The notes below the pieces were generated by a model that was not told where the DNA came from, did no database searches, and saw nothing but the letters and a program-made list of their open reading frames with translations. Both the position numbers and the translations under genes were made by a program. From positions 23,595,001 through 23,659,000 of the forward strand of contig OX424563.1 of the NCBI GenBank assembly GCA_949152475.1: DNA of 64,000 bases, in the 5' to 3' direction. The stretch is from Terebella lapidaria. Lineage: Eukaryota > Annelida > Polychaeta > Terebellida > Terebellidae. This document shows, one piece after another, positions 1 through 64,000 of this stretch. Position 1 is the first letter of the stretch. Each line of letters opens with the position of its first letter.

Positions 1-205
1 CAATGACACATTGTTCATTTACTTCACTCAATGCTAATGTGCAACAACTTGATAGCACTTTCGTTGGGAAAATGTTCAAACAAACGGAGAGCTCCTTGAA
101 TCACAAGAGATTCTTATGCATTATCCACATGACGCGTAAGTGTGAAATGTTATGCTCAGAGTCCGCTGATAGGTTCCTGGCTTTTTATGTGTAAATCTAA
201 TTTAT
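1..205 (+). repeat. Three-copy repeat, copy 1
   Basis: This stretch recurs in direct orientation at 5690-5905 and, more diverged, in reverse at about 7190-7330. Peptide resemblance is kept in one frame: copy 1 has MFKQTESSLNHKRF followed by HMTRKCEML, and the reversed copy has a related segment ending GCEML. It may be a dispersed repeat or worn coding sequence. No family is recognised. Confidence 0.55.
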
Positions 206-239
206 ATGGTATCATAAGCACAACATATTTTAATTATAC

Positions 240-1130
240 TGGAACTTTGGTCCGATAACCTATTGTCATGGTGATGCATCCTTCGTCCGCCATCCGTCTA
301 CATTTCTATCTTTGAAGTTTACGGTCGAATCTTTCTGAAATTTAGAACGAATATGCCTAAAAATATTTCAAGAGGGACTTTTTTTCGATCTTTTCTTCGA
401 AATGGCGGCCGTTTTTTACGGAAAATGGCCAATTTTGGACTTTGACGGCCATTTTTTTTTTAAAATCTGCCCAATAACCTTTTTTCTAATTGATGCATAA
501 GACTACTGACTTGCACTCATGTGTTGTGAATAAGTTTCGTTGCCGTTGAATCTCACTTGATATTGAAGTTAGAGATTGGGAATCAATTGTGGTCAAATAA
601 GAAATTATATATGCTGAATATTCTCATGATCTTGAATTTGACCTCATTCTCAAGGTCAACGCACAAAATTGCTAATATCTTGCTTATTATCGACTTTATA
701 GATTGGGAATCAATTGTGGGCATATAGGAAATGATTCAAATGATGTATGCCAAATATTTTGATGACCTTGAATTTGACCTTGACCTGATTTTCAAGATCA
801 GCACAAAATGGCTGATATCTCACTTATTATCAAGTTTACAGCCTAGGAATCAATTGTGGACATATAGGAGATGATATATGTTGAATGTTCCCATGACCTT
901 GAAGCTGACTTTTGAACTTTTTTCAAGGTCAGAGCACAAAATGGGAAGGCCCCGACCCTCCACCTTCATCACCTCGCTTTGTGGCATTTCACATCTCGGC
1001 CCTACTTCAGAATCCTGGATCTGCCCCAGAACAGGCATTAATGAACTCTCCAAAACCATGGAAATTGGACCTAGGAGAGCCCTAGAACACACCATGGGGG
1101 ATGCATAATCCTTTAGTATCTTTGGCCCTT
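240..1130 (-). repeat. Dispersed repeat rich in TCAAGGTCA
   Basis: The left part (about 242-300) is the reverse complement of the right end of the repeat at 54017-55707: both share GGTTATCGGACC and a run of CGGACG-like words. From about 560 to 940 there are three imperfect units of roughly 130-140 bp, each with a GGAATCAATTGTGG-like core and a TGACCTTGA or TCAAGGTCA word. No open frame is credible. It is probably a non-autonomous DNA element; the class is not determined. Confidence 0.5.
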
Positions 1131-1219
1131 GAGTGGCCCCAGACCCCCGGCCGACAGGGGCTCCCTTCGCTCGACTCTGTATTGATCAAAGGTTTTGGAC
1201 CCCCGTCCCCAAAACCCTA

Positions 1220-1910
1220 TACCCACCTCTGGATAGGTTCAAATCCTAAAACCGTATTCAGAATAAATCTTCTAAGGTGAAATCGAACCAACAATCTCAT
1301 GTTTTGTAACAGGCATTCAATCCATTCAGACACTGATTTACGTGTACTGCCTTCAGTCAAATTTTAAAAAAAAAATTCAGGAAAAACATCCCACAGGAGC
1401 GTACTTCTATAGGCTCTGCTGGTAATCGAACCCAGGATCTCCTGTTTACTAGACAGGCACTATAACCACTTAACCACGGAGCAAACAATGCTACACAAGC
1501 AATGATCCATTGATTTTAGTCATAATGAAATGAAGCAGTGTTCTCGCCAAGCTCTGCTGGGTATCCAATTGAACTGTATTCAGTCAGATGTCCAGACCTT
1601 CATTTACTGTTTAACTTCAAACCATTTAGACTCCGCTGACAAACTCTAAATTGGAGCGTTCACACTAGGCTTGTTGGGTATCGAACGCATGATATCTTCC
1701 TTACTGGACAGGTGTTTCACCCACATATTCACAGAGCCAGTTACATTGCATTCGTTCGAATGTTCAACACGTTTATTGAAATACAAATTCTGGACAGGAT
1801 GAAATTGATACTGGCAATGTCGTCATTTGGCTCTGTTGGGAATGGAGATCAGGATTTTCTGTTCACGAGACGGATACTTTAACCACTCAGCCACATATCC
1901 AGTTATGCCA
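1220..1910 (-). repeat. Row of decayed tRNA-Thr copies
   Basis: Apart from the better copy at 1411-1483, minus-strand tRNA-Thr-like remnants lie at about 1233-1310, 1540-1600, 1668-1737 and 1828-1907. Each keeps parts of the sequence GGTTCGAT before the 3' stem and of CCTGTCTAGTAAACAGG. The spacing is about 120-170 bp. They look like a small tandem or SINE-like cluster derived from tRNA-Thr(AGT), too worn to be functional. Confidence 0.5.
1411..1483 (-). pseudogene. tRNA-Thr(AGT) pseudogene
   Basis: It is 73 nt long, with anticodon stem CCTGT/ACAGG and loop CTAGTAA (anticodon AGT). The first base is T in place of G, so the end of the acceptor stem is unpaired. The T-loop side stem also carries a mismatch (ATTACC in place of ATTCCC). 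Likely inactive. Confidence 0.7.
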
Positions 1911-2293
1911 CATTCAGTCAAATGGTCTGTCTGTGCCTTGGCGACTCAAAAAAAACGTGGTCAGAATAAATGTACGATATGTGGTATTTGTGCCAAATCC
2001 ACCCACCACCGTCTGCAAAATCCTGGGTACACCTCTGCTAATGTTGCTGTGCAGTTATTATTTCAAACATTATTTCCGATTCCACATGTCACTGGACATA
2101 AGAATGAACACACATTTGAAGTCCTAAAATACACCAGATACCACCATAGAAGGCTTTGTTTTTTAGGGCTCTCAGCGGTCCCAGGCACCACACCGTATCG
2201 GTTGTAACCCCACCCGCTCCACCTCCCACTTCAAAACATATTGCTACGAACCCTGTCACGGTATATACAATGACAATGTTCGGCGCCTTTTAA

Positions 2294-3179
2294 AGTCTAA
2301 CTAGAGTGTATAATTTTTATGTTCTTATACCGTGGAGATGATTTTCCTGATCATTTTGGTTTTTACAGAACTTGAAAATCTCAACCACAACCGGAGATAT
2401 TTCTATTTTCGTGAATTACTTTTTTCCAATCTATCAGCATTTTGCAGGACCTCATTAATTATTATAATTAGATATTCATGACGTCATATGAGTCAAGTAC
2501 CATAATTAGCTATCTAAACCTCATTTATGCAAGGGTTATGATGTAGATAAAGGTTCCTATAGAAACTGATATGTTTTGTGGTAATGCATAGTCAGTCTTA
2601 TGTTATGCCATCATGTTGTCAAGGCTACACATTCAGAGCTAGCGCCCCTTAGCAACCAGTTGTTGGGTGGGTTGCTATGGACAATTGAACTGTTAGGACA
2701 TGTGAAGGTGCTACTTTCTTTCAACATTTTGACAAAGGATCATAATGTAACAAAACTTGAGGTCCAAATGATGTGGAATTATCAGTGGTTAGCAACAAAA
2801 TCTCCATAGCAACATGGTTGCTATGGACCATATTCCGGCTCTGGTTGCCATGACGCCAACAAAATTTATTTAAAATTTGAATATTTTCTGTATGGAGTCA
2901 TTATGTGGAACAAAAATTATTTTCATGTTCTTTAATATTATGCAGTACTGGTTTCAATGAGCTCATTATCTTTCAGTGACTCATATGACGTCATCATTGC
3001 TCATTTGCATATTTGCATATGACACCGAAAGGTCAATAGGACATGTCATAAACAAACCGCTATAAAATAGTGACTATTCGAGATATTTCAATTTTGTAAA
3101 AACAGAAATGATCCCCAGACTTCCGTCTTTGATATTCACACTAAACTAAAAAGAGTTATTTCTTCACTCTAGTTAGGCT
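2294..3179. mobile_element. TTAA-flanked non-autonomous DNA element
   Basis: The ends are AGTCTAACTAGAGTG and its near reverse complement (AGCCTAACTAGAGTG read from the right), and TTAA lies on both sides (2290-2293 and 3180-3183). The right flank continues directly into the inverted copy of the array unit, whose uninterrupted form has one TTAA there. TTAA duplication is typical of piggyBac-type transposition, but the termini do not show the usual CCC start, so the family is an inference. Inside are a perfect hairpin CCATAGCAAC-ATG-GTTGCTATGG (about 2800-2825) and TGACGTCATATGAGTCA-like words near both ends. There is no transposase. Confidence 0.65.
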
Positions 3180-3183
3180 TTAA

Positions 3184-4270
3184 TTCTCCCCAGGAATCAG
3201 ATCGGACATCATGAGGCGGACACAATTTGATTAGGGCCCTTATTTGAGATAGATTTATTTCTAATTCTGGTGGGCTATAGATCGCCAGTAGATGTGCTCG
3301 CGCCCGCAACACGTTTTCTCAATTCGCTCTCTATCGCGCTCAGGGAGAAACACTACCGCCCTGGTGTTGCATTAATACTCTCCAAATGTACCGTTTAACG
3401 GGGAAAGTAAAATTTATCGACATGGCGAAATCGAACACTGATCCCCCCCGGGAATTAAACGGCATAAAATCGCCATGTAGTTATAGGAGTTTCCAACTAA
3501 ATGCCCAGTAGAGACTGAAAATCATCGGCAATGATGATGATACTGAAATGCTATCATGTTTAGGAATGATACAGGGACCAAATATGGTTAAATATTATGG
3601 TTTATGGTCATTGCCGAGTACCAACCGCATAACAAAGCCGTCTTACTGAAAATAAATTATTGATATGTCCCCACAAAATCACTACAATTGGATACTGAAT
3701 ACGATATTAACATAAATACCATTCGTTACAGTTTTAGATATAATGCTGCAGTTCTCACCATGTTGCAGTCGCGATTAACTTAAACTCTAACGTGTTTGCC
3801 AAGTTGATCTCAACGTGTCAACAAATTAACGAACATGTGACCATTGCGCGATATTTCATAACGAAATCAAAAACCCCACACGCATTGTTTACATTTCGTC
3901 CTCACTTGTGGACTGGGAAAAGTCCCGCACTTTCCGATATCGCTGATTACAGTCGAGTGTAAGAAAAGGTGTGAGTCTTTACGACTTCACCCCGTTTCGA
4001 TTGAACACAGAGGGTACGGGATTTTTCAACGATCTCTTGAGAAATTGCTGAGTGTTGCAGGCACGTGCCACTAAACGGAGGCAAGTGCTGGCGCATGCGC
4101 ACAACACGTGAGCGACCGATGATTAATTTATCGCTCCTTTGGTGGCTAATATTTATCAAAGGGATGATAGCTCATATGAGGAACCGGTCCCTTTGTTTGT
4201 GTGCAATAATTGTTCGCCTGTTGCAAACGCCTATTCGAAAACAATGGAAATTTTCGAGTCCGTTTCTATT
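3184..4270 (-). repeat. Inverted partial copy of the 6-kb array unit
   Basis: Read on the minus strand this matches the unit section running from the CACGTG / GCGCATGCGC cluster to the block GCCGGAATTAGAAATAAATC, for example 9480-10640. Motifs here are CACGTG 4062-4067, GCGCATGCGC 4091-4100 and CACGTG 4105-4110. It is clearly more diverged than the array units are from each other. In the unit a minus-strand tRNA lies beyond this end; here the plus-strand tRNA at 4689 sits in the equivalent place, so the inverted copy probably reached about 4761. Confidence 0.75.
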
Positions 4271-4688
4271 CAGAGAATAGCGATAACATTCACCGATATT
4301 TAGGTCAAACGGTTGAATACTTTTTACGACCTTATTCGATTAATTCGATAACGAAGCTATTGTAACATTATGTACAGTTTTGCGCCCTGTTCGAAAGGAC
4401 GTCAAAGTGAACGAAATATAGCTTATATTCAACATATTATGATCCAAGGCTACGTAACACAGTTTCTATTACTCAAAGTCACTCCTGACATCTTGGTAAT
4501 TTATTGGGCGCATTTCAAAGCTATTTTATGCAGGAGTTATCTTTTCCGTAAACTCACAACACTTGTGTGATCACAAATATTCCCACACAACAGCCAGGGC
4601 AAAATACATTAAGACCAATCGGTTATCTTCCAGATGATGCAGGTGAGGTCATTGAAGTCACCAAACAGTCATGACCTACCTTAACAAC

Positions 4689-4761
4689 GGCTCTGTGGCT
4701 AAGTGGTTAAAGCGCCTGTCTAGTAAACAGGAGATCCTGGGTTCGATTCCCAGCAGGGCCT
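4689..4761 (+). tRNA. tRNA-Thr (anticodon AGT)
   Basis: A 73-nt cloverleaf. The acceptor GGCTCTG pairs with CAGGGCC (one G-U), the anticodon stem is CCTGT/ACAGG with loop CTAGTAA, and the T arm is CTGGGTTCGATTCCCAG. Box A (TGGCTAAGTGG) and box B (GGTTCGATTCC) are present, and a T7 run at 4778-4784 can end Pol III transcription. It decodes ACU and, after A34 to inosine, ACC. The sequence is close to the usual animal tRNA-Thr(AGT). Confidence 0.9.
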
Positions 4762-5690
4762 GGTCGGCGAATTCGTATTTTTTTATGGAAGGTATATCCA
4801 CGGAAAGAGAAAGCACTTCAGAAATAAATGAATATTATTCATATGATGTATATTTTGGTTGTGTTTTACATGGGCGGATACAGAATTTTGGAAAAGAGGG
4901 GGGGGGACGCAGTTGGTTTGAACAAGCGAACGTGCGTGAAGTATGGGGTTAGCCCTGAAAACAAGGCAAAAGGGTGGTCACCGAAGAGAAACATACCTCC
5001 TCTTGCCTTGTTTTCAAGACCTAGGGCCCCAGAAGCCAACGACCTCTAGATAGTATGTGGTGAATTCTGAGACTCTCGGATCTTGATAATGTGCTACTAT
5101 CAGGGGCGGATCTAGCATTTAGCGTGAGGGGAGGTCTGGAGCCCGCTCCAGTGCCTCAGAAGCCCCAGGTTTTTAAAGCTTTCAGGTAGTTTTCCATCCT
5201 CTCCTGGCATAGTGTTATTTGAATACCAGTTGATGCCCCTATTCTGAAAGTTTGTAAAAAAATGATGGAAGGGGAGCAAGTGCGTTACGGCTTGGAGTAT
5301 GGGGCCCGTTAAATGGCCCCAGAGGACCGACTCTTTTTTATGCTCTGTAGTAGCTTCCTGATCTCTCATGCATATCTCCTGTTTACATGTACTAGACATG
5401 CTCAGCCATTTATGAAAGAGTTATGAACTGACCTGCAGTTTATTCCAGTACGTTTCAGTACACGGGCACTTGACGAATCTCCCCAGGTCACATAATTTAC
5501 AGCGGTCAATCATTAATAACACAAGCAATAGGACGGATACTGAGACGTTGTTCTTTTCCAGACTTTGAATTGATTAACCATCTTCGGCGGGCCTACATTT
5601 TTACTTGCTTCAATCTTAGAAATATAATTTCTATGCTCCAATTATACACAGGAAATTATGCACTGTGATCTAATAAATGTTGTCATCAAA
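4762..5690. other. Intergenic patch with foldback repeat pieces
   Basis: No gene is seen. About 4950-5025 folds on itself: TGAAAACAAGGCAA pairs with TTGCCTTGTTTTCA, with an outer CCCT/AGGG pairing. GGGCGGATACAG near 4871 and GGGGCGGATCTAG near 5103, each near a G-rich run, look like the starts of two copies of one short dispersed repeat. Confidence 0.4.
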
Positions 5691-5905
5691 TGACACATTG
5701 TTCATTTACTTCAATCAATGCTCATGTGCGACAACTGGGAAGCACTTTTGTCAGGAAATGTTCAAACAAACGGAGCACTACTTGAATCACAAGAGATTCT
5801 CAAACACCTTCCACATGACGCGTAAGTGTGAAATGTTAAGCTTATTGTTATGTTCAGGGTCCCTAATAGGTTCCTGGCTTTATACATGTGAAACTAATTT
5901 ATTGA
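5690..5905 (+). repeat. Three-copy repeat, copy 2
   Basis: Direct copy of 1-205 with scattered differences. It keeps the peptide-level words MFKQTE, LNHKRF and HMTRKCEML in one frame. A reversed, older copy is at about 7190-7330. Function unknown. Confidence 0.55.
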
Positions 5906-6379
5906 AATTAAAATTAATGTATCATAAGCACAAGAAATTTTCATTAGAAGGTAGGACGTTGGAGTGTTCAACTTTTTTTCCAAATTCTGCACATCTGTTT
6001 TGACGAACATGTTCTCTTGCAGTGATCAAAATAAATATCAGGATTTAAGCCAACCAATCACATGTAACATACACACAATATATAATGGGTATTATTATAT
6101 GCCTACGAAAATGCTACAATGGATTACACAGAGTGCAATCGGTCCGATATATTGTGGTATTGACCTCCTTCATATTGACCGGCGTCGCGCATAGCAACCG
6201 ACGGTCTTTTGAAGTTTACGTATTCGTGCGCTGGCGAAATGACGTTTTTGGTTTTGTAGTACATGAAAATGTCCATAAAATTCTGTGCTCTCAGGGTCTA
6301 AAATGGCTAAGAAAATGTCAGCATTTGCAATTATATCTCTCCCGAGGGGTATGCATATCATGATGCGGCATATAATAAT

Positions 6380-6508
6380 AAGTTAATCGACTGGATACAG
6401 TGTTTGAGGCCCTCGGTCGTGTCTGTGCCGCGGACGCACTCGCAAGCTCGTGCGTGCTACGGCCCAGACACGACCTCGGGCCTCAAACACTGTATCCAGT
6501 CAATTACC
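6380..6508. mobile_element. Foldback element with 9-bp target duplication
   Basis: An almost complete palindrome: CGACTGGATACAGTGTTTG on the left is mirrored on the right, and the arms run to a short centre near 6440-6450. TATAATAAT lies immediately outside both ends (6371-6379 and 6509-6517). A 9-bp duplication fits Mutator-like elements, but hAT (8 bp) is not far off. The arms contain GTCGTGTCTG and its complement, and the core is GC-rich. It cannot code for protein. Confidence 0.7.
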
Positions 6509-6517
6509 TATAATAAT

Positions 6518-7189
6518 TTACGTAATGTATACGATATAAACCACATAAATAGCGCTTCCCTAAAAATAGGAAACGCTGATAAAACTATGTGACTGTTCAC
6601 CTGGTATATTTACCGGTATGATCACACATCCTTAATGTAAGGTTTCTTATCAATTAACATTCATGCCTTATCAGCTGATTACTGGCTCATGGCTTATTTT
6701 ATTTAGGCATAGCTCTGTGTCTCCGGAATGGATTTCGCTGAAAATTTATGTGTAGGTTTTATGTATGATCGCAAGGCTGCTTCAGTTACCACATTGAAAC
6801 TAATCCAATCAAAAGACAAATACTTTTGATCCTTAAATAAAGTTTATAAAAAAAAATTGAAGACAAATCCAATATTGAGATATTTCTAGTGAATCGCAAT
6901 TGGTCCACACATTTTCACATCAATTTGACGTGCGTATATATATAGGGTTACTCGAAATCGAAAGGTTTGATCATGAATACCGTGTAATGCTGACCTCAAC
7001 AAACTGACCTGCGCGTCATTCGAGTATACTTTAGTAAAATAGACCTCGACTGACTTTCCCGACTATTGGAGTTTACAACATGAAACCGTCAAACGATTAT
7101 ATCACATCAAAATGATACACATTCGCTCCCCTAATACACAATCATAATAATTGTAAAGTTTGGTGAGATATCTTCAATAGCATCACCAA
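6518..7189. other. Gene-free stretch
   Basis: AT-rich sequence on both sides of the diverged repeat at 7190-7330. I see no open frame, RNA fold or repeat that I can name here. Confidence 0.4.
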
Positions 7190-7330
7190 GTTGTTTGCAT
7201 TGTGCTTGTGCGTTACTGTCAACATGTAACATTTCACACCCGTGCATCATGTGGTAAATGCATGAAAATCTGTTGTAATTTGGAGAACTCTCATTTTGTG
7301 AACATCTTCCTGCCGGAAGTGGCATCCTGC
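7190..7330 (-). repeat. Three-copy repeat, copy 3 (reversed, diverged)
   Basis: Read on the minus strand it aligns with 1-205 and 5690-5905: GGAAGATGTTCACAAAATGAG against GAAAATGTTCAAACAAACGGAG, then a shared CACATGA and GTGTGAAATGTTA. It is the most diverged of the three copies. Confidence 0.45.
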
Positions 7331-7671
7331 AGCAGTCACGCATGCACATTGAGTAAATAAAATAAACTATGTGTACAGATGACACCATTTATTAGATCAC
7401 GCTTTCAAAAGTACATGGTTGAAGCAACTCTAAATGCATGTCTGCCAGTAGATGGATAACCAACACAGAACACAGAAAAACTTATATTGCTGCATCTTTT
7501 ATAAAGAAACGCGGGAGATTTCGCATCATAGGCCCACTTGTGCTATCAATAATTGGCCGAGTATATGAACAAATGTGGTCTTCAACAGCTGGAACAAATC
7601 AATTAAGCTCTAGTGAAATGAGATGTACTTCGATAAAGAGCATGTCAATTTATTGAAGTTTACTGGCAAGT

Positions 7672-7744
7672 GGCTCTGTGGCTAAGTGGTTAAAGCGCCT
7701 GTCTAGTAAACAGGAGATTCTGGGTTCCATTCCCAGCAGAGCCT
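7672..7744 (+). tRNA. tRNA-Thr (anticodon AGT), one odd T-loop base
   Basis: 73 nt with closed acceptor, D, anticodon and T stems and anticodon loop CTAGTAA. The T loop reads TTCCATT where all other copies have TTCGATT, so the usually purine position 57 is C and box B is weakened. A T5 run at 7759-7763 follows. It may be a weak gene or a recent pseudogene. Confidence 0.7.
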
Positions 7745-8092
7745 ATAGGTGTATTCCATTTTTAATCTGAGCAGGTTTCAAAATTCGACTGAAGGCCAAA
7801 TGTTGTGATATCAACCAACTTAGAGGCAAAATTTTCTATATTCATTTGTGACCAGCAAGAAAATAGAACCTTTACTGGCTATGGAGTGTCAAATAATATC
7901 GCCGACTTATATATATTATTACCTTCACTCGGGAGAGCATTAGAGAGTGGCAAACAATAGGACCTTCGCTGGTGAATGTGCGGCTTCTAGCATTGTAATC
8001 ACCCTCATTTTCTCGACTGAGGATTGCTCAATCAGACAATTTTTTTTTAGAAGTGCGTCTCTTATTGATGTCACACTTTGTGCGAAAGAAGC

Positions 8093-8172
8093 ATAAGTGG
8101 ATCCGTTTCTAAAAAAATTGAAACGCCTGAATAGTGAACAGGATTTATTCAGTTCGAATCCCAGTATGACTG
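8093..8172 (+). pseudogene. Decayed tRNA-Thr copy
   Basis: Keeps AAACGCCTG, AGTGAACAGG and CAGTTCGAATCCCAG, but the anticodon arm and acceptor are disrupted. It resembles the 'third copy' of other units (for example 13222-13295), with GTTTCT in the D region. Confidence 0.55.
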
Positions 8173-8204
8173 GAATTCTTTTCTGAGCACATATTTTAAA
8201 ATCA

Positions 8205-8413
8205 GCAATGTAGCTAAAACGCCTGTCTGGTAAACAGGAGATCCTGGGCTCAATTGACCTATCGCCGAACCCATTTGTCCGAGTCTTTTTACGCCATTTA
8301 CGACGCATTCTGCAAAACGTTATTATTGGCCAAAGAGAAGTTTGCCGACGTAATTTGTGAAACTCGGACAACTTTTGGGGGCTTTGGCGATAGGTCAATT
8401 CCCAGCAGAACCT
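8205..8413 (+). pseudogene. tRNA-Thr pseudogene split by a hairpin element
   Basis: The left part (to 8255) has AAACGCCTGTCTGGTAAACAGGAG and the start of the T arm; the right part (from 8397) has the rest of the T arm and the acceptor side CAGCAGAACCT. The break falls inside the T loop, where a 141-bp element was inserted at AATT. The anticodon loop reads CTGGTAA. Confidence 0.75.
8256..8396. mobile_element. 141-bp MITE with AATT target duplication
   Basis: Terminal inverted repeat GACCTATCGCC / GGCGATAGGTC, then GTCCGAG / CTCGGAC further in. AATT lies at 8252-8255 and 8397-8400, and the intact tRNA copies have a single ATT there. It carries no coding capacity. The family is not recognised; a 4-bp AATT duplication is uncommon. 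Confidence 0.75.
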
Positions 8414-8763
8414 ATCATAGAGATGCTTTTTTAGACTTTTTTTTTAGGGTTTCCCCTATCTCTTTTCACTCTCTTCTTCTGGTCGGGAAACCCTTTGACC
8501 ACGCTGGTCAACCATGACGCATCCCAACATGATTTCCGCCTGACTTTTTAAAACGGCCCTTGTTTACACTCAATACACTATTGGAAAATTTGATATTAGC
8601 CTATACCCCAATGTTTTCCCGAAAAAATGCATTGAAAGCCATGTTAGCGGAAAAAAACAAACGCCATAATAGACCTACTAAATTTTCCAATAGTACAGGG
8701 TGTGTATTCTGACCACAATTCTATAAATCAACAATGTTCTGACCATTTCACTGTATGCAGCAT

Positions 8764-8806
8764 GAACTAGCTCCGTGGCTAAGAGGTTGGAGCACCTGTC
8801 TAGAAC
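8764..8806 (+). mobile_element. Retroposed 5' half of tRNA-Thr with target duplication
   Basis: 8769-8803 is 35 nt matching tRNA-Thr positions 1-35 with about six changes; it stops inside the anticodon (CTGTCTAG). It is bounded by TTTCACTGTATGCAGCAT (8746-8763) and TTTCACTGAATGCAGCAT (8807-8824). Other units carry one related word at this place (TTTTCACTTACTGTAGCAT in U4) and no insert. This is the layout of a LINE-mobilised tRNA half. Confidence 0.7.
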
Positions 8807-9540
8807 TTTCACTGAATGCAGCATATTAACTGGATTTTCGGCCTTGTCTTTTTTCTTCTTTGCTGTTTCATGTTTTGTGTACATGTTTACAATAAAGAAA
8901 AATATGACTTCAGAACACGTTCGATTATTTATTATTTACGGGGTGACAATCACAAGCTTGCAAACAGCATCTGAAAGGATCTAAAAGCTGTGTCACAATA
9001 TGTGTTTAAAATGCGGTATAGAATAAATAGGTTATTTTATGATGTAAATAGCATCGAATGCATCCATTTGGACTACAAGCAGTGCTTTTTGATCATTGCA
9101 CAATGTGTGTCATAGCATCGGGGCTGAGCTGTGTTCTTTGTAAACAAGAGTACTGAAATTACAGGATTTTATAACGTAAGTGGGGAAATACTGTTGTCAA
9201 CTGATGCAGGACAATCGGTCATTCTTGTTTTAAAAACGTTAAGAAGATGTTCAAACATTATGTCACATGCTGCTTCACATTCAAACCTTTATATTGAGTC
9301 AAACCTTATTCAACCAATCACGGTGAATTTCGTCACAATTTTCAAGATAAACTGGTGAAGAATTTGGCAACAAACTTCCAACAACACCAAAAACACGTTA
9401 CTCCCCAATGTTTGCCGCAACGACATCTGCAACAGGCCGTGAACACAAATGAACCAGTTCCCGTTATGAGCTAGCATCCCTTTGTTAAGCAAGCTTGACA
9501 ACCACCAAAGCAAAACAGGGATACATTTATCAGGAGCGCT

Positions 9541-9589
9541 CACGTGTTGTGCGCATGCGCGGGTGCTTGCTTTCATTCACTGGCACGTG
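9541..9589 (+). promoter_or_regulatory. E-box / NRF1-like / E-box cluster, U1
   Basis: CACGTG 9541-9546, GCGCATGCGC 9551-9560 and CACGTG 9584-9589. GCGCATGCGC is the core of the animal NRF1 site and CACGTG the USF/MYC-type E-box. About 180 bp on comes GGCTACATAAAAGGG, a TATA-like word. The same order recurs in the other units, so it may be a Pol II promoter of a non-coding transcript; transcription is not shown. Confidence 0.45.
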
Positions 9590-11345
9590 CCTGCAACCCT
9601 CAGCAATTTTTCAAGAGATCGTTGAGAAATCGTTGCGTCTTTCTGCTCATTCCCAACAGGGGTGAAGTTGTAAAAACTCGCACCTTTTCTACACTCCACT
9701 CTAATCAGCAGTATCATCAAGTGCGGCACTTTTCCCAGGCTACATAAAAGGGAGAAACGGAAACAATACGTGTGGGGTTTTTTTATCTCGTTGGGAAGTC
9801 TCGCGCAGGGGTCACGTGTTCGTTATTTGTTAACACGCACAGTGCTGAGATAAACTGCAAACACATTACAATCTGATTTGAAGGTGCAACGTGGAATATA
9901 AATGTCTCTATCATGAGTAAAACAAAGGGGGGGGGTTGTTACGCATCAGGCTCTGTTGTTCTCCTGTTACTGTACATGTATGTTATGGTTACATGTTCAT
10001 GAAATCTGACAGCAATAGTTGTATTTCTGGACACACATTTTTCCGTTTTTGTTAATAGTATGTAATATTTGTCAATGTCATTACCAAAATACTTCCCAAT
10101 CATTTGCTGTTTACATTTTTATGGATACATTTGTCAAAAATTGCAGATATTATCAACAATATATTGTCAGAAAGACATATTATGCGGCTGGCATTCGGCA
10201 ATGATCATAAACCATAATATACAGCCACATTTGGTTCCTGTATCATTCTTAAACATGACAGCATTTTGTTATCATCATCATTACCGATGATATCCAATCT
10301 CTGCTGGGCATTTGGTTGAAAGCTCGTACGGCGATTTTATGTCGTTTAATTCCCGAGGAGATCACTGTTCGATTTCGCCATGTCGATAAATTTTACTTTT
10401 CCTGCCAAACGGTACATTTGGAGAGTATTAATTCAACACCAGGCCAGTGGTGTTTCTTCCTGTGCGCGATAGAGAGCGAATTGAGAAAACGTGTTGCAGG
10501 CTCGAGCATCTCCATTGGCGATCTATAGCCCGCCGGAATTAGAAATAAATCTATCTCATTAAGTCCGACAAATGAGATCCCTAATCAAATTGTGTCTGCC
10601 TCATGATGTCCCATCTGATTCCGGGGAAGAATTAACTTGTAATATTGACGCCAAAAGTGGCGCCAGAAATTGTCCGCCCTGAGCATGCTTTTGGACCATG
10701 GTTGAACATTGTTATTCATGAATGGATTGATTGTGAACATGGTTACTCAAGTTTATACACTAATGCTCAAAATGGTTGTTACATGCTTGATCGAGTGCAT
10801 TTTCTCATAGTTTGGACCTGTTTTGTTACCCTTGAAATGGTTCGAACATCCTTAACGTTTGGAATTATACTCTTCTGGCTCTTGTTCTATCCCTGAGCAA
10901 AATCTGAGTGAAAATATCGAAACATTTATTCCGTTCAATAGAGGAGTGTTAAGAGGTCCACATACAAAGGCCTGGGTTCATTAAATTTCTTCGATCCAAT
11001 GCTTGCACTTCAATCAAATGCTTGCATATCGTGATGCTGGACTGCACATATATTTGTTCGTCAGTGGGATCACACCATATGACTTGCCCACCCATTAGAA
11101 CATAGGCCTATTGTCGACACTGCGTGAACGCGTCTCTTTTGTAAACGATGGCTGTGTATATGACATGAAAATGGGACTCAAATAAAAATTACATCAGTGC
11201 TAGACATATCAGGATTCCTGATGGAATACCCCTTTGGGGTTCCATGGATTCCCCCCTACACCCCCTGGCTCCACAGTTATACCGTGAACCACGTGCGTGG
11301 GGTTATAGGCGGATGAAACGGAGGAGAGGGGGTAGCGGAGCTGTG

Positions 11346-11426
11346 TTACACAATGAAATCATCACCCAGCTCAGTGAGACAAATGGATTCCGGGTCGGGA
11401 TCGTCGCTTGGTGCATCTGTTTCCAT
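11346..11426 (-). other. Short conserved open frame (26 codons), U1
   Basis: On the minus strand an ATG-led frame starts METDAPSDDPDPESICL and ends DDFIV-stop. It is acidic and sits in the best-kept part of the unit. About 100 nt upstream (minus direction) is CCGTCGCCATCTTCAC, a YY1-like start-region word, followed by ATGGTAAGA, a possible splice donor. It could be the remnant of a captured gene 5' end or simply a conserved non-coding block. Confidence 0.25.
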
Positions 11427-13221
11427 AATCACATGGAAATTGTTTCATCTCGGGGCTTTTCGCCACGCGAAATCTCTAGATTTCCGTTCTCACTTTCTTA
11501 CCATTGCGGATCGACTTAATTAATAAGTGAAGATGGCGACGGGACATTGCTCATTGTATTTATGTAAGAATCAATCTATTACCACCAATAGTCAGATTTT
11601 GATGATGCCAATAACAAACGTAATACACAACATTTTTTGTTATGTATTACAAGTGTTATTTGTTACAAGTGTTATGTTGGGGACTTAGTAAACAACAAAA
11701 TAACTTTGATTAAAGTTAGATATATGTTTGACAACGACACCGGGTGAAACTTCGGCAAACAATATTATTTTATAATCTAAAAATTCGATGTTTGATGTCC
11801 AAACATCTTGAAAAGTGTTAAATTAAAATTGAATTTAGGCTCTTGCTTTGAGAACTAGCATTTATATTTATGATATCCTATCTATGTCTGAATATTCATG
11901 TCGTATATACTCATTCCATCTCGACGCAGAATCCCCACCCCAAAACCACATACACAGTATGAAGCACATGAAAGTGTCTTCTGGCCACAGGGGGCACACG
12001 TCGCCCACGAAATTGCCAAGTGTCGACGATATTGAGATAGATGTATGTAGGGTCAAAGTCCCTTGTCTCCAAATTTCAACAGAATTTCAATATGGGGTAT
12101 TAAAGTTCTTGGAACAGTCCCTTTGTGCTGGTGTGACTGTGTGGCTTGCAATATACTTACGCATACTTATACAAAACACCACTTTGCACAAATGTATATT
12201 CATAGAAAATTATTAGTGTACATATTGATGGCATTTGGGTGTCCTTTCATTTTGGCATGTTTTTCACACAAAATTGCACAGCTGACAAAATTCGGTCATA
12301 AATAAGAAGCTTATGCTTGAATGTGCATGTACACTATCACACACCTTCTGACATGGTGTTTCTATCACAACAAATTGTTCAAAGATTATGATGATCTTAT
12401 GACAAACAGTTGCCATATAAATCTGAAAATTTGGCCGCCTGGAGACGATCGTACCCCCCCCCCCCCCCACCTTCCTCCTTCAGCTTCGCTTTTGATTTGT
12501 CCGATGCCACGACATTACGACCGAAATCATTGTTATGCAGTTTAATTCCAGTGAGGATTACTCTTCGATTCGGAATGGCCTATAAATTCCCGACCTTTTA
12601 TTAAGTGTGGTCTTCTCATTTGGCATTATTTCATTGGAAGAGATGGGTGAGAAAAAGACATCGGTTACTCCGCTGTTCACTCAATCTAGAATAGCCAGCA
12701 GTGGAAGGCAACTTGGCGAAAAAGAGAAAAAGGAAGAAAACGACCGGAGCATTCAGACCTCTGATCTATAGCCCGCCGGAATTAGAAATAAATCTATCTC
12801 ATTTAGTCCCGACAAATAAGGGCCCTAATCAAATTGTGTCTGCCTCATGATGTCCCATCTGATTTCACAGCGAGTTGCATTCGGCTTTTGACGTGAAAAA
12901 CAGAACAGAAGGCAGGAAAAGACCGCTAACCAAGTAATACTGGTATGTTGTGATTTCGGTATTTATATCTGTTGTTTGTTGAGTTTGATTATAATTGTTA
13001 TTTTTTATTATGTGGTATTTTCAGACTCAAAGTTCAGATTACATGATGATGATGTATATCATAACAAAAAATAGGCTATGCAATGATCACAGACAGACGT
13101 TTAAAACATGAAAATACATTGTAGTTATCTCACTTTCCCAAGTGAGGGGTACTCAGTCACGCATTTGTGTAGGAGTGCATCATTTTTTTGATACTACACT
13201 CTTTGTTAAGGCAAGATAACT

Positions 13222-13295
13222 GGGTCAGTTTCTAGGTAGTTTGAAGCGCATGTCTAGTAAACAGGAGATGCTGGGTTCGATTATGAGCAGAACTT
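13222..13295 (+). pseudogene. Decayed third tRNA-Thr copy, U1
   Basis: Matches tRNA-Thr from TAGGTAGTTTGAAGCGCATG through TCTAGTAAACAGGAG and GGGTTCGATT. The acceptor stem is not closed (GGGTCAG against AGAACTT). The same locus is present in U2 to U5. Confidence 0.65.
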
Positions 13296-13464
13296 AGTGA
13301 AAACGCTTTTTTAGAATTTTTATCAGTCGGTATTTAGAGATTAGAATTTTTAATAGTCGGTATGTAGAGATTACAATTCTCCTTCTTCGTTAAGTAGAGA
13401 TAAAGCTCATTAGCTACTGACTCCATTGTTCCGCAGATGTCTATAACAAAGTTATAAACCTGTG

Positions 13465-13720
13465 GGAGGTGTTGTAATATTATATAATCATATTATATAA
13501 TCATTTTATATAATCATATTATATATTCATAATCATATTATTTATAATATAATAATATTATAATATTACAGTCTCATCCAATCTAGTCTATCCATTTCTA
13601 CTTTTAAACACATAACCACAACCATTTCACCATTATATAAACACATTATCATATAATACAATATTATAATATTATAGTCTCATCCAATCTAGTCTATCCA
13701 TTTCTATTTTTAAACACAAA
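13465..13720. repeat. AT-rich minisatellite with duplicated flank
   Basis: Repeats of TATATAATCAT and relatives. The word CAATCTAGTCTATCCATTTC occurs twice (about 13577 and 13688), showing a roughly 110-bp duplication in this unit only. A one-copy version is in U3 and U4. Confidence 0.6.
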
Positions 13721-14032
13721 GTCAAATTTTTCATGTTCGTTACCTTAAGTGCCCCGGAAAATAATGTAGAAATTCTACTTTCGTTTTTTATTTCTGTTTT
13801 AATTTATTATTTTTTGTTTACAAAACTTTTCATTTTTATGTTCTTCTTTTGTGCATACACACCATTTTCCCTGTGTTATCTTATTTTGGAGGACCACAAT
13901 GTAAATAAGTTTCTTTGAGACTTTCTTGTGTTATCCTCGTACATTCATGTGTCAGTATTCTACTTCCACTGCATATGGATTTACCGAATAAATCACATCA
14001 AATCAAAAAGATCGCTGCAGAGATCACTCGAA

Positions 14033-14127
14033 GTTATCCACTTCGTGCTCGGTGCATGTCAAATTATAAACCTCGTTGCTTCAAGGCTCGGTCTATAATT
14101 TTGACATGCACCTCAACTCAGTAGATA
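14033..14127. repeat. Foldback repeat, U1 copy
   Basis: Arms GTGCATGTCAAATTATA and TATAATTTTGACATGCAC around a short centre. Better-kept copies at 25853-25945 and 31872-31964 have GCTTCGCGGC in the centre. Probably a small foldback transposon fixed in the ancestral unit and absent from U2, U5 and U6. Confidence 0.55.
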
Positions 14128-14560
14128 ACTATTACTCATCTCGAGGTAGAAGTCCTTATCTAAAAGACAGTGATACATGGTAGACTCCTGCACTCAGTGT
14201 ATCGGCAGTGGGGTAGAAACCTAATTCACCATGCCACTCCGAATCTGTCATGAGCTACAAATATCCATCAATGCCAACACCGGAAAATCCCATTGTTCCC
14301 ATGGGAACAAACCATATACCAGTTGCTGAATATCACCAAATCTCACAGAAAAAAAAAATGGTTGGATGGTGTTAAGGCAAGTTCCCGCACAGGATTACCT
14401 CTTTATCTATCTTATTGTATTATCAATGATTGGCCCAGTAAACGAACAAATGTGATATCCGACAGCTGGAAATATCAAGCTCTCTTTTAATAAAATGTAC
14501 TTATACATAAAAACATTTGAGTTTATTGAAGTCACCGAAGCTCGTGAGAATTTTGCAAGC

Positions 14561-14632
14561 TGCTCTGTGGCTATGTGGTTAAAGCGCCTGTCTAGTAAAC
14601 AGGAGATCCTGGTTCGATTCCCAGCAGAGCCT
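14561..14632 (+). pseudogene. tRNA-Thr(AGT) pseudogene, U2
   Basis: 72 nt. The first base is T, so the first acceptor pair is lost, and one G is missing from the T stem (CTGGTTCG in place of CTGGGTTCG). The D region reads GGCTATG. The anticodon arm is intact. A T9 run follows at 14642. Confidence 0.75.
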
Positions 14633-15168
14633 AGTGGGGCATTTTTTTTTAGTATTTTCATCCTGGGTACATTCAAGTCAACAATGGTCTGAACATTTGA
14701 TTGTATTCACAAGCAAGTACAACAAAATATTCGCTGGTTAGAGAGTGGCAAACAATGTGAATGTTTATTCTGATCACAGCTTTTCAAGTCAATTTAGATC
14801 TGAACATTCTCCCTCACTGCAGCATAATTTGCTCTGCGGCCTTGCTTTGTTCTTGTTTGCAGTCTCATTTTTGGTGTACATGTACATAATCAAATGACAT
14901 TAACCGTGGATGAATGAAGAAAAATCCTCGAAAAATATAGCCTCGAACAAGTCCTGATAATTAGGTCAGTTCCGAGCTGTTAGTACTTGCCACTGACATG
15001 TTCATTAAGTGATCTTCAATTGATTATTCACAGAAAAGTACACCCCCATTTAGTCACATCAAATAGCATGATGAGTTTACTTTTCGGTGGATGAGTCATC
15101 TACGGAATTCCACAGACGACATGCCTGTCTTCATATCACTTTTGGGACCGTATGTGACCCTTTTGGGA

Positions 15169-15320
15169 CCCTCAGATAAGACCTACCCTTTTGCCACAAA
15201 ATTAAGGTCTTTTCTAAGGGGATGTGTTATTAGAGGGGTTCATTTACATGTTAAAGTCATTCTAGCGCCACAAGAAGAAGTCTTCACAGAGTCTTTCTTG
15301 AGGAGGGTCTTATCTGAGGG
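15169..15320. repeat. 152-bp inverted-repeat segment in U2
   Basis: Perfect 15-bp arms CCCTCAGATAAGACC (15169-15183) and GGTCTTATCTGAGGG (15306-15320). It stands where the other units have the minus-strand tRNA and about 1 kb around it. It is either a small mobile element or the scar of a rearrangement. Confidence 0.45.
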
Positions 15321-15418
15321 AGACCACTGTACACAAATGAACCAGTTCCTGTTATGAGCTAGCATCCCTTTGTTAAACATTAGCCACCAAAGCAAAACAG
15401 GGATACATTTGTAGGTGT

Positions 15419-15428
15419 GCGCATGCGC
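15419..15428 (+). promoter_or_regulatory. NRF1-like site, U2 (E-boxes lost)
   Basis: GCGCATGCGC is kept, but the E-box before it is missing and the one after it reads CACTTG. This matches the other signs that U2 is degraded in this part. Confidence 0.35.
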
Positions 15429-18400
15429 GGGTGCTTGCTTCCATTCAGTGGCACTTGCTTGCAACTCTCTGCAATTTCCAAGAGATCGTTGAGAAATCGT
15501 TGCTCATTACAAACGGTGTGAAGTTGTAAAAACTCGCACCTTTTCAACACTCAGCTCTGATCAGCAATATCATAAAGTGCGGCACTTTTCCCAGGCTACA
15601 TAAAAGGGAGAAACGGAAACAACACATGTGGGTTTTTTTATCTGGTTGTGAAATCTCGCGCAGTGGTCACGTGTTCGTTATTTGTTAACACGCATACTGC
15701 TGAGATAAACTCTCAAACACATTACAGCCTGATTTGAAGATACAACTTGGGATATAAATGTCTCTATCAGGAGCAAAACGAATGGGGGCGGGGTTGTTAC
15801 GCATCAGGCTCAATTGTTCTTCTGTTTTTGTCAATGTATGTTATCGTTAGATGTTCATGAAATCTGAGAGCAATAGTTGTATTTCTTACACCCTTTCATA
15901 TTTTCACGTTATTGACAATAGCAGTAACGTCTGTCATTGTCATTACCAAAATACGTCCCAATCGTTTGCTTTTCATAAGAATACATTTTGTCGAGAATTG
16001 CAGATACGTATCAGCAATATAGTTTCAGAAAGACATACCATTAGGCTGGCATTCGGCAATGACCATAAACTATAATATACAGCCACATTTGGTTCCTGTA
16101 TTATTCTTAAACATGACAGCATTTCAGTATCATCATCATAGCCGATGACTTCCAATCTCTGCTGGGCATTTAGTTGAAAGCTTGTACGGCGGATCTCATT
16201 AAGTCCGACAAATATGAGCCCTAATCAAATTGTATCCGCCTCATGATGTCCCATCTGATTCTGGGGAAGAATTAACTTGTAATATTGACACCAAAAGTGG
16301 CGCCAGAAATAGTCCGCCCTGAGTATGCTTTCGACCATGGTTGAACATTGTTATTCATGAATGGATTGATGTTGAACATGATTACTCAAGTGTATACACT
16401 AATGCTCAAAATGGTTGTTACATGCTTGATCGAGTGCATTTTCTCATAGGTTGGACCTGTTTTGTTACCCTTGAAATGGTTCGAACATCCTTAACGTTTG
16501 GAATTATACTCCTCTGGTATTGTTCTATCCCTGAGCAAAATCTGAGTAAAAATATCGAAACATTTATTCCGTTCAATAGAGGAGTGTTAAGAGGTCCACA
16601 TACAAAGGCCTGGGTTCATTTAATTTCTTCGATCCAATGCTTGCACTTCAATCAAATGCTTGCATATCGTGATGCTGGACTGCACATATATTTGTTCGTC
16701 AGTGGGATCACAACATATGACTTGCCCACCCATTAGAACATAGGCCTATTGTCGACACTGCGTGAACGCGTCTCTTTTTGCAAACGATGGCTGTGTATAT
16801 GACATGAAAACGGGATTCAAATAAAAATTGTGTCAGTGCTAGACATCTCAGGATTCCTGATGGAGTACTCCTTTGAGGTGTAGAGTCGGGTTAAACCTGT
16901 TTCCATGGATGCCCCCTACACCCCCTGGCTCCACAGTTATACCGTGAACCGCGTGCGTGGAGTTATAGGCGGATGAAACGGAGGAGAGTGGGTAGCGGAG
17001 CTGTGTTACACAATGAAATCATCACCCAACTCAGTGAGACAAATGGATTCCGGGTCGGGTCTTTGCTTGGTGCATCTGTTTCCATAATCACATGGAAATT
17101 GTTTCATCTCGGGGCTTTTCGCCACGCGAAATCTCTAGATTTCCGTTCTCACTTTCTTACCATTGTGGATCGACGTAATTCATACGTGAAGATGGCGAGG
17201 GGACATTGCTCATTGTATTTATGACACAAGTGTTATGTTGGGACTTTAGTAAACAACAAAATACCTTTGTTTAAAGTTAGATATATGTTTGACAACGACA
17301 CCGGGTGAAAAAACTTCGGCAAACAATAATATTTTATAATCCAAAAATTCGTTGTTTGATGTCCAAACATCTTGAAAAGTATTAAATTAAAACTGAAATT
17401 AGGCTCTTGCTCTGAGAATTAGCATTTATATTTATGATATCCTATCTATATCTGAATATACATGTCGTATATACTCATTCCATCTGGACGCAGCATCCCC
17501 ACCCAAAACCACATACACAGTATAAAGCACATGACAGTGTCTTCTGGCCGCAGGGGGCACACGTTACCCACGAAATTACCGAGTGTCGACGATATTGAGA
17601 TAGATGTATCTAGGATCAAAGTCCCTTGTCTCCAAATTTCAACAGAATTTCAATATGGGGTATTAAAGTTCTTGGAACAGTTCCTTTGTGCTGGTGTGAC
17701 TGTATGGCAGGCAATATACTTATGCATACTCATACAAAACACCACGTCTTTGCACAAATATATTTTCATAGAAAATTATTAGTGTACATATTGATGACAT
17801 GTTGGTATCCTCTCATTTTGGCATGCTTTTCACATAAAAATTGCACAGCTGACAAAATTCGGTCATGAATAAGAAGCATATGCTTGAATGTGCATGTACA
17901 CTATCACACACGTTCTGACAGGGTGGTCTATCGCAACAAATTGTTCAAGGATCATGGTTATCTTATAACAAAAAGTTACCATATAATACTGAAAATTTGG
18001 CCGTCTGGAGAAAATTTGAGAGAAGATCGTCATTCCCCCTCCCCCTCCCACACACATACGCCTTCGCTTCATTTCGTCCGACGCCACAACATTACGACCG
18101 AAATCATTGTTATGCGGTTTAATTCCAGTGAGGATTACTCTTCGATTCGGAATGGCCTATAAATTCTCAACCCTTTTATTAAGTGTGGTCTTCTCGTTGT
18201 GCATTAATTCATTAAAAGAGGTCGGCGAAGAAAAGACATCGGCTCCTCCGCTATTCACTCGGTCAAGAATAGCCCGCAATGGAGGGAGAATTGGCAAAAA
18301 AGGGGAAAAGAAAGAAAACGACCGAAGCATTCAGACCTCTGATGTATAGACCGCCGGAATTATAAATGAATCTTTCTCATTTAGTTCCGACAAATAAGGG

Positions 18401-18662
18401 CCCTAATCAAATTGTGATTTCGGTATTTATATCTGTTGTTTGTTGAGTTTGATTATAATTGTTATTTTTATTATGTGGTAATTTCAGACTCAGAGTTCAG
18501 ATTACATAGAACATGTATATCAATAAAAATAGGCTATGCAATGATCACCGACAGACGTTTAAAATATGACAATACATTGTAGTCACTCTCACTTTCCTGA
18601 GTGAGAGGTGCTCAGTCACGCATTTGTGTGGGAGTGCGTCTTTTTTGTTGAGGAAAGATAAC

Positions 18663-18737
18663 TGGATCAGTTTCTAGGTAGTTTGAAGCGTATGTACAGT
18701 GAACAGGAGATACTAGCTTCGATTCTGAGCAGAACCT
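18663..18737 (+). pseudogene. Decayed third tRNA-Thr copy, U2
   Basis: Same locus as 13222-13295. The anticodon region reads TGTACAGTGAACAGG and the T stem is broken (ATACTAGCTTCG). Inactive. Confidence 0.6.
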
Positions 18738-19270
18738 AGTGAAAACGCTTTTTTAGAATTTCTATTAGTCGATATTTGAAGATTAGAATTATTTATAGTC
18801 GGTATACAAAGATTAGAATTTTTATTAGTCGTTATGTAGAGATATCGCTCATTATCTCGAGATAGAAGTCATTATCTGATACAGTGATACATGCACTGCT
18901 GCACTCAGTGTATCGGCGGGGGTGAAGGGTAGAAACCTAACTCACCATGCCACTTCGAATCTGTCATGGGCTACAAATATCCATCAATGTAATACACCAG
19001 AAAACCCATTGTTCCCATGGGAACAAACAATATACCAGGTGCTTAATATCACCAAATCTCTGTAGCTGTATTGGATGTATTGATGGTAATAGATTGATAC
19101 TCACATTATAATATATCTTATTGTATTATCAATGATTGACCCAGTAAATGCAAAAAAATGTTATATCCGACAGCTGGAAAAATAAATAAAGCTCTCTTGT
19201 AATGAAATGTACTTACATAAGAACATTTGAGTTTATTGAAGTCACCGAAGCTCGTGAGAATTTTGCAAGT

Positions 19271-19343
19271 GGCTCTGTGGCTTAGTGGTTAAAGCGCCTG
19301 TCTAGTAAACAGGAGATCCTGGGTTCGATTCCCAGCAGAGCCT
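19271..19343 (+). tRNA. tRNA-Thr (anticodon AGT), U3 plus
   Basis: Intact 73-nt cloverleaf: GGCTCTG/CAGAGCC acceptor, CCTGT/ACAGG anticodon stem, loop CTAGTAA and T loop TTCGATT. The D region reads GGCTTAGTGG, shared only with 37934. Discriminator T. A short T4 run lies about 15 nt on. Confidence 0.9.
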
Positions 19344-19984
19344 ATTGGGCATCCTTATTTTACTACTTTCATCCTGAGTACATTTAAGTCAACAATGGTC
19401 TGAACATTTGATTGTATTCACAAGCAAGAACAATAGAACATTCGCTGGTTAGAGAGTGGCAAACAACATGAATGTTTATTCTGATCACAGCTTTTCAAGT
19501 CAATTGAGCTCTGAACATTTTCACTTACTGCAGCATAATTTGCTCTGTAGCCATGTTTTGTTCTTGTTTGCAGTCTCATTTTTTGTGTACATGTACATAA
19601 TCAAATGACACTAACCATGGATGACTGAAGGAAAATCCTCGAAAAATATAGCCTCGAACAAGTCCTGATAATTAGGTCATTCACGAGCTGTTAGTACTTG
19701 CCACTGACATGTTCACTATGTGATCTTCAATTGATTATTCACACAATGCACAGAAAAGTACAACCCATTTAGTCACATCAAATAGCATGATGAGTTTACT
19801 TTTCCGTGGATGAGTCATCAACGGAATTCCACAGACGACATGCCTGTCTTCATATCACTTTTGGGACCGTATGTGGTATGCCGTATGTCGCCTATGGAAT
19901 TCCATATTTACAAGAAAAAGGTGCAGTAAAAACCGATCTTTTTTCGTCTAAATGGCTAAATTCGTCAAAAAACTAACTCCAACC

Positions 19985-20057
19985 AGGCTCTGCTGGGAAT
20001 CGAACCCAGGATCTCCTGTTTACTAGACAGGCGCTTTAACCACTTAGCCACAGAGCC
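19985..20057 (-). tRNA. tRNA-Thr (anticodon AGT), U3 minus
   Basis: Intact 73-nt cloverleaf on the minus strand, with the D region GGCTAAGTGG. A T6 terminator lies 12 nt past the 3' end (19967-19972 on the plus strand). It faces the 19271 gene across 641 bp. Confidence 0.9.
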
Positions 20058-20509
20058 ATGATACATGTAAATGTCCATTTGACTGCAATCATAACTGTTT
20101 GTGTCATATAGCATCAGGCCTGAATGGTGTTCTTTATAAACATTAGTACTCGGGAAAATACCGTTGTCAAGTGATGCAGGACAATCGGTCATTCTTGTTT
20201 TAAAAACATTCAGAAAATTTAAACATTAACTCACATGCTGTTTCACATTCCATTCTTTATGTTGAATCAAACCATATTCAAGCGATCAAGGTGAATTTTG
20301 GCACAATTTTCAAAATGAACTGGTGAGGAATTTGGCAACAAACTTCCAACAACACCGAAAACACGTCCGCAATGTTTGCCGCAAAGACATCTGCAACAGG
20401 CGACGAATTAATGCATGTACACAAATGAACCAGTTCCTGTTATGAGCTACATCCCTTTGTTAAGCATTACCCACCAAAGCAAAACAGGGATACATTTATC
20501 AGGAGCGCT

Positions 20510-20558
20510 CACGTGTTTTGCGCATGCGCGGGTGTTTGTTTTCATTCAGTGGCACGTG
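20510..20558 (+). promoter_or_regulatory. E-box / NRF1-like / E-box cluster, U3
   Basis: CACGTG 20510-20515, GCGCATGCGC 20520-20529 and CACGTG 20553-20558. Same order and spacing as U1. ACATAAAAGGG follows about 155 bp on. Confidence 0.45.
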
Positions 20559-21049
20559 CCTGCAACCCTCTGCAATTTTTCAAAATATCGTTGAGAAATC
20601 GTTGCGTCTTTCTGCTCATTCCAAACGGGGGTGAAGTTGTAAAAACTCGCACCTTCTCGAAACTCGACTCTGATCAGCAATATCATAAAGTGCGGCACTT
20701 TTCCCAGGCTACATAAAAGGGAGAAACGAAAACAACACGTGTGGGTTTTTTTTTATCTCGTTGTGAAATCTCGCGCAGTGGTCACGTGTTCGTTATTTGT
20801 TTTCATGCATAGTGCTGAGATAAACTCTCCAAACACATTACAGCCTGATTTGTAGGTGCACCGTGGGATATGAATGTCTCTATCAGGAGTAAAACAAAGG
20901 GGAAGAGAAGATTGTTACACATCAGACTCTATTGTTCTCCTGATTCTGTACATGTATGTTATGGTTACACTTTCATGAAATCTGAGAGTAATAGTTGTAT
21001 TTCTGCACACACTTTCATATTTTCCCGTTAGTGATAATAGTATGTAACA

Positions 21050-21523
21050 TATGGCGCCCCGTTCGTGCCACAAAAAAGAGAATTTCTTTTTTTTCTAACT
21101 CATACGTATGAGATAGTATCTCATACGTATGAGTTACTAAGTCATACATATGAAATAAAAAGTCATATGTATGAGATAAAAGTCATACGTTTGAGATACT
21201 AAGTCATACGTATGAGAAAATAAGTCATACGTATGAGATACTATCTCATACGTATGAGATACTAAGTCATACGTATGAGATAATAAGTCATACGTATGGG
21301 ATAGTATCTCATACGTATGAGTATGTCATAGTATCTCCTACGTATGACTTAGTATCTCATACGTATGACTTAGTATCTCCTACGTATGTCATAGTATCTC
21401 CTACGTATGACTTAGTATTTCATACGTATGTGTTAGTATCTCCTACGTATGACTTTTTATTTCATACCTATGAGATAAATAAAAAATAACTTCCCTTTTT
21501 GCTGGCATGAACGGGGCGCCATA
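21050..21523. mobile_element. MITE with palindromic satellite core, U3 copy
   Basis: Terminal inverted repeats of about 21 bp begin TATGGCGCCCCGTTCGT and match at the other end with one mismatch. GTAACA is duplicated at 21044-21049 and 21524-21529; units without the element (U1, U2, U4, U5) have related sequence there without the insert. The core (about 21098-21475) is a run of near-21-bp repeats built on the palindrome TCATACGTATGA, with linker CTAAG or TAGTATCTC. The linker direction flips near 21310, so the whole core is one large inverted repeat. Confidence 0.85.
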
Positions 21524-22814
21524 GTAACACTTGTCAATGTCATTGCCAAAATACTTCCCAATCGTGTGTTGTTTACATGGATATGGATACATTTTGTTGA
21601 AAATTGCAGATATTATCAACAATATAGCTTCAGAAAGACATATCATGCGGCTGGCATTCGGCAATGATCATAAACCATAATATACAGCCACATTTGGTTC
21701 CTGTATCATTCTTAAACATGACAACATTTCGGTATCATCATCATTGCCGATGATTTCCAATCTCTGCTGGGCATTTAGTTGGAACCGCGTATAACTGCAC
21801 GGCGACTTTATGTCGTTTTATACCCGAGGGGATTACTGTTCGATTTCGCCACTTCGATAAATTTTACTTTTCCTGCTAAACGGTACATTTGGAGAGTATT
21901 AATTCAACACCAGGCCGGTGGTGTTTCTTCCTGGGCGCGATAGAGAGCGAAGTGAGAAAACGTGTTGCAAGCACGAGCACATCTACTGGCGATCTATAGC
22001 CCGCCGGAATTAGAAATAAATCTATCTCATTAAGTCCGACAAATAAGAGCCCTAATCAAATTGTGTCCGCCTCATGATGTCCCATCTGATTCCGGGGAAG
22101 AATTAACTTGTAATATTGACGCCAAAAGTGGCGCCAGAAATTGTCCGCCCTGAGCATGCTTTTGGACCATGGTTGAACATTGTTATTCATGAATGGATTG
22201 ATTGTGAACATGGTTACTCAAGTTTATACACTAATGCTCAAAATGGTTGTTACATGCTTGATCGAGTGCATTTTCTCATAGGTTGGACCTGTTTTGTTAC
22301 CCTTGAAATGGTTCGAACATCCTTAACGTTTGGAATTATACTCTTCTGGTATTGTTCTATCACTGAGCAAAATCTGAGTAAAAATATCGAAACATTTATT
22401 CCGTTCAATAGAGGGGTGTTAAGAGGTCCACATACAAAGGACTGGGTTCATTAAATTTCTTCGATCCAATGCTTGCACTTCAATCAAATGCTTGCATATC
22501 GTGATGCTGGACTGCACATATATTTGTTCGTCAGTGGGATCACAACATATGACTTGCCCACCCATTAGAACATAGGCCTATTGTCGACACTGCGTGAACG
22601 CGTCTCTTTTGTAAACGATGGCTGTGTATATGACATGAAAATGGGATTCAAATAAAAATTACATCAGTGTTAGACATATCAGGATTCCTGATGGAATACC
22701 CCTTTGGGGTTCCATGGATGCCCCCTACACCCCCTGGCTCCACAGTAATACCGTGAACCGCGTGCGTGGGGTTATAGGCGGATGAAACGGAGGAGAGGGG
22801 GTAGCGGAGCTGTG

Positions 22815-22895
22815 TTACACAATGAAATCATCACCCAGCTCAGTGAGACAAATGGATTCCGGGTCGGGATCGTCGCTTGGTGCATCTGTTTCCAT
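22815..22895 (-). other. Short conserved open frame (26 codons), U3
   Basis: Same minus-strand frame as in U1, sequence-identical at the peptide level (METDAPSDDPDPESICL start). In U2 it is shifted by one lost base. In U4 and U5 the stop codon is changed and the frame runs on. This mixed record argues against strong protein constraint. Confidence 0.25.
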
Positions 22896-24506
22896 AATCA
22901 CATGGAAATTGTTTCATCTCGGGGCTTTTCGCCACGCGAAATCTCTAGATTTCCGTTCTCACTTTCTTACCATTGCGGATCGACGTAATTCATATGTGAA
23001 GATGGCGACGGGACATTTCTCATTGTACTTATGTAAGAATCAATCTATTACCACCAATAGTCAGATTTTGATGATGCCAATAACAAACGTAATACACAAC
23101 ATTTTTTGTTATGTATTACAAGTGTTATTTGTTACAAGTGTTATGTTGGGACTTTAGTAAACAACAAAATAACTTTGTTTAAAGTTAGATATATGTTTGA
23201 CAACGACACCGGGTGAAACTTCGGCAAACAATATTATTTTATAATCTAAAAATTCGATGTTTGATGTTTGTTGAAAAGTATTAAATTAAAATTGAATTTA
23301 GGCTCTTGCTTTGAGAACTAGCATTTATATTTATGACATCCTATCTATGTCTGAATATACATGTCGTATATACTCATTCCATCTCGACGCAGCATCCCCA
23401 CCCCAAAACCACATACACAGTATGAAGCACATGAAAGTGTCTTCTGGCCACAGGGGGCACACGTCGCCCACGAAATTGCCAAGTGTCGACGATATTGAGA
23501 TAGATGTATGTAGGGTCAAAGTCCCTTGTCTCCATATTTCAACAGAATTTCAATATGGGGTATTAAAGTTCTTGGAACAGTCCCTTTGTGCTGGTGTGAC
23601 TGTGTGGCTTGCAATATACTTACGCATACTTATACAAAACACCACGTCTTTGAACGATTATATTTTCATTGAGAATTATTAGTGTACATATTGATGACAT
23701 TTTGGTATCCTTTAATTTTCGCATGCTTTCCACACAAAATTGTACAGCTGACAAAATTCGGTCATAAATAAGAAGCATATGCTTGAATGTGCATGTACAC
23801 TATCACACACGTTCTGACAGGGTGGTCTATCGCAACAAATTGTTCAAGGATCATGGTTATCTTATAACAAAAAGTTACCATATAATACTGAAAATTTGGC
23901 CGTCTGGAGAAAATTTGAGAGAAGATCGTCATTCCCCCTCCCCCTCCCACACACATACGCCTTCGCTTCAGTTCGTCCGACGCCACGACATTACGACCGA
24001 AATCATTGTTATGCGGCTTAATTCCAGTGAGGATTACTCTTCGATTCGGAATGGCCTATAAATTCTCCACCCTTTCATTAAGTGTGGTCTTCTCACTCAG
24101 TCTAGAATAGCCCGCAATGGAGGAAGAATTGGCAAAAATGGGGAAAAGAAAGAAAACGACCGAAGCATTCAGATCTCTGATATATAGACCGCCGGAATTA
24201 TAAATGAATCTATCTCATTTAGTTCCGACAAATAAGGGCCCTAATCAAATTGTGATTTCGGTATTTATATCTGTTGTTTGTTGAGTTTGATTATAATTGT
24301 TATTTTTATTATGTGGTAATTTCAGACTCAGAGTTCAGATTACATAGAACATGTATAACAATAAAAATAGGTTATGCAATGATCACAGACAGACGTTTAA
24401 AACATGACAATACATTGTAGTCACTCTCACTTTCCTGAGTGAGACGTGCTCAGTCACGCATTTGTGTGGGAGTGCATCATTTTCTTGATATTACACTCTT
24501 TGTTAA

Positions 24507-25223
24507 GGATTGATTGCATGTGATCGTCATGAACCTGGCATTGACCAGCTGTCCATTTACTTATAATGTAAATATAAAGGTAACAAATTCATGAATTTAC
24601 ACACTTCCAATCAACGTGAAACTTTGCCTTTCTGATTGTTAGCCATCAAGGATTACTAACCGAGACTCTGTTTCTTACTAAGAAATGTTAAATTTGTTAA
24701 ATTCATCGTTTTCATATGTCATTTTCCGACCTATTTCTCAGTCTACAAAATACACTCACAACAGGGCGAGCGAAAGGATTATGCTGTGCAGCAAATAGCT
24801 AGTGAGGCCAGTAGAACTCACAGGTGATATGCACTCGGGTGCACCGAGGAGTTTGGGATTATGAATGTTCAGCTCATTGTATTCATCTCACAGAAAGTAT
24901 TGCACTAGATATTCTCATTATTTTGACGACAACAAGGAATAAATATATGTAACAGCCAGTGCTTGTCAAGCAGAACACTCGAATCTTCGTTTTGGTGAAA
25001 CGTATAAAATGATTTATCTAATCATCAAATTGCACAGCTTTCGTGATATCATTTATGAAACCATGTCTCGGTACATCATCCCTGAGTATATGTGTGTGTG
25101 CTAGCCAAGTTTTAGGTCAGGGAATTGTATTGTTTTGGGGATTTTGTTACCTTTACTTTCACATTATAAGTCAATGGAAAAGTGCCTCAGTGCAGTCACC
25201 GGTAAGTTACGTGCAATCACACC
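24507..25223. mobile_element. TTAA-flanked element unique to U3 (717 bp)
   Basis: U4 has GTTAAGGCAAG uninterrupted at the same site; U3 has TTAA (24503-24506), 717 bp, then TTAA (25224-25227). Ends GGATTGATTGCATGT and ACGTGCAATCACACC form an imperfect inverted repeat (12 of 15). TTAA duplication suggests piggyBac-type mobilisation. No transposase is present. Because the surrounding U3/U4 sequence is almost identical, the element jumped in after that duplication or was precisely lost from U4. Confidence 0.8.
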
Positions 25224-25239
25224 TTAAGGCAAGATAACT

Positions 25240-25313
25240 GGATCAGTTTCTAGGTAGTTTGAAGCGCATGTCTAGTGAACAGGAGATGCTGGGTTCGATT
25301 CTGATCAAAACCT
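25240..25313 (+). pseudogene. Decayed third tRNA-Thr copy, U3
   Basis: Same locus as 13222-13295: GGATCAG start, TCTAGTGAACAGG in place of TCTAGTAAACAGG, and an ATCAAAACCT end. The acceptor does not close. Confidence 0.6.
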
Positions 25314-25504
25314 AGTGAAAACGTTTTTTTATAATTTTTAGAATTTTTATTTTTATTTAAAGATTAGAATTTTTAATAGTCGGCATAAAGAGATTAGAAT
25401 TCTTATTAGTTGTTATGTAGAGAAAAAGCTCATTAGCTACTGACTCTATTGTTCCGCAGATGTCTATAACAAAATTATAAACCTGTGGGAGATGTTGGGA
25501 GGTT

Positions 25505-25620
25505 GATAATAATATTATATAATCATATCATATTATGTAATCATATTATATAATCATAGTCATAATCATACCATATAATCATATTATCATATAATATAAT
25601 ATTATAATCTTATAGTCTCA
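25505..25620. repeat. AT-rich minisatellite, U3
   Basis: Runs of ATATTATATAATCAT-like units. The near-identical copy is at 31524-31639 in U4. Confidence 0.6.
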
Positions 25621-25852
25621 TCCAATCTAGTCTGTCCATTTCTACTTTTAAACACAAAGTCAAAGTTTTTATGTTCAATACCTTAAGTGCTACGGAAAAT
25701 AATGTGTACGAATTCTTCTAATTACTTTCGTTTCTTATGTCTGTTTTAATTCATTAGTTTTTGTTCACAAAACTTATATTTTATTTTATGTTCTTCTTTT
25801 GTGCATATACACAATTTTTCCTATGTGATCTTATTTTGGAGGACCACAATGT

Positions 25853-25945
25853 ATCCACTTAGTGCTCGGTGCATGACAAATTATAAACATCGCCGCTTCG
25901 CGGCTCGGTTTATAATTTTGACATGCACCTCCACTCAGTAGATAA
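25853..25945. repeat. Foldback repeat, U3 copy
   Basis: Arms GTGCATGACAAATTATAAAC and GTTTATAATTTTGACATGCAC enclose GCCGCTTCGCGGC, itself a short hairpin. The left outer word TCCACTTAGTG faces TCCACTCAGT. Copy in U4 at 31872-31964. Confidence 0.6.
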
Positions 25946-26289
25946 GTATTACTTATCTCGAGATAGAAGTCATTATCTAAAAGACAGTGATACATTGTAG
26001 ACTGCTGTGCTCACTGTATCGGCGGTGGTGAAGGGTAGAAACCTAGTTCACCATGCCACTCCGAATCTGTCATGGGCTACAAATATCCATCAATTCAATC
26101 ACCAGAAAATCCCATTGTTCTCATGGGAACAAACAACATACCAGGTGCTAAATATCACCAAATCTCACAGACAAAAATTTGGTCGGATGGTGGTAAGGCA
26201 AAATCAAGCTCTCTTTCAATAAAATGTACTTCTACACTCAAACATTTGAGTTTATTGAAGTCACTGAACCTCGTGAGAATTTTGCAAGT

Positions 26290-26362
26290 GGCTCTGTGGC
26301 TAAGTGGTTAAAGCGCCTGTCTAGTAAACAGGAGATCCTGGGTTCGATTCCCAGCAGAGCCT
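26290..26362 (+). tRNA. tRNA-Thr (anticodon AGT), U4 plus
   Basis: Intact 73-nt cloverleaf, GGCTCTG/CAGAGCC acceptor, anticodon loop CTAGTAA, D region GGCTAAGTGG and T loop TTCGATT. A T4 run lies at 26379-26382. Confidence 0.92.
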
Positions 26363-26996
26363 ATTGGGCATCTTAGTATTTTCATCCTGGGAACATTCAA
26401 GTCAACAATGGTCTGAACATTTGATTGTATTCACAAGCAAGAACAGTGGAACATTCGCTGGTTAGAGAGTTGCAAACAATATGAATTTTTATTCTGATCA
26501 CAGCTTTTCAAGTCGATTGAGCTCCGAACATTTTCACTTACTGTAGCATAATTTGCTCTGTGGCCTTGTTTTGTTCTTGTTTGCAGTCTCATTTTTAGGG
26601 TACATGTACATAATCAAATGACACTAACCGTGGATGACTGAAGAGAAATCCTTGAAAAATATAGCCTTGAACAAGTCCTGATAATTAGGCCATTCACGAG
26701 CTGTTAGTACTTGCCACTGACATGTTCACTATGTGATCTTCAATTGATTATTCACACAATGCATAGAAAGGTATACCCCAGTTTGTCACATCGAATAGCA
26801 TGATGAGTTTACTTCTCCGTGGATGAGTTATCTACGGAATTCCACAGGCGACATGCCTGTCTTCATATCACTTTTGGGACCGTATGTGGTATGCCGTATG
26901 TCGCCTATGGAATTCCAGTTACCAGGAAAAAGGTGCAGAAAAAACGATCGTTTTTTGTCTAAATGGCTAAAATCGTCAAAAAAACTAATTCCTACC

Positions 26997-27069
26997 AGGC
27001 TCTGCTGGGAATCGAACCCAGGATCTCCTGTTTACTAGACAGGCGCTTTAACCACTTAGCCACAGAGCC
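26997..27069 (-). tRNA. tRNA-Thr (anticodon AGT), U4 minus
   Basis: Intact 73-nt cloverleaf, same mature sequence as 26290. A T7 terminator lies 12 nt past the 3' end (26978-26984 on the plus strand). It converges on the 26290 gene across 634 bp. Confidence 0.92.
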
Positions 27070-27830
27070 ATGATACATATAAATGTCCATTTGTCTGCAA
27101 TTATGACTGTTTGGTGACTTCAATGCTTTGACCTGCTTTATTGGACACATACCAGATTGGCTTTAATTGATTTTGCCCCAGATGGCATTTCAAAATATTT
27201 CTGATCACATATGTGTGGCAAGTATGTGCTAAAGATAAGTGATGTCCAATATAGCTACAAAACATGGCCGATTATATACTATTTACGGGGTGTCAATCAC
27301 AAGCTTACGAGCAGCATCTGAAAGGATTTAAAAGCTGTGGCACAATTTGTGCTTAAATGTGGTATAGAAATAAATTGGTTATTTTTATGATGTAAATAGC
27401 ATCGAATGCATGCATTTGAACTACAAGCAATGCTTTTCGATCATTGCAAAATTTGTGTCATATAGCATCAGGGCTGAATTGTGTTCCTTATAAACAATAG
27501 TACTATGGAAAATACCGTTGTCAAGTGATGCAAGACAATCGGTTATTCTTGTTTTTAAAACGTTTAGAAGATGTTTAAACATTAATTCACATGCTGTTTC
27601 ACATTCCATGCTTTATGTTGACAATTTGTAAGATAAACTGGTATAGAATTTGGCAACAAACTTCCAACAAAACCAAAACACGTTACTCTCCCAATGTTTG
27701 CCGCAACGACATCTGCAAGAGGCCGTGAATTAATGCATATACACACATGAAAGTTCCCGTTATGAGCTAGCATCCCTTTGTTAAGCATTAGCCACCAAAG
27801 CAAAACAGGGATACATTTATCAGGAGCGAT

Positions 27831-27878
27831 CACGTGTTGTGCGCATGCGCGGGTGCTTGCTTTCCTTCAGTGGCACGT
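27831..27878 (+). promoter_or_regulatory. E-box / NRF1-like / E-box cluster, U4
   Basis: CACGTG 27831-27836, GCGCATGCGC 27841-27850 and CACGTG 27873-27878, kept as in U1 and U3. Confidence 0.45.
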
Positions 27879-30800
27879 GCATGCAGCCCTCAGCAATTAT
27901 TCAAGAAATCGTTGAGAAATCTTTCTGCTCATTCCCAACAGAGGTGAAGTTGTAAAAATTCGCACCTTTTCTACACTCGATATTAATCAGCAATATCATA
28001 AAGTGTTCCACTTTTCCCAGGCTACATGTTAGGAACAAACGGAAACAACACGTGTGGGCTTTTTTTTATCTGGTGGTGAAATCTCGCGCAGTGGTCACGT
28101 GTTCATTGTTTGTTAACACGATTAGTGTTGAGATAAACACTGCAAACTCATTACAGTCAGATTTAGAGGTGCAACGTGGGATATGAATGTCCATATCGGG
28201 ACTAAAACAAAGGAAAGCGGTGTTGTTTCGTATCAGGCTCTATTGGTGTCCTGTTTCTGTATATGTATGTTATCGTTACATGTTCATGATATCTGAGGGC
28301 AATAGTTGTATTTCTGCAATGTATGCACACACTTTCGTGAGTTATTTTACCCTTATTGTTAAAAGTATGTAACATTAGTTGTCATTATCAAAATACTTCC
28401 CAATCGTTTGCTTTTTATACGGATACATTTTGTCGAAAATTATAAATACGTATCAACAATATAGTTTAGAAAGACATATCATGTGGCTGGCATTAGGTAA
28501 TGATCATAAACCATAATATACAGCCACATTTTGTTTCCTGTATCATTCTTAAACATGGCAGCATTTCGGTATCATCATCATTGCCGATGATATCCAATCT
28601 CTGCTGGCCATTTAGTTGGAACCTCGTATAAATGCACGGCAATTTTATGCCGTTTAATTCCCGAGGGGATCACTGTTCGATTTCGCCACATCGATAAGTT
28701 TTACTTTCCTCGCTAAACGGTACATTTGGAGAGTATTAATTCAACACCAGGCCGGTGGTGTTTCTCCCTGGGCGCGATAGAGAGCGAATTGAGAAAACGT
28801 GTTGCAGGCGCGAGCACATCTACTGGCGATCTATAGCTCGCCGGAATTAGAAATTAATCTATCTCATTAAGTCCGACAAATAAGGGCCCTAATCAAATTG
28901 TGTCCGCCTCATGATGTCCCATTCGATTCCTGGGGAGGAATTAACTTGTGATATTGACGCCAAAAGTGGCGCCAAAAATTGTCCGCCTCGAGCATGCTTT
29001 TGGACCATGGTTGGACATGGTTATTCATGAATGGATGGATGTTGAACATCGAAATTCAAGTTTATACACTAATGCTCAAAACGGTTGTTACATACTGGAT
29101 CGAGTGCATTTTTCTCATAGTTCGGACCCGTTTTTTAACCCTTGAAATGATTCGAACACCCTTAACTTTTGGAATTAGATTCTTCTGGTATTGTTATATT
29201 AATAAAAATATTGAAATATTAATTCCATTTAATAAAAGAGTGTCAGGAGGTCTCTCAAAATGAGCGTCAAATGCCGCATATAAAGCCTGCGTTTGTACGC
29301 GGCATTTCTTTGATCCAATGATTGCACTTCAATCAAATGCTTACATATCGAGATGTTGGAATACACAAATATTTGTTCGTCAGTGGGATCACACCATATG
29401 ACTTGCCCACCCATTAGAACATAGGCCTATTGTCGACACTACGTGAACGTGTCTCTTTTTTGAAACGACGGCTGTGTACACATGACATGAAAATGGGATT
29501 CAAATAAAAAATTGCGTCAGTGCTAGACATCTCAGGATTCCTGATGGAGTACCCCTTTGGGGTTCCATGGATGCCCCCTACACCCCCTGGCTCCACAGTT
29601 ATACCGTGAACCGTGCGCGTGGGGGTATAGGCGGATGAAACGGGGGAGAGGGGGTAGCGGAGCTGTGTAACACAATGAAATCATCACCCAGCTCAGTGAG
29701 ACAAATGGATTCCGGGTCGGGATCGTTGCTTGGTGCATCTGTTTCCATAATCACATGGAAATTGTTTCATCTCGGGGCTTTTCCCCGGCCACCGTGAAAT
29801 CTCTAGGTTTCCGTTCTCGTTTTCTTACCATTGCGGAATGACATAATTCATACGTGAAAATGGCGACGGGACATTACTCATTGTATTGATGACCCAAATA
29901 TTATTTTGGGACTTCAGTAAACAATAAATTAACTTTGATTTCGAGACAAGCAATAATATTTTGCTATCCCTACTTTGAAAATGCGTTGTTTGACGTCAAA
30001 ATAGCTTGAAAAGTTTTAATTTTAAATTAAAACTATGCTCTTATTTTGAGAATAAGCATTTAAATTAATTATTTCCTACCTATGTCTGAATATACATGTC
30101 GTACATACTCATTCCATCTCGACGCAACATACCCACCCCAAAACCACATACACAGTATAAAACACATGAAAGTGTCTTCTGGCCACAGGGGACACACGTC
30201 ACCCACGGAATTGCCGAGTGTCGACGATATTGAGATAGATGTATCTAGGATCAAAGTCCCTTGTCTCCAAACTTCAACAGAATTTCAATATGGGGTATTA
30301 AAGTTCTTGGAACAGTCCCTTTGTGTTGGTGTGATTGTGTGGCTGGCAATATACTTACGCATACTTATACAAAACACTACGTCTTTGCACAAATATATTT
30401 TCATAGAGAATTATTAATGTACATACTGATGACATGTTGGTATCCTCTCATTTTGGCATGCTTTTCACAACATTGCACAGCTGACAAAATTCGGTCATGA
30501 ATAAGAAGCATATGCTTGAATGTGCATGTACACTATCACACACGTTCTGACAGGGTGGTCTATCGCAACAAATTGTTCAAGGATCATGGTTATCTTATAA
30601 CAAAAAGTTACCATATAATACTGAAAATTTGGCCGTCTGGAGAAAAATTGAGAGACGATCGTCACCCCCCCCCCCCCCTCCCCCTCCCACACAGATACGC
30701 CTTCGCTTCAGTTCGTCCGACACCACGACATTACGACCGAAATCATTGTTATGCGGTTTAATTCCAGTGAGGATTACTCTTCGATTCGGAATGGCCTATA

Positions 30801-31258
30801 AATTCTCCACCCTTTCATTAAGTGTGGTCTTCTCACTCAGTCTAGAATAGCCCGCAATGGAGGAAGAATTGGCAAAAATGGGGAAAAGAAAGAAAACGAC
30901 CGAAGCATTCAGATCTCTGATATATAGACCGCCGGAATTATAAATGAATCTATCTCATTTAGTTCCGACAAATAAGGGCCCTAATCAAATTGTGATTTCG
31001 GTATTTATATCTGTTGTTTGTTGAGTTTGATTATAATTGTTATTTTTATTATGTGGTAATTTCAGACTCAGAGTTCAGATTACATAGAACATGTATAACA
31101 ATAAAAATAGGTTATGCAATGATCACAGACAGACGTTTAAAACATGACAATACATTGTAGTCACTCTCACTTTCCTGAGTGAGACGTGCTCAGTCACGCA
31201 TTTGTGTGGGAGTGCATCATTTTCTTGATATTACACTCTTTGTTAAGGCAAGATAACT

Positions 31259-31332
31259 GGATCAGTTTCTAGGTAGTTTGAAGCGCATGTCTAGTGAACA
31301 GGAGATGCTGGGTTCGATTCTGATCAAAACCT
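31259..31332 (+). pseudogene. Decayed third tRNA-Thr copy, U4
   Basis: Same sequence as 25240-25313, shifted by 6019 bp. The acceptor does not close and the anticodon loop is altered to CTAGTGA. Confidence 0.6.
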
Positions 31333-31523
31333 AGTGAAAACGTTTTTTTAGAATTTTTAGAATTTTTATTTTTATTTAAAGATTAGAATTTTTAATAGTC
31401 GGCATAAAGAGATTAGAATTCTTATTAGTCGTTATGTAGAGAAAAAGCTCATTAGCTACTGACTCTATTGTTCCGCAGATGTCTATAACAAAATTATAAA
31501 CCTGTGGGAGATGTTGGGAGGTT

Positions 31524-31639
31524 GATAATAATATTATATAATCATATCATATTATGTAATCATATTATATAATCATAGTCATAATCATACCATATAATCA
31601 TATTATCATATAATATAATATTATAATCTTATAGTCTCA
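31524..31639. repeat. AT-rich minisatellite, U4
   Basis: Near-identical to 25505-25620. Such runs expand and shrink by slippage, yet these two have kept the same length, again pointing to a recent duplication. Confidence 0.55.
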
Positions 31640-31871
31640 TCCAATCTAGTCTGTCCATTTCTACTTTTAAACACAAAGTCAAAGTTTTTATGTTCAATAC
31701 CTTAAGTGCTACGGAAAATAATGTGTACGAATTCTTCTAATTACTTTCGTTTCTTATGTCTGTTTTAATTCATTAGTTTTTGTTCACAAAACTTATATTT
31801 TATTTTATGTTCTTCTTTTGTGCATATACACAATTTTTCCTATGTGATCTTATTTTGGAGGACCACAATGT

Positions 31872-31964
31872 ATCCACTTCGTGCTCGGTGCATGACAAAT
31901 TATAAACATCGCCGCTTCGCGGCTCGGTTTATAATTTTGACATGCACCTCCACTCAGTAGATAA
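31872..31964. repeat. Foldback repeat, U4 copy
   Basis: Copy of 25853-25945 with one visible difference near the start (CACTTCGTG in place of CACTTAGTG). Confidence 0.6.
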
Positions 31965-32308
31965 GTATTACTTATCTCGAGATAGAAGTCATTATCTAAA
32001 AGACAGTGATACATTGTAGACTGCTGTGCTCACTGTATCGGCGGTGGTGAAGGGTAGAAACCTAGTTCACCATGCCACTCCGAATCTGTCATGGGCTACA
32101 AATATCCATCAATTCAATCACCAGAAAATCCCATTGTTCTCATGGGAACAAACAACATACCAGGTGCTAAATATCACCAAATCTCACAGACAAAAATTTG
32201 GTCGGATGGTGGTAAGGCAAAATCAAGCTCTCTTTCAATAAAATGTACTTCTACACTCAAACATTTGAGTTTATTGAAGTCACTGAACCTCGTGAGAATT
32301 TTGCAAGT

Positions 32309-32381
32309 GGCTCTGTGGCTAAGTGGTTAAAGCGCCTGTCTAGTAAACAGGAGATCCTGGGTTCGATTCCCAGCAGAGCCT
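32309..32381 (+). tRNA. tRNA-Thr (anticodon AGT), U5 plus
   Basis: Identical in sequence to the U4 gene at 26290, including its upstream TTTTGCAAGT and the T4 run after it. Confidence 0.92.
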
Positions 32382-33015
32382 ATTGGGCATCTTAGTATTT
32401 TCATCCTGGGAACATTCAAGTCAACAATGGTCTGAACATTTGATTGTATTCACAAGCAAGAACAGTGGAACATTCGCTGGTTAGAGAGTTGCAAACAATA
32501 TGAATTTTTATTCTGATCACAGCTTTTCAAGTCGATTGAGCTCCGAACATTTTCACTTACTGTAGCATAATTTGCTCTGTGGCTTTGTTTTGTTCTTGTT
32601 TGCAGTCTCATTTTTGGGGTACATGTACATAATCAAATGACACTAACCGTGGATGACTGAAGAGAAATCCTTGAAAAATATAGCCTTGAACAAGTCCTGA
32701 TAATTAGGCCATTCACGAGCTGTTAGTACTTGCCACTGACATGTTCACTATGTGATCTTCAATTGATTATTCACACAATGCATAGAAAGGTATACCCCAG
32801 TTTGTCACATCGAATAGCATGATGAGTTTACTTCTCCGTGGATGAGTTATCTACGGAATTCCACAGGCGACATGCCTCTCTTCATATCACTTTTGGGACC
32901 GTATGTGGTATGCCGTATGTCGCCTATGGAATTCCAGTTACCAGGAAAAAGGTGCAGAAAAAACGATCGTTTTTTGTCTAAATGGCTAAAATCGTCAAAA
33001 AAACTAATTCCTACC

Positions 33016-33088
33016 AGGCTCTGCTGGGAATCGAACCCAGGATCTCCTGTTTACTAGACAGGCGCTTTAACCACTTAGCCACAGAGCC
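33016..33088 (-). tRNA. tRNA-Thr (anticodon AGT), U5 minus
   Basis: Identical to the U4 gene at 26997, with the same T7 terminator on its 3' side. Convergent with 32309. Confidence 0.92.
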
Positions 33089-33849
33089 ATGATACATATA
33101 AATGTCCATTTGTCTGCAATTATGACTGTTTGGTGACTTCAATGCTTTGACCTGCTTTATTGGACACATACCAGATTGGCTTCAATTGATTTTGCCCCAG
33201 ATGGCATTTCAAAATATTTCTGATCACATATGTGTGGCAAGTATGTGCTAAAGATAAGTGATGTCCAATATAGCTACAAAACATGGCCGATTATATACTA
33301 TTTACGGGGTGTCAATCACAAGCTTACGAGCAGCATCTGAAAGGATTTAAAAGCTGTGGCACAATTTGTGCTTAAATGTGGTATAGAAATAAATTGGTTA
33401 TTTTTATGATGTAAATAGCATCGAATGCATGCATTTGAACTACAAGCAATGCTTTTCGATCATTGCAAAATTTGTGTCATATAGCATCAGGGCTGAATTG
33501 TGTTCCTTATAAACAATAGTACTATGGAAAATACCGTTGTCAAGTGATGCAAGACAATCGGTTATTCTTGTTTTTAAAACGTTTAGAAGATGTTTAAACA
33601 TTAATTCACATGCTGTTTCACATTCCATGCTTTATGTTGACAATTTGTAAGATAAACTGGTATAGAATTTGGCAACAAACTTCCAACAAAACCAAAACAC
33701 GTTACTCTCCCAATGTTTGCCGCAACGACATCTGCAAGAGGCCGTGAATTAATGCATATACACACATGAAAGTTCCCGTTATGAGCTAGCATCCCTTTGT
33801 TAAGCATTAGCCACCAAAGCAAAACAGGGATACATTTATCAGGAGCGAT

Positions 33850-33897
33850 CACGTGTTGTGCGCATGCGCGGGTGCTTGCTTTCCTTCAGTGGCACGT
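33850..33897 (+). promoter_or_regulatory. E-box / NRF1-like / E-box cluster, U5
   Basis: CACGTG 33850-33855, GCGCATGCGC 33860-33869 and CACGTG 33892-33897, as in U4. Confidence 0.45.
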
Positions 33898-36800
33898 GCA
33901 TGCAGCCCTCAGCAATTATTCAAGAAATCGTTGAGAAATCTTTCTGCTCATTCCCAACAGAGGTGAAGTTGTAAAAATTCGCACCTTTTCTACACTCGAT
34001 ATTAATCAGCAATATCATAAAATGTTCCACTTTTCCCAGGCTACATGTTAGGAACAAACGGAAACAACACGTGTGGGCTTTTTTTTATCTGGTGGTGAAA
34101 TCTCGCGCAGTGGTCACGTGTTCATTGTTTGTTAACACGATTAGTGTTGAGATAAACACTGCAAACTCATTACAGTCAGATTTAGAGGTGCAACGTGGGA
34201 TATGAATGTCCATATCGGGACTAAAACAAAGGAAAGCGGTGTTGTTTCGTATCAGGCTCTATTGGTGTCCTGTTTCTGTATATGTATGTTATCGTTACAT
34301 GTTCATGATATCTGAGGGCAATAGTTGTATTTCTGCAATGTATGCACACACTTTCGTGAGTTATTTTACCCTTATTGTTAAAAGTATGTAACATTAGTTG
34401 TCATTATCAAAATACTTCCCAATCGTTTGCTTTTTATACGGATACATTTTGTCGAAAATTATAAATACGTATCAACAATATAGTTTCAGAAAGACATATC
34501 ATGTGGCTGGCATTAGGTAATGATCATAAACCATAATATACAGCCACATTTTGGTTCCTGTATCATTCTTAAACATGGCAGCATTTCGGTATCATCATCA
34601 TTGCCGATGATATCCAATCTCTGCTGGCCATTTAGTTGGAACCTCGTATAAATGCACGGCAATTTTATGCCGTTTAATTCCCGAGGGGATCACTGTTCGA
34701 TTTCGCCACATCGATAAGTTTTACTTTCCTCGCTAAACGGTACATTTGGAGAGTATTAATTCAACACCAGGCCGGTGGTGTTTCTCCCTGGGCGAGATAG
34801 AGAGCGAATTGAGAAAACGTGTTGCAGGCGCGAGCACATCTACTGGCGATCTATAGCCCGCCGGAATTAGAAATTAATCTATCTCATTAAGTCCGACAAA
34901 TAAGGGCCCTAATCAAATTGTGTCCGCCTCATGATGTCCCATTCGATTCCTGGGGAGGAATTAACTTGTGATATTGACGCCAAAAGTGGCGCCAAAAATT
35001 GTCCGCCTCGAGCATGCTTTTGGACCATGGTTGGACATGGTTATTCATGAATGGATGGATGTTGAACATCGAAATTCAAGTTTATACACTAATGCTCAAA
35101 ACGGTTGTTACATGCTGGATCGAGTGCATTTTTCTCATAGTTCGGACCCGTTTTTTAACCCTTGAAATGATTCGAACACCCTTAACTTTTGGAGTTAGAT
35201 TCTTCTGGTATTGTTATATTAATAAAAATATTGCAATATTAATTCCATTTAATAAAAGAGTGTCAGGAGGTCTCTCAAAATGAGCGTCAAATGCCGCATA
35301 TAAAGCCTGCGTTTGTACGCGGCATTTCTTTGATCCAATGATTGCACTTCAATCAAATGCTTACATATCGAGATGTTGGAATACACAAATATTTGTTCGT
35401 CAGTGGGATCACACCATATGACTTGCCCACCCATTAGAACATAGGCCTATTGTCGACACTACGTGAACGTGTCTCTTTTTGGAAACGACGGCTGTGTACA
35501 CATGACATGAAAATGGGATTCAAATAAAAAATTGCGTCAGTGCTAGACATCTCAGGATTCCTGATGGAGTACCCCTTTGGGGTTCCATGGATGCCCCCTA
35601 CACCCCCTGGCTCCACAGTTATACCGTGAACTGCGCGCGTGGGGGTATAGGTGGATGAAACGGGGGAGAGGGGGTAGCGGAGCTGTGTAACACAATGAAA
35701 TCATCACCCAGCTCAGTGAGACAAATGGATTCCGGGTCGGGATCGTTGCTTGGTGCATCTGTTCCCATAATCACATGGAAATTGTTTCATCTCGGGGCTT
35801 TTCCCCGGCCACCGTGAAATCTCCAGGTTTCCGTTCTCGTTTTCTTACCATTGCGGATTGACATAATTCATACGTGAAAATGGCGACGGGACATTACTCA
35901 TTGTATTGATGACCCAAATATTATTTTGGGACTTCAGTAAACAATGAATTAACTTTGATTTCGAGACAAGCAATAATATTTTGCTATCCCTACTTTGAAA
36001 ATGCGTTGTTTGACGTCAAAATAGCTTGAAAAGTATTAATTTTAAATTAAAACTATGCTCTTATTTTGAGAATAAGCATTTAAATTAATTATTTCCTACC
36101 TATGTCTGAATATACATGTCGTACATACTCATTCCATCTCGACGCAACATACCCACCCCAAAACTACATACACAGTATAAAACACATGAAAGTGTCTTCT
36201 GGCCACAGGGGACACACGTCACCCACGGAATTGCCGAGTGTCGACGATATTGAGATAGATGTATCTAGGATCAAAGTCCCTTGTCTCCAAACTTCAACAG
36301 AATTTCAATATGGGGTATTAAAGTTCTTGGAACAGTCCCTTTGTGCTGGTGTGATTGTGTGGCTGGCAATATACTTACGCATACTTATACAAAACACTAC
36401 GTCTTTGCACAAATATATTTTCATAGAGAATTATTAATGTACATACTGATGACATGTTGGTATCCTCTCATTTTGGCATGCTTTTCACAACATTGCACAG
36501 CTGACAAAATTCGCTCATGAATAAGAAGCATATGCTTGAATCTGCATGTACACTATCACACACGTTCTGACAGGGTGGTCTATCGCAACACATTGTTCAA
36601 GGATCATGGTTATCTTATAACAAAAAGTTACCATATAATACTGAAAATTTGGCCGTCTGGAGAAAATTTGAGAGAAGATCGTCATTCCCCCTCCCCCTCC
36701 CACACACATACGCCTTCGCTTCATTTCGTCCGACGCCACAACATTACGACCGAAATCATTGTTATGCAGTTTAATTCCAGTGAGGATTACTCTTCGATTC

Positions 36801-37324
36801 GGAATGGCCTATAAATTCTCAACCCTTTTATTAAGTGTGGTCTTCTCGTTGTGCATTAATTCATTAAAAGAGGTCGGCGAAGAAAAGACATCGGCTCCTC
36901 CGCTATTCACTCGGTCAAGAATAGCCCGCAATGGAGGGAGAATTGGCAAAAAAGGGGAAAAGAAAGAAAACGACCGAAGCATTCAGACCTCTGATGTATA
37001 GACCGCCGGAATTATAAATGAATCTTTCTCATTTAGTTCCGACAAATAAGGGCCCTAATCAAATTGTAATTTCGGTATTTATATCTGTTGTTTGTTGAGT
37101 TTGATTATAATTGTTATTTTTATTATGTGGTAATTTCAGACTCAGAGTTCAGATTACATAGAACATGTATATCAATAAAAATAGGCTATGCAATGATCAC
37201 CGACAGACGTTTAAAACATGACAATACATGACAGTACAGTAGTCACTCTCACTTTCCTGAGTGAGAGGTGCTCAGTCACGCATTTGTGTGGGAGTGCGTC
37301 TTTTTTTGTTGAGGAAAGATAACT

Positions 37325-37398
37325 GGATCAGTTTCTAGGTAGTTTGAAGCGTATGTACAGTGAACAGGAGATGCTAGCTTCGATTCTGAGCAGAACCT
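37325..37398 (+). pseudogene. Decayed third tRNA-Thr copy, U5
   Basis: Matches the U2 version (TGTACAGTGAACAGG, GCTAGCTTCG), not the U4 version. This supports the mosaic reading of U5. Confidence 0.6.
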
Positions 37399-37933
37399 AG
37401 TGAAAACGCTTTTTTGAGAATTTCTATTAGTCGATATTTGAAGATTAGAATTATTTATAGTCGGTATACAAAGATTAGAATTTTTATTAGTCGTTATGTA
37501 GAGATATCGCTCATTATCTCGAGATAGAAGTCATCATCTGATACAGTGATACATGCACTGCTGCACTCAGTGTATCGGCGGGGGTGAAGGGTAGAAACCT
37601 AACTCACCATGCCACTTCGAATCTGTCATGGGCTACAAATATCCATCAATGTAATACACCAGAAAATCCCATTGTTCCCATGGGAACAAACAATATACCA
37701 GGTGCTTAATATCACCAAATCTCTGTAGCTGTATTGGATGTATTGATGGTAATAGATTGATACTCACATTATAATATATCTTATTGTATTATCAATGATT
37801 GACCCAGTAAATGCAAAAAAATGTTATATCCGACAGCTGGAAAAATAAATAAAGCTCTCTTGTAATGAAATGTACTTACATAAGAACATTTGAGTTTATT
37901 GAAGTCACCGAAGCTCGTGAGAATTTTGCAAGT

Positions 37934-38006
37934 GGCTCTGTGGCTTAGTGGTTAAAGCGCCTGTCTAGTAAACAGGAGATCCTGGGTTCGATTCCCAGCA
38001 GAGCCT
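37934..38006 (+). tRNA. tRNA-Thr (anticodon AGT), U6 plus
   Basis: Intact 73-nt cloverleaf, identical to 19271 including the GGCTTAGTGG D region. Confidence 0.9.
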
Positions 38007-38647
38007 ATTGGGCATCCTTATTTTAGTATTTTCATCCTGAGTACATTTAAGTCAACAATGGTCTGAACATTTGATTGTATTCACAAGCAAGAACAATAGA
38101 ACATTCGCTGGTTAGAGAGTGGCAAACAACATGAATGTTTATTCTGATCACAGCTTTTCAAGTCAATTGAGCTCTGAACATTTTCACTTACTGCAGCATA
38201 ATTTGCTCTGTAGCCATGTTTTGTTCTTGTTTGCAGTCTCATTTTTTGTGTACATGTACATAATCAAATGACACTAACCATGGATGACTGAAGGAAAATC
38301 CTCGAAAAATATAGCCTCGAACAAGTCCTGATAGTTAGGTCATTCACGAGCTGTTAGTACTTGCCACTGACATGTTCACTATGTGATCTTCAATTGATTA
38401 TTCACACAATGCACAGAAAAGTACAACCCATTTAGTCACATCAAATAGCATGATGAGTTTACTTTTCCGTGGATGAGTCATCAACGGAATTCCACAGACG
38501 ACATGCCTGTCTTAATATCACTTTTGGGACCGAATGTGGTATGCCGTATGTCGCCTATGGAATTCCATAATTACAAGAAAAAGGTGCAGTAAAAACCGAT
38601 CTTTTTTCGTCTAAATGGCTAAATTCGTCAAAAAACTAACTCCAACC

Positions 38648-38720
38648 AGGCTCTGCTATGAATCGAACCCAGGATCTCCTGTTTACTAGACAGGCGCTTT
38701 AACCACTTAGCCACAGAGCC
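38648..38720 (-). pseudogene. tRNA-Thr(AGT) with broken T stem, U6 minus
   Basis: Acceptor and anticodon arm are intact, but the 3' side of the T stem reads CATAG where other copies have CCCAG, leaving two mismatches. The otherwise equal U3 copy is intact, so this is a fresh loss. A T6 run follows (38630-38635 on the plus strand). Confidence 0.75.
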
Positions 38721-39172
38721 ATGATACATGTAAATGTCCATTTGACTGCAATCATAACTGTTTGTGTCATATAGCATCAGGCCTGAATGGTGTTCTTTAT
38801 AAACATTAGTACTAGGGAAAATACCGTTGTCAAGTGATGCAGGACAATCGGTCATTCTTGTTTTAAAAACATTCAGAAAATTTAAACATTAACTCACATG
38901 CTGTTTCACATTCCATTCTTTATGTTGAATCAAACCATATTCAAGCGATCAAGGTGAATTTTGGCACAATTTTCAAAATGAATTGGTGAGGAATTTGGCA
39001 ACAAACTTCCAACAACACCGAAAACACGTCCGCAATGTTTGCCGCAAAGACATCTGCAACAGGCGACGAATTAATGCATGTACACAAATGAACCAGTTCC
39101 TGTTATGAGCTACATCCCTTTGTTAAGCATTACCCACCAAAGCAAAACAGGGATACATTTATCAGGAGCGCT

Positions 39173-39221
39173 CACGTGTTTTGCGCATGCGCGGGTGTTT
39201 GTTTTCATTCAGTGGCACGTG
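39173..39221 (+). promoter_or_regulatory. E-box / NRF1-like / E-box cluster, U6
   Basis: CACGTG 39173-39178, GCGCATGCGC 39183-39192 and CACGTG 39216-39221, as in U3. Confidence 0.45.
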
Positions 39222-39710
39222 CCTGCAACCCTCTGCAATTTTTCAAAATATCGTTGAGAAATCGTTGCGTCTTTCTGCTCATTCCAAACGGGGGTGAAGT
39301 TGTAAAAACTCGCACCTTCTCGAAACTCGACTCTGATCAGCAATATCATAAAGTGCGGCACTTTTCCCAGGCTACATAAAAGGGAGAAACGAAAACAACA
39401 CGTGTGGGTTTTTTTTTATCTCGTTGTGAAATCTCGCGCAGTGGTCACGTGTTCGTTATTTGTTTTCATGCATAGTGCTGAGATAAACTCTCCAAACACA
39501 TTACAGCCTGATTTGTAGGTGCACCGTGGGATATGAATGTCTCTATCAGGAGTAAAACAAAGGGGGGGGGGGTTGTTACACATCAGACTCTATTGTTCTC
39601 CTGATTCTGTACATGTATGTTATGGTTACACTTTCATGAAATCTGAGAGTAATAGTTGTATTTCTGCACACACTTTCATATTTTCCCGTTAGTGATAATA
39701 GTATGTAACA

Positions 39711-40227
39711 TATGGCGCCCCGTTCGTGCCACAAAAAAAGAGAATTTCTTTTTTTTCTAACTCATACGTATGAGATAGTATCTCATACGTATGAGTTACT
39801 AAGTCATACGTATGAAATTAAAAGTCATATGTATGAGATAAAAGTCATACGTTTGAGATACTAAGTCATACGTATGAGATAATAAGTCATACATATGAGA
39901 TACTATCTCATACGTATGAGATACTAAGTCATACGTATGAGATAATAAGTCATACGTATGGGATAGTATCTCATACGTATGAGTATGTCATAGTATCTCC
40001 TACGTATGACTTAGTATCTCCTACGTATGACTTAGTATCTCCTACGTATGTCATAGTATCTCCTACGTATGACTTAGTATTTCATACATATGTGTTAGTA
40101 TCTCCTATGTATGACTTGCTATCTCATACGTATGTGTTAGTATCTCCTACGTATGACTTTTTATTTCATACGTATGAGATAAATAAAAAATAACTTCCCT
40201 TTTTGCTGGCATGAACGGGGCGCCATA
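39711..40227. mobile_element. MITE with palindromic satellite core, U6 copy
   Basis: Same element, same site and same GTAACA duplication (39705-39710, 40228-40233) as 21050-21523, so it was copied with the unit. The core is 43 bp longer: two more TACGTATG units in the right half. The core therefore changes length faster than its flanks. Confidence 0.85.
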
Positions 40228-41153
40228 GTAACACTTGTCAATGTCATTACCAAAATACTTCCCAATCGTGTGCTGTTTACATGGATATGGATACATTTTG
40301 TTGAAAATTGCAGATATTATCAACAATATAGCTTCAGAAAGACATATTATGCGGCTGGCATTCGGCAATGATCATAAACCATAATATACAGCCACATTTG
40401 GTTCCTGTATCATTCTTAAACATGACAACATTTCGGTATCATCATCATTGCCGATGATTTCCAATCTCTGCTGGGCATTTAGTTGGAACCTGGTATAACT
40501 GCACGGCGACTTTATGTCGTTTTATACCCGAGGGGATTACTGTTCGATTTCGCCACGTCAATAAATTTTACTTTTCCTGCTAAACGGTACATTTGGAGAG
40601 TATTAATTCAACACCAGGCCGGTGGTGTTTCTTCCTGGGCGCGATAGAGAGCGAATTGAGAAAACGTGTTGCAAGCACGAGCACATCTACTGGCGATCTA
40701 TAGCCCGCCGGAATTAGAAATAAATCTATCTCATTAAGTCCGACAAATGAGAGCCCTAATCAAATTGTGTCTGCCTCATGATGTCCCATCTGATTCCGGG
40801 GAAGAATTAACTTGTAATATTGACGCCAAAAGTGGCGCCAGAAATTGTCCGCCCTGAGCATGCTTTTGGACCATGGTTGAACATTGTTATTCATGAATGG
40901 ATTGATTGTGAACATGGTTACTCAAGTTTATACACTAATGCTCAAAATGGTTGTTACATGCTTGATCGAGTGCATTTTCTCATAGTTTGGACCTGTTTTG
41001 TTACCCTTGAAATGGTTCGAACATCCTTAACGTTTGGAATTATACTCTTCTGGCTCTTGTTCTATCCCTGAGCAAAATCTGAGTAAAAATATCGAAACAT
41101 TTATTCCGTTCAATAGAGGAGTGTTAAGAGGTCCACATACAAAGGCCTGGGTT

Positions 41154-41858
41154 CCACATACAAAGGCTAAAGACAAACTACAGGTGTTACAAAACAGGGC
41201 ACTTCGTATTGTTCTATGTGCTCCTTACAGAACACATGTTGAATCACTTCACTCGCAGTGTAATCTCCCAACACTACAAAAGAGAAGGGATTTTCACTTG
41301 TCAACCCTTTTGTATAAATGTGTCCAGGGCCTACTACCGGAATATTTATGTAACCTGGTCAAATATCAAAGTCACCGATACGGTACGCGGTCCACCACAA
41401 ATCAGTGTTTGAGTCTTCCTAAGGTCAAACTTGAATGTGGCAAGAGGGGCATTAGCTTATCGTGGTGCAAAACACTATAATACATTACCACCCGAGTTGT
41501 ACCAAACACCTGATCTTCAAACATTCAAACGTCAGTACAAACACTTGTTTGGTGTGTAAGTGTACACTTTGTCTAAAACTGGTTTTATCTGTTCTCATTG
41601 TGCTGTTTTCGTAATTGTCCATGTGTCCCTGTATGTAATGTACCCCGTGTAATGTCTGTATGTATGTACATGTGTACCTGTATGTAATGTACTCCATTTA
41701 ATGTTTGTATGTGTGTACCTGTTCTCGCTGTATTGTTCTCGCTGTATGTGTGTTTACACCTATCATCTCTATGTAAATCATCCAGGGTCCTGGGGGAGAT
41801 CAGTGCTACCACTGACCAGGTTACCCCTGGCTAAAGAACAAAAAAATAAAAATAAAAA
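41154..41858 (+). mobile_element. 5'-truncated LINE tail (CR1/L2-like) in U6
   Basis: Encodes the last part of a non-LTR reverse transcriptase protein: KLQVLQNRALRIVL, then YRTHVESLH, LPTLQKRRDFHL and RYGTRSTT, typical of the C-terminus in the Jockey/CR1/L2 group. The frame breaks near 41450 (a +1 shift) and continues as RGAKHYNTLPPELY to a stop near 41560. The 3' UTR ends in AAAAAATAAAAATAAAAA. The left junction repeats the 14-bp word CCACATACAAAGGC (41133-41146 and 41154-41167); no clean target duplication spans both ends. Absent from the same place in U1 to U5. Confidence 0.85.
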
Positions 41859-44049
41859 TTCATTAAATTTCTTCGATCCAATGCTTGCACTTCAATCAAA
41901 TGCTTGCATATCGTGATGCTGGACTGCACATATATTTGTGCGTCAGTGGGATCACACCATATGACTTGCCCACCCATTAGAACATAGGCCTATTGTCGAC
42001 ACTGCGTGAACGCGTCTCTTTTGTAAACGATGGCTGTGTATATGACATGAAAATGGGATTCAAATAAAAATTACATCAGTGCTAGACATATCAGGATTCC
42101 TGATGGAATACCCCTTTGGGGTTCCATGGATGCCCCCTAAACCCCCTGGCTCCACAGTAAAACCGTGAACCGCGTGCGTGGGGTTATAGGCGGATGAAAC
42201 GGAGGAGAGGGGGTAGCGGAGCTGTGTTACACAATGAAATCATCACCCAGCTCAGTGAGACAAATGGATTCCGGGTCGGGATCGTCGCTTGGTGCATCTG
42301 TTTCCATAATCACATGGAAATTGTTTCATCTCGGGGCTTTTTTCGCCACGCGAAATCTCTAGATTTCCGTTCTCACTTTCTTACCATTGCGGATCGACGT
42401 AATTCATAAGTGAAGATGGCGACGGGACATTGCTCATTGTATTTATGTAAGAATCAATCTATTACCACCAATAGTCAGGTTTTGATGATGCCAATAACAA
42501 ACGTAATACACAACATTTTTTGTTATGTATTACAAGTGTTATTTGTTACAAGTGTTATGTTGGGACTTTAGTAAACAACAAAATAACTTTGATTAAAGTT
42601 AGATATATGTTTGACAACGACACCGGGTAAAACGGCAAACAATATTATTTTATAAGCTAAAAATTCGATGTTTGATGTCCAAACATCTTGAAAAGTATTA
42701 AATTAAAATTGAATTTAGGCTCTTGCTTTGAGAACTAGCATTTATATTTATGATATCCTATCTACATGTATGTCTGAATATACATGTCATATATACTCAT
42801 TCCATCTCGACGCAGCATCCCCACCCCAAAACCACATACACAGTATGAAGCACATGAAAGTGTCTTCTGGCCACAGGGGACACACGTCACCCACGAAATT
42901 GCCGAGTGTCGACGATATTGAGATAGATGTATCTAGGGTCAAAGTCCCTTGTTTCCAAATTTCAACAGAATTCCAATATGTTGTATTAAAGTTCTTGGAA
43001 CAGTTCCTTTGTGTTAGTGTGTTTGGCTGGCAATAAACTTATGCATACTCATACAAAACACCACGTCTTTAAACAAATATATTTTTGTAGAGAATTATTA
43101 GTGTACATATTGATGACATTTTGGTATCCTTTCAATTTGGTATGCTTTTCACACAAGATTGCACAACTGACAAAATTCGGTCATAAATAAGAAGCATATG
43201 CTTGAATGTGCATGTACACTATCACATAGTCACGTCCTGACAGGGTGGTCCGTCGCAACAAAGTGTTCAAGGGTTATGATGATCTTATGACAAAAAGTTG
43301 CCATATAATTCTGAAAATTTGGCCGCCTGTAAAAAAATCAAGAGACGATCGTGACCCCATTCCCCCCTCCCTCCAATGCCCCCCCCCCCCCCCCACTCCT
43401 CCTCCATCTTCGCTTCAATTCGTCCGATGCCATGACATTACGACCGAAATCATTGTTATGCAGTTTAATTCCAGTGAGGATTACTCTTCGATTCGGAATG
43501 GCCTATAAATTCTCAACCCTTTTATTAAGTGTGGTCTTCTCATTTGGCATTAATTCATTGGAAGAGGTCAGTGAAAAAAAGACATCAGCTCCTCCGGTGG
43601 TTTACTCAATCCAGAATAGCCCGGAATGGAGGGTGAATTGGCAAAAAGGGGAAAAAGAATAAAAACGATTGGAGCATTCAGACCGCCGATCTATAGCCCG
43701 CCGGAATTAGAAATAAATCTATCTCATTTAGTCCTGACAAATAAGGGCCCTAATCAAATTGTGTCCGCCTCATGATGTCCCATCTGATTTCACAACGAGC
43801 TGGCAGCACTCGGCTTTTGACGTGAATAACAGAACAGAAGGCGAGAGAAGACCAAGAAATCTATGTTGTGATTTAGGTGTGCATCTCTGTTGTTTATTGA
43901 AATAGATATAATGTACAAGTAATATATGTTTTTGCAACTGAGCACATGAAGCGATGAGCGCCAGTCACTCTTTTAGTTAATATAACGAAAGTTTCGGAAT
44001 TCATATCGGTTCTTTAAAATATGTTCTCATATTTTCGCACGACTCATTA

Positions 44050-45206
44050 ACTTTGTTGTTCAGAATTATGTCTGATACTAAGAAGGGTGTGGATATTTAC
44101 AATCACATAAATCAGCTGCTATACTTTTTGATCTATCACATAACTTCATCGGGTTACCGCAAGGTTACTTTCCAGACAAGATACCGTTCGCACCGCAAGA
44201 GTTTGGATGGGAATAAACACATCCATTATATGATCCAAGGTAGCATGTGTCGAAGGATATAACATATGGGACCCGGCAGATAATGTATCTATATGCGCAT
44301 ACGAGGTGAACATAAAAGATTTCAAAAAGTCAACGACATCGGTTATCTTTGAGGAACACTTTCAGCGAAAAATCAAGGCGTCTATGCGTGCGCTAATTAC
44401 ATAAGGCGATATTCATTAATATCATGTCTTTTGATGAGATGAATAACCGCTTTATAGCCGCGGTCATAAATCAAAATGTAATGAAGGCTTCTCCCGACAT
44501 AAATCATATGTATCGCGGTTTTCGCGAGTGCAACAGTGGCGTGTTACTCGAAAGCGTTGATAAATCGGCGCATTTAATAGGCGACATAAATCAAACGATT
44601 TTGAATGATTAGTTCAGAAGTTTGACAATCACAATTAAAGGTAATAGGCGCCTTTATGTTGGGCTTCCCGAAAAACCGCACATTTTCACGTAGGGGATAA
44701 TACAGCGATGAAAAAACGATCATTGATTTTAATGCATGTTTTCTCTTTGCAAAATTATATACAAAGGGGCGTGAAGATTGCGGTCAATGTGAAATAAATG
44801 CCATCCTGAAGTGTTTTTGGGAGGAAAATTAGTTTACTTTGAAAGTGACACCAATGACATGGATATCATACAAATTTGTCGTAATTTCATACGGCAAATA
44901 AAGTCGGAAAATCCACGCAGATTGCTCAAATGGGTATTGTCTTGGCAAATTCAGGCTTTGTTTGAAAACGGAAATTAGGAATATACATGTTAAAGTATTG
45001 CCTCATTACCTGAACATACATTGCTTAATTGCCTTTTTGATATTACGTCAAGTCATTTGTTCAGTTTTAATATAAATCTTATATTGATATACGTGCAAAC
45101 TAAACAGCATATGTTCAAGTGTGAAATAAGCCTCGCAAATCGCAGATATGACATTTATGATGTATTATTACAACATACTATTATTAGTGACATTTACATG
45201 CGGTGA
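44050..45206 (+). pseudogene. Worn coding-like block of unknown source
   Basis: Several adjoining plus-strand open segments have protein-like composition, among them ones starting MSDTKKGVDIYNHINQ (44068) and MSFDEMNNRFIAAVINQ (44424) and one ending near 45206. No intron signals separate them. I do not recognise the family. Close-packed, intron-free, AT-rich segments could be a fossil of a mobile element or an integrated large DNA virus, but nothing specific shows that. If so it is broken at several places. Confidence 0.35.
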
Positions 45207-47573
45207 ATAGTACATAAACACTCGAGACTTTTGATGCAAATTTATGCAATTTTTTTCTATTATATTGTAAACAGATCATTGTTGCTTAACGGCAAATTTC
45301 GACTTCAAACATTTCGACCTTCTCGAAATTTTTAGAACCTAGCACATAATGTGACTCGTCCTGCAATTTCTACTGAAAGAAGACAGCATTTAACTGCTAT
45401 TCAATTACATTTGTATGTTTTATTATCATTATTGTCGGTGTTGTTACAATATCACGTGACTTTTCCGTATTCCATAGTGAAATACGGAAATCCGCATGAT
45501 TTTTAATAATATTATTACTTTATCAGTACGATGAAGAGGTTGCAGAATGGCAAGGGGACCTCCAAAAACGAGGTACTGAAGCAAACTAATAATAATTATC
45601 ATCAGTACAGTGAGATTTATATTATTAAACTATCCCTATATATTGAAAAACAGTAGTTCATATATTGAAAAACATCAATATATCGCTTTTTTAACATTTA
45701 CTCTACTTTACAGACGCAGGAGTAAACCAGCGTTATAGATGTCCTCCAGTTTGCTGAACATACTCCATCCGTCACCAGACACTCGGCCCTTGGCGTGATC
45801 AGGATACCACGATGTATCACGATCTGACCACGATTGATATTGGCCTACACATCCACACATGATATCAATTGAATGCATCGCAGCTCTTTATGTACATGTA
45901 CATCAAAAGCTATTAATGTATTATTACATAATTCAATAACTTATGCAACATAGTTACATTGTCAAAGGCATCAGAAATTGTCAATAGCATCAGAAACCTA
46001 TAATCTTATGGGTTTCTGATAGCATGTACCACTATTGATTGCCTTCTGTTTCTCAACCTGTATGCATTATGACACATACCTATTTGATTAACAAATACTC
46101 ATTGTTTTGATCAGTAGGATAGAAACATATGCGGAAATCTCTGTAGAGAGAAAAGGCAGTGTCGAAACAATTATTTACACAATGGATAATCCCGAAGATA
46201 TTAACTAAAACATGTATATGACAATGCTGGTAGAGTTGAGACAGGCTGAAAAAATAAGGGACATTGCACATATTTCCTATATTCATTTGGTTCATATAGT
46301 TCATTGTAAAAAGAAAATCTGCAAAAACATAGCCATGAATATGATAGGGGGCTCTGACATGTAAATATCATGTTTTTTTCTAATTATACCCCTTTCTTTT
46401 TACCCGGTATATTAATTGTTTGTGAAGTTTGAATCGATACAAAGTCAGGCATTGTACTGTGCATGTATAATTACGCTGTTGATGTTCGATAATGCCCAAT
46501 GTCCCCAAATGAAAAGATGCATTTATTGACCCTTGTATGAAAGTAGAAGCTAAATGTCACCCCCTTTGGGATTTAAGGATTGATTTTTACTAACGAAGCA
46601 ACTTTGAAGTACCTTTTAACGTGTGCGGTAATTACTTTTACAGTTACAGCCTTCTCATTTCAACCGGTAAGACGAACAATTAATTTTGCATTTTGATTTC
46701 CTTTGTGGGGTAAACATGCGGTGCAGCCCATTTCAGCATTCAAAGGGAATACTCCTACAATTGTCTGATATATATACACGCCTATTAACCCTCTCCCCCC
46801 TCCCCTCCGCCATTCTCAAGTGCGAAAATACTTGTCACTGCTATTAACACCAAAATATTTATGCAGCGGGAATTTAATGAATGCTGACTATCTCAAACGA
46901 TGAAAAGTTGAATACCCCCATCAATGGCCTAAGATGGCCCCCTTGAGGAAACGCAAACGCTTTTTCCTGTCAACACGGGTACTTATCAAATCAACACAGC
47001 AAGTGTTGAACAATAAATTTGATGGCTATAGTTTCTAACCCCTTTGGGGGACGGAGCGTGGAGGGGGGGGGGGGTGGAGTCTATTGTGGGTGGGGATAGG
47101 TGGAGCAAAACCGATCGTGGGCCTTTTGAAAAAGCTATCTAACTAATTTGACTTTCAAATTTTTCGTCGCTCAATAGACGTCAAAGTGTAATGAGATTAA
47201 ATCACCATGCATGGTTAAAAGATAGAAATTTTGTTTGATGTATGTTATTCAACCGAAATATATAATTGAACCTTGAACTGTGAGTGTAATATTACACGTA
47301 TTTCACGAAGTACATGTACGGATGTACATGAAAGATGTTTGATATTAGCGGATTTTTACCAATCCAAATACCCACCCAGAATATACCTTTTATTCATTTA
47401 TTCGAATCCTGAGGCACATCCCCCATGCGTATATTTGCAACACAGCGAAATAACTATAGTTACTGTGTCGGCTGTTGAACAGTCAGTGCGTGTCCTAATG
47501 TCGAAGACAAATATGATGACCCGATTTGCTTTTTTGGGCCTTAATGTACCACATGGGAACTGAAGCCTACATA
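45207..47573. other. Gene-free stretch
   Basis: AT-rich sequence with a perfect hairpin TTTCCGTATT / AATACGGAAA (45462-45490), C-rich and G-rich runs near 46795 and 47065, and no convincing exon. An open frame at 47273-47563 has no recognisable motif. Confidence 0.4.
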
Positions 47574-48219
47574 TACCGTATTACCCCGCATATAGGCACA
47601 TGCGCCTATAAGTGAAGGTGCGCCGAGCTTCATTTATAGGCGCATGTGCCTATAAATGAAGTTGGTAAAGTTTTGCACAAGTGGGTGCGCTTATAAGTGA
47701 AGCTTGATTCATACTGTTGATCAGTATACGCTCAACCGAAAAATTATGCAAAACCCAGACGATTGTTCGAATTTGATGAGTTTTCCGTTAGGCGAGTTCA
47801 CGTGCATCTTAGACACCCCAAACTCCGTACCCTGCTGACGGTAAAATACGTAGGTTCACTCTGTCGGGTTGTATGATCGGATACTTAGCTAGTTATTTTC
47901 CCCTCGTCATTCACTGTTTATCTTGAGATTACTGATAGACTTAAGTTTAGAACGGATTGTGTGTTTATGTTTGTATGTGACATTTATAATATTTATTTCA
48001 ACTACGCGTTAAAACAAGGAGATGTGATTAGGGCTACCTAGCCTACGGTCTCACCCTATATTAATGTATATAAAGCACGGTTCACTTATAGGCTCATGCG
48101 CCTAGTTTTAGTTATAGGCGCATGCGCCTATAAATGAAACCAGTTAATATTCTCACGACTTCTCAAAAGGCGTTGTTTCACTTATAAGCGCATGCGCCTA
48201 TATGCGGGGTAATACGGTA
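47574..48219. mobile_element. MITE with GGCGCATGCGCC palindromes
   Basis: Terminal inverted repeats of about 40 bp: TACCGTATTACCCCGCATAT on the left and its mirror on the right. The flanks are TA-rich, so the duplication is TA or TATA, as in the Tc1/mariner/pogo group. Both halves repeat the word CTTATAGGCGCATGCGCCTATAA or near forms. The roughly 290-bp middle is non-coding. Confidence 0.7.
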
Positions 48220-49120
48220 TATACTCATGAAGGACACAAGACGGATCATAATCAATTGGCATGTTCGTGAACTGTGATCAAGACATGGAAACTTGTTCTC
48301 ATCTGAGCCCAAAAACGCTGAATTTTCTAGCTTTGTTTTCGTCCATAGTTCAGCGACAATAGGCGGTATCCTAGTATATCTTGACGCACTTCAAAATTGA
48401 AAAAGTTTGCAATCTACCCCAATCTTAATTTCTGCCCCCTCCTGAAATTCCTGGTTCAGAATACGAATTTTTTTCTGGATCTTTGAGAGTCACACGATCC
48501 CTTCGAGATCAATATGTGCGGCTAGAATACATCCAAATGTATCTTCTGTTTAAAAATTATTTCATGCCTCATGACTGGCAAAGTGCCCAGTAAAAATAGG
48601 TGCAATTGAATGAACTTCTAATCAAAACTCCAAAGAACATGTAACATTTGTTACTTCGATGCAGCATGATAAACTTTCATAACGATACTATAAGTTTTCA
48701 AAGATTTTTGTGACACTCTCCAAACTGAGGTCCGGGTGTGTTGCATTGAAAACAAGGTAGGCGTATCGGACGTGAAAATATAAAAAATATTTTTTAAAAA
48801 CTTTTTGGCAATTTACAATGAATAACTGCAATCACTGCAATGAACATTTGTTTCCGGGAATTTATGTTAAATAACATTACAATGTAGAATTATTTGTTGC
48901 ATGTGTTTCAGAATATCTATTGTATTTATTAAACAAAGTACTAAAATCTCAGATAAAGTTTAGCAATCATAGTTTCCAAAACTAATTGTCAAATTGTCCG
49001 GTAGATATTCATTGATTGCATATTAGATGGGAATATTTAACAAAATCATTATCGATAAAAATCAGTATTACCGGTAGCATTTTTAATCATTTTAATTGAC
49101 CATGCTCTAAAACCGTTTCG
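48220..49120. other. Gene-free stretch
   Basis: No open frame, tRNA fold or repeat I can identify. Confidence 0.4.
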
Positions 49121-50240
49121 CTTGATAAATACTTTGACAAATAGAGTACTGGGAAATAATCGAACAAATACCAACATCACTCATTACAACGCATTTTATT
49201 CGCATAATTTTACATCTTTATTGCTCTTAAATTTGCACGTTGGGGTTTATTTTGCGGAAGTCTCTAGCTCGCTTCGTCCAAATTTCAACATGTGCCCCGG
49301 ACATTATGCTCGTTGTCCAACGCTTAGACCACACCTGGGCTTTATAGTAGGTTTTACATGAGAAAAAAAACATGCCAATTTTCGCCACTTTCTTACAACT
49401 GCAATGGACTGACAATAATTTGTCTTTTGTGCAGCGTTTCTTCATAATGAGTTGACGGTTCGCCTTAGGTGCGATGCGCATCCATTTTATCACCGCTCCG
49501 TTTTATAGTCAAACGCTCTATGCGGAGCAAACCGCGGTGTCATCTGTGAAATTTAGAAGGGCAAGAGGGGGCGCCATATCTACCTTCTCACAACTTTTAT
49601 TGTGACTTGTGCGGAAAAAATACAGGTGTTCGCAATTACGATGACGACTTAGAAATGGCTTCGAATTGCTTGTTAATGAATTGCTGACGGAAAGATGGGG
49701 TATCAACTGCACACCTTTATGAAGGTGCTAACAATGGAATGCATCGTTTAAGAAGTGACTGTAACCCAATATATTGAACAAAAAGGTCGACATTTTGATA
49801 CATGCTGTCTTTTGACATATGTATATTTTGACTGACAAAACCCATGGGATATAAACTCATAAAATAAACTGGCAATTCATTGTACGCACACCTTATGCAA
49901 GTGTTTATTAAATGCAATATGGAACACTCTTAATGGACGGCAAATTTTATCGCATATATCTTAAATTCCCCATAAATAGTAGATGCATTTGTAATAACAT
50001 TGGCCAATTTTACGTTTGAGCACATTTTGTGGTGCACTCTTATTCATGAAAAATAGATATATATTAAGAACATATATCATCGATCAAATAAGACAATTTA
50101 ATGAAGCTGTTCAAGGAAACAACATAGTTATTTCGTTGAGAAAGAATTTGGTGTCACGGCTACTGTTATTCACTGATGTACATATACGAGTCTGCGGACG
50201 TCTTTGTGATGAAATGTTACAGGTGCTATTTCGTTAGATC
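49120..50240. other. Short open segments on both strands, unrecognised
   Basis: Minus-strand frames at 49227-49493 (basic, with FFFSCKTYYKAQVWSKRW) and 49717-49917, and a plus-strand frame at 50016-50237 (with QIRQFNEAVQGNN), have protein-like composition but no domain I know. They may belong with the worn block at 44-45 kb or be chance. Confidence 0.2.
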
Positions 50241-50698
50241 AAGAAGGCAATAAACACTTGATATCACCCGGGGCAATATATATATATGTATAAACGTATA
50301 ACATCATATAACCACAGGTTGATTAATGAAGGCGCATAATTAAAAAGCCTGTCAAGGAGGTCTTTTGAAAAGACGTTCGCTTTTCAACTAGCTTACTTGA
50401 TAAATATGTTTTTCGCCATTATTACCCATCGTCACGGTTATATGCATTTTCTATGCTCAATATTACATACGTTGACATCAGATGTTAACATAGATTGATC
50501 GATGATAGTTTTTTCTGGCAATATTATTTTATATGAATGTTTTACGTGTTTAAAGTTTTTTTTGTGAACCCTATGTTTGCTGTTTTCAATTCAGCACACT
50601 TTATATTTAAAATTACGAATTTTATGGTAATTTCTATATTTGATATCATTTCCAAATTCTAAGTGTTTTAGTGATAGGTCTATCTGAAATATAACCTG

Positions 50699-51163
50699 AT
50701 GAGATGGACATTGAATTGCCAATTTCTCGTGCATATTAAATATAAATTTATTCATCACTTTATGGAAATATGTCACGGGTACATATTATATAGGAGTTGT
50801 GCAAAACCTAGGACATCGCTGCATATCTCGGTGGGTTTTTTTCCAGCACACGAATGGCAGTATGCTTTAACCCGAACTCTGTTGATTTTACCCGGCCTCG
50901 CTATCGGGAATGAACACGACCACAGTATAATGGTAATTTTATGGTTGCATTATGATATTTCCGCGAGCAGTATCATAACCGCCACGTTCGACTTTGTCCG
51001 TCCCAAACGATGTACACAATTTGCCTTGCGACTTCGTGCACGATCTGACCTATATGAGAACACTATTTTAACGACCAATGGCCAACGACGTCTACTACTT
51101 AATTCGTATTCTGGGACTAAATCTGGTCTTAAATCAAATCAAAGCAAAGCAAAGAAACGATAG
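50699..51163 (+). CDS. Unrecognised open frame, 154 codons
   Basis: The longest open frame between the array and the clarin gene. The second half looks most like protein: PGLAIGNEHDHSIMVILWLH, then RPKRCTQFALRLRAR, then a basic Lys/Ser/Gln-rich tail ending SKAKKR that could be a nuclear localisation signal. No signal peptide, no clear membrane span and no known motif. Neither splice sites nor a poly(A) signal are evident. It may be worn coding sequence, related in origin to 44050-45206, or a chance frame. Confidence 0.3.
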   Translation: MRWTLNCQFLVHIKYKFIHHFMEICHGYILYRSCAKPRTSLHISVGFFPAHEWQYALTRTLLILPGLAIGNEHDHSIMVILWLHYDISASSIITATFDFVRPKRCTQFALRLRARSDLYENTILTTNGQRRLLLNSYSGTKSGLKSNQSKAKKR

Positions 51164-51169
51164 GATATC

Positions 51170-53610
51170 CACCACCAAGCTAAATGTAAGAAGCTCGTAC
51201 AAATAAGGCTCTAATTGTAACAGTTTTAAAAGCTAAACCACATATGAAAAATTATATTTCTCGTTCTACATAACATGTTCCTAGATTTTCCCGCAGTATT
51301 TCCTGCAGAAACTGTTTGAGGATTGTTTATATCCGATTTCGAATGATGCAATTTTCTGGCTATGTGCATCTATGGTACAAACTTTGTAATACTAGTTGCG
51401 CCGAAATTGATTGGTGGTTGACCTCAGTTAAAATGTAGAATTTTTATGTTCTTTCACGAAATTTTCACGCACTTTTTTTTTATACGTGGCTGTAAATATG
51501 ATATTTTTATAGTTAACTCATTCCATATATACATGTATCCACTACACTGTACAGGACACGATTCGACGAATTTGTGATGAATATATGTGTGAAGGTGCAA
51601 TCAAAAATATTTGTGGAGGTGCAATCGAAATCACAACAAATTTTCAGTACAAAATTTATTCATTGACTAAACAAAAACAAGCTCTTTGACATTCAAAAAT
51701 GCTTCATTGAACACAATACAAGTACGTCAAACATAAAATGTCATTATAATTTATGTAATTTTCGTTTCGATGGGAAATAAATAGGAAAGACCGACCAGGA
51801 AAGTCGTAAGATAATAACCCAAAAGTGTTGAATTGACAGTGTGAATTACATAAGATTGAATATCAAGACAGCGTCATGATATGTTATACATGTAGTAAGT
51901 GACAGAGGTGATTTTCTTTTTATTTATTTACAATAATTGGTTAAAATACATTATCTAACAAAGTGAACGCTATAAAATATGTGATAATAAGTGACTATGA
52001 TAAATGTTTTCTAAAGGTGCAAAAACGATGAATATTGTTTCAATTTATATCATATAAATAATTGATCCCACACGACCACAAAAAAATTATAATACATATA
52101 CTCGTCAGATCCATAAAAAGAGCACAAATATATATGTATTCAGCACCCAGAAATAACAATATAAATTCATATCAGCTACATAATATGCAACACTTGGCAT
52201 TCTCAGTGATTGAATTTCTTGACAGGTATACTTTTCTCTCTTACTGGGAAACAGTACAATATTCCAGTATCCTTATGCTATGAGCTAAAAATGACTGGCC
52301 ACAAAGGAAACAAAACAAATCAGGAAGCGCTTTGTTCCAAAACGACTATGAATATTACACTGTGAAAAAAACCCACACACAATCATGAACAAACATTAAG
52401 TATAGGTGTGAATTTGAAAGTACAATAAGTTACAAGTCATATTGAAGTACATGTCATATTCATTTTAATCAACAAAGAACATAGTCTTCATGAACAATCA
52501 TTGTGAAGCTTCGACGCGGGCGGTGAACATGTATTAATTAAATACGATATCTGAACACAACTAGACATACTTTTCACATAGATTTATGAATTGAATCATT
52601 TACATGTTACATTTTTAAACATTGTACAGCATTTTTCTTTAAATTCAGTTGGCATCACGAAAACATCGAAACCCCATGCTAAACACGTCGCAATCATAAC
52701 GCCACATTTCGTTAGCCCAACACACCATAGCGCGACCACACATATTGAAACAAGAAACTGCAGCTAACTGCGGGAGACGACATTAGAGCTCGAGCACATC
52801 ATCAGCACCACGAGACCTGAAAATATCTTACACCTCCCCCCCCCCCCCCCCCTTTAAAAAAAAAGGAAATTGAAACATATCATGTCCCACATGATTCCAA
52901 TTCATTCCCGTATATTATGATGAAACACATAGGCCTACTCCAATCATATTCATAATGAGTAAACATTTATTTTGAACTCAATGAAACAGATACGCCTGAT
53001 AAAATGATATTGAACCTCAATAAAATATCCTTAAAATATTGGAAACTATGAGGAATATCTGCATCTGATATCATGATATAGATAACACATGCATACTGAG
53101 CAAATAAAAGACCAGTTTAAAATAAAAAGGTTTCGCAACCGAGCATGGAACACCTTGTCATGTGATAAAATATGTCCAATTACGGTGAATGTAGTCGTGG
53201 TACCGTAGACGAAACGTTGTGTTTACTTCATTACGCCAAAGAAGGCCGCACGCAAGGTTACATGTACATGCATGCACAAAATGCTGCACAGAAAATTGTA
53301 CGTTCCAAAGTACGCGTCATTGCGGTAAAATTTGCTTTGCTTTCTGGGAACGTGAATTTCCATCGGCTCCGCCATTTTGACGTTTTCCAGACGAGCTGAC
53401 CATTTTGCGTAATTTTCTCAAACCTAACACATCGATTTATGCATTATATATCTGTGGAATATTCAAAGCTTGCCATCAAATCGAGAGATTTTATGTCAAG
53501 GACGAAGAAAAAACTCATTTGAAGTAGGTGTACAAAGGTTTACATGCGAAAACGGGCGTCGATAGGTTGGCATGAAACCTCCATGAAAAAGTCAGCACAT
53601 AGACATGTAG
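51170..53610. other. Gene-free AT-rich stretch
   Basis: No exon found. It contains a long C run near 52835-52852. TTTATT near 52968, read on the minus strand as AATAAA, is a possible distant poly(A) signal for the clarin-like gene. Confidence 0.4.
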
Positions 53611-53613
53611 AGA

Positions 53614-53634
53614 GTTGGGGGCTTCGCCCCCAAC
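53614..53634 (-). promoter_or_regulatory. GC hairpin just after the clarin stop codon
   Basis: Perfect 9-bp stem GTTGGGGGC / GCCCCCAAC with a 3-base loop (GAA on the minus strand), 46 nt past the stop codon, so within the likely 3' UTR. The role is unknown; it may be part of an old repeat. Confidence 0.3.
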
Positions 53635-53679
53635 GCTCTAATGTCAAAAAACATCATAACGCCACCGTGTCGCGCACGC

Positions 53680-56600
53680 CTAGTACATCATAACGCCATC
53701 CATTGCCTTGGAACCGAGGTTGTGGCCGTAGCGGATGGGTTTCAAGCGGACCCCGGAGAGGGCGACGACAAGGACATTCGCGGCGTGCAGTAGGACGGCC
53801 ACTAGGAGAAGGTAGAAAGAGTAGTAGACTCCCGTGGTCCCACTGGATGACCAGCGCTCCCTGACGTCACGAGGCGAGAGGATATTTTCCCGCAGGTGTA
53901 GGAAGTAGAGCAGCAGATACAGGACCATACATACCAGAATAAAGATGACTGGGAGAGAAAAGTGAGAAAAAAACATTGTTATTTTCAAAAAGAAAAAATT
54001 AGCCCAAGGGTTAAGATAGGTTACCGGACAATTTAGGTTTTAAGCATTGTGAGGACTTATGACGCCTTATGACCTTGAGATTTACCAACCAAAGTCATCT
54101 TTGTTCATTTCAATGTCACCATTAGGCATGCTCCATAAAAAAAATTTATATGTTCTAGCAACAAGTATTTTGTCTGTAGAGGTCAATTTACACATTTCAT
54201 GTCGGGCGAGACTTTGAGATTCGTCTGAGGTCAAGGTGGTCCAAAAGATATGCCATATGACTTCTCATAAGCTTATAATACAATCCCAACATCCAGGTCC
54301 AAGCGCTTAAGCCTCAGAGGCCAATTTACACACTCCACGTCAGACATTCAGCACTCAAGGTCATCAGAGGTCCACCTCAAGGTCATCATTAGTTGTATAT
54401 ACGACTTCCTATATGCTCATATTGCGAACAGAAGCTCTGTCTACAAGCATTTCGTCTGTACAAGCAAATTTGGGTATTTTTGACCCAAAAATGGCTATTT
54501 TGACCTCGAAGGTCAAATTCAAGGTCACCACACAAATTGCCATATATGACGCCCTATTTGAAAGTGCCAATATTTAAGCTCTATTTTCAGGCGTTCTATG
54601 AGTACAGTTGTGGCAGCTCCCATTATGAAGGGGAAAGTGGCGAAACTTTTCAAAAGGTGAAAAAAAAATGGACCAGAAATGGATAGTAATGCGATTTTTG
54701 GGAAAAAAAGTTTTTACCGACCCGTCAAAAAGTCAAGATGGATACTCTCAGACCGGCGAGAGTACCAAAAATTATACACATCATAAAGTACATAATATAA
54801 GGGGAATCTTTCGAAACGAAAATCTCAAAACTGATCAGACTGTGTTTGCGGAAATGGCCGCCAATGCCAAAATTGGTCATTTTTCGTCAAAAATGGCCAC
54901 CATTTTGGAAAAAAATGCGAAAAAAAACTTAGGTGTAGCTTACTGGCAATCATGAGAATTGCAAAGAGTATTAATTTTTTAATATTCACAGACTGTCCAT
55001 TCGAAGGCAAAATTTCTACACATCACGAAGGTACATAGGGAGAGTCTTATGCATTTCGAGGAAAATTATCTGAATAGATTTTGAGAAAAGGGCCAGCAAA
55101 GACCAAACTCATCGTTTTTTTGACGTTTTGACCTTCCCAGGTCATTGAAGGTCAAACTCAAGGTCACCACTCAAACCACAATATATGATTTCCCATTTTA
55201 ATCACGCGAACCGGCGATTCAAGGGCAACGAAACTTATACACGTCATAGAGGTACATGAGAGGAATGTTTTGAAACAAAAATCTCAAAACTGATCAGAAA
55301 TTTTTTGAGAAAATGGCCACCAAAGTCCAAAATTGACAATTTTTCGTCGGAAATGGCCGCCAAATCGGCAAAAACGATTCAATCAAAAACATTTATAAAA
55401 ACGTCTTTAGATACTGGCCCAAGGTATGTTCTGACGAATTTATGGGGAAATTCGTCATGTCAAAAAAAAAGTTACAGACCCGGACGGACGACGGACGACG
55501 ATGGAAGCCCCAAAGGGCCGGTAAGCTAAAAAAAAAAAATACCACCCCCCTTCCCCCCCCCCCCCCCCCGTTGAAATACTTTTAAGCATTTTCGTGCAAA
55601 ATTTCAGAAAAATCCTCATGTAAACTTTAAAAATAAAAATGTGGACGGACGGACGACGGACGCCACGCCACGACAATAGGTTATCGGACCATGGGTCTGG
55701 TAACCTAAAAAAGACATTGACTCGATTTGACTGAATCTCACATTGAATTATGACCCCATAAGTAGCAATTATCCGTTTGCATCTTGCCAACGCAAGCTAT
55801 TGACCGATGTATTATTGGGAAGCAACATCATTATTACTAAAAATGTGGATGTCAAAGTTCCTGAACAAATTGTCCAGTCCGAGCACATTATGACATGTCA
55901 TAACCGTGCGATATTGTTATCAATAGTTAAAAGTAATTAACATGATTAATTAAACGCGTTACAAGTTTTATATGCCGTAATTTTGCGCAAACTCTACACT
56001 TACTTGCTATTGCATTCCAGATGTATAGACCCATGGGCCCAGTGATGGTTTCTATAGGTTTCGTGCTGGCGTTCAGAGCAGAAAACCCCATAGATACTAG
56101 ACCCATGGCTATAGCAAGGGCCAGAAACACCACCGTGGATACCCACATACCAAAGTCCATCAGCCCATACTCCGTTATGGCATCCGGGACTGAAATGTAT
56201 GAAGGGTTATAAAAATAATACTTTATCTTACAAAACCGTAATACATCTGACAACAATAATACTGAATATTATACATGTAATACTCCGTAAGAAAGCCACA
56301 TGTATATTTATAACTTTGAATGCAAATGGAATTCATGCGCAAATATTGTTTTATAATACCATACAAAATATTGGGCAGATTTTTCTCTTCGTGAATTAGA
56401 AAAAAATGTACTATTTTATTGAATTTATTGATTTATTGGGAGGAAGTAAAACAACATATTAATAAACACATTCCATCACCACACACATTTGCACATAAAG
56501 GATACCTGTACACATAACACTCATGTATATCATGGCTACATATCGGATTCCCCAACCAGATCAATAATAACACAAAATCAATGCTATCCAATGGCACTCT

Positions 56601-58683
56601 ATTGGCGTTCAATAATAATAGTATATTTTCGGTATATTATTTCACTCCGATAGCCAACCGTGTTTATTTGTTGATGTTTAGTTCAGTATGTTATGCATTT
56701 GTTAGTTCATTAGTTCTTGTTAACAATCACCAAACAAAAACAGTAAACACCATATTCAAAATGTTACAGACATGTTATTTTACTTTCATAATAGAACATA
56801 CGTTTTTATTGTAACCTGAGGTCACACAACAGCAATTCCCACCACTGATCAAACGAAAGTTATAAATCAGAAATTAAAAGCCGACGTACAACTGACGCTC
56901 TTTCTACTGCCAGAAAACTAAGCTACACAACTCATACTTTGAGCCGGGGGCGATATATACCAGTTGTTTCTTGTGACGATTCGCCGGCAGCCTTTCGAGA
57001 TTCAACATAGGCACATTTGTTTCGACGCGGGTCACATTTCACTGGATAAATAATATGAATGTTGAGATGGGAAGAAATGAAACGAAATGGAAGTTACACG
57101 ACAGGAATTGTATTTTTATTCGTTTCCTCTAAAATTAGTAGCTTGAGGGAAAACTTCCCGAGGTCTAGTTTCATGTGCACTCCTATTTATATCTTCAATG
57201 TATATATGGGTTGTGCATTTATTAAATGTCATCATACATGAACACTTCTATTCAAAATAAAATATATCACGTTATTCAGACTGATGGTTTTATCTGTATG
57301 TTGGGCAAGTGACATTGAGAAACACACTACCTCATAACGTATTACAAAATGTGTATGATATGGTGCATCGTGTTTTATGGTGATACCAGACTGACTCCTC
57401 CATTTCCCCCAAGGGCAAAATCACAACATAACCAAGGTGATGAGTAACCAATAATCAATAATCAATATCGCTGCTGATTTCAGACCCATAAACCTGTGAT
57501 AAATCAGGCTTTTGGAATATAATTGCAGATCTGGTACATTGTAAACATAACTGTTCAGACCCAATGTTTCGGAATGTGTACGTGTAATTTTGTAAGAATA
57601 CTTTCACGGGGTTTTAACAACCACCGTTCATTCCCTGTATAGCATATCATCAGGCGTTAATGCTTTCCTGCTACATTGCTTTTGACCATACACTGGATAA
57701 GGTCAGCATATCGGATATCTGGGAACCAAATCATGTTATATCGGTATTGATCTTAACCAGAAAATGGTCCCAAATGAATTGGTAAGCGTGGAGATATTTT
57801 ACCACAGGTACAATTCCCGGTGGCCAAGGCATTTCATGGAATCAGGCGTCCGTGACCAATTTATTCATTGAAACGGCATCGAATTTCAATCATTATCACA
57901 GGACCTATCGCGCTTCCATTCGAAGCTATTCCGAGAAATCCCCTTATATGCAAGTTGAATTCGTTGCTTTAGGTTGTATTAACCTCCATTAATTTTGTGC
58001 CAGACGGCGCATTCCTGATTAGTTTATATTTTCGCATACTTGTATTGACCAAATGAAGCCATATTTAGCAAAGTTGATATTCAAATATTTATCAAACGTG
58101 AATACCGGTACGTTGTCAATCTTCAAACTAATGCATGCCATCGGTGCGTTCAAATTCATTTAATGGTATATTATATTTCTCTCGGTTTTCACATACTTTA
58201 GGCCTACTGGCTACCATGCGTTGCCGTGCTGTTGATAAAGTACACCACGTGCGTGATAATATTATTACGTGTACGTGCGAGTATGGGAATGGCATCATCA
58301 TGCACATTCTGAAATTAATCAATGATGGGAAATAATACACAGTGGAAACACGTGGGACACATGAATAATCATAGATCTATTGCCCCATACCCGCATGAAA
58401 AGCGAGATATATATTTACCGGATATTTCAATGCCTCGCAAGCCCAAACCGTAATCCAGATATTTGTTGCCATGGAATAATCCGAAATGAATATATCCCTT
58501 GAATTTTGTTCCTGGATCACCCCCAGTGACATTGTTGGCGCTATGCTCTGTTTTGTTGTCAACCTTGCGTGTTGGAAATGACTCTATCCAATATTCTGTG
58601 CCCATTGAAGCAGAGAGGAAAATGACAGCAGCCAAGCTCAGTATGAATGTCAGGATGAAAATCCAACGAGCTTTTCTTTCCAT
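53680..58683 (-). CDS. CLRN: Clarin family membrane protein (three exons)
   Basis: Exons on the minus strand: 58683-58419 (265 nt), 56189-56004 (186 nt) and 53948-53680 (269 nt), giving 239 codons before the stop against about 232 in human clarin-1. Donors GTAAAT and GTAAGT, acceptors TTTCAG and TCCCAG, and both junctions keep frame (phase 1). Residues 7-26 form the first membrane span. NKT and NVT (43, 51) are N-glycosylation sites in the outer loop. HFGLFHG and GLGLRG (67-84) match the clarin YGLFHG...GLGAR signature. KPIETITGPMGLY (132-144) matches human KPFETLHGPLGLY. Spans lie near 102-124, 145-167 and 191-213, and the tail ends MMY like the human LMY. Clarins are four-span proteins of the claudin/tetraspan fold, needed for hair-cell and synaptic membrane organisation in vertebrates (CLRN1, Usher syndrome 3A). 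An in-frame ATG 16 codons upstream (58731) would only extend the N-terminus; MERKAR is preferred because it abuts the first span. Confidence 0.92.
54017..55707. repeat. 1.7-kb dispersed repeat in clarin intron 2
   Basis: Ends TAGGTTACCGGAC and GTCTGGTAACCTA form an inverted repeat. Just inside the right end is a subterminal hairpin GGTTATCGGACC / GGTCTGGTAACC. The body has many TCAAGGTCA, TGACCTTGA and AAATGGCCGCCAA words in repeated blocks of about 300-500 bp. The other copy in the window is the fragment at 240-1130. No target duplication was settled. A non-autonomous DNA element is likely. Confidence 0.6.
56190..58418 (-). other. Intron 1 of the clarin-like gene
   Basis: 2.2 kb between donor GTAAAT and acceptor TTTCAG. 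Nothing further is recognised inside; the short open frames have no motif. Confidence 0.7.
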
Positions 58684-58849
58684 TTTGTGGTTTTTCAAAA
58701 TTTCACATATTCCAATAGATACAGTCACCAAGAAGGCACAGTTGCTATGTTAAATTTCACATTGTAATAGTTGTTTTAGTCCAGAATATCATGGATTATA
58801 ACGTTTAATCCTGTGGAGCTCGCCCCCGTCTTGTTGATATTGCACGTTC

Positions 58850-59160
58850 CAGCCCATCTCAAATATTGATTATCAATACCTGTGCGCGCAGGTGCCCGGT
58901 GTTGAAGCCGCGTGACGTCGCTTTCTGGGAACCAATCAGAGTCTTTATGATAGACATCACATGGACAGTTTTGTTTACAAAGATTTGAAGCACGATATAC
59001 TCTTTGTGTTTGATTTGTCAATTACAGCAGATGATTGAAGGGATCACGTAATCTGAATGTTCTGAATTGCCTAATAATTGACCGCGTTTAAGAGAAATTA
59101 AGATCGTAAAACGTAGTGGAATTCACGCCTCGCTCGCCGGCCGTTTCGCTGATAAACAAT
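58850..59160. promoter_or_regulatory. Divergent promoter region, clarin-like / BRD8
   Basis: The two start codons are 740 bp apart (58683 minus, 59424 plus). Between them are a CRE-like GTGACGTCG (58912-58920), a CCAAT box in ACCAATCAGA (58931-58940), GC-richer sequence near 59120-59150, and ACAATGGCGGC (59156 on), a YY1-type word often found just after animal start sites. Start sites are inferred. Confidence 0.55.
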
Positions 59161-59254
59161 GGCGGCAAGCCAAAACTGACTGAAAGTGCGCTTCGATAAT
59201 TGGCCCTTTTCGGACTAGGATACTGGAGTTAGGACCTCAAGTTTGTTACACCAG
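59130..59254 (+). other. BRD8: BRD8 5' untranslated exon 1 (start approximate)
   Basis: Ends at CACCAG|GTGAGT (donor 59255). The start is a guess from the GC-rich stretch and the YY1-like word. It contains a six-codon upstream open frame (59159-59179, peptide MAASQN) that could tune translation. Confidence 0.55.
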
Positions 59255-59421
59255 GTGAGTAGTGTGTAAGGATTATAATTCTATAGTATTAATGCGGAGA
59301 TAGTTGATATGCTTCCGAGAAACAACGATCGAATTTGAACCGGAATGCATGAATAGGCGATAATAGGATATTTTGTATGTGGCTCACTGTGCACCGCTTA
59401 GAATCGTTACGCATTTTGCAG

Positions 59422-59515
59422 AAATGTTACCGAAGCCACAAGTGATGGACATCTGGTCAGCCAGGGAGAAAGCTGCACTCAGCTGCTCAGTGAAGCGTAG
59501 TGGAGACAACAATTG
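59422..59515 (+). CDS. BRD8: BRD8 (bromodomain protein 8), first coding exon
   Basis: Acceptor TTTTGCAG at 59421 and donor GTGAGT at 59516; the ATG at 59424 lies two bases into the exon. The peptide MLPKPQVMDIWSAREKAALS, then CSVKRSGDNN and a W split by the intron (phase 2), matches human BRD8 near its N-terminus, WSIREKLCLASSVMRSGDQNW. BRD8 is a subunit of the NuA4/TIP60-p400 chromatin complex, which acetylates histones and exchanges H2A.Z. The N-terminus is shorter than in human. The next expected exon (human ...PPDWFSQKHCASQY) is not in this window, so the following intron is at least 4.5 kb or the exon escaped me. Confidence 0.87.
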
Positions 59516-59845
59516 GTGAGTTAATGTGTAGGCTGCAGCACATTATAATACAGTTGACAATTTCTGATGACCAGTTCTCCAGGGTGTGCCAAAGTGGGAA
59601 AAAAAATTACTGGACCATTGGGCCAGTAAACATTTCAATATTACCAGCCCAGAGCAACTTTTACTGGCCCAACAATCATAAGTCACACCTACCAAAATAG
59701 TAGATTTGAGAGTTATGCATGGTGACTTGTAGATACGTTGTAGTATATTAAGCAAATAAATTGACATTCTCAGCTTGACTTGTTCTTATCATTTCGATCA
59801 GCTGTCACATTGGCCCCACCTCAGACTGAGATGTATCACTCTCAT

Positions 59846-60713
59846 AGTAGTAGTAGTAATTTATTTCAACAGATCATAAACAAAAACTATTATAAATAAT
59901 CAGAAAAAAAAATGCTGATCTGTCAGGGAGACACATGACCAGTTGGTCGTCTTCCTGTGCCCCCTTGAAAAAACAAAAAACAAAAACAAATAAAAATCAG
60001 TTGTGATCAAAAATGAAAAGCAAAATAATTAAAAGCAACATATTAACTGGAACTAAATACATACATGCACGGACATGAGTTGAGCACGAGGACGGCGAGG
60101 AGGGGACACTGGCGACATTATATTGAGTAACCACGGGTCGCCGCGTGGTTCCGGTGTAAATTCCCTGATAGGGTTGGGTACACATCGGAACCAAGCGGCG
60201 AGATACACCGGACCAGAAATACAAATATGAAGCAGACGAAGGCAGCTCATACAAAGTGTAATTAAGTAGAATTACATTGTCAATTAAAATTACATTGTCT
60301 ACAATAGAGATTTCTGCAGGTTATGCAATTTGAATATAAATCAATAAAATGTTGTCTAAGTTGTGTGCTAAAACTTTTCCTGTTTTTTTCATTTTGAAAA
60401 CCGATAGAGAAATTATTCCATATATTTGGAATATTGTAATATATATTTTTTTTGGACCAACTGGTTCTTGGTCTTGGTAGTGTTATATGGTTATATGTGC
60501 TAATTCTTGTGACTATTGAACTACTTCGAATCACAGGATAGAAATTAGCGAAAGCTTGAGGGAGGCGATTGTTCAAGTAATCATGGGCAAACATTAAAAC
60601 ATTGTAATAATATAAGTCTTGAAGTTTTAGGACAAATAAGTTTTTAAAGATTGGTTCGGTGTGAGCTCTGAAAACACTGTTTGAAATTATTCGCATAGAT
60701 TTTTTTTGAAGTG
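59846..60713 (-). mobile_element. Reversed 5'-truncated LINE tail
   Basis: A minus-strand frame (60696-60280) encodes the C-terminal part of a Jockey/CR1-type LINE protein: LKLQDLYYYNVLMFAHDYLN, then LPRPRTSWSKKNIYY and IPNIWNNF, open to a stop. The 3' end is AAATAAATTACTACTACTA. ACTCTCAT flanks both sides (59838-59845 and 60714-60721), a target duplication of at least 8 bp. It is a different family from the U6 insertion and fairly young, since the frame is still open. It sits in the presumed BRD8 intron. Confidence 0.82.
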
Positions 60714-60785
60714 ACTCTCATGACTCGAGGATCTCGTGACTCTCATGACTCGAGGATCTCGTGACTCTCATGACTCGAAGATCTG
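60711..60785 (+). repeat. 25-bp minisatellite, three copies
   Basis: GTGACTCTCATGACTCGAGG followed by ATCTC, starting at 60711, 60736 and 60761. The last copy has AAG in place of AGG. The first copy includes the right-hand target duplication of the LINE, so the repeat either was the target or grew from it. Confidence 0.8.
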
Positions 60786-61920
60786 CTTGAATATTACTGA
60801 CAAATGAAATATTTTTCCACCATTATGATATTCTTGCGGATAGAAACTTTCCGGTCACCTGGGTCAGTGAAACTGATTACCAGCCCAGGATGTTTTTTAC
60901 TGGTCTTGGGCTGTGGGCTAGTGACTCTGGCATGCCCTGCCAGTTCTCCGTTTCATAACATAGCCAAATCATAATGTACTAGTACTTGTATTTAATATTA
61001 TAAGGCACGTCATTATTGACAGAGTTCTGTCCAGTTTGCCCAAAAAAGAATCGCGATGAGGCAACACCTAGCGAATTATATCGTACTGAATTTGTTTGAT
61101 TTGCCAGATTGCGCTGCATGTAAGGTCTTGTGTACAGCTTTTGATGACATCATGGACACAGGCACAAAGTTTGTTAATATGTAAAAAAAGGGCGAAGTCA
61201 CTTGTCAGATTTTCAGCGGCGAAAATAAAGTTTAATGGATATTTCTTTGCTATTTCCAAGATGCGTAGCGTACGCACTTGCATATAAATCTATGCGTGAA
61301 ATGACATAAGATGTGCGTAATTACGCACTCCCCTACACAATCGAGTGGATCTCATAATGCTGTGTCATAGAGCCCAAAAGACACTATTTAAATTTTCGAA
61401 CTGTGAAACCATAAACAATAATCTCCTGTCAAAAAAGCACAGTTTGGAGAAAATTGATGCCAGGTGAAGTTGAAAATTTGTCATTTTGTATATTAAGCAG
61501 AAATTTCAAACCCAGACTAAGTATTTTCGGGGTCGTAAGTGAATTTTGTTCAAACAAAATGTTTTGGATGTGATTCATTTTCGAAAAATATCTCACCAAC
61601 TCCTGAATTTTCGGGCTAATAGTAAAGACGTAAAAATAGCATTTGCGCTTGTACGTCCCGCAGAATGTCTGTCATTATGATTATCTGATGATGCATAGTT
61701 ATGTTCACTGGTTTAGAATGGAACATGAACAGGCTAAACAGGAAATAAATTATGAATAGCTATAAAGCAGTTCAACCTTAAGTACTCTTTGATCATTGCA
61801 ATACTGTGTTCTTCTACATGTATATAATGAATTATGATCATGGAGGGTCATTTGATTTTTAGTCATGACTATTTAAAAGTACTTGGTAGCCTATTCGCCA
61901 GACCAATCCTGCATTTAGTT
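60786..61920. other. Gene-free stretch (presumed BRD8 intron)
   Basis: A line of sequence near 60845-60945 resembles 59560-59660 (GGGCCAGTAA-like and TACTGG words), suggesting a small old repeat. No exon matching BRD8 was found. Confidence 0.4.
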
Positions 61921-61924
61921 TATT

Positions 61925-61949
61925 AGGGCATTTCGGCACGAAATGCCCT
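61925..61949. repeat. Perfect hairpin before the T run
   Basis: AGGGCATTTCG, loop GCA, CGAAATGCCCT. It stands directly before a run of about 30 T and the diverged start of the satellite, so it probably marks the end of the repeat. Confidence 0.5.
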
Positions 61950-61962
61950 TATGGTTTTGTCT

Positions 61963-61994
<32 letters not shown>

Positions 61995-62016
61995 CTTCTT
62001 TTTTTTTTACTTTCCG

Positions 62017-62330
62017 CCGTTTTGGTTTCCGATCAATAACTCGGGAACGCCTGAACGGATCTTGTCGAAATTTACACCACTGGTCAGAAATATTACATGG
62101 AAGACCCCTATTGTTTTGGAGGCGGTTCCGGGGTCCGTGAGGATGAAATCAAGGTTGATTTTGAGACTTGGTTTCCGAGCGATAACTCAAAAAGTATTCA
62201 TGCAATGGCAAGTATTCTTTGCATGGGAGTTCATATACCACCAAGGAAGAACCCTATTGATTTTGGGATCAATCCGTCGAACGACCTTTGACCTAGAGCT
62301 CGGAAGAATTTTTGCTGATTCATCCTTGAG
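62017..62330 (+). repeat. Diverged satellite-like lead-in
   Basis: GGTTTCCGATCAATAACTCGGGAACGC and GGTTTCCGAGCGATAACTCAAAAAG, about 140 bp apart, look like worn versions of the CGTATCTCGGAAACG part of the satellite. Confidence 0.45.
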
Positions 62331-64000
62331 GCTTTCATGCATATCTCCGAAACATTGCGTTGTAGAGCGAAACGGAGCTCATTTTCGGCCTCCTGGCACT
62401 AGACAAACTAGTCTAGGGGGTATCTTGGTTCGAAATGACCCCTGGTGTCGAATTTTTTTTCGCAGACTCGGCACTTCCTGTTTGGCCGAATCTCGGAAAC
62501 GGTGCGTCGTAGAGCGAAACGGAGCTCAATTTCAGCCTCCTGGCACTAGTCTAGTGGGTATCTTGGGTTGAAATGACCCCTGGTGTCGAATTTTTTTCGC
62601 CGACTCGGCACTTCCTGTTTGGCCGTATCTCGGGAACGGTGCGTTGTAGAGTGAAACGGAGCTCAATTTCGGCCTCCTGGCACTAGACAAACTAGTCTAG
62701 TGGGTATCTTGGGTCGAGAGTCAAATTTTTTTTCGCCGACTCGGCACTTCCTGTTTGGCCGTATCTCGGAAACGGTGCGTTGTAGAGCGAAATGGAGCTC
62801 AATTTCGGCTTCCTGGCACTAGACAAACTAGTCTAGTGGGTATCTTGGGTTGAGACGACCCCTGGTGTCGAATTTTTTTTCGCTGACTTGGCACTTCCTG
62901 TTTGGCCGTATCTCGGAAATGGTGCGTCGTAGAGCGAAACGGAGCTCAATTCCGGCCTCCTGGCACTAGACAAACTAGGCTTATGGTTATTTTGGGTCGA
63001 GACAAGCCCTGGTGTCGAATTTTTTTTCGCCGACTCGGCACTTCCTGTTTGGCCGTATCTCGGAAACGTTGCGTCATAGAGCGAAACGGAGCTCAATTTC
63101 GGCCTTCTGGCACTAGACAAACTAGTCTAGTGGGTATCTTGGGTTGAAACGACCCCTGGTGTCGAATTTTTTTTCGCCGACTCGGCACTTCCTGTTTGGC
63201 CGTATCTCGGGAATGGTGCGTCGTAAAGCGAAACGGAGCTCAATTTCGGCCTCCTGGCACTAGACAAGCTAGTCTAGTGGGTATCTTGGGTCGAGAGTCG
63301 AATTTTTTATCGCCGATTCGGCACTTTCTGTTTGGCCGTATCTCGGAAACGGTGCGTCGTAGAGCGAAACGGAGCTCAATTTCAGCCTCCTGGCACTAGA
63401 CAAACTAGTCTAGTGGGTATCTTGGGTCGAGACGACCCCTGGTGACGAATTTTTTTTCGCTGACTTGGCACTTCCTGTTTGGCTGATCTCGGAAATGGTG
63501 CGTCGTAGAGCGAAACGGAGCTCAATTCTGGCCTCCTGGCACTAGACAAACTAGTCTAGTGGGTATCTTGGGTCGAGACGACCCCTGGTGTTGAATTTTT
63601 TTTCGCCTACTCGACACTTCCTGTTTGGCCGTATCTCGGAAACGGTGCGTCGTAGAGCGAAACGGAGCTCAATTCCGGCTTTCTGGCACTAGACAAACTA
63701 GTCTAGTGGGTATCTTGGGTCGAGAGTCGAATTTTTTATTGCCGACTCGGCACTTCCTGTTTGGCCGTATCTCGGAAACGGTGCGTCATAGAGCGAAACG
63801 GAGCTCAATTCCGGCATTCTGGCACTAGACAAACTAGTCTAGTGGGTATCTTGGGTCGAGAGTCGAATTTTTTATTGCCGACTCGGCACTTCCTGTTTGG
63901 CCGTATCTCGGAAACGGTGCGTCGTAGAGCGAAACGGAGCTCAATTTCAGCCTCCTGGCACTAGACAAACTAGTCTAGTGGGTATTTTGGGTCGAGACGA
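62331..64000 (+). repeat. Satellite with 136- and 147-bp units
   Basis: At least eleven units, measured from GCACTTCCTGTTTGGCC at 62471, 62608, 62744, 62891, 63038, 63185, 63321, 63468, 63614, 63750 and 63886. Steps are 136-137 or 146-147. The longer form has an extra 11 bp (ACCCCTGGTGT) after GTCGAGACG. Each unit has the inverted repeat CACTAGAC / GTCTAGTG and a T6-8 run. Open frames cross several units in more than one frame because the unit is short of stops; 136 is not a multiple of three, so it is not coding. The array runs past the window end. Confidence 0.9.

Follow-up and report, generated by a model that had tools for sequence, protein, structure and literature searches.

A six-unit tandem array with facing tRNA-Thr(AGT) genes in a single-isoacceptor tRNA-Thr cluster

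The window, i.e., the whole 64-kb stretch of DNA analysed here, contained 12 tRNA-Thr(AGT) genes according to ARAGORN, 10 of them inside 7450–43905, where a preliminary description made from the sequence had placed a six-unit tandem array. Self-BLAST and ARAGORN confirmed this array and, with the units cut at a common anchor, refined its extent to 7538–43912. The units start at 7538, 14415, 19121, 26140, 32159 and 37784, and the array ends near 43912; units 1 to 6 are thus 6877, 4706, 7019, 6019 and 5625 bp and about 6.1 kb long. Pairwise identity among the six units ranged from 0.817 to 0.983, most pairs differing by 4%–18%. A convergent pair of tRNA-Thr(AGT) genes was present in four of the six units (units 3–6 only), so that the plus/minus pair previously attributed to most units was recovered there but not in units 1 and 2. 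The distance between the facing genes, calculated from the ARAGORN coordinates, was 634–641 bp, consistent with the earlier estimate of about 640 bp. The decayed third tRNA copy noted earlier was found in five of the six units (units 1–5), whereas unit 6 ends short of its position.

All six units are oriented on the plus strand. In unit 1 (7538–14414), the plus tRNA (7672–7744) has closed stems and a mutated B box, the segment matching the minus tRNA is absent, and relics at 8118, 8215 and 8770 accompany the decayed third copy (13241–13291). The plus tRNA of unit 2 (14415–19120) is only 72 nt long and has lost its A box (14561–14632), the minus tRNA has been removed by a deletion, and the third copy lies decayed at 18683–18737. 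Strictly, units 1 and 2 carry a damaged gene only. Intact convergent pairs are found in unit 3 (19121–26139; 19271–19343 on the plus and 19985–20057 on the minus strand), unit 4 (26140–32158; 26290–26362 and 26997–27069) and unit 5 (32159–37783; 32309–32381 and 33016–33088), with decayed third copies at 25259–25301, 31278–31320 and 37344–37398, respectively. Unit 3 also contains a palindromic 21-bp satellite (21096–21478). In unit 6 (37784–43912), the plus tRNA (37934–38006) is intact, and the minus tRNA (38648–38720) has a broken T stem and B box.

Genes were scored as intact when they had closed stems, an A box, a B box and, within 60 bases, four or more consecutive T. Seven of the ten array copies passed (19271, 19985, 26290, 26997, 32309, 33016 and 37934), exactly the proportion of good copies counted earlier, and three failed: 7672 (B box), 14561 (72 nt, A box; stems unscored) and 38648 (T stem and B box). 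The array therefore has the make-up of a tandem tDNA array, with head-to-tail units containing complete tRNA genes that retain Pol III boxes and terminators. In the window as a whole, 8 of the 12 genes were intact, and the T-run was kept in all 12. Upstream of the array, an inverted partial unit (3180–4782, minus strand) carries an intact tRNA-Thr(AGT) gene (4689–4761, plus strand), the counterpart of the minus gene in the full units. Three decayed tRNA-Thr copies lie farther upstream, on the minus strand of 1411–1900 (1411–1483 and the further relics 1667–1738 and 1829–1895), between the 6-kb array and a second array outside the window.

This second array is a head-to-tail series of 1,067-bp units, every one carrying two genes on the same strand; it extends over 55 kb and ends 4.4 kb upstream of the window. 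It contains 88 more tRNA-Thr(AGT) genes (ARAGORN), 56 of which passed the intactness test, and its 36 full-length units match a single reference unit at about 98% identity. Over 264 kb, ARAGORN identified 100 tRNA genes, all Thr(AGT), forming a cluster of 98 kb (C9:23535750–23633720). One identical sequence is common to 58 of the 100 genes, including five in the window. The similarity of this array to the 6-kb array is limited to the gene and a few adjacent bases, and because the trailers differ between the two, transcripts should be assignable to one array or the other.

Among the 6-kb units, units 4 and 5 are 97%–98% identical, units 3 and 6 are 96% identical, and the block of units 2 and 3 resembles that of units 5 and 6 (94% over 6.3 kb), which is the pattern of unequal exchange. 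Multiplication of a single unit by the assembler is argued against by the 4%–18% difference between most unit pairs and by private inserts in unit 3 (about 715 bp, 24509–25223) and unit 6 (about 705 bp, LINE-like, 41154–41859), although the pair of units 4 and 5, which are 98% alike, may be an assembly duplicate. The anatomy, the copy-by-copy decay and the near-identity of the genes were directly observed, and we consider it probable (roughly 0.8) that this array represents the flank, older and eroding, of a tRNA-Thr megacluster with a single isoacceptor and about 100 genes in 98 kb, remade by unequal crossing-over. The cluster would then combine the 1,067-bp units, as a young and homogeneous core, with the six-unit flank, and crossing-over between units would, as the pattern suggests, multiply and trim copies. 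The 73-bp Pol III genes may sit in units that are otherwise expendable baggage, and the intact gene copies would feed the tRNA-Thr pool of the cell; tRNA-Thr(AGT) reads ACU, ACC and ACA once A34 is converted to inosine. Single copies would be individually dispensable and could drift into relics. Among the three roles previously suggested for the array, the setting of tRNA-Thr dosage appears to fit best, judging from the sequence.

Whether the genes are maintained was examined by comparing them with their flanks. Genes were significantly less diverged in three of the seven unit pairs tested: units 3 and 4 (genes 1/146 differences, flanks 53/762, p = 0.001), units 3 and 5 (1/146, 55/762, p = 0.001) and units 4 and 6 (3/146, 54/762, p = 0.02), which are not independent pairs, since units 4 and 5 and units 3 and 6 are near-copies. 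The remaining four pairs showed no significant difference: units 2 and 4 (2/73, 51/608), units 2 and 3 (3/73, 42/664), units 4 and 5 (0/146, 3/767) and units 3 and 6, where the genes were the more diverged (2/146, 6/772). The contrast between units 3 and 4 does not fit the earlier suggestion of a satellite that incidentally carries tRNA, although four of the seven pairs were not significant. The same data bear on the possibility that the flank is a silent graveyard, in which drift has preserved a segmentally duplicated piece of tRNA-bearing DNA while the real supply comes from the 1,067-bp core. The damage to 3 of the 10 array copies, the decayed third copy in five of the six units and the lack of significant gene conservation in the pairs involving unit 2 are in line with such a history, as is the location of the four damaged window genes (1411, 7672, 14561 and 38648) in the outer parts of the region, even though the gene at 4689, which is outlying too, is intact. 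However, the roughly tenfold lower divergence of genes than of flanks between unit 3 and unit 4 or 5 (p = 0.001), the exact match of five window copies to the commonest sequence of the cluster and the T-run of four or more in every window gene speak against it, and we regard this scenario as rather doubtful.

The low gene divergence in the flank array could be maintained by selection or by short gene conversion. In the core, the two genes of the 1,067-bp unit (0.017 and 0.013) were no more conserved than the spacer (0.019; median of 73-bp spacer windows, 0.013), and selection on single copies is therefore not visible there. With regard to rDNA-like concerted evolution, in which copies would be more alike than their context predicts, the picture is thus mixed: three of the seven unit pairs of the flank show the expected contrast, whereas four pairs and the core do not. 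A tentative variant is that only the 73-bp gene bodies are kept identical, by short conversion tracts jumping between arrays, strands and units with unrelated flanks. Five genes of the old flank, on both strands and in a context unrelated to the core, have the commonest sequence of the cluster, but because unit 5 was copied recently and almost exactly from unit 4, or the reverse, they count as about three independent cases. If this variant were true, the bodies of Pol III genes would themselves be the conversion tract.

The numerous relics in both orientations might also recall a tRNA-derived mobile element (a SINE, or an LTR element with an internal tRNA) amplified in place. Against this, all 40 genome matches scored, out of 109 candidates, fell in the one 98-kb cluster, and the copies are full 73-bp genes with T-runs and share no 3′ tail between the two arrays. 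The dispersed copies of a tRNA-derived SINE were not found among the 40 of 109 candidates scored, nor was its non-tRNA tail, the trailers differing between the arrays, and that assignment was rejected. The facing genes are not LTRs, because their flanks do not match each other. An origin as a mobile element is accordingly hardly credible.

Tandem tRNA arrays were also found elsewhere in the same genome, on other chromosomes, in the stretches sampled: Cys, Lys and Gln/Arg/Gln, the last with facing genes. One 680-bp tandem tRNA unit contains convergent as well as divergent genes, and pieces of the tRNA-Cys region repeat over several kb. Single matches on C11, C172 and C417 each corresponded to one tRNA gene and no array in the short surrounding stretches. 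The earlier view of the array as unusual is weakened by the convergent genes of the 680-bp unit, by the repeated tRNA-Cys region and by the position of the array at the margin of a 98-kb, 100-gene cluster. These arrays also bear on the idea that A34 tRNA-Thr was amplified on demand, to supply mucins and other low-complexity proteins rich in Thr. The presence of 100 Thr(AGT) genes in one cluster would suit this idea, and one study reports a correlation across species between A34-tRNA gene content and such proteins (R = 0.53; PMC8266599). Nevertheless, tRNAs other than A34 (Cys, Lys, Gln and Arg(TCG)) are arrayed too, indicating that the tandem organisation is not specific to Thr, and amplification by demand seems improbable.

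The remaining suggestion, a chromatin boundary, would make the tRNA pairs an insulator like the human 1q23.3 repeat. The human unit mixes several isoacceptors, whereas the array here has a single isoacceptor, about 39% GC in its units, six degenerate units and no CTCF-like motif of the vertebrate type. A vertebrate CTCF-like core (at most one mismatch) matched once in 64 kb against 1.23 expected, though a different CTCF motif could be missed; the sole match lies at 7445, outside all units, so that the CTCF site per unit of a TREP-like repeat was not found with this motif. According to PMC4041453, the human repeat is likewise a multi-kb tandem unit (7.3 kb) carrying several tRNA genes, but it is GC-rich, binds CTCF and occurs in 9–43 units per allele; between human and mouse, its tRNA genes are conserved and nearly everything else is not. 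Barrier activity has been reported for tRNA genes (PMC4041453), and the long repeat here lies beside a gene for a clarin-like protein (minus-strand exons within 55927–58749, which point to an animal genome). The other tRNA arrays, by contrast, argue for a general habit of the genome, the vertebrate motif lends no support, and a boundary role is considered very unlikely.

The array is instructive but essentially an ordinary tRNA gene array, of a kind known from human 1q23.3 and Entamoeba. A multi-kb tandem unit carrying tRNA genes is also shared with Xenopus laevis, whose 3.18-kb unit mixes isoacceptors and whose units are homogeneous. According to PMC2652664, Entamoeba arrays likewise have tRNA genes in tandem units, up to five per unit, and comprise nearly all tRNA genes of E. 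histolytica; they differ in belonging to a protist with microsatellite-like intergenic repeats, 25 array units and over 10% of the genome in arrays, whereas the array here belongs to an animal, its spacers are long and its flank is heavily decayed. In a survey of clustered tRNA genes, zebrafish, stickleback and other eukaryotes have many of their tRNA genes in single-isoacceptor or mixed clusters with parallel and facing (tail-to-tail) genes; most neighbours share one orientation, and in Xenopus and Danio almost all do, which supports the earlier statement that a single orientation is usual, and facing genes are favoured in some other species (PMC2888827). The facing pairs here lie within the spacing of under 1000 bp that defines a cluster in that survey, and the multi-kb steps from pair to pair exceed it (PMC2888827). 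Among the papers listed in literature searches without the species name, none was found to deal with this tRNA-Thr locus, which says little. With an apparently young, homogeneous array beside an old, decaying flank and the same gene in unrelated units of one chromosome region, the locus offers a natural test of selection versus gene conversion in keeping animal tRNA genes identical, and it bears on which copies of a huge tRNA family are used.

Other content of the units was limited. An Rfam search of the unit (E up to 1) returned the two tRNAs, four matches to other families that overlie the tRNAs themselves, and a single match at chance level; in five further 10-kb stretches, all 33 matches at gathering scores were tRNA. 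Ten ORFs were scanned in the window, five of them within units; four of these five were without any Pfam match at E up to 1, and the sole match of the fifth (E = 0.11) was under its cut-off. A frame of about 117–126 aa (from 30064 in unit 4) is open in the units, with pN/pS of about 0.3–0.7 and frame-shifting length differences in some. A frame in unit 1 (11169–11519, 116 aa) has lower ratios of about 0.2–0.4, with one stop in each of the five other units and shifting length differences. Both were rejected as working genes, and either may be a decayed gene. Between units 4 and 5, the 117–126 aa frame shows zero synonymous changes.

The window lies at the flank of a larger tRNA-Thr(AGT) cluster on contig OX424563.1 (C9). 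ARAGORN, applied to 264 kb of the 761.6-Mb assembly (the window together with the 160 kb preceding it and the 40 kb following it), identified 100 tRNA genes, all Thr(AGT), with 93 on the minus strand and seven on the plus strand. Upstream, 88 genes are arranged head-to-tail at C9:23535750-23590591 in a 1,067-bp unit carrying two genes 242 bp apart, and full-length units are ca. 98% identical to a reference unit. The remaining 12 are those of the window, where Rfam yielded 13 tRNA matches at gathering score. One sequence is common to 58 of the 100 genes, including those at window positions 19985, 26290, 26997, 32309 and 33016; outside the genes and a few adjoining bases, no match was found between the 1,067-bp array and the 6-kb array of the window. 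Between the arrays lie decayed tRNA copies and fragments of the 6-kb unit, inverted and decayed (window 3180-4782, and two pieces at about C9:23591503-23592620). The 1,067-bp array is broken by a 6.3-kb insertion (C9:23551803-23558097) without any stop-to-stop frame of at least 150 aa.

The six tandem units proposed in the preliminary description were recovered by self-BLAST and a six-way alignment, starting at window positions 7538, 14415, 19121, 26140, 32159 and 37784, with the array ending near 43912 and pairwise identities of 0.817-0.983. Ten of the 12 window genes fell inside the interval originally assigned to the array. Facing plus- and minus-strand genes, described for most of the units, were found in units 3-6, while units 1 and 2 have no minus gene: self-BLAST placed the deletion that removed it from unit 2 between 15156 and 15328, and the similarity of unit 1 to the other units restarts only at 8901, beyond the minus-gene position. 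The decayed third copy is present in units 1-5 (13241, 18683, 25259, 31278 and 37344). An explicit intactness test, which required four stems, both promoter boxes (A and B) and a run of four or more T no further than 60 bases away, was passed by 8 of the 12 window copies and 7 of the 10 array copies, so the earlier count of seven good copies was exact.

Units 2-3 match units 5-6 at 94% over 6.3 kb and unit 4 matches unit 5 at 97%-98%, the remaining pairs being older. Copied blocks thus spanned more than one unit, and unequal crossing-over may have copied them. The insertions private to units 3 and 6 speak against the array units being assembly duplicates of one another, although units 4 and 5 could be.

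Within the homologous block holding both genes, mismatches were fewer in gene than in flank bases for units 3/4 (1/146 vs 53/762; Fisher p = 0.001), 3/5 (1/146 vs 55/762; p = 0.001) and 4/6 (3/146 vs 54/762; p = 0.02), three pairs that are non-independent because units 4/5 and 3/6 are near-copies. Differences were not significant for units 2/4 (2/73 vs 51/608), 2/3 (3/73 vs 42/664), 3/6 (2/146 vs 6/772) and 4/5 (0/146 vs 3/767). The older copies could be held alike by conversion or, alternatively, by selection. Among the 36 full-length 1,067-bp units (partial units left out), diversity was 0.017 and 0.013 in the genes and 0.019 in the spacer (median of 73-bp spacer windows, 0.013); this likeness gives no sign of constraint on single tRNA copies. 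The contrast between flank and core fits copies that would be individually expendable, with identity across the two contexts renewed by conversion.

We argue that the cluster would supply tRNA-Thr, given that both arrays contain intact genes followed by T-runs, that ARAGORN accepts the tRNA as tRNA-Thr(AGT) and Rfam as tRNA, and that genes diverge less than flanks between unit 3 and units 4 and 5. The suggested boundary function found no support: a CTCF core, a vertebrate motif that may not suit this animal, matched once where 1.23 matches were expected, and that match lies outside the units.

A whole-genome Rfam search (63 of 38,090 first-look candidates scored) listed 61 tRNA matches, an incomplete set since the C9 cluster is absent from it. 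Three short regions hold 48 of those listed: C2 near 42.16-42.19 Mb (25), C1 near 42.08-42.14 Mb (12) and C12 near 29.08-29.12 Mb (11); of the other 13, C4 and C11 have two each and nine are scattered. Stretches were fetched for containing tRNA matches and are not a random sample. On C12, a 680-bp tandem unit (Gln(CTG) minus, Arg(TCG) plus, Gln(TTG) minus; 25 genes in 6 kb) has both divergent and convergent neighbours. On C2, tRNA-Cys genes are spaced 150-160 bp apart along most of two stretches, with 18 in the first (one of unclear anticodon) and 20 in the second (three labelled SeC, one with ACA). Cys(GCA) genes occur in five C1 stretches; four share mutually matching pieces at 67%-90%, apparently the pattern expected of a degenerate multi-kb array, and the fifth, with four genes spaced at 141 bp, has no long match to the others. 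On C4, six Lys(CTT) genes are arranged as pairs with a spacing of 199 bp, and the repeat unit measures ca. 1,004 bp. A single tRNA was found in each of four short stretches, two of them on C11 and the others on C172 and C417. The window is thus not the only place with tandem tRNA arrays; one elsewhere is mixed-strand and one apparently has multi-kb units. Thr-rich low-complexity proteins are a published correlate of A34 tRNAs (PMC8266599), but demand from such proteins is a less likely, because Thr-specific, driver of the cluster, given that Cys, Lys, Gln and Arg(TCG) tRNAs also form arrays in this genome.

The human 1q23.3 tRNA repeat (7.3-kb unit; PMC4041453) is nearest in form to the C9 array, and the discussion in that paper describes homogeneous tandem repeats of tRNA genes as uncommon except in Entamoeba. 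The C9 cluster adds another case of this kind; its best feature is that young and old arrays are neighbours, with one gene in both. Facing genes had been considered unusual; the published rule that neighbouring tRNA genes are mostly parallel (PMC2888827) favours "less common", although the C12 array is itself mixed-strand.

In the second C2 stretch (C2:42188501-42192500), the three SeC labels given by ARAGORN reflect the anticodon: 3 of the 20 tandem tRNA-Cys-type genes (stretch positions 760, 2539 and 2847) combine a Cys tRNA body with the anticodon TCA, which would read the stop codon UGA. The three share a linked change, and two have a changed B box; the ACA copy is at 297. The TCA copies are candidate UGA-reading tRNAs, or might reflect harmless drift in an oversized family.

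In the window, a 21-bp tandem repeat with the palindromic core CATACGTATG occurs in units 3 and 6 only (TRF; 21096-21478 and 39761-40181). Frames resembling LINE reverse transcriptase ends by eye only (60280-60717, minus; 41031-41480, plus) had no Pfam match at cut-off; the latter partly coincides with the insertion private to unit 6. Clarin-like membrane protein exons lie beside the array on the minus strand (55927-56268 and 58369-58749; Pfam Clarin-2, E = 7e-11 for one and 5e-6 for the other, the latter exactly at cut-off). A 147-bp satellite of ca. 2.8 kb, with higher GC than its surroundings, extends from window 62342 to C9:23660115, past the right window end.
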